Positions 1-64,000 of a stretch of DNA of 64,000 bases are shown one piece after another. The stretch is from positions 3,646,729 to 3,710,728 of the forward strand of contig FN649741.1 in assembly GCA_000310025.1 (NCBI GenBank). The letters run 5' to 3'. The notes beneath the pieces are model-generated. The model ran no database searches, was not told the origin of the DNA, and saw only the letters and a list, made by a program, of their open reading frames with translations. This DNA is from Ectocarpus siliculosus (taxonomy: Eukaryota > Sar > Phaeophyceae > Ectocarpales > Ectocarpaceae). The stretch's first letter is position 1. Each line of letters opens with the position of its first letter. The position numbers and the translations under genes are program-made.

Positions 1-43
1 ACGACGCGGCAGTTACGCCCGATGTACTTGATGCGGCAGTGCC
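1..43 (-). CDS. Possible exon tip of a minus-strand gene running out of the window
   Basis: On the minus strand a splice-acceptor-like sequence (gggagaacag) at about 44-53 is followed by an open stretch reading HCRIKYIGRNCRV up to the window edge. The Cys/Lys/Arg pattern looks more like coding sequence than chance, but only about 13 codons are visible. No family can be named. It could equally be random sequence. Confidence 0.2.
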
Positions 44-3000
44 CTGTTCTCCCGCGACAAACACGCGAAACCAACGCCAAACAACCGGCACAGGCAAGAG
101 GGAGAAAGCTGAGAGGGAGATAATACCCGTGCTTCGGGCACGTTGTGCGGACAAGACTTCAACAATCTCCTCGGGCGCCATAGAGCAGAAAACGTCTGAC
201 GGGCGACGCACCTTGTGCGAATCCTTCCTCCCCCTCCGGTACGGTGATCTCCACGTGTCGACGACTGACGTGATGGTCCCTGATGCCTGACTTTTTGCAT
301 CTCCCCACCTGCGGAGGCAAGTCGATGAAATTAGGACAGCCAGCACACACCCGTTTTCCTCAACTGTTAAATCGCGAGATCATGAGTTTCAGAGAGCACC
401 GCGTTGTCAGTGGACTGGTGGGGACTTCCTGGTGTACAAACAGGCCGTTGTTGAACACCACCCAGTCTCTTCAACAAGGACCCCATGGGCATGAAACTTG
501 CGATACATATGGAAGCAGGACCGAGCTACTGGAACATCGACCTACTGCACACAAAGCACATAACAACGGCAGGTTCTTGAAGTCAAGGGCGTGCGTGGCG
601 AAAAAGCTGCAGTTGAAAACCTCGTGAAGTAGAGCTGTCTTCTCGAGTTGCTTCTTTGAGGGGGAGTCCTGAAAGCTCTGCTGCAATAGCGACTTCTGCG
701 ACGAATTGCAATCTGTCGATTTGCAAGGAGCGTATTCCCGCCATAGGGTGAGTGTGTGTCTACATCAACAAACGAAGTTGGGCGTACTCTTATGTTTTGC
801 ATGCCGTAGCGGTTAGACCATTGACCACGCGTCCTCGAGAGGACGGAGCATCGTTCCCACAGGACCGATCACCGATGGCCGATCGTTCCTTCATACTTTG
901 CCAAAGGTGGCTCAAACATGTCTTCCCCTAGTCTATCTATCCTAACGATATCACTTCCCGCCTTTTCAAACCACTTCCTACTCCCCAGTACAGCTACCGT
1001 CTTCTCTATTCCATGAAGTTGGGGCGGATTTTTCTCCGAGATTCACCGCCAATGTTTCGAGGAGCTTCCCTACATTCGAACGGGCAGTCTTTCTTTGAAT
1101 GCATGCATATTTTTCCTTGTAAAGCTCGGATTGCTATGCAGCAACTAAGCTTCGGGCCTCTCATCGGGCAAGACTGCCGTGAGACTGTAGTGGGTAGCAA
1201 CGTTGTGGTGACTCGTAGATCGACATTTCCGGGCCCGCTACCACTTGTGTCTCGAGTGAGGAGGAGCATGCGCTACGCGTGGAACTACCCAGGCGGTGAC
1301 GGGCAACCTCGCGCCAACGAGTCGGGGCGAGAGGGGGTCGAGGCATCGAGAAATGAGCGACAATCACCTCTACCTCGACAAGCTATGTATTCGCGAAACA
1401 CGGTGAGAGCGTGGGAGCACGCTAAAGTGCCGTCCATCAGCAAGAGGGAGGATTCTATTCTAGACAAGATGCTGCCTCGATCCAAGTCGACATCCCCCTT
1501 GCGGAGTTGCCCTCGCATCGGTACACGTGCGGCTACCAACTCCGGCTCGATTTGGACGGACACGTCCACGAACGAGCAGGGGATGCCCTCTGAAAAAGCG
1601 CAAGCGCCCCGTAATGCTCGCCTGTGGGTGCACGAGTACACACGACACTGAACCCCGCCGGAGAAATATGCATGCATAGAAACGTTTCTACAGAAGCACG
1701 CCCACGGCCAGGCCCTTTCCGTGGCGCGAGCGCAGCGAGGCCCGAAAAGAAAACCGTGCTAAACAGCCGAACTACACAGGGACCGGGCGCGGATCAACCA
1801 AAAACTATGACAGAAGAGGGAGTGAGACGCATGCCAATAGACCGCCCGGAAGCTGGACACTTTCATCAAGCACATACCATACGTAGGTACAGCAGCGTTA
1901 AACACATCGTATGCAAATGCGTATGTATGCGTAAGCGCGAATCCAGGATACCGAGAGAGCTTGAAGCTGTTCTCCGCACAGCGGACGGACATAAAAAAAA
2001 AACACCTCCCAGTCCCCCGTCTCTCAAGAAAGGCGCTATACGTGCTGTGAAAAATCACGATGGGTGCACACGCTAGTCCTGTGTCCTGTGCACCTCTACG
2101 CCCCCCGCCCCCATCTCCGGTGGAACCTTCACTTACGACTGTTGTTGTCCCTGGCTCCAACGGGATGAACCGGCGGCTCGTCTCAGTCCGGTCTGGTAGC
2201 AAAACAAATCTTCCTATGCTGCCATCCTGTTGCTGCCGCCGCCGTCGCAGCGCCGCGGGGCAGGGAGTGTCGGCTCGCCGCATGGGCGAATCCCGCTCCT
2301 GCTCCTGCTCCTGCTGTTCTTGTCGTTGTTCCTGCTGCTGGGCGAGAGCTGCTCCTGGTTCCTGTGATGATGTGGTATGTGCTGCTATGCCATTGCCTTG
2401 CTGCTCCAAGTCCATGGACTGAAGGAGGGCCATGGCCTGGAGCTGTTCCCCCTAGAGTTATAGCGTCTGGTATGGCACGCCACGTGAGTCTGCTTCCCGT
2501 TTCGGTCAAACCCTCTGGCAAGCCAGCCGTAACGTGTGTGCGTGAGATAGCTAGACCTGGGCACGGGTATGTACGTGAAAGGAATTGCCTTGAGCGTTGA
2601 GAAAAGGTTGAAAATGCGGCTCGATTTTTAAAGCAACTCAACAAGCAGGTTCGTTGAAAGAGAAAAAAAAAAACATGTCCGGAAAAAAAAAAAAAGAGCC
2701 AATTTATCCGCGCCGAGCCCCCGTTGTTCGGGCCCGGCCGATTGCCCATAGCAGGCACTTCATGTCAAGCGAGAACTGCAAGGATCGAAAGGAGCATACA
2801 TACTATAGGACAGATAACCCTTAATTGATGTAGCACACACTTCCCACTCTGCTCTATTTTGTGCCGAAGAGAACCAAAAGTTCGACCTTCCTTCCCCGCT
2901 GCTTGGATGTACTGTATGGCCGTTTCACCATTTGTTTATCGCGCGGGGCCTCAGTTCGACTTTGGCACCCCGTTGTATGCCGATGATGAAAACAAGATAT

Positions 3001-3909
3001 GTGCCAAAACAGCACAGTTTCGTGTATGAGATGCTGTTCCTGACTGCGGCGCTTTCATCAGGGTCTTGGTGGGTGTTATGAGGTACGCTACGAGTGCCGA
3101 CTGCTGTACGCCAACCCGTCTCGACACGCGGAGTGGACATCTCGATTGGTGGTTGATTTGCTCGGTCTGGACATTGCTGGTGAGTGTATGCCGCCCGTGG
3201 GCCACATACCAACTGGCTCTACCAGGACTATTCAGTACAGCAGTACCTCTTCCTCGACACCAAGCATGATCCTTGAAAAATGCAAACGTACCACTGCAGC
3301 CTCTCAGCCTCTCGGCAACGGACAAGCAGAGCCATTCTGCTCTTCACATCTGTCACACTCGGTACCTACAGAGTCGGGCGGTCTACACTGCTGTAGACGA
3401 GAGACTTCATGTACACGTACATTGTGGTGTACGCGTGTACACACATACATGATAGCCGCCGCGCCTTCATTGAGTGTCACACCTCTTGTTTGTGCAGCAT
3501 TCCAAAAAGATCTGCTACTCAAATTGTTAGGCCTACCATGTGCATAAGCTTTGGACACACGAACATGAATGTCAGCAATAAACGTAAGATATACAGTAGA
3601 AGGTTGCCACAATTATGCGTACCACACGATCGCATTTTTCCTCCTGCAAGTGTACGTGAAGTACTACATACGTACAGTGTAGGCCAGTGCTGTTGCCTCG
3701 AGGGATCACAAAGGCCAACCCTGGTACTACTTCAGACACAGTGATATTTCCAACTCCAATTTTATCCCAACAGCATTCCCCTCAGAGCCTATTTCGCACC
3801 GACGTTGTGACGCATTTGCTGTACTTGGCTGGTACTGGACAGGTCGTGAAGTACCCGCCGACCCTTCCACAAACAGCGGTGGGGGCCACAGAGCACACTC
3901 GGTAGCGTA
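44..3909. other. Upstream intergenic region without a convincing gene
   Basis: Open frames here (for example 1013-1651 on plus) have no recognisable motifs and no consistent splice-linked partners. The stretch includes homopolymer A runs near 1994, 2660 and 2680 and a CTG/TCC-rich tract around 2290-2345, which on the minus strand gives a Gln/Glu-rich frame (listed separately). The promoter and 5' UTR of the giant plus-strand gene must lie in the last few hundred bases, but I see no clear TATA box. Confidence 0.45.
2060..2454 (-). CDS. Low-confidence Gln/Glu-rich minus-strand exon
   Basis: On the minus strand an acceptor (actctag) precedes an in-phase frame starting GEQLQAMALLQSMDLEQQ. It then passes through a Q/E repeat (EQRQEQQEQEQE) and a basic RRRRQQQ stretch. 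The Gln run comes from an imperfect trinucleotide repeat, which by itself can create open frame. No partner exon with matching phase was found upstream or downstream. It could be the last exon of an unrecognised gene or a chance frame over a microsatellite. Confidence 0.2.
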
Positions 3910-6900
3910 ATGTCGTCCGAGGCCGCAGCGACGATGGCAGACCCGTCAGGAAGAGAAGGGGATGGCCAAGAGGGCGGCGGCGGCACCCTGGCGGCGGTTC
4001 CTCTGGGGAAGGATGGTCTTCCGCTCCTCACGCACGAGGGAGAGGGGGAGGAGGAGGAATCGGACGAGGACGATTTGTGGGACGTCGACGGGGACATGAC
4101 GGCGGAACAGGTCACAGCCGCGCTCGCGGAGGAGAAACGTAGAAAGAAGGTGCATTGTGACGACACACAACTACAAATGGGTTTCTCCGTGACATAGACG
4201 CAACGGCAAAGATTCGACCGTGTACGACGTATGACACCGCCGTGGCCTAGGTGGTAACCTCGAAGATGATGCCGTGACCAGGTTAGAAGTTCGAATCTCG
4301 GCGACGTGTGTTTGTTCCACCTTGTGTACCTGGTAGTGGAAAGCCCTTGTTCGTGGGTATGTTTTTTAAGGGAGAGGACGGCTGAACCCTTTACGAACCG
4401 TAGAGGAACTCTGGCGTGCTACCCCAGATCGGAGCTCTTGGGGAGACAAGGGTGGCCATAGGACGCCGCTTTAGAACAACTTGGGATGGTATTCCCACAG
4501 ATACCCAGGCCCCAGCAAGTCTCAATTCGCAAGGTCTTACTTGGGCTGTCGCCTCAAGCGTACCACATATCAAGTCCTCCTTACTACATATCAAGTCCTC
4601 CTTGAAGTAACGCCGATCGGAGGACGGTAAATGACGATGAAGAACCTGTCGTGGTCCATAGTTTCGTAGTTTTTCGGACTTAGACATACACGCTGTCTCC
4701 GCGTGGTGTGTACCTGTTGAAACATTTTCCAGCTACTGTATCATCTGTACTGTACGAACGTCCAAGAAAGAGGGACAGAGGGGGAGATGGGGGGGTTGCA
4801 TGTAGATTGAGAATGTCGTGATTCGAAACGGAAGGACAAACTCGACTACTCTCTGATAACACCACGAATAAGTTACCCATGCCGTGGTCCCGTGTGCGTT
4901 GCAGGCCAAAGCCAAGGCTGCGAAGGAAAAGGCTGCCCACGACCTCTGCTTGTCAAATCTTCGAGGCGACAGCAGGCTAGCCTGGAAGGAAGACATTGCT
5001 GCCAGGAAAGCGGCAAGAGATCCACGGAGACGGTTTGCGAGGTAATAAACACACCATGCAGCAGACACATGTTTATAGGCACGCTCGCCGGAACTTTGTG
5101 AAACCTTCACAAGCCGCATGTAACATAAAAATATATTGCCACTCTACTATTTATTGCAGGAGCGAGTTTCAGATCTGTTGTATTGTTTTCGGGCACTGGA
5201 TTCTGACGATTCCACCACCGCAATGGCGTGACCCTACGCCGCTTTCTTCATGGGAGAACGAGAAAATGAAACAGAAAAAAATGGGAACGCCATCTGCGTC
5301 GAAAGTGGACAGTTTATGGGGGCAAGGAATGTATGGCACACGTTTCTGAGAGGTTTCTGTAGGGATGTATAGACAACGAGTAATTGCTGCGGTCATGGTG
5401 TCCACGGTGTAGTATCGCCAGTCGAGTCACATAGGATAGTTTGATAGTCGCGGCAACGTATGATGTACCGTAAACGGTGATCTAGGTAATATATGGACGC
5501 GGTGGTTGCAGTAGTCTTCCTCCATCGCCGTCGATTGGATTGACCGTCTTTTATTTTAATAGTGTGTGCTATCATTGATGAATACTCCCGGGGCCACGAC
5601 ATGGTCCAAGTGGGAATTTCGCATCGTTTATTACTCACCTGGACTACGTCACACATAAGACAACATTTCTCACTGACGACCTACCCCGAATGCGAACCTC
5701 TTTTGGATGGCACCGTCGATGGATGTCGACTGCAACACGGGGTGCGCACAGAATGAAGAACACGGTAAAAGCATTCGCGGCACATGAATGGCAACTCGTC
5801 AAGCATGACATCGAAGAGTTCGTCACACCGGTGTGGGTCAACCAGGAGAGACAAAGGGCGGAATACCTCGGTCGAGTCGCGCGCGCCGAGCGCAGGATGG
5901 GGCGGGTGAGAGGCTGAAAAATGAAAGGGCGTACAAAAGGTAGAGAGTATTGAGAAGAGAACGACTTTCAAAAGCAACGATAGTTCCACCTAATGGATCC
6001 ATGCCAAACAGAGGACGTCCTCAATCTGCGTAGTAAGTGTCCGCAAATACTTCGCAGTATCCAGCGTGTCACCCCTACGTATGGAACGGATCCAGTGAGA
6101 CAGCGGAACGTACTGTTGTCAAAAGCATTCCCAATCGATCGTCGTTTCCCTTTGTGACACCAACAGATTTATGCCGACCTGGCATCAGTGCGAGCAAAAC
6201 AAAAGAAGGCAAAGAAAGCGGAGGCTATGTCATGGAAGAAACGAAAGCAGGAGATAAAGGATCTCCAGGTCAAGGATAGGTTTCTCGGCACTCTCGTTGA
6301 GACGGACGTCACTGAAAAGAGGTGAGAGGCCTCAAGCGTGCTCCGGCGGACCCTCACACCTCGGCAGTACGAGGGAGGAATTCCCATCCTGCTGTTTGCA
6401 GCCGGTATCCGACTCACATAAGCAAAAACTTCGACTGCAGGTTTAACGGGAACAACCAATGCAGCGAAACAACGGACAAATCTGCCGTGTCGCTTGGGAT
6501 AAATATTCTGCATTGATAGAGGTATCCGGTACTCGAGACGAACGTAGCGACGATTTTCCAGCATTCAAATGTGGCCTTATCCTTTTGCCCTTCGTCCGTA
6601 GGCGACGCCTCGCGAGTTGACGTCTTGAACTGCGTTCTGTTTGCTACCGACGAATAATGTACTCCCAGCCTGCGTCTCCGACAAGCTTCCTTCTTGTCTC
6701 GCTACTTTGTTCCTAAAACAACCCCGAGAATCTAGGGAGCAGAAACTGGCCCATTTCAAGCAAAGGGTGCAGCTCGAAATCAAGGATCGTAAGGAGAAGG
6801 AGGAGGAGCGCCTGGCCGCACACAAGAAGAAGCGCTCCGATGAAAAATATGCTCGACGTGCAACACTTCTGAGCTTTTGGGGAAAGGCTCAGGTGCAGAG

Positions 6901-9900
6901 AATACGTACTGACTAAATAGGATGAAATATAAAACAGTATTTATTATCTCCCCTCGCTTTTGGTGATACATGGTCTTGGGTTGCCGCTCATGGGATCTTT
7001 CTTTGATCTCTCATGATTGTTTTCTATTCATAATACGTGAGACAGACAATACGTGAGGTATGCACGATGCAAACATTGTTTCAACATTCGAGGCAACCGG
7101 AAGCACATCCGCGCAATGCACTGATTATTCATCAACGAGAATATAATGTTGTTGATATAAACGTTTTGTCCGCACGCACGGTTGCCTGGTCCTCGGCCCA
7201 AACCTGCTGCATCTAACCAGCATGAACTGAGAGACGAAGCCCATGCCCGAAGCGTGGCACGTGAAAAAACTGTCCAAGACCAGGTACGGGGGGCTGCCGA
7301 TGCCCTACGTTCCGAAGACGCTCTTCGCAAAACGGCACGGCATGAGGACCAGACTGCGGGACCTTGGGGCTTCGAAAAGGTACGAACAGATCACGACGAG
7401 GGCGCTACTGACGGGGAATCGAAGACGAGAACGGCATTTCAAGCATCAGGACCTGTAGGCGGTGGTGTTGGAGTAGTAGATAGCGGGGGGGAAGGGGAGG
7501 GGGGTGCTGAGGGTGTCGATGGTGGAGATTACAGCGGGGAGAGCAGAAGGAGGCCGGTCCTTCGGCAAGGAATGGCAGGAGTGCGAGACGGAATGGGCTT
7601 GTTCGAACTCAGCGATGGGGACAGGCAAGTCCACGGCCGTAACAAGAAAGGAAAGATCGACGGCTTGGACGACTCAGAAGTGGAGCTGTTTCAGCCGCTT
7701 CAGCATGCGGCCCATGAAGAGAGGTGAGATAAAGGGGAAGACAGGGTACACGAGGAGAAAAAGAGGTAGGCGCAGAAGGATAGGAGACAGTCAGTGGGCA
7801 ACAAGGTGCGAATATTCCGGCGAAAACAGTCATCGCCGCTACACGGGATGACCCGAGGTGCAGATTGTGACAGGTGGGAGATTGGAATACGGGCTTGAGC
7901 CAATCACCTTTACTTTTATGCGGCCAGTCTGTCCTGTAGGTTGGATCAATGATTTATTCGGCGATGGCGGCGTCAGCTTCAAACCGTAGCGTGGAACGAA
8001 CCGTGAGATGTTTTAGAGGTAGTAGCTCGTGCTCCCACAACCTGGTACCTCTCGACACACGCGGAAGCTTTGAGGAGGTTTCCCGCTTCCTGCGCCGTCC
8101 CTCGGCTCTGCATGTATCTCCACGTCCAGACCATCAACACGCCACTCTGTGAATTTTGTATCAAATAGAATTGCCGGGTGCGATGCTTGTTGTGCGGGGC
8201 ACTGGATGAATCTATGCCCGGTCTGCTCTGGCCAGTGTGTTGGTGCTGGGATACTCAAAGCGATGCTGGTGGCTCACCCCCGCCGTGTGCGGCCGCCTTG
8301 CGCTCGAAGGTGGACAAAACTAAGCGAACTGGAGGCTGAAGCAGGGCGTACGGAGGCCTTGTACACTGCCGTGACTGAGGAGGGTAGAGTAGCCGAGGAG
8401 GAGAGCTCGTCCCTCACGGCCGTGAGGGCGAGGCTTGAGCGGGAAATGACCCAGATAGGTGCGGAAACTGCTGTTGTTGCGATGCCATAGCAGGACGTTG
8501 TACTTGAAACCCATATATGGTGCTTTCGCAGCCGTCTTTTTGCCACCTGGGTCTCTTTTGCGGCGCTACCCATCATTCCGACATGCCTTTGTGGCTTGTA
8601 CCAAGAATTGGAGGAAGCGGTGTGATCACTGCAGTCAAATCTATCTTCTCCAACTACCAAAAGCAGCACTTCGGTAAGAGTCTTTAGGCAAATATCCAGG
8701 TGCAGGTTATAGTGTTCTGACCTGCTCGCGCCCTATGCATCGTAAACCGATTTCTCGCTTCCGAAAGTACAGACGAAGAGCACTCGGCGATGTTGTTGGT
8801 TCAGCGCCTGGCCAACAGAGACCTGACGTCGGCGGAGGTAGAGGCCATGCATCTGAGAAAAACGAGAAGAGCAAGTATCAGGAACAATCTGAGGGAAGCT
8901 CACGAGAGGTAAGCGGATGCGAGACGGAGGGGTAAGCGCTAAGCGGAAAGGGCGAAGCTGCGTTTCCAATGGTTTGATGGGTGCCGTAGAGAGTAATATG
9001 AACGTTCTTTGTGGTTGGGTGCTTGTAGCGGGCGAACGGCTCTACCTTTTTGTGTTTTCTAGCTCAACGGTTTGGTTTTGCCGACCTGGTGTCAAGGGCA
9101 ACACACGAGCAACAAATACGTATAGCGCGCTCAACGCTTGCCAATCATTGGCCATGAGGTCATCCTTGTAGTTGTCCCTTGTCCACGGGGCTCTCTCCGT
9201 CGGAATAGGTTCCTCGTCCCCCGTTCATGTCGTTTTGGGCACGTTAACGTGGAGTGAGCCCGCTGGTGCTCACACAACAGTTTCTGGAAATTCCTTGAAC
9301 GTTCGCTGAGGCTTGCCGATCCATTTGTTTTCTCGACTACGGCGCACACAACCTCAAATGCTGAGAATATCGCGGTAAACGTCAGGCCAGGGCATTCAAT
9401 AAACACCTGTTTCGCTTGTCCCTGCGTTTCGTTTGTCAACATGGTGTCATCTCCCGGGCTTCGCCACCCATCACATCAACAATGCCAAAGGTACATCAAG
9501 TCCGCTGCAACGCGCAAAGCCACGGAAGCACAGGGGTTGAAACTGGCTCGACAGCTGGCGGTGATCAGAGAGCGCGCCAGGACCTGCCGTGAAGCTCTTG
9601 AGGTGGTCGCAAGTGGATTCGTCGTCAGGGTTAATGATGCTGTCCATGGTCGACGAGTGATCAATGCTTCATGCCGTATACGCGCGTGTCGAGGCTGTTC
9701 CCTGAATGTATATATTACCTGCCCTTGCCCCACCAAACCCTACACACACCACCTGAAGTCGGATTTCAACTCGAAGCGCGTTCGACATGTTTTTTTTCTC
9801 CTGGAATTAACGAATTAACGAAGATGTGCCATATTATTCTGGACACACACCACGCTCCCTGCGGGCTTAGGCATGTGTCTGGGAAGCAGCGGCCACAACA

Positions 9901-12900
9901 TTGGTCTGCATATTGCAGATCTCCGGAGTTGCACGCCTCCAGTTGCTGCGCGCTAAACGTGCCGGTCGTAGTCTTTGAGATACTTCGTCTCCCCATTCCA
10001 TCGGCATTTCTCGCTACTTGCGACCTCCCCGCCCCGGCCTCCGAGTGATCATCAACACCAATTGATACCTTCTTCTGGTCCCATGTCAAACGAAACAACA
10101 ATGTTACAGTCGGAGAACCGAGGACGCGGCTCGCTACCGGTTATCGTGGGCCGGTCCCTTCCTCGTGCCATTGCAGCGGCAAAATTAGGTGTGGATGCAG
10201 CCGGCATCCGTGGACCAGCCTTCGAGATGCCGACCACGGCAGGCGGCAGCTTCGGGGCCGAAACGACATCCGACGAAATCGGCAGCAGTTCTGTGACAGC
10301 AAAAAAGAAGCGAGGTGCTCAGGAAGGGCCAGGCGGGGAGAGCCGTGGGGTGACGTTCGAGGACATGGTCGCGGGAAACCCTCGGCGTGCGATGGAAGAG
10401 CTAAGCCTGAGGGCTAAGCTTGAGGTGGTGAGGGGGGAAGTGGATGCGACTTTGAAGATGCACGCCACCATGGCGAAGGGCGAACGGAAATCCTGGCTCA
10501 AGCAGATTCAGTTGCAGAACGAGGAGAACGCCTATGAGGTATGCCCCCTCGCACACATTTGTGCTTACCGGCAGGCAAATTGAATCGGGAATGGTCTGTT
10601 GCTCTCGGAGGAGCGGGAAGGTAGTGGACGGCCATTGGTGTTTGGCTAACTGCGTATGAATGTGGGCCAGTCCTTTGGTCAAAGAGGTACAGGAAGACAC
10701 AAAAGGAGATAGTAGAGAGATTGAGCAGCGCTGGTGAGGGGGAAGGAGAGAGTACTCTAATAGTAAGCATCTGTTCTAATTTCCATTCACGAACAGCATT
10801 CGACTCGACTATGGACGAGACTGCCTTCGTCTGTCGACGTGTCTACGAATGTCTGAACGTCCGTTCACGCTCATTTACACGTCCACGGAACCGAAAGGGG
10901 ACATGCCTGCCCCGACACTTCAGCAGACTTCAAGTGACGTATCCATAGTCAGTGTTTGAGGCCGGAGACCTACACCGACCTAGACAACTGTTGGCGGTAA
11001 TCGTTGCGGTGCAACGTAGGGGTAATATTGTCTGGTCTTCGCTGGACGTTTCAGCTGTCGAGCAAGTAAGGGCATGCCTATGGTCGTTTCCACGGATGTC
11101 CGTGGGCGTGTCTGAGAAAACTAAATGTTGTACATGATGCACCAACTGCGGATTCGACCGTCCATTTCGGGCGATGATGTCCCCTTCAATCCACCCCTTT
11201 AATGTTTCTGTGCCGTATCAATGGAGGCTTTTCTGACTCGGCTAGCTCGAGCGACGGAGCGGCTAAAACTAGTGGACGGGGAGAATGCCCGAGAGTCGCT
11301 CTCTACTGCAATCCAACTCTTCAGGTGACCCTACATTTTTTCAGGCATTGATGATGTTGTGTCCAAGCATCCGCCTCACAATATCCTACATTCCAGGTTC
11401 TTCTCTATGCCTCCTGACGGTGCCTACATCCATGGCGTGCACCAGATTGGACACCTATGTGCCACGTGGACGCGTGTTGGCGGTGGAACATATCCATGTC
11501 TGCTGACCCGCTTGCCTCGAAGAACGCTTCCCCAGCACTTCGATTGTGGCGAAGCAAGTAAACTTGGAGAAACAGGGGCCACCCCACCTGGTGTCTACCA
11601 TAGTGATCCGCCGTCTCACTCGAGTAATACTGGCATTCGCTTGCCTATCGGTGCACTTTGCCGTTTGTGCTTCTCTACCCTTCTCACTCGGCTACTTTCG
11701 CTTGCACTCCTTCTTCTGTGACGCATTAGCGCTGGCGGGGCAAAGGCACTACTGGAACCGCCCGTTATCAAACACGAGGGCCTTGTACCATGGTGGCGCT
11801 ACCGCGACAAGAAGGAGTCCGTTGGGATTGAATCCTGGCGTCCACCCGACATAGAAGACGGTATGACTGAGGTCATGGCGGGTAATTGTTGCATGCTCTT
11901 TCTGTACGCCATCTACGGTATGTGGTTTAGCGTTAGAAAATTCACAACATCGACCAATAGTCTGGACGCAAGAATATCTTTGGTGTGCCCGCTGGGATAC
12001 CCTCGTTCTCTGTGCCAAGAGAGAACACCAGAGGTATGCAGCGGCAGGAGGATGGAGCCGCCACGAGAAAAGCGGTGCGCTCCATCAGATCGTTGTTGTG
12101 ATCGTCTCCTGCAGACTGCTGCTTTGTTTTTCCCTGCAGCCGGACACCTCCTGCACTGGTTGTCCAACCTCTTGGTGTTCGCAAGGTGTCTCCGCCAGTT
12201 GTGTGAGATCGGGCGCACCCTCTCACACATTTGCTTCTGAGTTCCATCGCCCTCGTATGCATGAAGGCGTAGCCACTGAGTCTCACACTCTATCCCTGCC
12301 CTCTGCCAGAGCAATGTCGGCCAACAAGGCGGCCGACGGTAAACCATTGTCCGCGTCTGTCTGCCGTGCCTATCTCAACGTACTTTTTCAACTAGCTGCC
12401 TGCGTTCGCCGCCTCCCCCAATAATCCGCACTTTCGACGCAGCGCCGCCACGGTCAGCTAAGGATGAAGAGTTGCTTCGCGAAAGTCGAGCAATGGTATC
12501 ACCGCAGTCATCAGGAATGGATAACGGCGGCGATGGTAATAAGAAGGAGGGGCAAGTAGAGGACATCGGAGGGGATGGTGCGGGCGAGGAGGGCCGCGAC
12601 AGGGCCGCAGCAGTGGACAACCGAGATGAAGCCAGTGGAATTAGCCTTGGGCCTGTGGCTCATGGCCATCTCGTTGGGGTGCGGTGTGGAAATTGTGAAC
12701 TATCTGCCAGTTTGAGACTTCTTGTCTGACCCAAGAGGATCTTGAGCAGACGGATCCGGATTGGTCTTTCATCCGGCGTTCGAGGCGTCTTCAATCGGCC
12801 GATGTTGAATGGTTCTAGCCTTAGCCCTGCTGCCCATGGCCAACTGGTTGGCAAGCGATTTTTACGACTGTGCACCAGGTGCTTGAACGTCGACGGTGTG

Positions 12901-15900
12901 AATCGTTTCGGGTTGGGCCTGCCGCTGAACACCAGATTGGTTGGTTGGAGTATGCCGAATTTGCGAAAAAAAAGCGATAGTGTGCCACGTAGAAGTCTCT
13001 GATCGGAGCGTCCAGGCAACTGTCTGTTTGAAAGGCCTACCCTCGTTGTTCTGTCGCGTGGCGCTGGCTCTTTCTCGCCCTCCCGTGCCTGAAAACCACC
13101 GCACAGGTCATGCCAATGCCCATCAATGGTCTCTGGACCGTACGGTTCGCTGTCACGAGGCGAATGCCGGAAGACACCGCCGGCGAGCCCGTGTTCCTCC
13201 CGCGAAGTGATGGCGACCATGGCGCTGGCGGTGACGGGAACAATGCCGAGGAGTTTACTCATGACTCCACCGACTGGGTTTCTGTTAAGATGGGGCCGAA
13301 CATCGCGACCCTTCACCATGTGGCCGACGTTAAGAACGTGGTCAACGAGGACTTGGGAGAGGTAAATAGTGGCCGTATTGCCGTTGGAGGGGTGATCTAG
13401 CGAGGACGAGTGCCTCATTCGCTGGGAAGAACACCTTGCTTTCTGTTCATCTCGGGAGGTCACAGCGCTTGGCGAACTCTGGCACGGAACCTCGAATGAC
13501 CGGTTAGGGGATTTATCCATCGCCCCCGATGACCTTGGACGCGCCCCTGTTTGTAATCACACACAGCTAACACCACTTTTATTTCCGGCCCTTTTTCTCC
13601 GTTCACGCCCATTACATCAACCCTTCCGTCGAGCAAGGTTCGGTACGAGATGAGCCACCACTTCCGCGGCTCTACTCTGGCCTACCGCTTCGATTTCTCG
13701 TCATCATGCCTCTTGCCTGAGGCTCACATGTCGGTGGAGCCCGGGATTTTCGCAACGTTCGAGATGGCGCCGCTTGAGGTATTTTTCCCTCATTAAAACT
13801 GGACAGGCATTGCTTGCCAAGCCTATTTGTACGTGACACGGTTGTATCAACTATCTCCGGACCATTTGGTCGCCTGTAATCCGGGAATTAAGGCCTTTTC
13901 GTTTTGAAGGCAGGAGAGCACTTTCACCATGCACCACCCACACCTAGTTCAAAGCTCCATCTAGGAGAGCAACGCAACATCAGAAACTATTACAAGTCGA
14001 TGATATCCGCGCCATGGTCACATGGAGATTGATTTGAAGACAATGTGAATGACCCGTGCCATTCTCACCGCCATCCTTGCCAAAGACCTCCGGATGTTGC
14101 TTCCTTGCTTGTGCAGTGGGTAGGCAATCGTGCGATCAGCTCGTACGTGAAAGAAGTGCGGCTGGATCTGAAGAGCGCCGAGGCGTCCACTGTCCGTCTC
14201 CTGGAGGACATGATAATGGTGAGGTGAAGAACGAACCCCCAAACAGCTCAAGTATTTATGCTACGTCGATTTAGCCTTACGGCAGATTCCCGTAACAAAT
14301 GAAGAAGTCCTGTGTGGGATTTGCTTGTCTATAACCAGTAGCTCCAGAGCATAACTCTGAATATGAAAATATGAGAATCTACATGCCATTATTGAAAACA
14401 TATTCACTGGGTATCGATATTTGATAGCGCCGCAACCACGGATGTGCTAGACTCAGTATCACAGAGAGCTTCCAGCCATATATGAGGGCAAAGAAGCCAT
14501 GGTGTGACGAGCATATGGGCTGATGACCTCTATACGCAGAGGGCGGGCAAGAACGACCGTACGTCCAATCTTGTTTCAACGTGGTTCAACATGTTGGTCG
14601 TCGTCCATGACGCTGCTATTGCTGTCCATAATATTGTTGTTGCTGTTGTGGTAGTCGAGAACATAACCGTTCTGATGTGTATCCTCTATACCCCAGCTCT
14701 CACTATTCTACTTTTTTTCGACTTCTACCTTGTTTGCGCGTGTTCGGCCCTACCACACTGCCAGGCGGAGACAGCAGAGGGCGATATCTGGGACTCGAGC
14801 GTTTTGCACGCCACCCTCCAGCGCTATCCCCGCAAGGAGTATTGTCGCCTCGTGAGGGAAACCCTTGAGGCGATGCGCATCAGGGAAGCGCAGTCCAAGC
14901 GCGACCAAGCGCGCCTCGATGACATCTATGCTAAGGTACTATTGATTTCCCAGGGACCGGGGTTTTGGCTGAACGTAAGATCATCTCTCCCACAAGTGTC
15001 ACGCTTATAACCAATGATGTTTTAGGAGAAAGCGTCGTGACTTAGTCGTATGACGTAATCGTATGCCGACATAATCGAAACGAAGGTGTAGTCGTCGTTT
15101 TTGAGTGAGAATAAACGGATTGGTCGCTAGTTCTAGAGTATTGGCATGCATACTCAAACCCATCATGGCCTCTGATTTCTCTCTATTTCGACCGTGGGCT
15201 CTCCTACCGCCCTTGGCAACTCACACTTCACGTTGTCAAGGCCTTGCTGTTTCAGGTCTGAGCTTCCTTTGCTCCCTCTTACCTTTCGGAAATCACTCGC
15301 AGCCAAGCACATGGCGATGCAGGTGTTGATGGTATCGATACCCGTGGCCTTGGCTACGGTGGGTGCGTACACCCCGGCACCACCAACCTCTACCTTGGAG
15401 TAGTTCAAATTTCCAGCAGAATCACCGCTCTTCGATGCATAGTTGATACCCTCGTATGGCACCTGCCACCCTTCGTACAATGTGGCGTTCGGGAGAAATG
15501 GCAAAAGCATTGGGCTGGCCAAGCCACTGAACGGTTGCTGAGGAGCTTTCGTAATACAGGTTGCACGCACAAGATTGACTCCAAGATCCTGCTGATTTTT
15601 ACCACGATATGTGCACGTTTTACCCAACGTATTCGTATGCCTTTGTTTGTTTCTTCCTCATGCTCCTGCATGGGGTGTATCGGCACAAGCGCAGATGGTT
15701 GGTGGCGATGTCCGTGGCAACAAAACGATAAGAGCACACGGAGCTACGGCTAGCTCAGCGAAAGGGCACAAAGCGTTGGACGCCGCTGAGGTGGAGAAGC
15801 AAATTCATCGTCTTCCCCCGGACGAGAGAAGGGTGCGTTATCTGCAGAGAAGGTACCTTGTAGTCGATGAGTCAGACAAGAGGCCAAATGAATGATTATG

Positions 15901-18900
15901 GAAGGTTTCGAAAACATGGCGCGCTCTTCTTTTGAGTTTTCTTGATGTTGTCCCGCTGAACGATTTCGCTCATACAACCCCCTCACGCGAACCAAGCTTT
16001 AGCGTTGCCTTGGCTCATAGTGGTTTGCGACCATGTTTCGGAGGTATGGCATATCAACGTCTGTTTACTGTAGTAGCGGCGATGAAGTCAATGGCAGATG
16101 CTTCGGTAGTAGCAATCAAGCAACAGGGCCGGCTGTTGTCAACGCACTTTGGAACGGAAAACCCATATTATTGACGTCATGCTCCGAAGGGTGCAATCGT
16201 ATTTGTCGGTTATCTCAGAGGAGATAATCTAGCAGGTTGTCGATAAGAAGGTGATAAATTTTGGCAGAGTAACTGCGCAGTCAATAATCGGCGCTGGTCG
16301 GTAGCGAACGATAACACACCCCGCCTGAAGTCCAACCGGGAAGATAGGGACTACTTGGCCTCATCTTCGTCCGACCGACGCTTTTCGCCGACATGTGGGT
16401 GGTACTTGTGACGAGTTGTTTCACTTTGCTGACTTGTGGCGGGCTTGTCTCTTTCCGCCTGTACTACTGTTCAGTGGATTGCTGCTCACCACACAGCCCA
16501 CACACTTACGCCTACTCGACCACCTGCCCACCCACCTGGCCGTTCCCGTGATACCTCCTTGCCTCACGAAACTAACAAAGCTGATACGGTCTATGAAAAG
16601 CAAAGATGGTTATCTCAAGCGCAAGCGGGATGCACAGCAACACCGCATCGCAGAAGCGGAGGCGATGGTCGGCAGGAAGATAGAGGTGCGTGCATGGCAG
16701 TGATATATCGTTGCAGGGTACAGCCCACTGGACACCGTTATCGGTACCTCCTACCTGGGCATCTTGTCTCGCGGAAAGTCACTCTACCCGTGCGCATGTT
16801 CGAGACTTGCCGACGAGGACACCGACATGTCGCCCTCACCAACAAGCACGTTCATAGAAATAGCGACAGTAGCAGCAAAAGCAGCAGCAACAGCTATGTA
16901 CGGCATTGAAAACGACAACGACAACGACAACGACACAACAACAAGTCTCACATGAATCCAGCAAACCAAATCGGGAACAGACAGTTAGCGATCAAACCTG
17001 AAACTGACCAAGACGAACATCAAACAACGAATATGTCACAGATTTTCGACGGCGCGGCCAACGTTTGGCGAACGGTTGTCATAGCCTCGGTCTGCGTCCG
17101 CTGGGTGGATCTTGGCACGAAGCTGGTGCTGAGACACGTCGTTCGTGTTCTCGGCGCCGAAGAAGACGAGCCTGACAACAACAGAACCGAAAGCGAAAAC
17201 GAAACTCGAGGACAAGGAAACAATCAGGTGGAGGGGCGCCGAAAAAGTGATGGTGGTGACGGTGATCGTAAGGGAGAAGGCGGGAGTAGAGGGGGCGGTC
17301 GCGACAACAGTGTGGCGCCGAGATCGAGGGCGGCGACCGCGGAGGTAGATCTGAACGAGGTGCGCTGGGCGGAGTACACCGGCAGACCGAAGGAACGAAA
17401 GCCGAGCAGATCCAACGCCGCAAAGCTAGCAGGTAATCGTTCATGGAGCATACTCTCCGAGTATTGAGTCAGTGTACTGACGTATTATTGGCCACCTAGA
17501 TGGGTTTTACAGTCTGTGCACGGCCGTCTGACGTGGTTCCTGGTAACCTACGTTGCCCCTTGTTGAGCCAAATCCTCTCATCTCTCAATGCCCTCCCACC
17601 TGACGCCCCTTTCCCGCTGTTTGCGCCTCATTCCCCGTGGTATGAAAGAATTCAAAGTCTCCGGCAGCGATGCCGTGTTACAAAAGACGGAGAAGGCCCT
17701 GTTAGCGCTACAACACGAGCTGGGCGAAGAGGTTCAGGCGTTGAAGAAGCGGAGAGACATCGAAGACACAGCCGTCAGCATGGCGAAAGACGTTGAAACG
17801 AGCAAGGTGTGACAGTGCCGGTGAACTAAACGTGTACAACCGTTACTCTTGTCATCTCTGCAGCAGTTGCGGCCATTTATTCATCATGCGGAGTGATTTG
17901 TGCCAAGATGCCGAGACGGACTGGACATGGTCGCACACGGTGTCCCAAACGAAAAATTATTTTGCCGCGCAAAGGGCACTTCATCATATCCCGTGGGCCC
18001 TGGTCAGGGTGACGCATTCCTGTCGAGTGTTTCGCTGATGAAGCCGCACACGAAAGATATTACTTCTTCGAGGCGCTCCATCCTGTTCCAAACCATTGGC
18101 CCGGTTAACAAACAAATGCAGGTTAAGGTGCACAGTACAGCCGAGGCCACAATCCTGTCAAGATCCCAAAAAAAAAACAAGGCAGAAATTCAGACCCTAG
18201 CGAGGTCGCTGCGGAATGACTGGAAGCTCGGGATTGGCGCACCACCGTCCGGGAAGCGAGCGACGGCAGGGTGAGCGAGCAAAGGGGATAACACATGCAC
18301 ACTAGGCGCGAACCGCGTTGTGTTCATCACCGCAACGTACAGGTCGAGGGCGGCTCGTCGGCGCGGTTCCGCCGGTACTTTGATCGTTCTATGTTGCGCG
18401 TTTGCTGGCGAGCGGCTGCTCCAATTCCAGGCCATCATTTCACAAGAAAACACACTGCGATGATACCCGGAAGGGAGTGTGCCATCTTCTGTCAGCTTTT
18501 CAATTAAATTGAGTATACGACATTTATGTTGAGGGCTCATCTTGAGCCACCGTACCTGTCATCATCTCCCGTTCTTGCCATCTATCTTCTCTTGTTGGAT
18601 AGGTTGTTGGTTGCTGTGCTTGCCCACACATGAGTTCTGTATTCTGAAACGTGCAATCGCGACCCCCGCGAATGACTTGCCACTTAGAGTGGCGCTGTCC
18701 GAGGCTAGGAGAAAGTGGGTGAATGATCAAATCGCCACTGCGGTCGGCCGGTCGGAGCAACAGTTCAAGTTCCTCGCGGCCGAGACGGCAGCGAGGAGGC
18801 GCAAAGAGGTAAGTGAAAGAGCGAGTGCAGGCGAATACCCAAGGAAAATTGGGATTTTCTGCTGCGTACGCATAGATTCTGTTTCGCCTCCCTTGTTTCG

Positions 18901-21900
18901 CCCAGCAAAGCCGTGAGACATTTTGCTTGGTAATGCACGTATGGCCAGACGTAGCCGCAGCCAGGAATTACGGGTTGGCTGAACATCTGAAGACGCAGCA
19001 CGAAGAGTTCCCTTCAGCCAAATCACCCAAGGTTGCACCAAGCTGCTGCCACTGTTTGTACAACGCTGCCATGTGGAGCAGGACGAACGGCTGCAGAGCG
19101 TGTTTCGAGAGAAGACGGTGGCGTTGGAGACTGCGCGTGACGCCGAGCTGGCTAGGCTGAAACGTCTGGCGAAGATCGAGAGGGACCGGCTCATCAAGGA
19201 AGAACTCAGTATTCCCAACTTTGGCAGAGCGCTGCAAGCGAACATCGGGTGTTCGCACACCCGCACCAAGGCGTGGGGCGACAAATATGGATCGGGTCTG
19301 CGGTGAGTTGGTTGTTGGAATCCCCTCGGCGTGTGAATATGCCGAACTGATTTGCATTTCTGTTGGTTTCTGCCAGATTCGTTGAGGGCAACAACTCCCC
19401 TGAACAAAGAGGCAGGCAAGGGTAGTATGAGACGGACGCTTTGGCGGTCTGGTGGAGGACTGCTTGGCGGTCAGTGTGTTGGCAGGCTGATGGTCAGGGT
19501 CGAAACTGTTGGGTCTCAGGAAGCGTTTCGCTCGGGTAACCTCCCTCCCGCACGCTGGTCTGAGGCGGGTTTATCATGACCTTCTATTACCCCTGTTTGC
19601 TCGGCTGCACACGTTTTCGAAATATGGCATTGGCTGCTCACCAATCAACTTTGTTGTCTTCAACAGATGCCGCGACTGCGGGATGGAGGCGACCAGAATG
19701 CACAAGGACGTTCGGCAAGCCAAGGGGATCGGATTCGGGGAGGTGGGTCGGTGGGCCGCACGTACCGGAACAGGCCGATCGCGGGTCTCGTTGTCGGCGG
19801 GTCACTTTGTAACAGTTGCGGTTGGAATAACGTTTGACTGCCGAGAGAGACCTTGACGACTGATTGGACAGTTACCGCAACGTTCTTGGTCCATATTGTT
19901 GATAGAGCACGGTCCGTGCTGCGCTCCGAAACGTGGTGGCACCAACCAAAGAATGAATTTTTTCGTTCCTGGCTACTGCGCCGAGGCCCAGTGGATAGGT
20001 CATCATGTCGTTAGCTTTGAAACGGACCGTTATGGATTTCTCGCCACGACTGCCCTGCGAAAGGATCCGGCCCTTGTGGAAGCAGTGGAGCGACATCGTG
20101 CCAACGAAGGCGGGTTTCGGTTCGAGACATCTGCTCAACTCAAGGCGGTGGAGGACGAGCGCATTCGTCTGGAGAAGGAACGACGAGTAAGTTTCTTATG
20201 TCTGGCGGGACAAGGGCAACACCCATGGACACAATATTTTGAAATCATGCTCAGACTGCCGACAACCCACGAAATAAGTGATTTCGACCATTAAGAGAAG
20301 TCTGCTCTCGTATGCATGTGACGCATTGAAAAGAGGAGCAAAATTATATTGCGGTGGTTTTCTTCTTGTGTACCTCAACGAGTGCCGAACAGTAGTGATT
20401 AACATCAATCGCTCCCTTGGCCCTTTGGCAACATGTTTTCAATACGTCTTACCTGCTGGGATCTCGGGGGGATGGGCTGGTGGGATATTCCGTAACCCTA
20501 GGTATGCTTTGCGGAGTACGACCACATGTTCTACGACCTTGACGACCCGGAGATGATGTACGAGCTAGACAGGAGGCACCGCCACTGGCTCAAGGAGAAG
20601 GGCGTCATCCGGCAGGGAGTGTTGTGGAGGAAGGAGGAACTGCTCGAGTGGTTCGACAATCGCGTCGCAGAGGGGGACACGGAGGCTACGGAGATGAAGG
20701 GAGTCATGATCGCGTGGTACGACAACGCTACGAGGTAAAGAATGGCCTGAACCAGTCAAAATAACGTGCGTACCACCGCCGCAACTGCTTTCAAAGCGGT
20801 GGGTATCGGTTCTCACTACGGAGCACAGAACCCTTTGCGTGATGAATAACGTTCGTAAACGTGGAGTAGCTGTCCCTCAGGAGCGTCGGCCGATCGTCCT
20901 CCACGCCTTCAAAACGCCCCCGATCGGGGAATCCGGGCCGTCTGCGTGGATCATGGAAGCGACGTAGGCAGGCGCCGTTCGGTGTCGTTTACGTTCACCG
21001 ACGGCATGAGAGCTACACTAACGGACGTTCTCACGTAATGAAATCTCGGCGACAGATCCGGGCCTTTGACATACCGCACGTACGACGGGCGGCGCAAGGC
21101 TCGTTTTCTCGACATCCTGTCGCTGTTCAACCGAATCATAAACAGCAAGACAAGAATAAACGAACTGCAGGAGCTGAGGAGGCGACAAACCCGCGAGCGA
21201 GTAGAGTTTCGTCAGGCAAGCGCAGTACATTCAGGCATAGGTACTCTCCTGGCACATGTTCAACATGTAAAAACTGCGGGTTTGACGTTACTCCGAGCAG
21301 CACACTCCCGATTGCTACAATTCTTTGATAACACATGGTATAGAGCAAACATGGCAGTCGGGAAGCCATCTCAATCAATGCAGCACACAATTGTTTGGTA
21401 ACGAGGAATTGTGAACAAGCCAAGCACCCAAACAGAGACCCCCTCTGTCACACGAAGAACACCACCGGCTGTGAACAACCCGCGGCCGCCATTGCTTCAC
21501 GGGTCAACGCTCAAAGTCAATTCTACCGGAACGTAAAATCCAGATAATCACAAGGGCACACAGCGACATTCCTTTGCTGGAGCTTACGACTTCGCGTGCG
21601 GAGGCTGAGCTCGGTGAGTGCCAACGCATGCTCGACATGAGGAAGGAAGCTGACCGGCGGCATCGCCATTGGCAGGACGTGCTCGAGGAGGTCAAGAGGG
21701 ACCTCACCTACGCGGAAATGAGACTGGCGGGGCAGGTGAGAATGAAGGCTTTCGTATTTGTAGAACGGGTACTAGCGCAGCCATGTCGTAGTTCATGGTT
21801 GAACTCCACGCTGATTTTCCCATGCTCTGTGGTTTCGACGATGGGGCCGGCATGAGAGCAACAAAGAGGCTCCGTGGGATGAGATGGGCTCGGCGATAAG

Positions 21901-24900
21901 TCGAGGGAGCAAGTGCTTGACAAGGGTGTCACCACTCGGCCGGGTGACAAGGGTGGGTTGGACTCGTCGTCACACATGAGTAGCAGAACAACCTCGGTAA
22001 GGGGGCACGATGATTGCAACAATAGGGAGAGCGCCATCACCTTGGCTCGGGACGACGCTTGCTTGTGGGACTTGGCAGTCGATCGCGGTACACGGACCTT
22101 GTGGGTGCGTGTGAGGTGATAATGGACTTTCCCCGCTGTCGGAGGTGTCGCTCCTCTCTTGTCGGCCTGATTTGAGGCCGTGGATGAAGTGTTGTAAACA
22201 CGGTCACCTCCCGTGCAGGGGCGATTCAATCTAAAGAATCACGTCCGGACTACAATGACAGCGATTCATCAAGTTGTGTGCCGATCGTTTGCCATTTTGC
22301 GTAAGAAACTCAGAGCGCTTGGACAAGGTGTCGTCAATCAGGAGTGTTGGCGGCAGAGAGATCTAATCCTCTCATCGTTACGAGATATACTCACGTGTAC
22401 GTTCAGCACGACAATCCAGCTGAAAAAGTAACAGCTTTGCTGAAGCGTCGCTGTACCTCATACCCTGACGACTAGCACCAGAAATAAACAAATGCCGCGC
22501 GAATGTGTTCCGCATGGACCACACCATTCCTTGTACTTAACAATTGCTGTTTCACGTTCGCGCGCAAAACGTCCCTGATTGGCGCTGTCGTAGGGCTTTT
22601 TGGTGGCAACCGCAAACGCCAAGCTGAGGGACGCCACTGACCAACTGCGGGACGTGCTCCTCCACAGGCTGAGGAGCGAGGCCAGGATCGAAGCGATGGA
22701 GAAACGCCTCGCGGTAGTGAAAGAAAACCGTCACAAGTACGCCGAAGGTAGGTGATTGTCGAGGTCGAGCTACTTCGAGTTCTATCCACTAATTGCCTCC
22801 GTTGGAATCGAAGTATCATCCCGATCCAGGCGGTCGCTCACTCCCTTGAGCGCAAGCCTCAGAACGGTGCAGCTATACGTACACTGCACATGCACCGAGG
22901 GCCAAAACATAGCGAGACTTCCTGACAGGGCAGGACACACACGAAGGTCCAGGGCGAGGGCATGCTGAGCGTCCGCGGGAGTTGTTCGCTACGAAACTTT
23001 ACTGGGATGAATATTGACCGCCGATTCACGATTTAGTATGGATGGATTCGATACGTCTTCACCCTGCTCCCGGAGGTGCTTTGCACCTCGTGCGCTGTGC
23101 AACCTCGTTTCCTTGTACGTCAGACGGCCATACAACTCGAACGTACCTAGAACGTTGAGTAGCCGCGTTCAGAAACTTAGTCTGTGATCTATTTGAATGA
23201 TGACCCCGCGCCGTGCATCTCCTGGCAGCGTCGGCACAAGAATCACACAAGACAAGACCATGTAGAGATCAACTAAGAGCGGATTGATACAACGAAATCT
23301 CCCCAGATCATGCTCGGCTGACGCACGAGATAGAACTTTTCTACTACACCAAGAGGGACAGCCAGGTGGTGACACCCATCGGCTGGGCCACCGTGAACAG
23401 CTACCGCGAGGAGGACCAGATGCTCATCGTCACGCTCCCATTCTGCCGGCCGTCGGCACGAATGTGGATCCCTGTCGAGAAGGTTTGAAAAGAAGGCCTC
23501 GCTCAAGAAAAAATAGTTGTATGCCACGTTAAGCGACCGTCAGCGGTCTTGTTTTTCTTGCTGAAGTATTAGGTGATGGGGCCGGGGGTGGGGCGGAGAC
23601 TCTATTGAACGCTTCCATAATACTAGGTTAGAGCTTAACGTTCAGAAAAAAGTCGTGTTGCGGTCAGTCTACTTTCCTCATGTAAAACCTATCGCCCAAC
23701 GATTAGGTTTGCCCCCTTCCTCAAGCTTTCAAGCGTATTTTTTTTCTTTCTCGCAATCATATACGTTAAGGTGTGGCAAATGGATCGCGCCGGACAGCAA
23801 GCGGAGAGCGTAGGTATGGAGGCCGAGGACATTCATTGCCGCCTGCTCTACCGTACTGAGCGGGTCACCATGACTCGCGAGCGCGGGAATGTGCTCACCG
23901 AGGAACTAAAGGTGAGCGATGGGAATACAACGGAAAACACCTCGTATATTGCACGTGCTCATGTTGCTGAATCGAGGGATGTGCTAGTCAGACTCCCGGA
24001 ACCTATGTTGCACTCCAGCAGCAGAAATGTTCCGGAAAGTGCGCTTGTTCATAGCGCAAACACGAGACTTTTGTGACATGTCTGAGCTCAAACCTCATGC
24101 GCCCGTTTGGGGGGCTTTGTCGGGCTGGACCGACTCCTCGACAATCAGACCCGGGAGATGATGCGTGAGGAGGCCGAGATCGCAGACGAGAAACGCCTCG
24201 CCGCGAAGATGGTCGCTCAGGCTAAAGTCACTGGGCCCCGGCTGGCGACAATGAGCGCCATCTCAGAACATCGGAACCGATGGGTCGCCTACAAGGTTCG
24301 TAGGCCAAATGCAGAGAAATGCCGCCAATGTTTCGACTTAGGGTGATCGAACTAAATATCCGTCATGGGTAGCGTGACCGGCAGGGTAAAATACTGGTGC
24401 TTTTGCCTGCTTGGTGATCGCTGATTGTCAGCAGAGTCCCAAAGCAGAGGGCTGCGCTAGCCCCCGTATTAGCATGTGTTCGGTATTCGAATGTCAATAC
24501 CACGATCTCCGATACAGCCAAACGATGGGTCCACTCTGTTGTAATTCTTCCTACATTTTCTTTCCTGCCAAAGTACTCGTCTACAAAGCAAGCTACATGC
24601 TTCCACACTCTCGTGAATTTACGGGTGCTGTACGCCGCCCGTGTGACTGTTCACGCCGGAGAAGAGCAACTGCTTCTTGGCATACACACGATCCTTGCCT
24701 TGCTCGTGCGTACATGCAGGTGCAAAAGGCCGTCGAGCAGAGAGAGAAGGACATCGCAAAGTGGAACGCGAAGACCAAGGGCGGCGACGACGAAGACTCC
24801 CTCGAGTCCAACCCAAAGCCTCGCAAGGTACCGTACAATATGGCCACCGTAGGACGCCGTGCACTGACCTTGGCCGATGGAATTCGTGGGGTGGACTTAC

Positions 24901-27900
24901 GCAGGCAGTACTCGTGAGGCATAAAGCCCGGGGTTTGAGTCAATGCTTGACCCTGTCGAGTAGCTGTACGCCATGTTTAGGGAATTCCCCCAAATCCTCA
25001 AAGCTAGGAACCTGATGGAACTCTACTAGTCAACACTGACAACGGGCGAATCAAGCAACAACGATGAACTTCCCATACGTGAAAGTACGACGGAAGACAT
25101 TGCAAGCCATGCCGCCCTGGTGAAGAAAACACCGTGATATTCTCGGCAATTACGTGCACTCACCTGTAGGCTGCAGGGAAAACGTAAAGTGTACATACAG
25201 CTCACGACGTATGTTAGAGTAGCTTTCCGGTTTCCAAATTTTTACCGTCTTGGCGAAAAGGTTCAGAAAGCGGATGCGGAGGAACGGACGTCCTTCGCAC
25301 TATCTATTGATCACGGCGTATTTCTAGAAAAACACGGAGAGTGTCGACCGTCTATGCCCGGTGCTACAAGTACACAGGCAGGAGTTCCTCAAGCAGTCAA
25401 GCAGGCGACATTCATCCACTACCTTGTCATGAAATCAGATGCGCAGAAAATCGTTTGCTTTTGTTTTCGGGATATGCATTCATCCCGCACAGTCTTTGCT
25501 GAAACTGCGTGTGGGGAGTTTTTTTCTTTTGGTGAGGGGCGCTTTGCCGGTCAGCTGCAACACATGGGAAATGTGGATTTCAATGTTTGCGTCCTGTGCT
25601 TCGTGCCCTTTCGTATCCCGACGGAGCTCAGTTTGCTCCAGTGAAATAATCACAAGCATTTTTTTCCTTCCTAACAATCACAAGCGATCCCCTTTCCTTG
25701 GGCCAAAAGCGACGGCGTCATGAACTCCATTTAAGCCCAGGATATCATCTTCAATGTGAACATCGTTGTGCATTCCTGCAGGTCAAGGGTGCGCTGGAGC
25801 GCGCTCTAATGGCTAGCAAGTTTCGAAGGGAGTTCGTCGACATGTATGCGAAGACACACGTCAAGAACGCCGAGCTTAGGGTCGCGAAGGTACCGTGGCC
25901 ATTTCGTTTCTCTCATGGGTTCAGCCATCTAGTTCGTGTTCGATTTAGGGGCGACGCTACGGAGATCCCCTCGGGTAGCTTGCCTGCCACGGAAGGTTTC
26001 CGAGGTCTCCACGTTTTTGCTCTCGCGCCTCCCCGCTTGGAGGAATCCGGCGGGCGGATAGACCTGCGTCCTCTCTGCTGCTTTCACATATCCGCAATTT
26101 TGGCATGTAGCGTATTCAACCAACGTGGCGCGACCGGCCGAAATTGTGTTTTCTATACGCTAAATAGTGAACATGGCATGTTGCATGCAAGATTGGGATG
26201 TGTCGTTTGCTGCAGAAGCAGATTTTCGGTCCCGGAATGTTGAAAACTTTCTCTTGGTGTTTGGGCGGCGCCCGCTATACATGAGCACGTGCGAGCCGAC
26301 GCTGGTGTTAGAACGCCCCACCTTTTTTTTGTCCTCCCCGCCCCGCTGTAGGCTGTACTTGATTTTCGATCACTTGCACTACCGTCGATCACTTTATTAT
26401 TTTGCGTGTACAATACGTGCTCTGCACTTGCGCTTGGTGCGGGACTGTCTAAATCGAACACCGACAAACCGAAACAAACAGATGCTCGAGCTTCGTGCCA
26501 AGGACCGAGCAGAAGCGACCATTCTGGATCACATTATCGGGACGTATTTGTCGGAGTTTGTCAAGGACGTTGCACAGGAGACTCTGAGGGCTGGTCTGCA
26601 AGCGAAAAGAAGGGCGGAAGATGAGGTGACAGGAGGTCCTAGAACATTCCCCAATTCAGCCGTCCAACGGAAAGATGCACCATCTGCAAGTATCACGACA
26701 TCCGCTTGGGGACAAATCAACTTGAAAACACCACTTGGCCTGTTCGGAGGGTGCCTCATGCCGTGTGCCGAGACCGTGGGGCGTAAGAAACACTCCAGCT
26801 CGGGCAACCAGCAGGAAGTAGCATTGAATCCCGGTTCAACAATAGCTGTGGGCCACCGGTACCCAGCCTCTCGTTCCAACTATTGTCAGGATTCGCTGTG
26901 TACGTGTACGTGGACAGCGGAAGAGACGCTTAATGCCTAACTACGCCTCACAGGAAAAATGGAAAAAGTCCTACACACACTGAGCTGCTTCCCACGAGCT
27001 AATACCCAGGATATACTGGATTTCGCCGCGTACGGCTATGTTAGAAGAATTCGCGCAGGCACCAATCGTGCTAATTAACTGTTCGAGTCCTCGCGGCCAT
27101 AACCTTGCTGCTCCTTGACACTTTTCTGCAAAATAACGCACATCTCCCCCATGTTCTTTATTTGCGTTCTCACTCCGTATGCTCCTTACCGACGGTATGA
27201 CAACGTCCGAGAGAGTAGACGGGGCTTGTGTTTCCGGACCCGAGCCACATGCAGTATGGCGTGTACAGTACATTCCGCTCGTGGTGGGTGGGCCGTAAGG
27301 AAGAGCTGGAACGCAGCGTGGAAAAATGGAGCATTGTCATAGCAAAGGTGGGTGGGGGAGAAAGCAGCCAGCTCTCAACGCCGTGCATGTTGCTCCTTAT
27401 CGCACCCCTCCACTTGTGCGAGTTCCCGGCAGAGAAAGTAGTCAGTCGTCGTCTGCAGCCGACGGGGCACCGGATTTCAGGCTATGGTAGTTTTTAGCTG
27501 AATTCGCACGCCACGACCACGTTTTCGCTCACCGTGCCGCTCTACAACCGTGAATCGGCCAAGTCCCAACGGAGGCTATAGGAAATGCCCTCCAATAGGT
27601 ATTTCAAAGCCACCCTTTCAGCCACAGCGTCGGCACCCTTTCTGCGAATGGCGATGTCTGCTTCTAGAAGGTAACACACAAACACGCGCATGATCAGCGG
27701 GAACCTTTTGGTGGTCTCCAGGCAAAAGAACAATCACATCGCAACAGCAGTCCCAACTCTCTGCCGTTGGGCCTTCCACCTATCTTCCTTTATCTCTTTG
27801 TTTCGGTTGGTTGGGGGGACCCGGAACCGCTGACCGCGACCGTTGCTTAGAATCGCGAGAAGTGGGAGAGGGAGCACGCCAGAGTGACAGAGGCGCAACA

Positions 27901-30900
27901 AAGCTTGCTAGAGCGCGGTCTAAAGGAGGAAGCCAGGTCAAGGATAGCAAAGGTAAGCGACGGTGTTCGTGCAGATCTCGCCCAAAACGTAAGGTAATAT
28001 GTTCTTGCAACGGGTGCCAAGCCTTCAGAGTTCACCCTCGAAAGAAGTGTGCGAAACGTCAACCGGATGTTGCGCTGGCGAATGTCGTGAAATTTCTCAT
28101 GATCAGCTTGAAGCCCTTAGTCAATACAGGAAACCCTTCGAGTACATTTGCATTATTCTGCCCAAGTGTGCCCGACGGAGATACTCTTGATCGATTGCAC
28201 CCAAAATTAGCCTCTGAGCAATTCGCAAGCATGTATTGATTACCGTAAGCTACGGAGTATTCCCCCCGGGGAGGGGATCGTTTTTTTTTCTGAAACCAAC
28301 CCCCTCGGGGGGAAATTGACGTACCGCTGGGGGGTAGTGTTTTTTTTCCAACGCTACCCCGGGGGGAAGCGCCCCCCGGGGGGTTGCGCAAAATAATGAT
28401 GGTCCACACACCACACACACAGCGAGTGGTGAAACCGAGATGGATAAGGTTTACGAGCAAGCGTTCCACAAAAAGAGGGAGGGGGAACGTAAGAGCAACA
28501 AAGACGAAGAGAAAAAAGACAGTAAGAGGTACTATTGCCTAAGCTCATGCACGAGAATTCGCTGTTTGTCCGCTGGAATAAGCTATGTTTACGCTTCGGT
28601 TCTACCTTGGGTTGTGAGATCCAAAAATGAATACGATTTTTCCCTTTGTGCGCAAGGTTTCGTCAGCATGCTATATGGTACGCGTCAGCTGACTCCAGGG
28701 ATGATAAATGCAAGAAATAGACAAACGAAAGCATTTCACCCATAAAACAACGGCGAGGGCCAAGTGACAAACGGTACACCTAAATCTCGCTCGAAGCGCA
28801 GATCTGCAAGTCAATTTTCCGTCCCATATCATGCTTTTTGTTCTCCGCGATGCACCAAAATCGACTCAGCAAGTAAGGGAAATACATCCCCCCCCGGGTG
28901 AACTCGTGGGAAAAATGGTACCCCGGGGGGAAATTGACATACTCGGGGGGGATCTTGTTTTTTTTGGTCGAAAACGATCTACCCCGGGGCTAAATCAACG
29001 AACTCATGCTTCCAGGCCGAAAAGGTAATGGGGGGGGGAGATCTCTAACCCGGGTAACCCGGGGGAAAACTCCGTAGTTAACGGAATATTGGTTCGTCCC
29101 CGCCTCTCCACATGTTGAGTATAGACGTGCGCCGAGATGGCCAAGGAGGAAAGGGCAACGAAGGCCTTCAACTCCTGGGAGCTGGTCATGATGCTGCGAG
29201 AGAAGAGAAGGATGATGGACGAAGAGATGGAGACCAGGTGCAGTCTAGTGTCTCTAGGAAACAGGCCAGCCCAAATAAGGAGATCTGGAACATACATAAC
29301 GTAGGGCAAGCTGAGCTGGAAGGTCTTTCGCTTCTCCATAAGAGAATAAGTGTAGAGGATGTAAATGAAGCACACGCAGCTGGCCATTGATGATATGAGG
29401 AGAACAGCCAGAGTTTCTGGGGAACAGTGGACAGAAGACACGCACCAAACATTTTGCTCGGTCTTCGAATGCAGGACAGAGGAGGCACAGAACATTGGTC
29501 AGGGCTTTTGTATTGCTTAAATGTATGCTACGGTTGTTGCTTACCCCTCGTGAATCGAACACTGGGCGCTCCTTTTTACTAAACTAGTCTCTGCGCCAAA
29601 ACAATGTGGACCGTAACCAGGCGGTATATGAGAGCATTGGAGATGCAAAGACGAGAAGAGGAGCGGCAGAGCAAGCTCAAGACGGCGGCGGAGGCGAAGG
29701 AAGAGCGGCAGAGGAAATGGCTCACCATGACGGAGGAGGAAAAAGAAGTGTTTGTTGAGGAAGAGAAGGTCGCCAAGAAGCAAGAGTGGATCAAGAAGCA
29801 GGTGAGACCAGCTCATGGGCGCACAAGCGCGAACATGCGGGTTTGACGAGTTGGTGAGTGCGCAAGCGACGAACCTTGCGAACACGTCCATACAACCGTT
29901 CCGCCTTAATCGGCTAAAAAAGCTCCACAGGATCAGTTTCCCTCACATGTATTCTCCTGGTGCTCAACAGGCGGTGTTGCTGGGACTTGCGCCTGCCGAC
30001 GATGGAGACGGCGCTGAGGGTGGTATCGGCGACGACAAAACCTACGCGTCCGCCGCAAGCAGTCGCGAGAGAAGGCGGCTGTCGATCAAGGCGGCCAAAG
30101 TCCGCAGGAGGAAGCAGGAGATTGAGATCACGGCCATGGAAGCCGAGGACGAGCGCAGCAAGCTTGAGAACCGGGCTTACCGGGTGGGTTACTGACCCCA
30201 CCTTTGGTTGCTAGCAGGAACCATTGTTCTCCTGACAGGCGTCGAGCGGACTGTTCGTTGCCTTTAATATGAAGTTTGGGGTTCGCGCGCCACGCTTGTC
30301 ACTTGAGAGTGTCGACGTTCTATGATGAAGGTGTGCATAATGCGATCTGAATGGCTTGGATGAGATGAGGTCGCACGAGACCACGTGGCGGACGAGAGGT
30401 GGCGTGAGTGTACCGCGCATGATGTGGTGACGACGGATGCGCTAAGAAACACAGAGGGAAGCCTAAAGAACCCGCCGACGTTTGAGCCGAACGCTCAACG
30501 AGCTTTAGACGTAACGATCCGTTCCGTGCCAACCAAACTCCGTACCCTGTATCACCGATATGAAACCACAAACTCACCGCAGGAGATGCTTGAGGTGAGG
30601 CTTCAGCGGCAGATCGAGATGGCTAGGAGGGCAGCGGCTATGAAGCGCCAGATGGCCGCCGAGGTTTCTGCCGCCGGAGGTGGCCAAGCTGCAGCGTCGA
30701 TCGTAAACTCAATGGACAGTGGTAGCGGCGGCGGCGGCGGCAGCGGGGGCGGGGGCGGGGGCGATGGAGATGGGGACGGAAGCAAAATAGAAGCCGGCAG
30801 CATAGGCGTCGGAGGAGAGGAAGGGGGCGGCTTTCTTGGTGGTGGCGGCAGCGAAGACACCGGCGGTAGTTTCAACTTGTTCGATGTGAGTTGATGGTCC

Positions 30901-33900
30901 CTTTCCTGTTCTTCGTCTTGGTGCTCGTACTCATTGCGCTGGGAGAACTACAATGAACAGCGTTACCTGTTGGCCACGCGCGTCTGTTTCCTCGCGCTTT
31001 GAGTGCTCCAACGCTAAAACGTTCTTGGAAAAGGGCCAAGAGATGCTCACCAACTTCTGCTGCTGTTCCCATGTCCAAACTGTTCACACGTTCCAAGGAC
31101 GACTACGCTAGCAGCTCTGAGTCGGAGCTCGGGGAGGAAGATCGAGCTTTCGCCGAGGACATGGGACTGCCGACGGGCGACGTCGACCTCGAAGACTCAG
31201 ACCACTCTTCGGATGATGAAGAGGGCGGAGGAAAGGCGGCGAAGAAAGCGGCCAAGGCCAAGGCGGATGCGGCCGCCGCCGCTGCAGCTAAAGCTGCGGA
31301 GACCAACTGGCTAGGCGGAGGGGGTGGCCGTTGGGGAGGTGGCGGGGGCGGCGGCAACAAGCAGGCGAAAGAGGCTGAAGAGGAAACCGCCAACAACGGT
31401 AACGAACCCACCAATAATGTTGAGGCTGTTACGCCTCCTGGGTCTCCGGCTGCAGAGTTAGGTATTGGTGGTGTGGAAGGGGGGGAAGACGGGAGAAGTC
31501 CTGTGGTCGCCCCGCTAGAGGAGGAGGGGGCGGCGCCCCTGGCAGAGAGGGCAGGGTCGGTGATGCTGGCACGAAACGGAGTACAGAATGGAAAGGAGCA
31601 CGACAAGAACCACGACGGTGAGATGTGGTCTGCTTACCCCCTCCTGTTCCACTGCCAATGAAAAGTGCCGTTTTCGTTCCGTGGAAATGCGTGCGAACCC
31701 GCTCCAAACCGCAAGGTTGCTGGTCCACCCGCTCGTTGTAACTTTTGCCGTCTTCTTTCACGCAAAACATGCGTTCTTCCTTGGGTTCTGTCGCGGTGCG
31801 TTGTCGTTAGTTTGTGTTTCCCTCCTTCCCTCTGCATTAAAAAAAGGAAAAGGAGAAATTGGCGGGACGTTCGGACGTGCTGCATCTCCCGCCGTCTGTT
31901 CCCGCCCTTCAACCCCTTCCACAAACGAGAACTCGATGGACGAATGGGACGACGCCGAGGACAGGGGCGAGGGCAACATTGACAGTCGTGGTAGGCCAAT
32001 AACGGCAGGGGAGCGAGCGAAAGACAAGCGCCGACGCGGCAATGGCCAAGGTGGGAAGGATTTCGGCAACGAAAGGGCTTCTTCAGCCCCTCCTCTTCGC
32101 CTTCCAGGTAGCCGCGAAGGAAATAGTAGGGGCGGTCGCGGTAATGGAGGCCGCAATGCGGCAGAAGGGGCGAGGGGGGGTCTCGGGGGGCGACGGCGTA
32201 TGCTATCTGACGACGAGGAGGACAGCACAAGCACGGAGGAAGAGACCAGCAGCGACGAGGTACAACATTTTCTGAGACGGGTATTGGGGTGATGCACTCC
32301 AAGCTGTGATGCCTTGCCTAAGTCAAAGTGCATCGGGAATCGTGCAAAGATTGTCCACGTTGGCGGATGGGTGCTGGGGTGGGTTGATGTGTTGGCCTGG
32401 AAGGTTTCAGTGGTGGGAAAACCCAGGTAGAGAGTACCACCGAAAGTTGACGGCGGGTTTGATCAGAATGTTCCCCACTATTAGCTCGATTTTGCTCACC
32501 ATGCCCGAATACCAACCAAAACTCAGGATCGTGGCGGGCACGGGCGACATGTGGCGACCAGGAAACGAAAGCCGGTCGATGGCGGCAGTGCTACCAAGAA
32601 AAAAAAGGCCAAGAAGAATGGCAAGAAGACAGCAGTTGCTGCAACCCTGGCTTTGGCGGAGGCGGAATCTCTCGAGGAAGAGAACCCGGAACTAGCACAA
32701 ATGGTCCAGCAGAAAAAGGTAACCACGTTTTACGATTCGATTGGCCCGCGGTGCCTGTCTGTATCGAAAATTGCATCGTTTCCCATGGCCTTCTCCACCA
32801 AAACAGAGAGAACTCTATGAACCATGCTTACCAACACTACACGTTGCACACGCGCCGCTAGTCGAAAAACTAGAAACCCTGTGCGACCCACGACCAATTC
32901 GTGTCAAAGAACCGTCGGCATTGCCCACACACACTACCCGAGAATGGAGCGGCCGAAAACCAGTGGTGTAATAATATTCAAGCGGCGCGCCCGAACCATG
33001 GCGATATAATATTGTGACGGAAACGTAGGTGATCGACCGGCGCATGAAGCACAGGCTCGGAAGACAGAGACAGCGCGTGATCAAGCGGCTGCGCAGGGCG
33101 AAGGAAGTTCGCGAGGCTGAGGACAAGAAAATTGCCATGAGGCTAGAGCAGGCGAATCAGGTACCTCCGAGCATCACCTGACGACGAAACCACTCGAATG
33201 TTTTCCGCTTCGACACGAGTGTCAATTTTGGTCTGACGCATGGTTCGATATTCGTTGGGTTGAGGAATTGTACCAGGGAACGCCTGCCTCATGCGCGGCG
33301 GTGCGCTCAAATTTCGGCGATACCGCTCTACAGCACCAGCACGAGTGGAGCATGGCGGGGGTTGAGAAGTCCAGCTCATCGAGACACACTGACTGCCCAC
33401 ACCGCTTTGTTCTATCGCGACAAATGCGTATTTGATTTTATTCTGCGCAACTTGCAAGATCCTACATTGCTCGTCACTCTGCGTTTTCCCGGACACACGC
33501 TTGAAAAGATGGCCCAGCTTGCAGACGCCAAGGCGGAATTGGCGTGGCTTGATGCGGAAGGAGAGTCGAGGAGGCTGGAAAAGCGGCTTGTCGGGGAGAG
33601 GGAGGGGCTGCGAAAACTTCGGTTATTCTGTCAGACCAAGGCTCGGGAAGAGATCGCTTGCAAAGAGGAATCGGTGTTGAGGTAAGGCATGCGGTATCGG
33701 TTTATGATACGGCATTATTCCAAGGTGTGCTGAAGTGCAGGTTGGCCGTTTGAAAAGATGTAGTTGGGGCCATCGGTTCGTGCCGGAACACCTTGGCATG
33801 CTCGGGCTACGCAGTCCACAGGACCATTGCCCTATCAAATACCGGTAGGCTCTAGTCTTCAGTATTATTTATGATGCTTCATAGGACAATGCCCTGTCAA

Positions 33901-36900
33901 GTACCAGTAGGCTGTAGTGTCGAGGTTTAACCACACTGCTGCACGCTGATAGAAGTGACCGACGAGTTAAACAAGAATAGACACACCGCACAAATCCCGA
34001 GCAAAAGCCTCCGTGGTCCCTACAACGCAAGGTCTCGGATAAACCTGGGGACAAGGTCAATCTTGTTGGTGTCCGTGAGTCTGGCGTTGACTCTCCGGCT
34101 TACAAAGTTGGCGCTCGTTCTTTCGCCCTGACACCAGAACAAACGAGGCGAGAAAGCGGCAGGCCGCGCGCGACGATGCCTTTACATGGCACGCCAGGTG
34201 CAAGGAGCAGGAGCACCGCACCTTGAAGTGGAAAATCAGAGTACTGAAGGACACAAAGTTCTTCAACGGGAGGGTCATCACCGGCCAGTACCAAAGGTGA
34301 TACCCAAGGGTGGGGCCTTCACTGAATGCAAGCGTTGTTGCATTTCGGTTGGTTGGTGTACCCGCTTAGCAGGTTTGCGTCGTGAATGCGTCGAGTTCGG
34401 GATGTCTTTTGGTTGAGAACAACATATTTGGTCAGAATTGATCTCTTTGCAGGCTGGGAGACTGTCGATAGGAGACTAGTTTGTCGGGTTGATTCGACGT
34501 GCTATCCTCTCCATAGTATGTCCATCGCCAGCCCCCTTGTAGGACCTTGACAAGGGCGTTCTTCGTCTCAAGATGCCCCGACCACATCTGTCCGACCTCC
34601 TTTATCCTGGCTACCCAAAATCGGATGAAGATGGGAAACGGATTGGATATATCCGCACCTCCACTCAATGTATTTCAAGGGCTTGGTGGATATCGTGGTT
34701 AACAGGGCCGAGCTCATCGGGGCAGAACGGCGCATGATGAAGGTGAGCGTGCTGCTGTAGGGGGTCACGTGATGGGATCCGTCAGATGGACCCAGGTTCA
34801 GTGAAGGATGGCGTGAACACGCACGTGCTCTTGGGGTCACAGGGCAGATAATGTTTGTAACTGGGTCCAGGCTCAAAGAGGCCCGTTCTACGTACCACGC
34901 CAGCCGAAAAAGCGCCTAGTCAGCCTGTGATTCCTTGAGCGTGAAATACTTATCCGTGTTTCCCCAAACGCCGCAGAAGTCCAATACTGCTTACCTCCCT
35001 TCCCACATCCGCTCGTTTCCGGCCGATCATAAAAAAAAACGTTACATGGCGTATTTCAGATCCACGACCGACTGGTGAGAACGTCACAAGAGATAACCAA
35101 GAAGGAGACGTTGGTGTCCAACCTGTGGAAGAAACAGCGGAGGCGCGAGCTTATCTATCTCAGGCGGTCGGAGCTGGGAAAAAGAATATTTGGGAAGTCG
35201 CAGAAGAAGTATCTCCGGAAGGTAATCCGTCGATATCCACAGGGAATTGGTTCGATTAAATTGCGGCACGAAGTGTCGCACCCAACCTTGCAGTGTCCTT
35301 CCCCGCCTACACAATGACTAAGCGCACGACGCAAGATAACCCCAAAATTGTCGGAGATGTCTCAATATGGAATACGAGTGGTGCTTTGCCTCTACAGGAA
35401 TGTGTGGTCAATGACCAACTACATAAGGCGAGCAACCATGAGTACGCCCCTACCCAATCCCACCACACGATGCACTGTCTTCCTGCCGTACATTGTACGC
35501 GCCCAATATCCGGCGTCTGTCTGCCATCCGTTTCTTCCTTTCCTGTCTAGGTGTTCGAAGCTTGGACAGGCTTCCACATGTGGCTGCGAAGCATGCGAGA
35601 GGCCTTCCAGCTAAAGTACGGCGTCCTCAAGCAGGCGAGTGCGAGCAAACGATATCGAACCATCTGTTACCGCATTCGATGTGTAACTGCGCGATTTGCA
35701 GATTGGGACTCACTGCTTGATATTTTGATGACTCCAGCATACACCGACACAATATGTTTGTGTGTGTAAGCGGTAGGATACGAATCTCCGACATCTCCGG
35801 GGGCTACGCAGATAGATATGAGATATGTGATGGGTGTGACGGACTTGACGCGCTAGGCTCTGCTTCCTGCCCATTTCTCACTCTCTAAACAATACAAGGA
35901 GCTTGAGTCAATCCGTTGTGCAGAAACGCTCTCGACAAGAGTCCGCGAGCGTAATAACGCAGTACACGCGCCGACACCCGAAATACAACACGGCCATGAA
36001 CCAACCAATACTCATCGAGATCATGTTTCAATTCGATGCGTCCAAGGCCCGACCGTCTCGTGGTGCCTTTGCCTAAACGTCACGCTAAAATGCCTTTGTC
36101 TCTTCATTGTCACCTGGCAGGAATTGGACCTGAACCGTGTGTACGAGGAGATCGACGCCGGATCGCAGCGGTCGCGAAACACACGACCCCTCTGCGAGAA
36201 GACTGGAGCCCTCCCAGTGACGAGAAAGAGCCTGTTTCATCGTTTCAAGGTCACACACATTTACATAGGGGGTTCTACGGCGGGGAATTTAAATGTTTCT
36301 CGTTGACGACCGACCAGTGCTCAACGTTGAGTGGGCAGTAGCCCACAGATATCCCCACGTCGGACCCTTGGCAACTGTATTCCTGGCGTATCGGCTGTCT
36401 TTCTGGGCGATCCAAGGCACTCTCGGGCAGTAACAATGCTTCCCATGCACCTCTAGCTTCTGCCGAGGAGGGTGAACGCCCGACGTGCGCGAAACGATTG
36501 CGAAGGATGGTTGCTGACAAGCGGTTTCACCTAAGTCACCACAGGAACGAGGATCACGTCGCTCCTATCGGCAACCCTTTGTCATGCTCTTCCTTGTTCG
36601 CCCTTTGTGTGTTCGGGGAATCGCCGTCTTGGTGTACATGTGTGCTTGAAATTCCAGGAGCGTCCGATTCGATGTCGGAACTGCAAGGAGCTTTACCTTG
36701 AGGCTCAGAACCACGACCTTTGCTGCGCCTACCACCCGGGGGAGTACAAAAGGGCTTGCCCTCGCAGCTGTCCTGGGCTCACGGAAAAGTGCATGAGCCA
36801 CAGGTGATGCTGCTTGAGTTACAGGGTTCTCTTGACGTGGCCACCAGTCGATTCGCCTAAAGTACAATCTGTGTGGTTCTCTTTACCAAAGTGATCGTAA

Positions 36901-39030
36901 CAACACCGGACACCACCCTGTTCAACGTACCACAAAATCGAAACTAATTGAAGGGTGATGCGGTGGACATGCTGCGACAAGAACGATCCAGGATCATGGG
37001 GGTCATCCGGGTGTAAGACTCGCTGCCATTTCCCGCCGTTCGATGGCCACCCGAAATTCGTCGATATTGTTCGAAAGGTGGGTGCGGGTTGCCTATCATT
37101 GTTCATCGGTACACTTTCATGCTTGTGATAGGCTGCTCGTTAAAATGCTATCACAAGATGTTACATGTATAGCTGTCTCGAGCTAAGGCACTTTCACAAC
37201 CTGCCCACGGCCCTACTATACGCTGGTGCGTCTTTCACGTGCACGGTGACCTATCAGGGAGCTGGCGAAGATAGAGGGGCGCTCGCTGCGTTGGACAGGG
37301 AACTTCACGAACTTAGCTCGATGGACATGCGACAAGCGGCGTTGCAGGTGACCTCAGAACAGCTACATGTACACTGTTAAGCCAGCGTTTGGCCTGGGGC
37401 TACATATGTACCTCTTTAGAGCTAACACAACCATTCTAGGGTCTACACGCTACCCTCATACCCTTGTCGAAGCCAGCAGGTGATCACGTCGTGGGTTAAT
37501 TCCGATTCCGAAAACCTCGTTGAGAGTCTTGCCTGCACGGTAATCGGTCTTTCTACTGTATATCTCCACCAGTGTTTCGTTTTTCGTTCTTTTTGTTCAC
37601 GCCAAAGACTATTGTAGACCAATGGAACCGCGTTGTGTTTTTGTAGGCGGCTACTGTGCATTCCAGTGGCAATTTCCGACGCCACATTTCGACAGCTCTT
37701 TCGCCTGAGGAGCCGAGTCATTATTTTTTTCTTTTCTGGCCTTTGATAATGTCCTATAATTCAAAGCACCCTCCGGACTATTGTTGAAGTTGTGAATTGT
37801 CCTGCGACAAACAGTTACAAATTTGATATCAGAGCTCGTCAAACCATTCCCAATGAGTATTTCCAGACGAGCTTTTGTTTCGTTTGAGGACTGATTTCGG
37901 ATATGATCGGTCTGCCCGTTTTGTTCGTGCAGACGTCGAGCGTAGTTGGTTTTCGTTTGGAAGCTGCGCCTTTATTTTCTCGAGGTGTCGCTATCCATTG
38001 TTCGAGACTGATGCTACATCGAGACTACGAATCTATTGATGGAGCTTCAAAAAGTGGTATCATATTGAACTATGGTATTGCAAGTATCACCACATGGTGA
38101 AAGGAACAACACCGGGGTATCGCACTGGTGTTTCTCTCGTCGATATTTTTTTTGGTCGTACAAATGGTCCTAAGGAATATATCGTCACCCTTCAGAGCGA
38201 AGACTTGGCGCAACTCGACCCATCTTCCCATCTCAACATCAAAATGCTCCTTGTCACACCCTACTCTCCAAATGGCGTTTTTCTGCTGGGCGCACCGGCA
38301 CGGCCGGGTTGGAATAACAGATGAAGCAGCAGCAGCTGGCAGACATCGCTGGCGAGCTTCAAAAAGAACGGGACATCGTAGCGCGCTACAAAGACATCAA
38401 ATTTGTATGATTTGGCCTGCCACACCGGTACCGTGACGCGCAAGGTAGTCGTTCGGCGTTGGCCATCGTGGTGCTCGTCCAAGGGGGAGAAAACAGCCTG
38501 TTGTTACCATGTCGCCTTGATTGAAAGTAGAAATGTTCGCAACGTAGTTTCCTTCCGCTGTGCTACACGAAGCGATCGAATGACACCCCAAGTGGTCAGA
38601 AGCTTGCTTTCGAATTTATGACTCTTGCATCGTTGTCCGACGGTTTGTTCTTTGCGATCGGTGCGTGATAAAGAATGGAAGCCGTGTTGTATCTTTGGTG
38701 TCTCCTATTGAACGGCCGGACGGCATCTGTATGGCATTCCGACGTCGTGGTGATGCTTCAGCTGTAAGTCGAGATCAACCTCAAGCTGTTGAAGCGAACT
38801 AGGCGGAGACATAGCTTGTGCGCAGAACCAAGGCAATAGAGATTGAATGTAAATTGGCTGCGTGTTTATGAAAACAGCGGCGTAGGAATTATTTCCCTGC
38901 ACAAGTCTGAAGAGGCCCCAGCGATTTCCCAGCGGCAGCGGACGACACCATGAAGAGGAGTGCCGAGTCGGTACGCGAGCTCTACAAAGGCGCAATGCGT
39001 TGGGAAGGATGCACAGATGATCCTAAATAG
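3910..39030 (+). CDS. Giant multi-exon coiled-coil protein with His/Cys, YREED and CHORD-like modules, family unknown
   Basis: About 57 exons can be joined from the ATG at 3910 to the TAG at 39028-39030, giving roughly 3,250 codons. Exon borders are GT-AG apart from two GC donors, and splice phase is preserved at almost every junction I checked, which argues for one gene. The protein starts Ala/Gly/Asp/Glu-rich (EEEESDEDDLWDVDGD). It then consists mostly of Lys/Arg/Glu/Ala-rich helices predicted to form coiled coils. These are interrupted by a His/Cys module (about 1,430), a TPIG...YREED module (about 1,790), acidic Ser/Gly/Ala-rich linkers (about 2,350-2,700) and a CHORD-like Cys/His module (about 3,090-3,180). 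It ends RWEGCTDDPK. No signal peptide or membrane segment is evident, so it is probably a cytoskeletal or scaffold-type protein, which is inference. Junctions at 13778/14086 and 23911/24090 are unresolved. Annotation as two or more genes remains possible. Confidence 0.7.
4235..4305 (+). other. tRNA-like sequence (box A and box B) in intron 1 of the giant gene
   Basis: TGGCCTAGGTGG at 4243-4254 matches the RNA polymerase III box A consensus. GTTCGAATC at 4290-4298 matches the core of box B, about 35 bases downstream. CGCCG (4238-4242) can pair with CGGCG (4299-4303) as an acceptor-like stem. The D and T stems do not pair well and no clear anticodon arm is seen. It is therefore a decayed tRNA or the head of a tRNA-derived SINE rather than a working tRNA gene. 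Confidence 0.35.
4564..4602 (+). repeat. 18-bp tandem direct repeat
   Basis: The sequence acatatcaagtcctcctt occurs twice, separated by three bases, inside intron 1 of the giant gene. No coding or regulatory role is apparent. Confidence 0.6.
12679..13637. other. Intron of the giant gene holding an unexplained 286-codon antisense frame
   Basis: Between the exons ending at 12678 and starting at 13638 the minus strand is open for 861 nt (12660-13520). The predicted protein is rich in Arg, Pro and Ser and shows no motif I recognise. The plus strand carries several overlapping open frames too. This could be a decayed mobile-element fragment, a small nested gene or chance. Confidence 0.3.
16911..16936 (+). 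repeat. AACGAC hexamer microsatellite in an intron
   Basis: Four to five tandem copies of the hexamer AACGAC lie in the intron between exons 16581-16685 and 17042-17432 of the giant gene, after an AGC-rich stretch. Confidence 0.7.
19193..19742 (+). other. His/Cys module spanning two exons of the giant gene
   Basis: Across the intron 19303-19666 the protein reads IPNFGRALQANIGCSHTRTK, then AWGDKYGSGLR joined to CRDCGMEATRMHKD. The split Arg codon (CG plus A) restores phase. The C-x-H...C-x2-C spacing, with conserved-looking Trp, Lys and Gly residues between, suggests a small metal-binding or structural module embedded in coiled coil. Metal binding is inference from Cys/His spacing. I cannot assign it to a named zinc-finger family. 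Confidence 0.45.
23334..23482 (+). other. TPIG...YREED...LPF module exon of the giant gene
   Basis: This exon encodes VVTPIGWATVNSYREEDQML followed by IVTLPFCRPSARMWIPVEK. The alternation of hydrophobic residues with a Gly turn and an acidic YREED turn is typical of a small beta-barrel. Similar TPxGxGxV...YREED...V.LP sequences occur, as I recall, in other large stramenopile proteins, but this is memory rather than a search result. Phases on both sides (GAA split 1/2 at the start, phase 0 at the end) fit the neighbouring coiled-coil exons. Confidence 0.5.
24720..33681 (+). other. Giant gene, exon block 3 (coiled coils and acidic/glycine linkers)
   Basis: Exons: 24720-24827, 25782-25889, 26482-26625, 27255-27347, 27851-27952, 29125-29237, 29588-29801, 29971-30183, 30583-30885, 31098-31617, 31853-32259, 32527-32718, 33029-33160, 33509-33681. 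The first coils are short, in-phase exons of 93-144 nt. Exon 30583-30885 ends in a Gly/Asp repeat. Exons 31098-31617 and 31853-32259 are disordered-looking Ser/Asp/Glu/Gly/Ala tracts (SSSESELGEEDRAF, SDDEEDSTSTEEETSSDE). Exon 32527-32718 has a Lys-rich block (KKKKAKKNGKK), a possible nuclear localisation or RNA-binding patch. The intron 27953-29124 holds the hairpin-rich inserted element. Confidence 0.65.
28240..29091. mobile_element. TIR-bounded non-autonomous element built of G/C-tract hairpins with poly-T loops
   Basis: The left end (28240-28267, core gctacggagtattcccccc) and the right end (29064-29091, core gggggaaaactccgtagtta) are imperfect inverted repeats, matching at about 23 of 28 positions. 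Inside are repeated units: CGGGGGGAAATTGAC at 28306-28320 and again at 28924-28938, each followed by a G6-7 tract, a TGTTTTTTTT loop and a CTACCCCGGGG arm. No transposase frame is visible. A lysine/glutamate-rich frame inside (28440-28528) resembles a host exon but fits neither splice phase. The flanking exons 27851-27952 and 29125-29237 join in phase 0 without it. The element is therefore most simply an insertion within an intron. Confidence 0.5.
33818..33922 (+). repeat. Diverged tandem duplication, about 62-bp unit, in an intron
   Basis: The segment around 33818-33860 (ggaccattgccctatcaaat...) is repeated at 33880-33922 (ggacaatgccctgtcaagt...) with several substitutions and one indel. It lies between exons 33509-33681 and 34138-34296 of the giant gene. 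Confidence 0.55.
34138..39030 (+). other. Giant gene, exon block 4 (C-terminal part to the stop codon)
   Basis: Exons: 34138-34296, 34631-34742, 35060-35221, 35551-35634 (GC donor), 36121-36249, 36658-36803, 36954-37077, 37258-37347, 38321-38404, 38956-39030. Exon 34631 gives WETDWIYPHLHSMYFKGLVD, joined in phase by a split Arg codon. Exons 36658-37077 carry the CHORD-like module. The last two exons are short helices (MKQQQLADIAGELQKERDIV, then SVRELYKGAMRWEGC). The 38956 acceptor was chosen because it is the only nearby AG that keeps phase 0. The next AG upstream (after 38939) would shift the frame. Confidence 0.65.
36658..37077 (+). other. CHORD-like Cys/His zinc module near the C-terminus of the giant protein
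   Basis: Two exons joined by a split Arg codon encode IRCRNCKELYLEAQNHDLCC, AYHPGEYKRACPRSCPGLTE, KCMSHRVMRWTCCDKND and SGCKTRCHFPPFDGHPKF. The order C-x2-C, CC.YHPG, W-x-CC, GC...C-H matches the pattern of CHORD domains (C...C.YHPG...W.CC...GC..G.H), which bind two zinc ions and occur in RAR1 and CHP proteins. There are extra Cys residues (CPRSCPG, KCMSH), so this is a CHORD relative rather than a canonical copy. Zinc binding is inferred from residue spacing. Confidence 0.6.
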
Positions 39031-39249
39031 GTTGTTCACATGCAACTTGCGGAAAACGTTGACTTTGGAGCAGGACATGACAGAGAATGCGATCACAACC
39101 AGAACGAATCACCACGCTGAACACATACAACACCAGGTACAGGCGAAACCAAACCAACAAAAAACCGGGCCCGGGTGGGATCCTCTCCCTCAAAACACCC
39201 TGCAAATCAGGGGCACCGTGGGCGAACAAGTCGGGCTCAAGCTCAAAGT
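39031..39249. other. Short convergent 3' region shared by two genes
   Basis: Only 219 bp separate the stop of the giant plus-strand gene (39030) from the stop of the minus-strand pseudouridine synthase (39250). The 3' UTRs of the two genes must overlap or be very short. No strong canonical polyadenylation signal is evident on either strand. Confidence 0.55.
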
Positions 39250-42215
39250 TCAAAATTCGCAAGGAGCGGTAAACATTGTCCTCTCCCCCGTTTTCGGGTG
39301 TCGAAGGCACAGCGTGTGCGCGTGCAGCAGGCACCGGCCGGCGAGAGCGAGAGAGTCCGTGGTGCCGTAGAAGTGGTCGCCCAGGATTGGGTGACCTATT
39401 GCATTCATGTGAAGTCGCTGCCCAGGACAACAACAAGGAGGAGCGAAAACGGGACGCCAGTCATCTTCCTGGTTGGTATGTAGGCATGGGATGTGTTGAA
39501 AAATCAGTCAGATGCCTCTCACGCAAGGTAGCCCTTGTTGGAAGGAGCAGCCATTCCAAAAAAGACGGTGGGTGAAGCATCGCATCAGGGGCGACCACGT
39601 CAACAAAATTCTGATTTCGCGAAGGACATGTGCATTGAGAATGCGTTGTCGATCGCTCTTCCTCCGGCTCACCAGTTGGTGCGAACGGCCCGACACGGGA
39701 ATGAGCTCGACTCTTGTCCGGTCGGCAGCCCTGTCCAGGACTCGCCTTGTGCACATCGAACACGAGTTGGAACAAATCCGTAAAAGAGAAAGGTCACGTC
39801 GTCACACCGAAGGTTTGAACGCGAGAGCAGAGGACCCGTCGTAGGAGTGAGAGAGGGAGAGGGGGGTCATGAAGTGATATGTTGTGTTTGTCGCGTGGTA
39901 CATACATGCCTTTATTGTTGCTTCGAATGCGTTACACAACAATCAACCAAGTCAGAGGTTCTCCCAGGTGCAGCGCTACAAGAGATGACCACGCGCGCAA
40001 TCCTTAACTACACCGGCGCAAAGGACCCATGCAGTGTGCCGAATAAACAATAGCTACGACTCCAAGGACCTCCGAGCAGGGTGACAACAATTTCCCCGAA
40101 ATTAGCAGCAACGCCACTTCTATCACTTCGTTCATTGCACATTCGCTGCTATTGCCAATGGCGGAATTTCCTCACGTACCATTTCGTGAGCGATGGCTTT
40201 CCGTGCTCGAAGTTGACCATGTGGAGCGGCGGGCAGCCCCTATTTCTGCATAGCGGAAGGTCGACCTCCCCTTCGTCCGCCCAGAGGACACCGTGCACGA
40301 TCGCAACGTAGCGTTTGCGCACTTGTCGCTCTCGAAACTAGTATTCAACGCGATAGCGGAGAAGAGACGGAAAGAGGGGTGGAACATAAATAGGTAGCAC
40401 CACAAGACGCCAGCAGCACGTACGCATCCATACGCATCGCGTACAGAGCACATGTCAATAACACAAGACAAGGAAATGGATATCACGGGGCTCCGGTGGA
40501 AATCAACACTCTCTCGCAGTGCGCGCGACGGAATACATCGTTGCCTACACTTACGCGTGAAAACAAACTGCGGAGTCCGGCATTCTCACAACCGACTACC
40601 CATGACCATACAAAAGTTGCACCTGCCGGTTGAGGTCCTTGAGAGCTGCATCCGTGCGGGCCATGATCACGCAGCCGGACGTCGCCATGTCTAGCCGGTG
40701 CACGATCATTCTGTCCACCCGGTAGTGTCCCAGCTCCAGGGCAGCCCTTCAAAAGCATCCAAAAGTGACAGCCAACCAAGCGATAAAAAACGATAAAACT
40801 ACTGAAGCAAGGCTCCTTGTGTTTCTTTACCACCTTACAGGTATACTTCTCCTGGAACGTACAAAAAAAGCTGCACTTCATTCTCCGACTTGATTAGATA
40901 CAACCAAAGAGGCCTGGGCACGAGTGGCCGGCGGGAAATGAGCGCTACATGAACCATGTTTTTCTGCACTTCACGCCTCATTATGTTCAAAGGTACTCAT
41001 CAGCAACATCTTGAGCATATGGCAGGATTCCACGAACCTGCCGGGACAGCAGTCTCGCTGGGGCTCCGTGGGCTTCGGATGGTACCAAATACTCCAGATT
41101 GCATCCACAGCACCCCCAAAAAAAATGCCACTGTTACTGAAACAATCACATCCCTCACACTGGCGCAACACTGCACTGCCACTGGCGCAACATTCCATAT
41201 GCAGAAACATTGTTGGCTCTTGCATACATACGACTCCAAACAGCAGTCGGTCTTGCAACAATTGGTGCCGCGCTACATACAATGGCCCGGTACGTACACG
41301 TTTGATACGCGAGAATCGCGGTACAATGACCTAAACTGGACGAACCTTGTGGCCAGCGAGTCCTTCTCGATCCGCCCCGGGACGCAAAGAAGATCACTTG
41401 GCTTGTTACACACCACTATCTCCTCGTCCACGAACAAAATCTCCTGGGGCGTCCGCGCACGTGAGTTCGAAACAACACGTGTAAAGCGGTTAGCCATGGA
41501 GTACATTTCTCTCGAAGGCAGAATGACAGCAGGAGCAACAAGAAAACAACCGATACGCTGGCTATGACACTCCGGCACAGTTACACACTGCGGTGGTCGA
41601 ATGCAAATTGCTAACGCACACGTTTTCAGCATGCGACCGAGGTCCACTACGGCTTTTATTGACAGTTGCAGTCGGCAACGCGTTTCGGGGATCAGTGCGG
41701 GTGGAAACGCGCCGCGTTTCTTCGAACATGTGTGTATGGATAAATCGGCACCTACTTGAAGTGATCGCACGATCGGCAGGTGACAGTTGGAAGAGCACTG
41801 CTGTCGTTGTGTACCGCACACCCTTCCCCCGGTCGTCACTCACTAGTGGTCCTGGCGGCACGGGAGCATTGAACGGGCCGTTGAGCCACATCTCCTCGGC
41901 CGCGACGCCCTTGCCCTTTCCTCCAGCCTCCCCTACAACAGCTGCTCCCAGGGAAGCGCTCGTGCCTGGTCGAACCTGTCCTGTGCTTGCCATTGGATCC
42001 GGGCCATTGCCAAGCCATGGCCTCTCCTCCACCTGCACCTCCCCTACTTCATTTGTGGCAGCCGTAGTAGTAGCGGCGCTGACGCGGGTGCCGCCGTTGC
42101 CGCTGCTGATCGATCGAAAGCCGTGTGACCCCCACGCGGCCGTGAGCACTGCCAGGCAACGCAAACGACATGGCGAGGAGGAGAATACGCCAGCTGGGAG
42201 TGCCCTACGAGGCAT
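39250..42215 (-). CDS. RluA-family RNA pseudouridine synthase, probably organelle-targeted
   Basis: It converts uridine to pseudouridine in structured RNA, probably rRNA or tRNA. Six exons (minus): 42215-41820, 41443-41346, 40746-40623, 40337-40180, 39730-39673, 39417-39250. They join in perfect phase to 333 aa. The family landmarks appear in order: EILFVDEEIVVCNKPSDLLC (about 133-152), the catalytic loop MIVHRLDMATSGCVIMART with the nucleophilic Asp at about 184, VRKRYVAIVHG, TRVELIPVSGRSHQL, RLHMNAIGHPILGDHFY, and a C-terminus HPKTGERTMFTAPCEF. The first 130 residues lack the fold and start MPRRALPAGVFSSSPCRLRC, an Arg/Ser/Ala-rich sequence typical of mitochondrial or plastid presequences. 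This is the first in-frame ATG. It is divergent from the TMEM205-like gene and convergent with the giant gene. No S4 domain is seen. The substrate uridine cannot be told from sequence. Confidence 0.9.
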
Positions 42216-42562
42216 TGCCGTCTTCAGCACTATTATAAGCACGCAGCTCACAGCTGTGTGCGTCAATGACGAGGGCGGCAGCAAGCTCCTCTCGCCAACT
42301 CTCGCCGCTCTTTCCCTCTGCCGTGCTTCGGACGGGGTTCTACTCGAGAACCTGAACGCCTCCACACGCACTCCGTTCGCGCCGCATCCCCAGGTGCAGA
42401 TCTATGATCTATAAATGGATAGAGCATCGTCCGCACGCCCCTCGCACAAACAACACCAGCAACCCGGGAGCCTCTAAGAAACTCAAGATACCGGCACCAG
42501 GCCGGTATCTTCTCCTTGAGTACTTCGTTGAGGGCAAACGCTACCGCATTATAGAGTCAGGC
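42216..42562. promoter_or_regulatory. Shared upstream region of two divergent genes, with an interrupted palindrome
   Basis: The 347 bp between the start codons of the minus-strand pseudouridine synthase (42215) and the plus-strand TMEM205-like gene (42563) presumably holds both promoters. It contains an inverted repeat, AAGATACCGGC at 42485-42495 and GCCGGTATCTT at 42501-42511 with a 5-nt loop. The arms extend further with a 3-nt bulge (ACTCAAG before and CTTGAGT after). It could be a dimeric regulator site or a hairpin in the 5' UTR of the plus-strand gene. No TATA box is obvious. Confidence 0.4.
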
Positions 42563-45500
42563 ATGGTTCGCCGAAGGAGCCTTGCGTGTGCCCTGGTTCT
42601 CCTTGGCATCGTCGATGGATTCATCGCGCCTGCTTTCATCCCGCCAGCGACAGCGGGGGCACGGGTCAAGTTACCAGTGGCAAGCTCAGGTAAAGCGACA
42701 CGTTTTGGCGCGGGGAGAGATGGTAGTGAAAGGAGGGGGGGGGGGGGCATGTTGGCTGCTGCCGTGTTCATGTTGTATGTGAAAAAAGCAAGTTCCCGTT
42801 CACGACCGATCAGCCGATGACGACACTACAAGTTCAAACTTCAAGCCGGCGTGGTGGTTGCGACAACCTCCCGCAGTCAAGTCTCTCTTCTTAGCTGAAC
42901 ACGTGGCCACCCCTCTTTCTGACGGGCGTTGGTGCTTACTACTGGCAGAGAGAGACGGTCTTGGAGTAGTAGAGCCATTTGGAGCGCGAACAGGGGGGGA
43001 GAAGAAGGAAACAAGCGTGCTGCTGGCTCATGAAGTGCCAGATACCAGAACTGTATTTGATAAAGTTACACCATTAGACCAGTCAAATCTGATGGTGTAA
43101 CTTTATCAAGTAAACTGAACCTGTGCGGTCTTGGCACACCAGCTTCCTTGTTCGTGTTGCCTCACACGCGTTGATATTTTGAAATCTGGTGGAAATTCAG
43201 AAGCAGGGGGCAACACATTTAGGTTTTCATCGTCGGACCCGCTTGTAGGTTTTTGCTTGTCTTCCGGGGTCAGAGAGAGCCAGCTCAGACTCCCTTCTCA
43301 CCACGGAACCGAGGTAAAAGGCAGCAGAGAAACTGGCCGTGGCGTGCTCGCCCTTGTCAGTTGAAAGCGTTGCACACCAGCAGTCGAAGGGCTAGACGAT
43401 TTTTCCGCCGCAACATCATTGGTGCGGTGGTTCACCCCCCCGAAAGGCAGCAACAACGTCCCCGGATTGTTACGGTATTCACTCAACTGAACTGTGGCTT
43501 CTGGTTCAGCACCAACAGGAACCATAGCGGGAGCAGCGCGGAGGGCTCCGTTCGTCGCCAGGAGAAGCAGCGCTCTAACAATGACTGCCAACAAGGCACC
43601 GGACCGGGTAAGCATGTGGTGTTACACACGGCGAACATGTGGGCATGTGTCTCAGGCTTTCTCTATGTTCGTGTAACGGGTAAGCATGTGGTGCTACACA
43701 CGGCGAACGTGTCGGCATGTGTCTCAGGCGTTCTCTATGTTCGTGGTACGCTGAACTGGCCTGCCAGTCGACGCATACATAACCGGAGAGTTTCAGCGGT
43801 CTCACCCCCCCCCTCTGTCTGCATCTCCCTCCGTCGCGTGTGCTTCTCCGGTTGCTGTGATGGGGTATCGTCACGGCGCGGAGGGTGCAGACCGCCATCG
43901 CCAACGCCGCGCCCTTAACCTTCGCCGCGGGGTGCTCGGCCGTCGCCAGCGCTGTTGCCGAGATTAGCCCACACGTGAGCGCGAGGATGAACTCCCCCCA
44001 CCCCGTGGTGTGGATTCATGTTACATATGTAGATGCGTTCTGAACTACTGTAAGGGCTTTCGTAGTGCCTACAGAGGGCATCGCCACCGACCCCAGCGCG
44101 AATGTGCGCTTCACATGCCGCGCGGGTGTTGAAATTCGTTGGTGCCGTTTCGACAACGGCGCTCGCCCTCCTTCGACAACAGGCCTGGCGCAGATGCGTA
44201 CGAGCTATGTTGGCACAGCAGCACCGTGTTTTTTTCCCCCTCAATGTTTAGCAGGCATCGAAAAAGTGATTCAAGGCGTTTTGTGCCGCCCACTCCCCTT
44301 CCATTTGTCTCCAAATACACTTCGCATAGATGAGCGCAGGGGGATCGAACCAAACGTGCATGTGCATGTGTAGGCCGTGTTCGAGATTGCCTCAAGCCTT
44401 GATGTGCCAATGCCAGTTACCTGGGGCAGCCCCACAATGTTGTGAACAACACGTAATATCTCACCGACCTTCGCATCCACGGATAGGCAGTTGTTGTGGG
44501 GGTCGAAGTCAAGCCACTGCCTGCACCACCGCTCCAGATGGTGTGGACCTGACAAAAGGTTTCCCAAATGTCTCAAGTCCGCAAATTTAGCACGCCGTTT
44601 ACACCGTTTCGACGCTTGGAGACGTTTGGGAAGCTGCTCAGCGAACGGGACATGTACACGTGCCATTGTTGCATCGCATGAAGTATCCAGTTTCATTATT
44701 TCCACCACTGCTGCGCGGTGTCGTGTGGGAGACAGGCCGCCGCGTTTGTTCAGCTCGTGTGCCTCTCGATTTGGCTCGGAATGAGTGTCTACGCCACCTT
44801 CATCTGGCCGGTCATCACAGGCTTGAACATGCGGGACTCGTCCGAGTTCGCATCTTTGCTCGGGAAGCTGGGACCATCGTGAGTCGAGACATCTGTTTGT
44901 GTTTGTGATGCGGGGTTGTGGCCCGCACATACATGCGGTTTTGCTGGTTTGGGCGTGCTTTTGCGCCTCGCTCCATATCAACCTCTTCTTCCCGCCGACC
45001 AGGGGCGTGAAGCACACGCGGCACCCCGCCCGCTCGCGATAATATACCCGCCAATTAGCGGCGCGGGCTCAGTGTGCCTTTCTTGCATGGGTTGAGGGTA
45101 GATTTGTATGCAGCCTAAGTCCCTTGTAGGGGTCGGTCTTTGGGTGAGAGGGCCGGCACGGACTGTTTTGCAGCAGACAATAAGACGACACGAAAGAGTT
45201 CTACTACTTGTTTCTTGGGTGTGACAATCCGTTCATCAGGTTGGTCTGTCGAGCCTAGCGAACAGGGATGTGTTTCGTAGCTGAGTACTGTAGATGAGGA
45301 GCTTGCTACCGCCAACAATAAATATGCGAACAGTAGTTGCTCGAGTGCCCTCAGATGTTGACTGCGCAGCGTCAGATCACATTGAAGAAGCATGGTGCTG
45401 TCGGTACTCGCGTTGACATCTGTCGCAAACATGCATTTCCCCCCCGCCCACAACCCCCGCCGTCCCGTATTCCCACCGCCAAAATAGCACTTCGGTCCGT

Positions 45501-47738
45501 GTGGGTGTTACTCTACACCTACGCAGCGACACCGACGCTACTAGTACTGTGGTTGCCCTGTTCCCATCTTTCCGCCGGGACGCGCGTCCGCGGCCTGTCC
45601 ATGCTTGCGCGTCGGCGTGTTGTTTGCTTTTCGTTTTCGCCCTGAGGACAGTTACCTTCAGCTATCCGTGGCGATGATCATGAGCCTGGGAACGTCGAGT
45701 CTCGTGATTGGACACGCGAACGTGAGAGACACTCTTGCCTATGCGTATCGTACGGATCACGCGTGCCGCTCGAACGCCTGCCCGAACAGGACGACGACTC
45801 AGACGTTGTTGGTGGTTTTCGCATGCGTTGTTTCTCCTGTCGCTAGCAGTTGCCATGACCATGTGGAATGCAGGTTCTGCTTCCAGACGACGTAGTCTCC
45901 CTCTCTTACCTCTGCAAGCAACCCGAGCACCTTCACGCCCTCCTTGCGCGCGCGCCATTCTCCTGCTTGACAGACAACGCAACTTGTTATCCTCGGGATA
46001 GCCCTCGGCATCACTTTGTACAACGCCATCGTGCTAGAGCCGTCGGCAATAGAGGCTCTTGAGGAGGAGCAGGTTAGTGTTTCCCGTTGGCGATAATTCG
46101 TTGGCGGGGGTCCTCGTGATTCGTGCCCCTGGCGCGTGCGTTGGGATGCTCGCGTGCGCTTTCCTTGCTCCAACGCCTTGTGTCTGCGGGGACCCCGCAC
46201 CAGGTGACTGGATGGTGAGCATGGGTCATCGTTGCGGTTCAAAACCACGTGACCCTCGTTTTCAATCGTGCCCCCTCGACATGCTAACATTCGGCGCACA
46301 TGTGCGTGGGTAGGTTCTGCCAGCCAACTCTGGATCTTGACCGTTAGTTCGTTTGTCTGTGTGCCGTAGTTGTGAGGTGTGCTGGGCGTTGTCTCAAAGC
46401 GAGGACAGCTGTTGTTGTCGCTGTCTTGGTTGAGGTTTGTTGTTGTCCGCGGTGATTGCCGTGTCTGGCGGATTCCCGCTTTCGCTCACGTGGTTGTGCA
46501 AGCATGCCAACGACCGCTAGCGTATGGTGCGTTGGAGTAACTTGTAGTGCCTGTAGTCTTGCCGCCGGCGGTGTGTCACTCTACGTTCTGGTGATGCCGC
46601 TGTTTCCGCCCTTACAGGAATTCATGCTGCACGGTCGTAGAGGACGCCCGGGGGGGGATAGATTGCTTGCGTTCGATAGGTGACACTTCATATGACCCCT
46701 GCTGCTGCTTCTGTTGCTCCTACTGCTTTTGTGACCATCACGTTTCGCCTCAGGCAGTAGAAAACAAATTGCGAGGGCCGAATAAGCAAAAGGTCGCAGC
46801 ACAAAAAGACCTTCCCAAGATGCAGGCAAACCTAGGTCAGTCGACTCCCGGCCGGTAACGTAATGTTTCAGTGTCGGACGAATGCTGTCGTACGTGGACC
46901 GTCAGCTTTGTCGGTTCAGTGCGGCTCTGGATCCATCCACACACGATGAACACAGGTTTCAACTACGCCATGTTCGTAGAACGCTGTAACTGGTAGCTGG
47001 TAAAGTTGTTCTCTGTTGAGGTCGTTGCGAGGTTTCAACATGAAATTGGGCGGCCCGGTTTCCTGGACTTGCGTTGTCGCACATCGTGTGCGTTGAAAGT
47101 TGGGAGATCGGTCCCACCTTTGCCTCGGGAAGATACACACGTCCCTTGCGCGTGAGAAATGGAAAAATGTGTTGTTGAGTTGATCCTATGGACGCGGCTC
47201 AGGCCCCACTCCCCTCTCCGTCATCCGAACCACGAACCGATTGACAGCAAGCGCCCCACCAGTTGTTATTCATCGTTTGTCGGCACATAGTGTTCAGAGT
47301 ACGGAGCCAAACCACCGCGTGTTTTCTTACCTCGTTTCATGGGCGATCCTATGACCCACGGGTCGCGCAAACGGGCGAAGGGTGAGTAGCTGTCGGACAC
47401 CACCGCCCCCGCCCCTTTGCCCTTCCGCGAACGGCGACAGCACCAATCATTAATGCCGTCGCTCGATGGTGAACAGAGGTCACTTGTATTCCTCGGTGTA
47501 CTGCTCCGTTCGTGGTGCACAAGATTATCGACGGAGAATGTAGGACGTACGCGCGCGCAAACGTGTCCTTGTCAAATGATGTCCTCCGGGTGTTGTGTCG
47601 CTCCTTCCTGTTCTTGCTGCCAATTCTTGTTTCTGAAAAGCCAACTTCCTAGGCGCGGAGGTGTTGCTGGACTTCTTGTGCATTCTGTGCGCGATCTGCT
47701 ACGCTTGGGACCTAGCCTCCTCCATCACCTTTGCTTGA
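42563..47738 (+). CDS. TMEM205/DUF4149-like multi-pass membrane protein with plastid-type presequence
   Basis: Eight exons: 42563-42689, 43510-43607, 43891-43974, 44754-44878, 45652-45721, 45974-46072, 46618-46633, 47653-47738. They join in phase to 234 aa. The presequence starts MVRRRSLACALVLLGIVDGF and continues IAPAFIPP, then an Arg/Ser/Ala-rich stretch to about residue 70. This resembles the bipartite signal plus transit peptide of heterokont plastid proteins. The mature part has about four membrane helices: LVCLSIWLGMSVYATFIWPV, YLQLSVAMIMSLGTSS, QLVILGIALGITLYNAIVLE and VLLDFLCILCAICYAWDL. The spacing and the G..VY.TFI, KLGP.Y, YN..VLEPS and EFMLHG motifs fit the TMEM205/DUF4149 family. 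The function of that family in algae is unknown to me. Exon 7 is only 16 nt. Intron 2 begins with a duplicated splice donor. Confidence 0.8.
43057..43109. repeat. Perfect 18-bp inverted repeat in intron 1 of the TMEM205-like gene
   Basis: TTGATAAAGTTACACCAT at 43057-43074 is exactly complementary to 43092-43109, with a 17-nt loop. The AT-rich arms contrast with the GC-rich surroundings. It could be a transposon footprint or an RNA hairpin in the intron. Confidence 0.7.
43605..43751 (+). repeat. 72-bp tandem duplication covering a splice donor
   Basis: The exon 2 / intron 2 border CGG-gtaagcatgtgg at 43605-43619 recurs 72 bp downstream as CGG-gtaagcatgtgg at 43677-43691. The two units (43608-43679 and 43680-43751) differ at only a few positions. 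Use of the downstream donor would read into an in-frame TAA, so the upstream donor is taken as the productive one. Confidence 0.75.
46618..46633 (+). other. 16-nt micro-exon (exon 7) of the TMEM205-like gene
   Basis: A strong pyrimidine-rich acceptor (tgtttccgcccttacag) precedes GAATTCATGCTGCACG, followed by the donor gtcgta. Phase 0 entry and phase 1 exit connect exon 6 (ending ...LEEEQ) to the last exon (starting GC GCG GAG). The product reads EFMLHGAEVLLDFLCILCAI. Skipping it would shift the frame of the final membrane helix. Confidence 0.7.
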
Positions 47739-50700
47739 TGCTTCGGTCTACCGATCGATGTTCGTTGGCTGCTTGGTCGGGCGGTATTTGCCGGCGGTCC
47801 GTTTCGGGTCGGCTGTTATCAAAAGTTTATTGTTGAAGTCCTGGTTGACTTGCCTTGGGTGACCGTGACTGCATGTCGTGGACCTATGCCGTGGTTGCCG
47901 TCCAATGTTCGGACTGGTCCCTAGATAAGTATGTGTTCGCTGGGGGACCATGATGCACAGCGGTGGTAGGACGACGTTTCGGGAAATTCATCCCCACGCT
48001 CAACATGAAGTCATGCGCAAAGCGTGATATGTGCCATATGTATGCTGTTGCGGGGGGCCGTGAAAAGCCCCAGGAATACTCGTGGATGGTGGGGGCTCGG
48101 CGTATTCTAGGCTATCTAGAGAAAGCCCCTTATCATCTTGGGAGCACCGTGTTCGCCAGTCAGCACCTCGAGACGAAACCAACACAGCGGGAAGTCGTGA
48201 GTATGACAGTGTTTTGTCCTCGATGAGGTGGAATACAGGAATCACATGGATTCACCTTGTGCGGGAGATGCACAACAGCGGTGTGAATCGCGGCGGGTTC
48301 GGTGTCGGCGTTTTATTGCGATGACGACGTGCATATTTGTTCATTTGCAAACTTATGATGAAATATCTGGTTTAGACTAGAGCGGAAATCGTTTGCTTGC
48401 GACCCGTTCGCATAGCAGTAGAGGGCATAACGTGTTATTTCATTCATCCAGGTGACGTCTTTCTGTGTCCCGGAGTGAAACAAATGTGCTTCCAAAGCAC
48501 GCAGAATGATTCTGACCGTTGTGGGACCTTGCTCGATGCACCTGAGAATCAATTCTTGGTATTGCGGACAATATCCGACCATCGTGTTGGTGTTTTTTGT
48601 TTTCGTCCACCGTTGGAGGGCTGGCCTTGCCGTTCCCGGCTCGGCGTTAGTGGGTACACGAAGGCATGGCGGCCGAGGCTCCCTTGTGCAATACGGTATT
48701 CGCATTTTCGCGCGGGAGAAGGGCAGGCAGGTTCTGTGTTACCGGTAAGCCTGGGATACACAGGCTTGTTCGACGGACCGCAAGTGAGTGAAAAAGGACC
48801 ATATCCGATACCTGATTGAACGTAACATGTTCAGTTTTGGGCAATATGCTACCAAATTTCGTGAGTGTAAAAATGGGGGTGAAGTCGACATTGCGTTGTA
48901 CTTCCTGGCTGCAGAGAGCCGGACTGGGACGCGGTCTACTTCCTGCCAAGTGTTCGCTCTTCCGGCGAGAGCACACTCTTGTGTCGCGCTATGGGAAAGG
49001 TTTTCCTCCGTAGCATGGAGAAAAAAATGACGTCCACAAGGAAGATTATATCGTAGATAAATGTACGGACGGCACGAACGCCAACGTCATGCCCAATGGT
49101 ATCTATCATACGAACACCTCAATGTAGCGAGAAGAAAGAGCAACAATACAACATGCAACAAACATGAACGTGAACGGGACCGCACGATCGCCGTCTCCAT
49201 ATGCCTCCCGCCCCCATCCCCTGCCCCCACCAACTCCCGCTCCTATCCTGGTTGGGGTCGCTAAAGGACGATGCACTTCGTCCCGAAGTCGCAGAGGTAC
49301 CACACGCCGGCCGACACGGCAATACCCCACGGCCATACATGGTGGTATCGTTTGCTCCCCACCCCATCAAAACTATCAACGAGGCTGGAGCCTACGCATG
49401 AGATCCCCGGCCGAGTGGTCGGGTATGGGAGACATCGTACCGAAAAGGGGCGCGTGGACGACAACGGTTCAGATCACAAAAAAAGCGAAGCGAGAAACCA
49501 ACATAGGGACGCGTGTCTCGTGGTTCAAGGCCCTCGGAAAGCGGAGCTACGATCGGTATACAATCCAACGATTTCGACATAAATTCATGAACTCATCGCT
49601 TGGGAAACGTGTGAAAATAAGTTGTGTGCTGTAGCAGTGAAGCTTACGCCGTCTATGACCTCACTAACCAGAAAAGAAGCTCGCCTCTCAATGCAACAGC
49701 ACCGATCTCAGCGGTGAAAACGTATGGAATCAACCGAGTCTAAAAAAATCGAGACTAACACACGCAGGAAGTGAACCTCTACGAATACCACCACTCCTCT
49801 ACCAAAAACAGATGGCAATGTCACCGGCCGACGCCTCCCGCGCGTATAATACTTTTTCATATGTTACTACTACGGGTGAAAATCCAGCGCCAACACTCCT
49901 TGAGAACCCGCTTCCCCGGCAAGCCGCAGACGTGAACGCCGCGACGGTCGGAACAACGAACCCAAGGTAAGTGAACAGAGTGGCCTAACGTGTCGGGACA
50001 CCGATTCGCGTCAAATCCTCGCGCTTCAGAATTCTCCTCCACCTCGGAAAACATGGATTAGAGAGATGGCAACATGTCTAGTGAAAGGAGTCTCTCCCTA
50101 CTTGTGAGAAAGCTGCTCCAGCGACTCGGTTGTCTGAACGACGACTTCCGAAGTGTCGTAGTTGTTCCTGTTAGCGCGCAAGACAAAAGCACAAAACCGA
50201 GAGAAATAGCACCTTGTGAGGCAAAACACTCACTCCAGACGCGCTTCTGCGTTATCCTACTCCGACAGCCGTGGGAACGAGCAATACAGACGGCTAGAGG
50301 GGGCGGGATAGCAGCATCTGTGCACTGTTAGCATCAGGTTTGCACTCGCCGAACCTCAGCAAATAGGCGAGCAAGCATGACAGATATCGGTTCATAGGTT
50401 CATCACAGACGGAGAACCAGACTGGGTGTCTAGAGGGCCCCACGGCTCCACGGCTGGCCTCGGCTTGCGAGCGAACGATCCGCCACTACCATTGCTAAAG
50501 GAACACGGTTATAGCTTGGCCACCTGTGCAGCGCACGGTGCTACAAACAAGACGCGCCCTTGGACAGAAGGAAAAGGGTCGGGGGGATACTACCCGCCGT
50601 GCGTACACCGCTATTGTAAACAAGCCGCACCAGTCGGCAAGACTGCTTGGGGATGGGACGGCGTGACGACGAGAGCATGGCTGTACGGGGTGTCTCACCC

Positions 50701-50847
50701 AATCCCCGCTGTCACCTCAATCAACCCGGCTCGAGATGAGTGATTGTGATGGGTCGCACACCCTACGTTGGAAAAAAGTACTTGTGTGCATGTGGGCGGG
50801 GGCAAGCGGGGCCTTGTGTCTGTTTATGTGCGTGGCGAATCACTCTC
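47739..50847. other. 3.1-kb region between convergent genes, no supported gene
   Basis: This lies between the stop of the TMEM205-like gene and the stop of the epimerase gene on the other strand. Frames such as 47963-48226, 48397-48819 and 49164-49634 (plus) have no recognisable motifs, no good splice links and uneven composition. Long 3' UTRs are common in brown algae, so much of this may be untranslated transcript, which is inference. Confidence 0.4.
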
Positions 50848-53800
50848 TCACCCGGTACCCGCAGCCTTCTCCGCCTCGACTTGGTCCTTGATCCAGAAGT
50901 ACGTCTTGCGGAGACCCTCCGCTATGGTGACGGAAGGGGCCCACGAGAGCTTCTCCCTGATGAGGGTGTTGTCGCTGTTGCGGCCCCTCACCCCCTCGGG
51001 CCCGGGAATGTGTCGAATGGGGAGGTCCTTGCCCTCGAAGCCCATAGCGATGGCCGCGAACTTGTTCATGCTGACCTGAATATTGTGGGCAAGCGATTCG
51101 TGCCGTACACACGTGGAGAGAGAAGCGCGAAGAATGCAACACACACAGCAGCAGCAGCAGCAGCAGCAGCACAATTGTTGAGGTCGCTGTTGGCGTCGTT
51201 CGGGCGCATTGTACGTGTTTGCGCAAACGCACTGAACAGAAAATTGAACATTCTCCGAGTTTGTAAGTGGGTACGGCATCTCATCATCTCCGATCCGACG
51301 CCCAGCTCGGCCCCTGACCTAGCGCATAAAGCGTTTCAACTGCAGAGAATTATCGTGAGAAAAAACCACGAACAACGCCTCAAAAACAACGAAGGCACGA
51401 AAACACAACCGAGTGCACCCCCTCTACCGATCGCGCATCCCCTTCCACTTTCAAACAATGTCCTCTGTTTGTCCGACTGTCTTTCTGTCTGCCTGTCTAT
51501 CTATCTCTTCTGCGATCAAGAAGAACAGCTCTCGCACCATCTCCTCCGTGCCAAGGTTGAGCGGCAGCCTGTAGTCGCCCTCCATGATGCGAATCGTGCC
51601 TTCCACGCAGTCGTCGATGAACATGAACGACCGGGTCTGCTCCCCGTCCCCCCACATCTCGAAGTCCTTCGTCGAGCAGATGGCTTTGCGGCAGAAGGCC
51701 GCCGGCGCTTTCTCTCGCCCGCCCTTGCATTCATTCAAAGCGTGCGTTAACAAACACACAACGAACATCGAGAATCGGTTGTAAAATGCTTCGGAGTCGC
51801 AGTAGCCGGCGTTCTGCTCTTTGCGTACGTTGATCGGGACACAGAATGAACACGTTGGCGCTCGTGTACGGCTCTTCGACGCCGTCGTTTTCCGTCGAGG
51901 TTATAAACTCTTCGATCGACTGGGCGCGCATTGAGTTTGGGCAAGTTGCCATGAAATGTCCCGTCAGGAAAAAAAAAATAGATCAGGAGGAAGGTACTCA
52001 ACCAGTTGGGGTCCTTTTAAATGAATCGATGAGCGGACGTACGAACGAACTGAAGAGCCTGGTGAACTCCATGCGAGCTGTGACGGGCAGCAAGCATGGG
52101 CAGACAACATGACGTTGTCTCATCAAAGCGTGTAGGTCGTGAAGTGGTGTGTTTCCTACCTAGAGTCATGCCGGCTATTCTCTCGCCCCCACCACGCCGT
52201 TCCAAAACCGAGCCCGAACTAACCTAGCGAGCAAAAGTTGTCAAACCAAAACGCTACTCGCTTTTGAGGGAAGAGGGGGTTCAAATGATGCCAGACATGT
52301 TATTTCGGGTACGGCAACACACATCACCAGGGGGGCGCACACTCACGCGCAAACAAACATACATACGAACGCGCGCCGGTTGGTCCAACGGTATTGCCTC
52401 GATACCGCGAAGACTTGAGCGCGAACGACGACACACAAACGTTCGCGCACATGCACGCCACGTCTCAGAAGACAGGCAGAGGAAGAGTCTACCTCAAAGA
52501 TGCCTCACCACAAAAACAAGAGAAAAACAAAATACTTCAATACATATCCTTCAAAGTATATACGAGTGAAATTAAAAAACTAAAATGCCTGCATCCATGT
52601 CTTACCTTCCACGTCCCGCGCGGCCCGTAGACGTTGTGGTACCTTGCCATCCTGGTCTCGATGGGGAAGTCAGCCGCGTAGGCCTTGCACATCTCCTCGT
52701 GGTAGAGCTTTTCCAGGCCGTACGTGTCCTGTGGGGTAGTTGGTGCGCACACGTCTCGAGTGAGTGCATGCGAGTGATGTGCGTGTTTGCTCTCTTGGTA
52801 CCAGGATCGGCCGCGCTACTAAGATGCACAGCCTCGGAGCGACAAGAACGCATAGCCACGCTTTCAACACAGTCCGCGGGGACCCTCCGAAAGGTAGGAG
52901 ACCGCGGAGTAACAGTGGACACAAGGGTGTAAATCTGAGCTTGAGCGTACTGAGTGGCTGGTGCGTTTCTAGCCTTCGGGTTCTTAAGGTTGAGGCAATG
53001 GCCTCGCACTCTGGCTGACAAAGGAATGGGGATGCGTCCTCCCTTGTGGCCGACCAAGTGCTGGTACCCTCCGGTTCTTGCCCTTACATCTAGCTTACCT
53101 GAGGCTTGGCCGGCCAAGCGTCGGCCTCCTTCAGACCCGGGTTGCTGGGGTCCAGCTGCAGGTCTTCGTTGTACACGCAGGCAGTCGAGGCGTAGAAGTA
53201 GCGCTTCGCTTCGTTCAGTCGCGCGGCCTCCAGGATGTTGGAACCTGCAACAAGCAGAGGGCACAAGAGGAACAAGGAGGGTGGGGGATGCGGGTTTGGG
53301 GAAAAACGAGAACGAAACGGGTGTCTAGTCTTTCTAGGATTGTATACATGTTTCTAGAAAGCACGCTTGGGACCTTTGAAACGTTTAGAAATCATCGTGT
53401 ACCCTACATGGCGGCTAGTTCGTCAACATTGTTCTCTGCCCCCCTTTCCCCCTCCCGGACTTTCCCCTCGCTCATCAAACACCAAAAATGAGCCGAGGAC
53501 TACTCACTGATCATGGTGTTGTTGAACAGCAGGACGCACTGGTTGCTCTCTATGAAACCCATACCCCCCATGTCGGCCGCGAGGTTGTACACCTGCTCGC
53601 AGCCGACCGAGGCCGACACGCAGTTGGGCAGGCTGCGCAGATCGGTGTGCGCGAACACGCTGCAGAACTCCTGGATCCGCGGCGGCGGCGGTGGTGGCGG
53701 CGGCGGCGGTGGTGCGTGCGCGCGCGCAAAACAACCAAAAGGAGAGTCGGCGTCGGTTGGCATTGCAGTGAGCGTTGGCGGAGCCCAAGTAACAAAGAGG

Positions 53801-55410
53801 GCGTGAATCAATGACGCGGGAAGGGCTACGCTGCGTTGTTGTTGCACCAAAGGTAGTGCTTCGAGGCGATTCGAACATAAAAACAGGCTTCGCCCACTTT
53901 CGTGGGCGGGTTGTGGGGGCAGGGAATTACCCAACGCAGGCAAAACCTCTCGCTCTATAACCACATAGCTGGGCACTTGAAAAACGTAGTCCCAATACAA
54001 GCAAAAAAGGAAAATAATACCACTTTGCATCTGTTAAAACCTAGAACCAACGAGTGTAGTGTCTACGATATGGGTGACTGGCATCTGTTCGTAGGCCATA
54101 GAGGTAACAGGAACTCAAGCTTCGGCGGCAAAAATCACAAGGTTCATGTGGAACACTCTTCTACAGCAGCAGTTGCGTGCCAGGACAAGCGGTGTCGCGT
54201 GTATTGCCCGTCGACATGTGTTCAATGAGCTGACCGTCCTCAACCCTTGTCTCCAACTTCCTTGGCTTGGAGCACAATCGGTAGGGTTTGCAAGGCCAGC
54301 TGGAATACAAGGGGGGTGGGATGGGGGGCGCTTGACGTGTGTGTGCGCTGTGGTAGCTGGGAGACGATAAACACTACTTGTACAAAGGACAACGCGGTTG
54401 GCGGTAACGAAAGATGGCACCCAGCGCCACCACAAAGTACGGCATCAACAGCAGTACTGCTGGACGCATGGCCTGTACGAGAAGCACATCCCGACTTCCG
54501 GAAACTACCCCCTCGACTCTCCCCAAGGAGAAAAAAGGGCTCCCAACTCTGTACAACCCATCAAACAAGCTTTGTCCCGAGGCAATAACTTAGCCGCAGC
54601 AAACACAACGTTCTTCAGTCCGCCGAAAGAGGGCTGACTATTACACGATGCATCAACGCACACGCACTAGGAGAAATACAAACGCGAGATCATTGAGACC
54701 ACTCCTTTGCTGTGAAGCCTGGTCGATATACGTCAATGCTCGAAGCGGGGGGAGTAGCAAACGGTGATGTGCGGCGAAAAGTAGAGCCTCAACAAACGTG
54801 GAACGAGGAACGTATTCAAATTCCATTCTCTCATGCCGCACCTTCGGCTCCATGAACTCGTTCGCCTTCCAGTCGGCGCACACAACGTACCATCCCTCCC
54901 CCTTGAGCCGCTTAGCGAGGTGCGATCCGATGAAGCCGGCGCCTCCACCAATGAAAACCTGTAAACACACGCAGCCAGCACGTCGCAAAGGAGTACAATA
55001 CGACGACCGAGAAAAAAAACGAACAGAAAACACACACATGGGGGTCAACGAGAGAAAGAGAGAGCGAGAACCACGGCATGAAGAGATGTAACGGGAAACA
55101 GCAGTCCCGAGAGAAAAGAAATACATACAGAGGAAAACGAGCAACATCTCACGCGGCCTCGGTCGGTGTCGCTCACCGGCAAGCTAGTGGGACCCGCCTA
55201 AATGCACGGGGCGGACAACGCTGCCACGACCACGCAGAACAAGCACAAGAAAAGAAGAGGGGAAAAAAAAGGCAAGAGAACGAAAAAACCTTGTGATCGT
55301 CCAAAGAAAGCCCACATCGTGCTACACCTCAAGGCTACCCTGCTGCGTTTTAGTATTACCCCCTTTCCCACAACACCGTCCACGGCAACGGGAATGTCCT
55401 CCTCAGACAT
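50848..55410 (-). CDS. GME: GDP-mannose 3,5-epimerase
   Basis: It converts GDP-D-mannose to GDP-L-galactose (and GDP-L-gulose), an NAD-dependent step of ascorbate and cell-wall sugar supply in the cytosol. Seven exons (minus): 55410-55360, 54958-54812, 53670-53508, 53244-53099, 52728-52606, 51723-51538, 51075-50848. All junctions are in phase, giving 347 aa, close to plant homologues. The extended-SDR dinucleotide motif GGGAGFIGSH follows a 17-residue first exon. YNLAADMGGMGFIESNQ is a family signature. The STACVY segment carries the catalytic Cys. Tyr and Lys of the SDR pair lie in DTYGLEKL. RYHNVYGPRGTWKGGREKAP contains the second catalytic Lys region, and IRHIPGPEGVRGRNSDN is the GDP-sugar-binding C-terminal signature. 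The start is the only short ATG exon that splices in phase to the Rossmann motif. The protein is complete with no missing key residue. Confidence 0.95.
51147..51171 (+). repeat. CAG/AGC trinucleotide repeat in an intron of the epimerase gene
   Basis: About eight tandem AGC units, preceded by a short CA run, lie in the last intron (51076-51537) of the epimerase gene. Confidence 0.85.
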
Positions 55411-55744
55411 AGCATATCGTCCGAGGACGAACGACCTTGTTCCGCTCGCCGCGTGCTTCTATGAACAGGTTTCGGTGAGAAAGTACCGCATTCGTCCATG
55501 TGCACCTCACCCCCCTTGGGGACATTGTCTCGTTCAAGGCCCGCTTTCTCCACTACCAAGAGGGTGAAATACGCCAAATGGTACGCACATATTGGTGCAG
55601 TCTTCGGAAATTGAATTGGGCATTTCAGCAGGGGTACGCGGGTAGAACGTAGCAGCAGATAGAGGGGACACGCAGGGTTGGAGCAACGAGTATTTCCACG
55701 GCCGTCCGTGCCTTCCAGCACCGGCACGCGTCCTCTCCCAGCAT

Positions 55745-55795
55745 TGAGCGATCGAGTTTCGAAACTCGGCCCCCCAAGGGGGTGGATAAGACATT
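55745..55795. repeat. Single arm related to the TIR family of the isomerase intron
   Basis: Read on the minus strand, cacccccttggggggccgag followed by tttcgaaactcgatcgct resembles the TIR core of the 59.5-kb element (CACACCCCCTTGGCCGA, then TTTTCAAAGCTCAATT). A weaker related stretch occurs on the plus strand near 55508-55545, so this may be a decayed copy about 290 bp long. Confidence 0.35.
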
Positions 55796-57438
55796 GGTGG
55801 TTACTATTTCTACGTGATACAGTCGTAGGGCTCCTTCTCCGGAGATACCTTGCCGCCTTAACCCGAGAGACTGACTGCGTGGCACCGTGTGTGTGCCGTA
55901 CACGAATCCGTATCTTTCCATTGATCGATAGCGCAACGAAGATTTCAAAGGGGTTCCATGTCGTTCCGGCACAGAGGGGATAAAAAACGCATTCTCTCGC
56001 GGTGTTAAAACACGTCCGGCAGCCCTTCCCCCCCTGCCTTTTTCTCTGCTCCCGTCATGCGTTTCCTGCTTGCTTAGGCAGTTCAGTCTACGAATTCGGA
56101 ATACCGAACCAGGATGTCTGGTATCCTCTCTACGATACGGGGCTTGTGGTAGCCAAAGGTGGAGATGCAACAACGCTTCCGTCTCCACGGTGCGTTCCTT
56201 GTCTCCATGTACTCGAAAACACGCGCATTCGGCAACTGCGGCGCTAGCTTGCGGCTCCCAAAACCGCACACGTGCCTTCGCACGAACGCACACCGCGAAA
56301 CGCCCCTGGCCCTCACACGCCTGAGCCGCACGGCAGAAACGTTTATCGCTTTCTAGCGGAATGGTACCGATGGAGTGGGCGCGTTTGGTGCGTGAGATGG
56401 AAGACACATCACCTTTCTCTGGCCCTCGGTGTGGGGTTCCACCACGACGCTCTTCCCGATGTCGGTCCAGGCCCAAGCACCGGTGGCGGACGAGCCTATT
56501 GCCCGCGAAAAAAGAGGAGTCAGCCGGCAAGAAAGAGCGAACGACGGGAGAGAAATAAAAAAATAATGCTCGCAAGCTAGCCGGCTGTTTGCCGAACAAT
56601 CATGGCAGAGCTGCCAAACTGCTAACGGGTACATCACCATGACAACCGTGCGCGATTTCCCCGATGCTTCGATCCTGGCGTGGGCGACTAGCACGGAAAC
56701 GGGCGTTGAAAAATAGTCTTTCGTTGAAGGTGGCCGACACATGCCCGAGCAACAGGGGTGCCGTGTAATCACCCGCCGAAGCGACGGACCTAAAGTAGGA
56801 TCATCAGCAGGAGTCCACCAAAGACTGCCCTGGCGGATTCATGGCGTCATGAACGATCGCGCTTTCGAAGGTGTTGCCCCCCGTATTGGTGTGTGACTGC
56901 TGTGCCCGCCTTCCGAGCCCAAACCGTAGAAGCGTTCGCCCTGCGGCCGTTCGCTCGCTGTTTCACAACTCGCACGCTTTCGTTTGCTCGCGGAAAGGCG
57001 GCTCGCGGTATTCACATCTAATGGATCTCGTTACCGCTGTGCGCGGGGTGTCTGTTTTCTCCCCTTCCGGCAAGAAGATTTTACACATCGAAGTGGGGAC
57101 GGTCGGAAATGTCTCACGCGGAGCTCTTGGAGGCCCATGGCTGCGTATATCCACAGCACAAAGGGTGCCATTCAACGCGTTTAAATTGTTTTTTGCCGAC
57201 AAACAAAAAACCGGCCCATTCATTGATTTAACAGCAGTCGTGTTCTGTCTTCCGACCTACTGCTGTGCTGCGGTACCAACAAGACTCTTCCTGCTCTCAC
57301 ACCAGCGGTCAAGACGAGTACGACTGAACTAAAAGTATGTCTGGGGCCTGAGACGCACGAGTTCAACCATTATCGCACTCTAAAAGCAAGGCGTTTTATT
57401 TCGGTGCATCAGTCTGCGATCGCCTTTAGACTTGTTTT

Positions 57439-57705
57439 TCGGCGGTCTTCGCCCACTGGAGGGCGTCAGTCTAACAATCACAGCGGTCCTGTCGCGAGTT
57501 TGAGACTCGAAAGGCGAGTAGAGTTGCAGCACCATGAATGCACGCCTGTTGCAGTCATTCGGCTAGTCGTTGAGGTGTGGTGAATCGGTTTTAATCGGCG
57601 TTAAAACATCTTTTCGGCTGTCTTCGCCGACCTGAGCGTGCGAATCTTACGATCACAACACCCCTGTCGGGAGCTTGACACTCCAAGGTCGAGGCGAGTT
57701 ACAGC
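57439..57705 (+). repeat. Diverged duplication with a period of about 174 bp
   Basis: The segment near 57439-57530 (cggtcttcgccca, acaatcacagcggtcctgtc, gagtttgagactcgaaaggc) recurs near 57613-57705 (ctgtcttcgccga, acgatcacaacacccctgtc, gagcttgacactccaaggtc). Similarity is moderate, suggesting an old tandem duplication in the intergenic region. Confidence 0.5.
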
Positions 57706-59419
57706 ACCTGAAAAACTCGAAAATCTCCCCAAGTCTCCTGCACCATGGTGACTCTACTAGACTCTACGCTGCTGTACTGTGAACTCAAAGAATCGCTAAG
57801 CTCAATGGACAAGAGGCTTTGTTGGAGAACGCCAACTCATCAACCATGACTGCATACACTGATGACGGCGTTTTTTTTTTGTATTGCCGTAAACTCTGTG
57901 TAGATAAGCCGAACTACAGTAGTAGATACTGACCTTGGGCCACCCTGATGGTTGTATTGCTCGCGGCTCGCCCATGTTCGGTTTTGCTGCTGTAGACTTC
58001 TCTAACGTAAAAGGAATTAATAGCTAACTGCTATCGACCCGTATATACACTTCGAAAACGATTCAATTTTGCCTGAAAGCAACCTCCCAAGTGGGGATAG
58101 TGAGGCAGGTAGGATTGATTGTGGTACGCCTGCTTGCTTGGGATCAATAATTATAGTTTCGATGATGTCATGTCTTTTGAGGTGACGCAGTCTCCAAGCT
58201 TTTCATGTAAATGATAGATACATGATGCAGATGTGTGTGGCTACAGAAACGTGGCGGAAGATCACCGCGTCAGGCACGCGCCCTTGTACACTGTCTTGTA
58301 CGCTGTCTGTTGCTTGCTACGGCTCTGCCTCGTGTCGGATATGCCCGCTTACCGTCGGATACCCTACCGGAACAAATCTGGAGGCTACCCTCTGGTCGTA
58401 CAACGAGACATTCTATGCTTACAACTCACTGGCCTTTTGAGTCCAACATGTACTGACCAAACGCTTGACCGAGCGATTCCCGTGGCCACTGGCTAACTTA
58501 CCTAAAAACCTCAAAAGGTACTCAACTAAAATGAACCCAAAGATCATGTGGCAACATTTACTTCCAGGCGGAACCTCTTGTTTGTTCAGCTTCGCGCTTT
58601 TGATACGCCGCGCATAAAATAGTCAGCCTAACGCTGAGGGCGAGGGCGCCCGGAGACCCTTGGTATAGTCTATCTTCAACGCCAAAAGAACTCAGAATGA
58701 TGAAGGTTGCTTCACAGCAGTCCACACAATCTCTGTCTATCAAATTTAGGTGCTGCTGAAGATATCCTGCTCAAGCACGGTCAGTTGTGCTTCCGCAGTA
58801 CTGATGTCTCCGCTGCTGCCGCTGCTGTTGGACGAGAATATATCCGACGGGTTTTTTGTGGGACACGTGCATTCCAAAACGCCCTGGCTCCACAGGCTTT
58901 GCAATTCATGTGTGCATCTGAAGTAGCGTTGCACAAGTTGCTGTAGTAGGGCCACCAGCAGGAGCGACAGCTGCAATTCGGCCCTACAGCGGTGTTGCCC
59001 CAGTTTCCTGTCCGCAAACCCTCCGCATGCACACATTCCGAACGGCGTGCGCGCCTCTCAGTGCAACTTGATAAAAGGTTCCGTTGTTCCCTGTGAGCAA
59101 ACGTGGGACTCACCGTTGGACTCTGCAGCCAAGGACGACATGTTTCTCGAGCTCTCGAGTGTTACCCGTTCGTGTGTGTGTGTCTCTCTCTCTGTCGCTT
59201 GGTGTCTGTCTCTCTTGGTGCGCCGGTGTGGGCGACAGGGGCGCTCTCGCAACACAAACACACAAACACACGCCTCTCTCGCTTTTTTTTCGGAGATTTC
59301 GTTCCACCCCCCCCCCAGAATGACGCCTCGCGAACCATGTCCGCGCGCCACAGCTGCGCCCACAGCCTCACGGCGTCACGGATAGAAGGGGTTGTGTGGC
59401 GTACTGGCCGTGTGGAATC

Positions 59420-62074
59420 ATGGTGGGCCGATCGATCTTCACGAGGTGTAGTTTTGCCCTGGCCACCTTCAGTGCTTGCATTCAGGCGGAGGTTGTGGAT
59501 GTCACGGGCCAGGTGAGTGTACATACCGTATATGACACAAGATAACACACCCCCTTGGCCGATTTTCAAAGCTCAATTTCTCAACAGCAGGAAGAGTCAC
59601 AGCGCCGAAAATGGTGGCGTTGGAACCGTCTCGTCGAGAGCTGTTCGAAAACGTATTGTTTCGTTTATGCATCCTCTTCGTCGTGGAGTAATCGAGCTTT
59701 GAAAATCGGTCCAGGGGGTGTGTTATCTTGTGTCATATACGGTAACTATTCCGTTAGCTACGCGTCCATAAACACTCCGCTGCGCTGGTTGGCTGGATCA
59801 GCAAGGATCAGCCTTAGCGGCTAGACTACATAGATAGTACATGCGGTATGCAGATATGCAGATGGCACTGCACGCGAGCTATTGTAGTTACGCGGAGGAT
59901 AGCCTGCCGTCCTGGTTTTGCTAAAGACACGGATCGCAGAAATACTATAAAAAGTCAGCCTGTTGTTTCAGCCTGCCCACTTTGCCTGGCAGCCGAAAAC
60001 TAGCGGGTGATGAAAGCGTTAGGTACCCATTGTCAAGCCCAATTACTCCGCAGCACGAGCATTGAAGGGTGATGGAAAAAGTAGGGGTGCTGGAACCTTG
60101 TCGTCGAGAGCTTTCCAAGAACGCGGAAGTTGATGTTAGCATCGTCTTCGTGGTGGATTACAGCAGTGCGAGGAGCAGAGATGTCACTCCCCCAGACCGA
60201 CTTTCAAAGCTCGATTGCTCCACAACCAATCGGGGTGCTGAAAGAGCCCTCCCGGTACGTGTACGGGAAAACCCTCGACGATATGTTTCCAGAACCACCA
60301 TTTGTGGTGTTGGTGGAAGCGCTTGGTTGTGGAGCAACCGGCCTTTGAAAATCGGTCTAGGGGGGTGCCATCTCTCCGCCCCTTACGTCAATCGAGCTTG
60401 AAAACCGACCCGGGGGTTGTGGTATCTTACGCAACCTAGGGCAGTTTTTGACAGGTGACAGTCAATGGCTTTCCGCGCAGGAGATTTGTGCTACAACGGT
60501 GCATTTGGCATATTTCTAGCAACATTTAGGGTTGTGCAGATCTCCTCTTCTGGAATGGCGGCTCACTATCTCATCAAGGTATGTACACGTTTTCCAATAC
60601 GGCGCCCTAAACCTGTCCAACTCTTCCTGATCACCTACCAGATAGTCCTTCAACACCCGTTCTCGAGATATCTATCTCGTCTCGGTCGCTTTTTCGGGCG
60701 GGAATCCGCGTACAACTTGCCGTACAGACAACCGTCGATGTTGGATAGGCTCAGCGTCTTATTTATGTCACGACCAGTGGTTGCAACGCATATTGGTGTA
60801 GTACGAAGAAGTAACCGTTTTTGTGGAGGTCTCAAATCTAAGCCTTTTTTCTTTTTTCATGCACACAACATCGGCCCACCTTCTCGAGTACATCTGGCCA
60901 ACGGCTCGAGTGGGTCGTCTTCCAAGTAGCAACCAGGGGACTGCGAGCTGCTAACTCCCCCCCCCGTACACCCCGCACCACCCGTGTGCCCTCCCGGATA
61001 CGAACTTATTATTTTTTGCAGAATTTCGAGAGTGTGGTGGATGGAAGTGCAAACGTTCTCCTCGAGTTCTACGCCCCGTGGTGTGGTGAGAGTGACACAA
61101 ATCGTTGGGCAATCCGCTCTCCTTGTCTGTCAAAGAACCGGAAGACGGCCTGCATCGTCACGGCCAATGCACGACCAGATGACTTCCTAACACTGCTGAG
61201 TGACATGTCACCGTTGTGTTGGGTGGTGTGCAGGTCGGGTTCTGTGCCGAACAGTAGTTCGTTGGGGTGTCCGTAAGGACGAAAATGCGCCCTATGAAAG
61301 GAATAAGGGTGAAGAGTTCAAGGAGGTACTGTCACGCCATCCATTTTGCTGAAGGTGTTGGTGCGTTAGTTCTGTTCTGGCTCTTTCGCCAGCAAGGGCG
61401 GGAGAAGATAGACCAAGTACCGCCACACGCGCCTGGAGCCCCTCAACACTACGGAGGACGTCGTTGCCATTTCGATTGATACGAGCGTTATAAGGCCCAG
61501 TTGTCAGATTTCCAAATTCCAAATTCTGATGCCTCTGATTTCCTTTTTCTTTGTGTTAATTTGGAACCGACCCGTTCCAAAATTTCGGCATCAGTCGTTT
61601 CCAAATTTCGACGTTCTCAGGGTCTTACGGATTTGGAAGTTTGGGGTTTCGCAATCACGATTGTGCGTGGTTCTAACACATGGCCCGCGCACGGCACAAA
61701 TATCTGCAACCACACCCTAACAAAATATTTTGATCTTGACCTGCGGTGATCTGGCGGTGTGTCATGAAGAAAACGAACGACGCCCGTGTATCGGAAGTTC
61801 ACTGTGTCGGGCTGCTTTTACGTCCGAAGGTGGTACAGTCACGGTCGCTGATATGGAGATGCTGACCCTGTTTCATGCGTCAAACGTTGTGAGACTCGCA
61901 CCAATCTCCTTCCTTGGGCCCGTCTCTCGCCTCTCATCTGCAATCCTCTTGGCACATGATGCTGTCTCCCGCACAGGCCACTGCAAGAAGCTAGCGCCGG
62001 AGTATGAGGAACTCGGGAAGCAGTTTAGTAAGGATGACGGCATCGTGATCGCTAAGGTGCGTGTTCGAGAGAGA

Positions 62075-62136
<62 letters not shown>

Positions 62137-63691
62137 CAGAGAGAGAGAGGGGGCACTCGGCTCTAACAGAGATTGTTCCCCAAGGTGGAGAAGATGTTGG
62201 GCGATCGTTTCAGCTGTTGACGAAAGAGCGCCAACCACGCACACCAAGGGGTCGGGGCGGGGGTGGGTGGCGACGTCCAGTTTCGGCATGGTACGTGTTG
62301 TGGTGCAGCTGGTTTCGAAGCAGTTCCATGCGGGTGAGTGAGGCTTGGACATCAGGCCTGTTTCTACGTCCGGCTTTGGCCATTGTAGTCCCTTCTGCAG
62401 GGCCCCTTCAACAACTAGTGCATTCCCTTACCCTCGTTTGGGCTATACGTTCGTTTTCGGAAGGGGAACCATATGTGGCACAAGCTTTGGGGCAGCAGCA
62501 GGCCGCCTCGGGACCCATTAATGCCTCCACACCGGCGTGCGTACCTTGGCCCGCCCCAAACCACACCGTTCCGAACTACTTGTTCGTCAACAATGCAGGT
62601 GGACGCGGTGGCCCACAAGGATACGGCTGTGCCGTTCGACGTCACGGCGTTTCCGACGATCAAGTGGATGCCGAAGGGAAAGACCGCCCCGTCGGATGCG
62701 GAGATGGTAAACGCGCCCCGGTCCGCGGACGGGCTCGGGAAGTGGATCACCGACAAGACGGGGGTCCAGGCTAGGAAGCCCGCGGAGGTATGCAACTGAC
62801 GTACCGTTGAATGCGGGCTGGAGAAGGCCCTCAAGCATCCGTGTGTGGTGGGGTGCTGCCTGCACACATGCAGGAGATGTAGGAGGTGTGGTTGTGCGGC
62901 GGGTGTTGCAAGCCGTTGCAGCAGTATTGCCCCCCTCACCCTTGTGGTTTCAACCACGCAGCGGCCAGTTGATCCAAATTTTGTAGCGAATCGTGTGTCT
63001 TTCTCCGGGGCAGTCCAGTCCCTCTCGTTGTGCGGAGCGTATTTGTGTTCCACCGTCCTCTTGCATACCCTTCTCGTCTCCCTCTTTCCGCCCGTCCCCC
63101 CCCCCCTTCGCGTTTCTCGCCTCCCAAAACGCCGGGAACGAAAAACAAAAATCCGCAAAAAAACAACAGGCTCCCTCCGCCGTGTTGGACCTAACGCTGG
63201 AGACGTTCGATTCCATCGTAATGGACCCGACCAAGCACGCGCTCGTCGAGTTCTACGCTCCGTGGTGCGGGCACTGCAAGTCCCTCGCCCCCGTGTACGA
63301 GAAGCTCGGGAAAGTCTTCCAGGCGGAGACGAGCGTCGTCGTGGCAAAGGTGTTCTGAGCGCCTGGTTGTAGTCGTGTACCTCGGGCGGTATTATCCGCG
63401 TACATATCCCCCCCCCCACCCACCCCACTCCTCTGAATGTATCTATTTTCCTCTACTGCAGCCATTTTTTGTTTCTTTTCGTTTTCTTGTTACTTCTTTC
63501 CGGTGCGACGTGTCAGCGCAACGCGGGTCGCCTTTCTTTGAAGGAAGGAGCTTTCCGCACACACCCTCACACAGCCGTCGCCACCGCCTCCCCTCCTCTC
63601 GCCGCCGCCGTCGCCACCACCTCCACCCACACCGATACCACCACGGCCCTCGAACCGCGCAATCACCGACGACGATCGCTCATACCGCCAC

Positions 63692-63734
<43 letters not shown>

Positions 63735-64000
63735 TTGCCGCGATCATTGCTCACCGCCGCGCGCACACACTGCTGTGCACGCAACAGGTAGACGCGGTAG
63801 AAGAGAAGGACCTCGGCGGCCGATTCGGCGTCACCGGGTTCCCGACGCTCAAGTACTTCCCGGCGGGAGACGGCGAGGCAGAGGCTTACGGCGGCGGTCG
63901 AGATCTCAAGTCCTTCGTTGAGTTCCTCAACGACAAGGTGAGGGTGTTCCTCGGGTGAAACGACCATTGCAGGTCACGTTTCTCCCCCCCCTGCTGAGAG
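59420..64000 (+). CDS. Protein disulfide isomerase with two thioredoxin domains (3' end beyond the window)
   Basis: It is an ER oxidoreductase that forms and rearranges disulfides in secretory proteins. Visible exons: 59420-59512, 61022-61085, 61977-62056, 62599-62787, 63170-63349, 63788-63937. All are in phase, giving 252 aa, and a donor at 63938 shows it continues. Exon 1 encodes a signal peptide (MVGRSIFTRCSFALATFSAC, then IQA before EVVDVTG). Domain a runs from NFESVV with active site APWCGHCKKL, where the CGHC Gly codon is split by an intron, through FDVTAFPTIKWMPKGK. Domain a' starts LDLTLETFDSIV with active site APWCGHCKSL and FGVTGFPTLKYFPAG with the cis-Pro. The two adjacent catalytic domains without b domains match the plant and algal PDI2 / P5-like class, whose C-terminus is either a D domain or a short tail. 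That end is outside the window. Confidence 0.92.
59524..59744. mobile_element. Foldback TIR element (MITE-like) in intron 1 of the disulfide isomerase gene
   Basis: The first 55 bases (59524-59578, starting TACCGTATATGACACAAGAT) are the inverse of the last 55 (59690-59744), with about three mismatches. The 110-bp interior has no coding frame of note. No clear target-site duplication is visible. The left end is only 11 bp after the exon 1 splice donor at 59513. Confidence 0.75.
60177..60440. mobile_element. Second, diverged TIR element of the same family with an extra arm
   Basis: The left arm (60177-60229, with cccccagaccgactttcaaa) and the right arm (60320-60376, with tttgaaaatcggtctagggg) are inverted repeats of about 50 bp. 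A third arm-like copy follows at 60388-60440 (aatcgagcttgaaaaccgac). The sequence upstream at about 60085-60125 resembles the interior of the 59.5-kb element (tcgtcgagagct), so several related copies are nested or rearranged here. Confidence 0.6.
62079..62150 (+). repeat. GA dinucleotide microsatellite in an intron of the isomerase gene
   Basis: A nearly pure GA run of about 60 nt follows the splice donor of exon 3 (62057) by roughly 20 bases. Confidence 0.9.
63695..63734 (+). repeat. CTG trinucleotide repeat in an intron of the isomerase gene
   Basis: About 13 uninterrupted CTG units lie in the intron between exons 63170-63349 and 63788-63937, ending about 50 bp before the acceptor. Confidence 0.9.

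Follow-up and report, generated by a model that had tools for sequence, protein, structure and literature searches.

An apparently intact giant gene in Ectocarpus siliculosus, predicted to encode an unclassified, helix-permissive protein with a CHORD-like module

The CHORD domain of RAR1 and CHORDC1 (PF04968) binds two zinc ions and HSP90, and known CHORD proteins are short. Lamins have a long heptad rod, and vimentin and tropomyosin served as our coiled-coil references. Brown algae are reported to produce flagellated spores and gametes (PMC7457493), and flagellar genes are described as a co-expressed module in Ectocarpus species 7 (PMC12629598). Within a 64,000-nt stretch of the E. siliculosus genome, hereafter the window, we modeled a gene on the forward strand (3910..39030) that bears some likeness to several of these systems. 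The model has 58 exons and 9,489 coding nt including the stop codon, and its product has 3,162 aa (calculated 354 kDa; pI 8.7). In this curated, splice-aware Viterbi model the frame stays open for 3,162 codons, from the ATG at 3910 to a stop codon ending at 39030. Upstream of that ATG, the nearest in-frame stop lies at 3847, with no intervening ATG. Of the 57 introns, 56 are GT-AG and one is GC-AG, and their phases 0, 1, and 2 number 36, 8, and 13. The median exon is 148 nt and the median intron 405 nt; the autosomal median intron of Ectocarpus is given as 524 bp (PMC12477816). A preliminary description of this DNA had proposed these gene bounds, about 57 exons in consistent phase, and roughly 3,250 codons. 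The splice-aware model bears out the first two claims, with 58 exons, and its single frame of 3,162 codons comes near the third. That this brown-algal locus is an apparently intact, splice-consistent giant gene is well supported.

All exons are on the plus strand. Exons 1 to 10 lie at 3910-4149 (the first coding exon, starting at the ATG and encoding an acidic N-terminus), 4905-5041, 5752-5905, 6167-6321, 6736-6892, 7221-7723, 8310-8458, 8773-8908, 9491-9612, and 10177-10538. Next come exons 11 to 20, at 11227-11324, 11730-11881, 12515-12678, 13107-13361, 14117-14223, 14465-14501, 14765-14935, 15695-15832, 16581-16685, and 17042-17432, followed by exons 21 to 30 at 17649-17806, 18122-18270, 18688-18808, 19082-19302, 19667-19742, 20064-20186, 20502-20734, 21564-21735, 22594-22747, and 23307-23482. 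Exons 31 to 40 occupy 23771-23911, 24149-24295, 24720-24827, 25782-25889, 26482-26625, 27255-27347, 27851-27952, 29125-29237, 29621-29801, and 29971-30183; exons 41 to 50 occupy 30583-30885, 31098-31617, 31847-32050, 32108-32259, 32527-32718, 33029-33160, 33509-33681, 34138-34296, 34706-34742, and 35060-35221. The last eight, exons 51 to 58, are 35551-35634 (with the sole GC donor of the model), 36121-36249, 36658-36803, 36954-37077, 37258-37347, 38321-38404, 38815-38848, and 38933-39030, which carries the stop codon. In our judgment, the small exons and the final three exons are the least certain parts of the model.

The gene finder combined codon log-odds with donor and acceptor consensus, the splice consensus being set by hand. 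Unsupervised gene finding with a loose penalty produced a single 812-exon artifact, which was discarded, and a tighter run gave a 77-exon gene (1268-46683) that was too long at both ends. Curation started from 66 exons of the tighter run, from the ATG at 3910 to 38970, with the first exon trimmed to that ATG. After reading the frames we removed nine exons of 4 to 52 nt, added four (11227-11324, 36121-36249, 36658-36803, and 36954-37077), and shifted three boundaries (where the 28440 and 35551 exons begin and where the last exon ends), arriving at a 61-exon draft. The final 58-exon model is this draft minus three exons that derive from a repeat.

That repeat is an 842-nt interspersed element (28243..29084; no strand assigned) within the intron between 27952 and 29125, and it is noncoding for this gene. 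It has terminal inverted repeats of 27 nt that are 85% complementary, and it looks like a nonautonomous DNA transposon. Parts of it recur across the genome, in at least 40 of 93, at least 40 of 90, and at least 40 of 97 candidates, this locus included; among the matches scored, copies elsewhere are ∼81 to 93% identical. The draft exons 28440-28521, 28667-28677, and 29016-29024 were rejected because they fall inside this element. When the repeat is skipped, 27952 joins 29125 in phase 0 and the frame is kept. The gene finder was misled by exon-like stretches of this element, which are open and charged, a reminder that an intronic repeat can mimic the exons of a charged protein.

Given that the draft stretch 28440-29024 turned out to be repeat sequence, we considered whether the whole chain might be an artifact of chance open frames or of a repeat-derived or decayed gene. 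We scored each half of the gene with codon use trained on the other half. The held-out Viterbi scores were 307.6 and 299.6 nats, compared with means of 19.3 and 21.0 for dinucleotide shuffles (20 per half; standard deviations of 6.2 and 7.2; maxima of 31.8 and 42.6) and scores of 29.2 and 17.0 for the opposite strand. The coding chain is thus far above chance. The held-out runs recovered 22 of 29 and 20 of 29 exons exactly, along with 4,828 of 5,140 and 3,683 of 4,349 coding bases. Exact exon recovery is partly circular, since we could see the protein while editing the exon list and chose the splice consensus by hand. The shuffle comparison is less circular, although there too the splice consensus was hand-set and codon training used the remaining half of this gene. 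All 57 introns have GT-AG or GC-AG ends, internal stops are absent, and the exons that were searched match this locus alone. Together with the margin over shuffles and the reverse strand, these observations largely refute an artifactual origin, which we regard as highly improbable.

Whether the locus holds one gene or several is a question on which the sequence model has little power, and its answers vary between runs. When trained on all draft exons, the Viterbi model split the locus at 15895/16593 and at 31661/31936 into three genes. A break costing no more than 3.5 nats was possible in at least 12 of the 43 introns tested, counting the 12 cheapest. In held-out runs on the draft, the first half fell into two pieces (break at 16227/16593) and the second into three. 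With corrected exons, the first half became one gene of 32 exons (3910-22755), and the second half was again in three pieces, as in every held-out run. The weakest link is the 748-nt intron at 15833..16580 (plus strand), where a gene break costs the model nothing in the all-exon and draft held-out runs; in the held-out run with corrected exons, this intron was unbroken. These results could reflect two or three same-strand tandem genes read as one. In that case the boundary would most likely fall in the 15,832-16,581 gap: the upstream gene would span ∼1,100 codons, and the next would start at about the ATG at 16,593. We consider this rather unlikely, although it deserves to be weighed. The corrected first half argues against it, and the break at 29048/29137 coincides with the repeat. 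Of the nine draft introns that measure at least 700 nt, eight have no in-frame ATG upstream within the intron, although an ATG inside an exon, such as that at 16593, could still act as a start.

Genomic context also bears on this question. Tandem intergenic regions in Ectocarpus are reported to have a median length of 2,293 bp, and neighboring genes are reported to tend to lie on opposite strands (PMC7784034). By that measure, the 31661/31936 gap, at just 275 nt, is short for a boundary between tandem genes. The longest internal gap of our model is 1,172 nt and contains the 842-nt repeat. The nearest flanking genes with recognizable domains are both on the minus strand: an FHA-domain gene piece at the left edge of the window (1-308; PF17913, E = 4.9e-5) and an RluA-type RNA pseudouridine synthase on the right (∼40180-42317; PF00849, E = 2.8e-23), which is convergent with the giant gene. 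Because no gap exceeds 1,172 nt, set against the reported median of 2,293 bp, and because both neighbors are on the minus strand, we favor one gene (PMC7784034). The locus is probably one gene, and a single transcript is favored, not proven.

The predicted protein is rich in charged residues (35%). Stretches of 28 residues poor in proline and glycine hold 2,016 of its 3,162 residues (64%), compared with 47% (standard deviation, 2.8%) after shuffling; the chain is therefore helix permissive, and a long helix is plausible. Like tropomyosin and vimentin, the protein is long, charged, and helix permissive, and it has one sustained coiled coil, at residues ∼1630-1735 (21637..23371, plus strand). 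It differs from both in the strength of its heptads. In the best register of the corrected model, heptad contrast was significant (P = 0.05) in 22 of 212 segments, with a mean z of 0.26, whereas the same measure gave 25 of 40 segments and a mean z of 2.22 for the vimentin rod. Tropomyosin, for which the comparison was made with the draft model (z = 0.25), reached a z of 3.40 over 37 segments. A Fourier test in 84-residue segments (13 of 112 at P = 0.05) agreed with this weak heptad signal. One further local peak lies at residue 479. Two stretches in draft numbering, 2865-2924 and 2926-2975 (mean z of 1.18 and 1.69; five and four segments), were rejected after the smoothed corrected run gave values of at most 1.5. 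The almost continuous coiled coil of the preliminary description therefore does not hold, heptads being sustained at ∼1630-1735 alone. Since the heptad signal is weak along most of its length, a large part of the chain may be disordered. Searches for other periodic or short features yielded no clear signal: FxxW motifs numbered 8 against an expected 5.55 (standard deviation, 2.14), IQ motifs 0 and IQ-like motifs 1 against an expected 0.32, and salt-bridge periodicity ranged from z = -1.9 to 1.8.

As judged by eye, five candidate compact islands, which we call Modules A to E, interrupt the chain. Compact modules had been noted previously; we likewise see candidate islands, five of them instead of three. 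Module A (13107..14223, plus strand; residues ∼844-943) is rich in W, F, and V, spans two exons, and appears compact by eye; its best match among PDB sequences, at E = 0.3, was taken as chance. Module B (16662..17179, plus strand; residues ∼1107-1160) and Module D (23318..23476, plus strand; residues ∼1718-1770) are short and beta-rich looking. Judged by eye alone, B looks SH3/Tudor-like and D SH3-like. Against PDB sequences, the best match of B was a kelch protein (E = 0.058), taken as chance, and D had no relatives at E = 10. Module C (19244..19742, plus strand; residues ∼1442-1485) has a CxH ... CxxC cluster split by an intron (19302/19667) and is a probable zinc ribbon. It resembles C1 and zinc-ribbon domains in this cluster and in weak C1 matches, to the Pfam C1 domain (E = 0.15) and to PKC-delta C1 among PDB sequences (E = 0.28). 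Unlike them, it stays below the Pfam cutoff (12.4 versus 26.5 bits) and covers part of the profile only. Farther along lies a low-complexity region (30670..33059, plus strand; residues ∼2252-2690) that is Gly rich and acidic, with Lys/Arg clusters that look nuclear-signal-like by eye.

Module E (36664..37077, plus strand; residues ∼2974-3058) is a Cys/His module encoded by exons 36658-36803 and 36954-37077. Its residue order, C-C-N-C-YHPG ... W[ST]CC ... GC ... H, is that of CHORD. Aligned to one CHORD copy of the same genome, it reached a local score of 59, against a mean of 27.9 for shuffled sequences, of which 1 of 1,000 did as well; the alignment is confined to the domain's first half. The other CHORD copy gave a score of 37, which 46 of 1,000 shuffles equaled. 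RAR1 CHORD was the nearest PDB sequence, at a nonsignificant E of 0.56. These likenesses are set against several differences. Module E escapes the PF04968 profile, which finds true CHORD places in this genome: the genome scan gave 12 matches, 3 of them over the cutoff, with places on C8 and C14 and none on C16, the contig of this gene. Searched alone against Pfam, the module had no CHORD match at E values up to 1, and the best tblastn match of the module to the CHORD loci of the genome was not significant (E = 0.47). Its first Cys pair is Cx2C, compared with Cx4C in the genome's own CHORD, and it has a longer Cys-containing loop ahead of W[ST]CC. We therefore call Module E CHORD-like, not CHORD. 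For the CHORD-like C-terminus proposed in the preliminary description, there is support over the first half of the domain, and a PF04968 match was not found. Together, Modules C and E probably form two zinc sites, as predicted from their residues. Two CHORD places of the genome, C8:2813084 and C14:1036892, have equal scores of 56.3 bits and are perhaps a duplicated exon or gene.

The protein as a whole had no match over the cutoff in Pfam (the 61-exon draft searched as four tiling pieces, with three module regions repeated) or in NCBIfam (three pieces). Five sub-threshold Pfam matches (E = 0.09 to 0.38) were taken as chance. Seven pieces compared with PDB sequences gave nothing below E = 0.05, the best being at 0.058, and residues 47-330 and the draft stretch 1780-2300 had no match at E = 0.1. 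A Tektin-3 match to a C-terminal stretch (E = 1.1) was likewise taken as chance. The protein resembles ciliary filamentous proteins of solved structure in a general way, through its charged, helix-permissive composition, whereas the PDB sequence matches of the pieces compared were nonsignificant. The gene is unclassified within the libraries searched, Pfam, NCBIfam, and PDB sequences. In this sense the unknown family of the preliminary description is supported, as a family unknown to these libraries, of which the last two were searched with pieces only. Among the papers listed by our literature search, titles and abstract openings did not name such a protein, and we make no claim that it is absent from print.

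The genome (189.5-Mb assembly, 492 contigs) has at least 150 EsV-1-7 Cys domain matches over the cutoff, from 150 of 880 candidates scored, whereas none of 14 control genomes had any; this family is expanded in brown algae and patchy in other groups (PMC7457493), which fits a brown-algal source. Within this genome, all significant exon matches fell at this locus, in 4 of 4, 6 of 6, 17 of 17, and 18 of 18 cases in separate searches. A further search gave eight matches, four below E = 1e-10, all at this locus, and four at E = 0.57 to 3.1 that were taken as chance. Two of the latter loci had E values of 5.5e-5 and 9.5e-5 in a 32-kb set searched without composition correction; both lack the YHPG core and a second half. 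For the pieces searched, and for matches at E = 1e-5 or better, the gene is single copy; these pieces spanned residues 47 to ∼330 and ∼429 to about 100 residues before the C-terminus, the low-complexity region excepted. In collections of viral and prokaryotic contigs, 9 and 2 and 6 and 21 pattern stretches, respectively, were found and none was confirmed, as expected, and these negatives weigh little for a eukaryotic gene.

What might such a protein do? Because no enzyme or motor family scored over the cutoff in Pfam, and given the charged chain, one dimerizing coil, and small docking and zinc modules, we propose that it would be a scaffold. The long, charged, helix-permissive chain would pair through the coiled coil at ∼1630-1735, and the small beta-rich and zinc modules (A to E) would serve as docking sites for partners. 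Less confidently, we suggest that the scaffold would act in the microtubule cytoskeleton, where the flagellar apparatus of spores and gametes is the likeliest site. The preliminary description had also raised a flagellar, centrosomal, or cortical scaffold as a possibility. The sole pointer to a flagellar site is the size and scaffold-like build of the protein, together with the flagellated spores and gametes of the alga's relatives. One gene encoding a nonenzymatic scaffold for the microtubule cytoskeleton, with the flagellar apparatus as its likeliest place, is a tentative reading, possible and still well short of probable.

The Lys/Arg clusters of the low-complexity region count against a flagellar role, as they look like nuclear signals. 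They could instead mark a nuclear scaffold of the nuclear-lamina, pore-basket, or chromatin-associated type, in which the Tudor-like Module B and the zinc modules would contact chromatin; the Tudor/SH3-like look of B and the acidic, Gly-rich linkers fit such a role. However, such clusters are commonplace in proteins rich in Lys and Arg, no Pfam chromatin family scored over the cutoff, and a long heptad rod is absent here. We judge a nuclear scaffold unlikely. The same holds for a large, nonflagellar organizer elsewhere in the cytoplasm (cortex, trafficking, plastid, or secretion machinery), for which the modules would be generic. A more specific version of the preferred flagellar reading would place the protein, as an undescribed giant scaffold, in the flagellar root or transition region. 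Its CHORD-like zinc module would be a diverged one, accompanied by a second zinc site of the ribbon type, and stramenopiles with flagella would have kept the protein, so that it is present wherever flagella are; this we find doubtful, more so than either alternative. Giant unclassified proteins are a possible hiding place of lineage-specific cell architecture. If the gene tracks flagella, it would open a way into the flagellar apparatus of stramenopiles; otherwise it would simply add to the large algal genes that lack a classification, set apart by an unusual CHORD-like appendage.

Two further genes with recognizable domains lie to the right in the window. An NAD-dependent sugar epimerase gene (∼47572-53670, minus strand; PF01370, E = 1.6e-33), whose surrounding gene model is rough, looks GDP-mannose-3,5-epimerase-like by eye only. 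Near the window end is a protein disulfide isomerase-like gene (∼61022-63958, plus strand), two stretches of which match the thioredoxin domain (PF00085, E = 2.3e-51); its rough model probably includes a (GA)n tract (62067-62149) wrongly. A 72-bp unit is present in two tandem copies at 43605-43745, with 94% matches.
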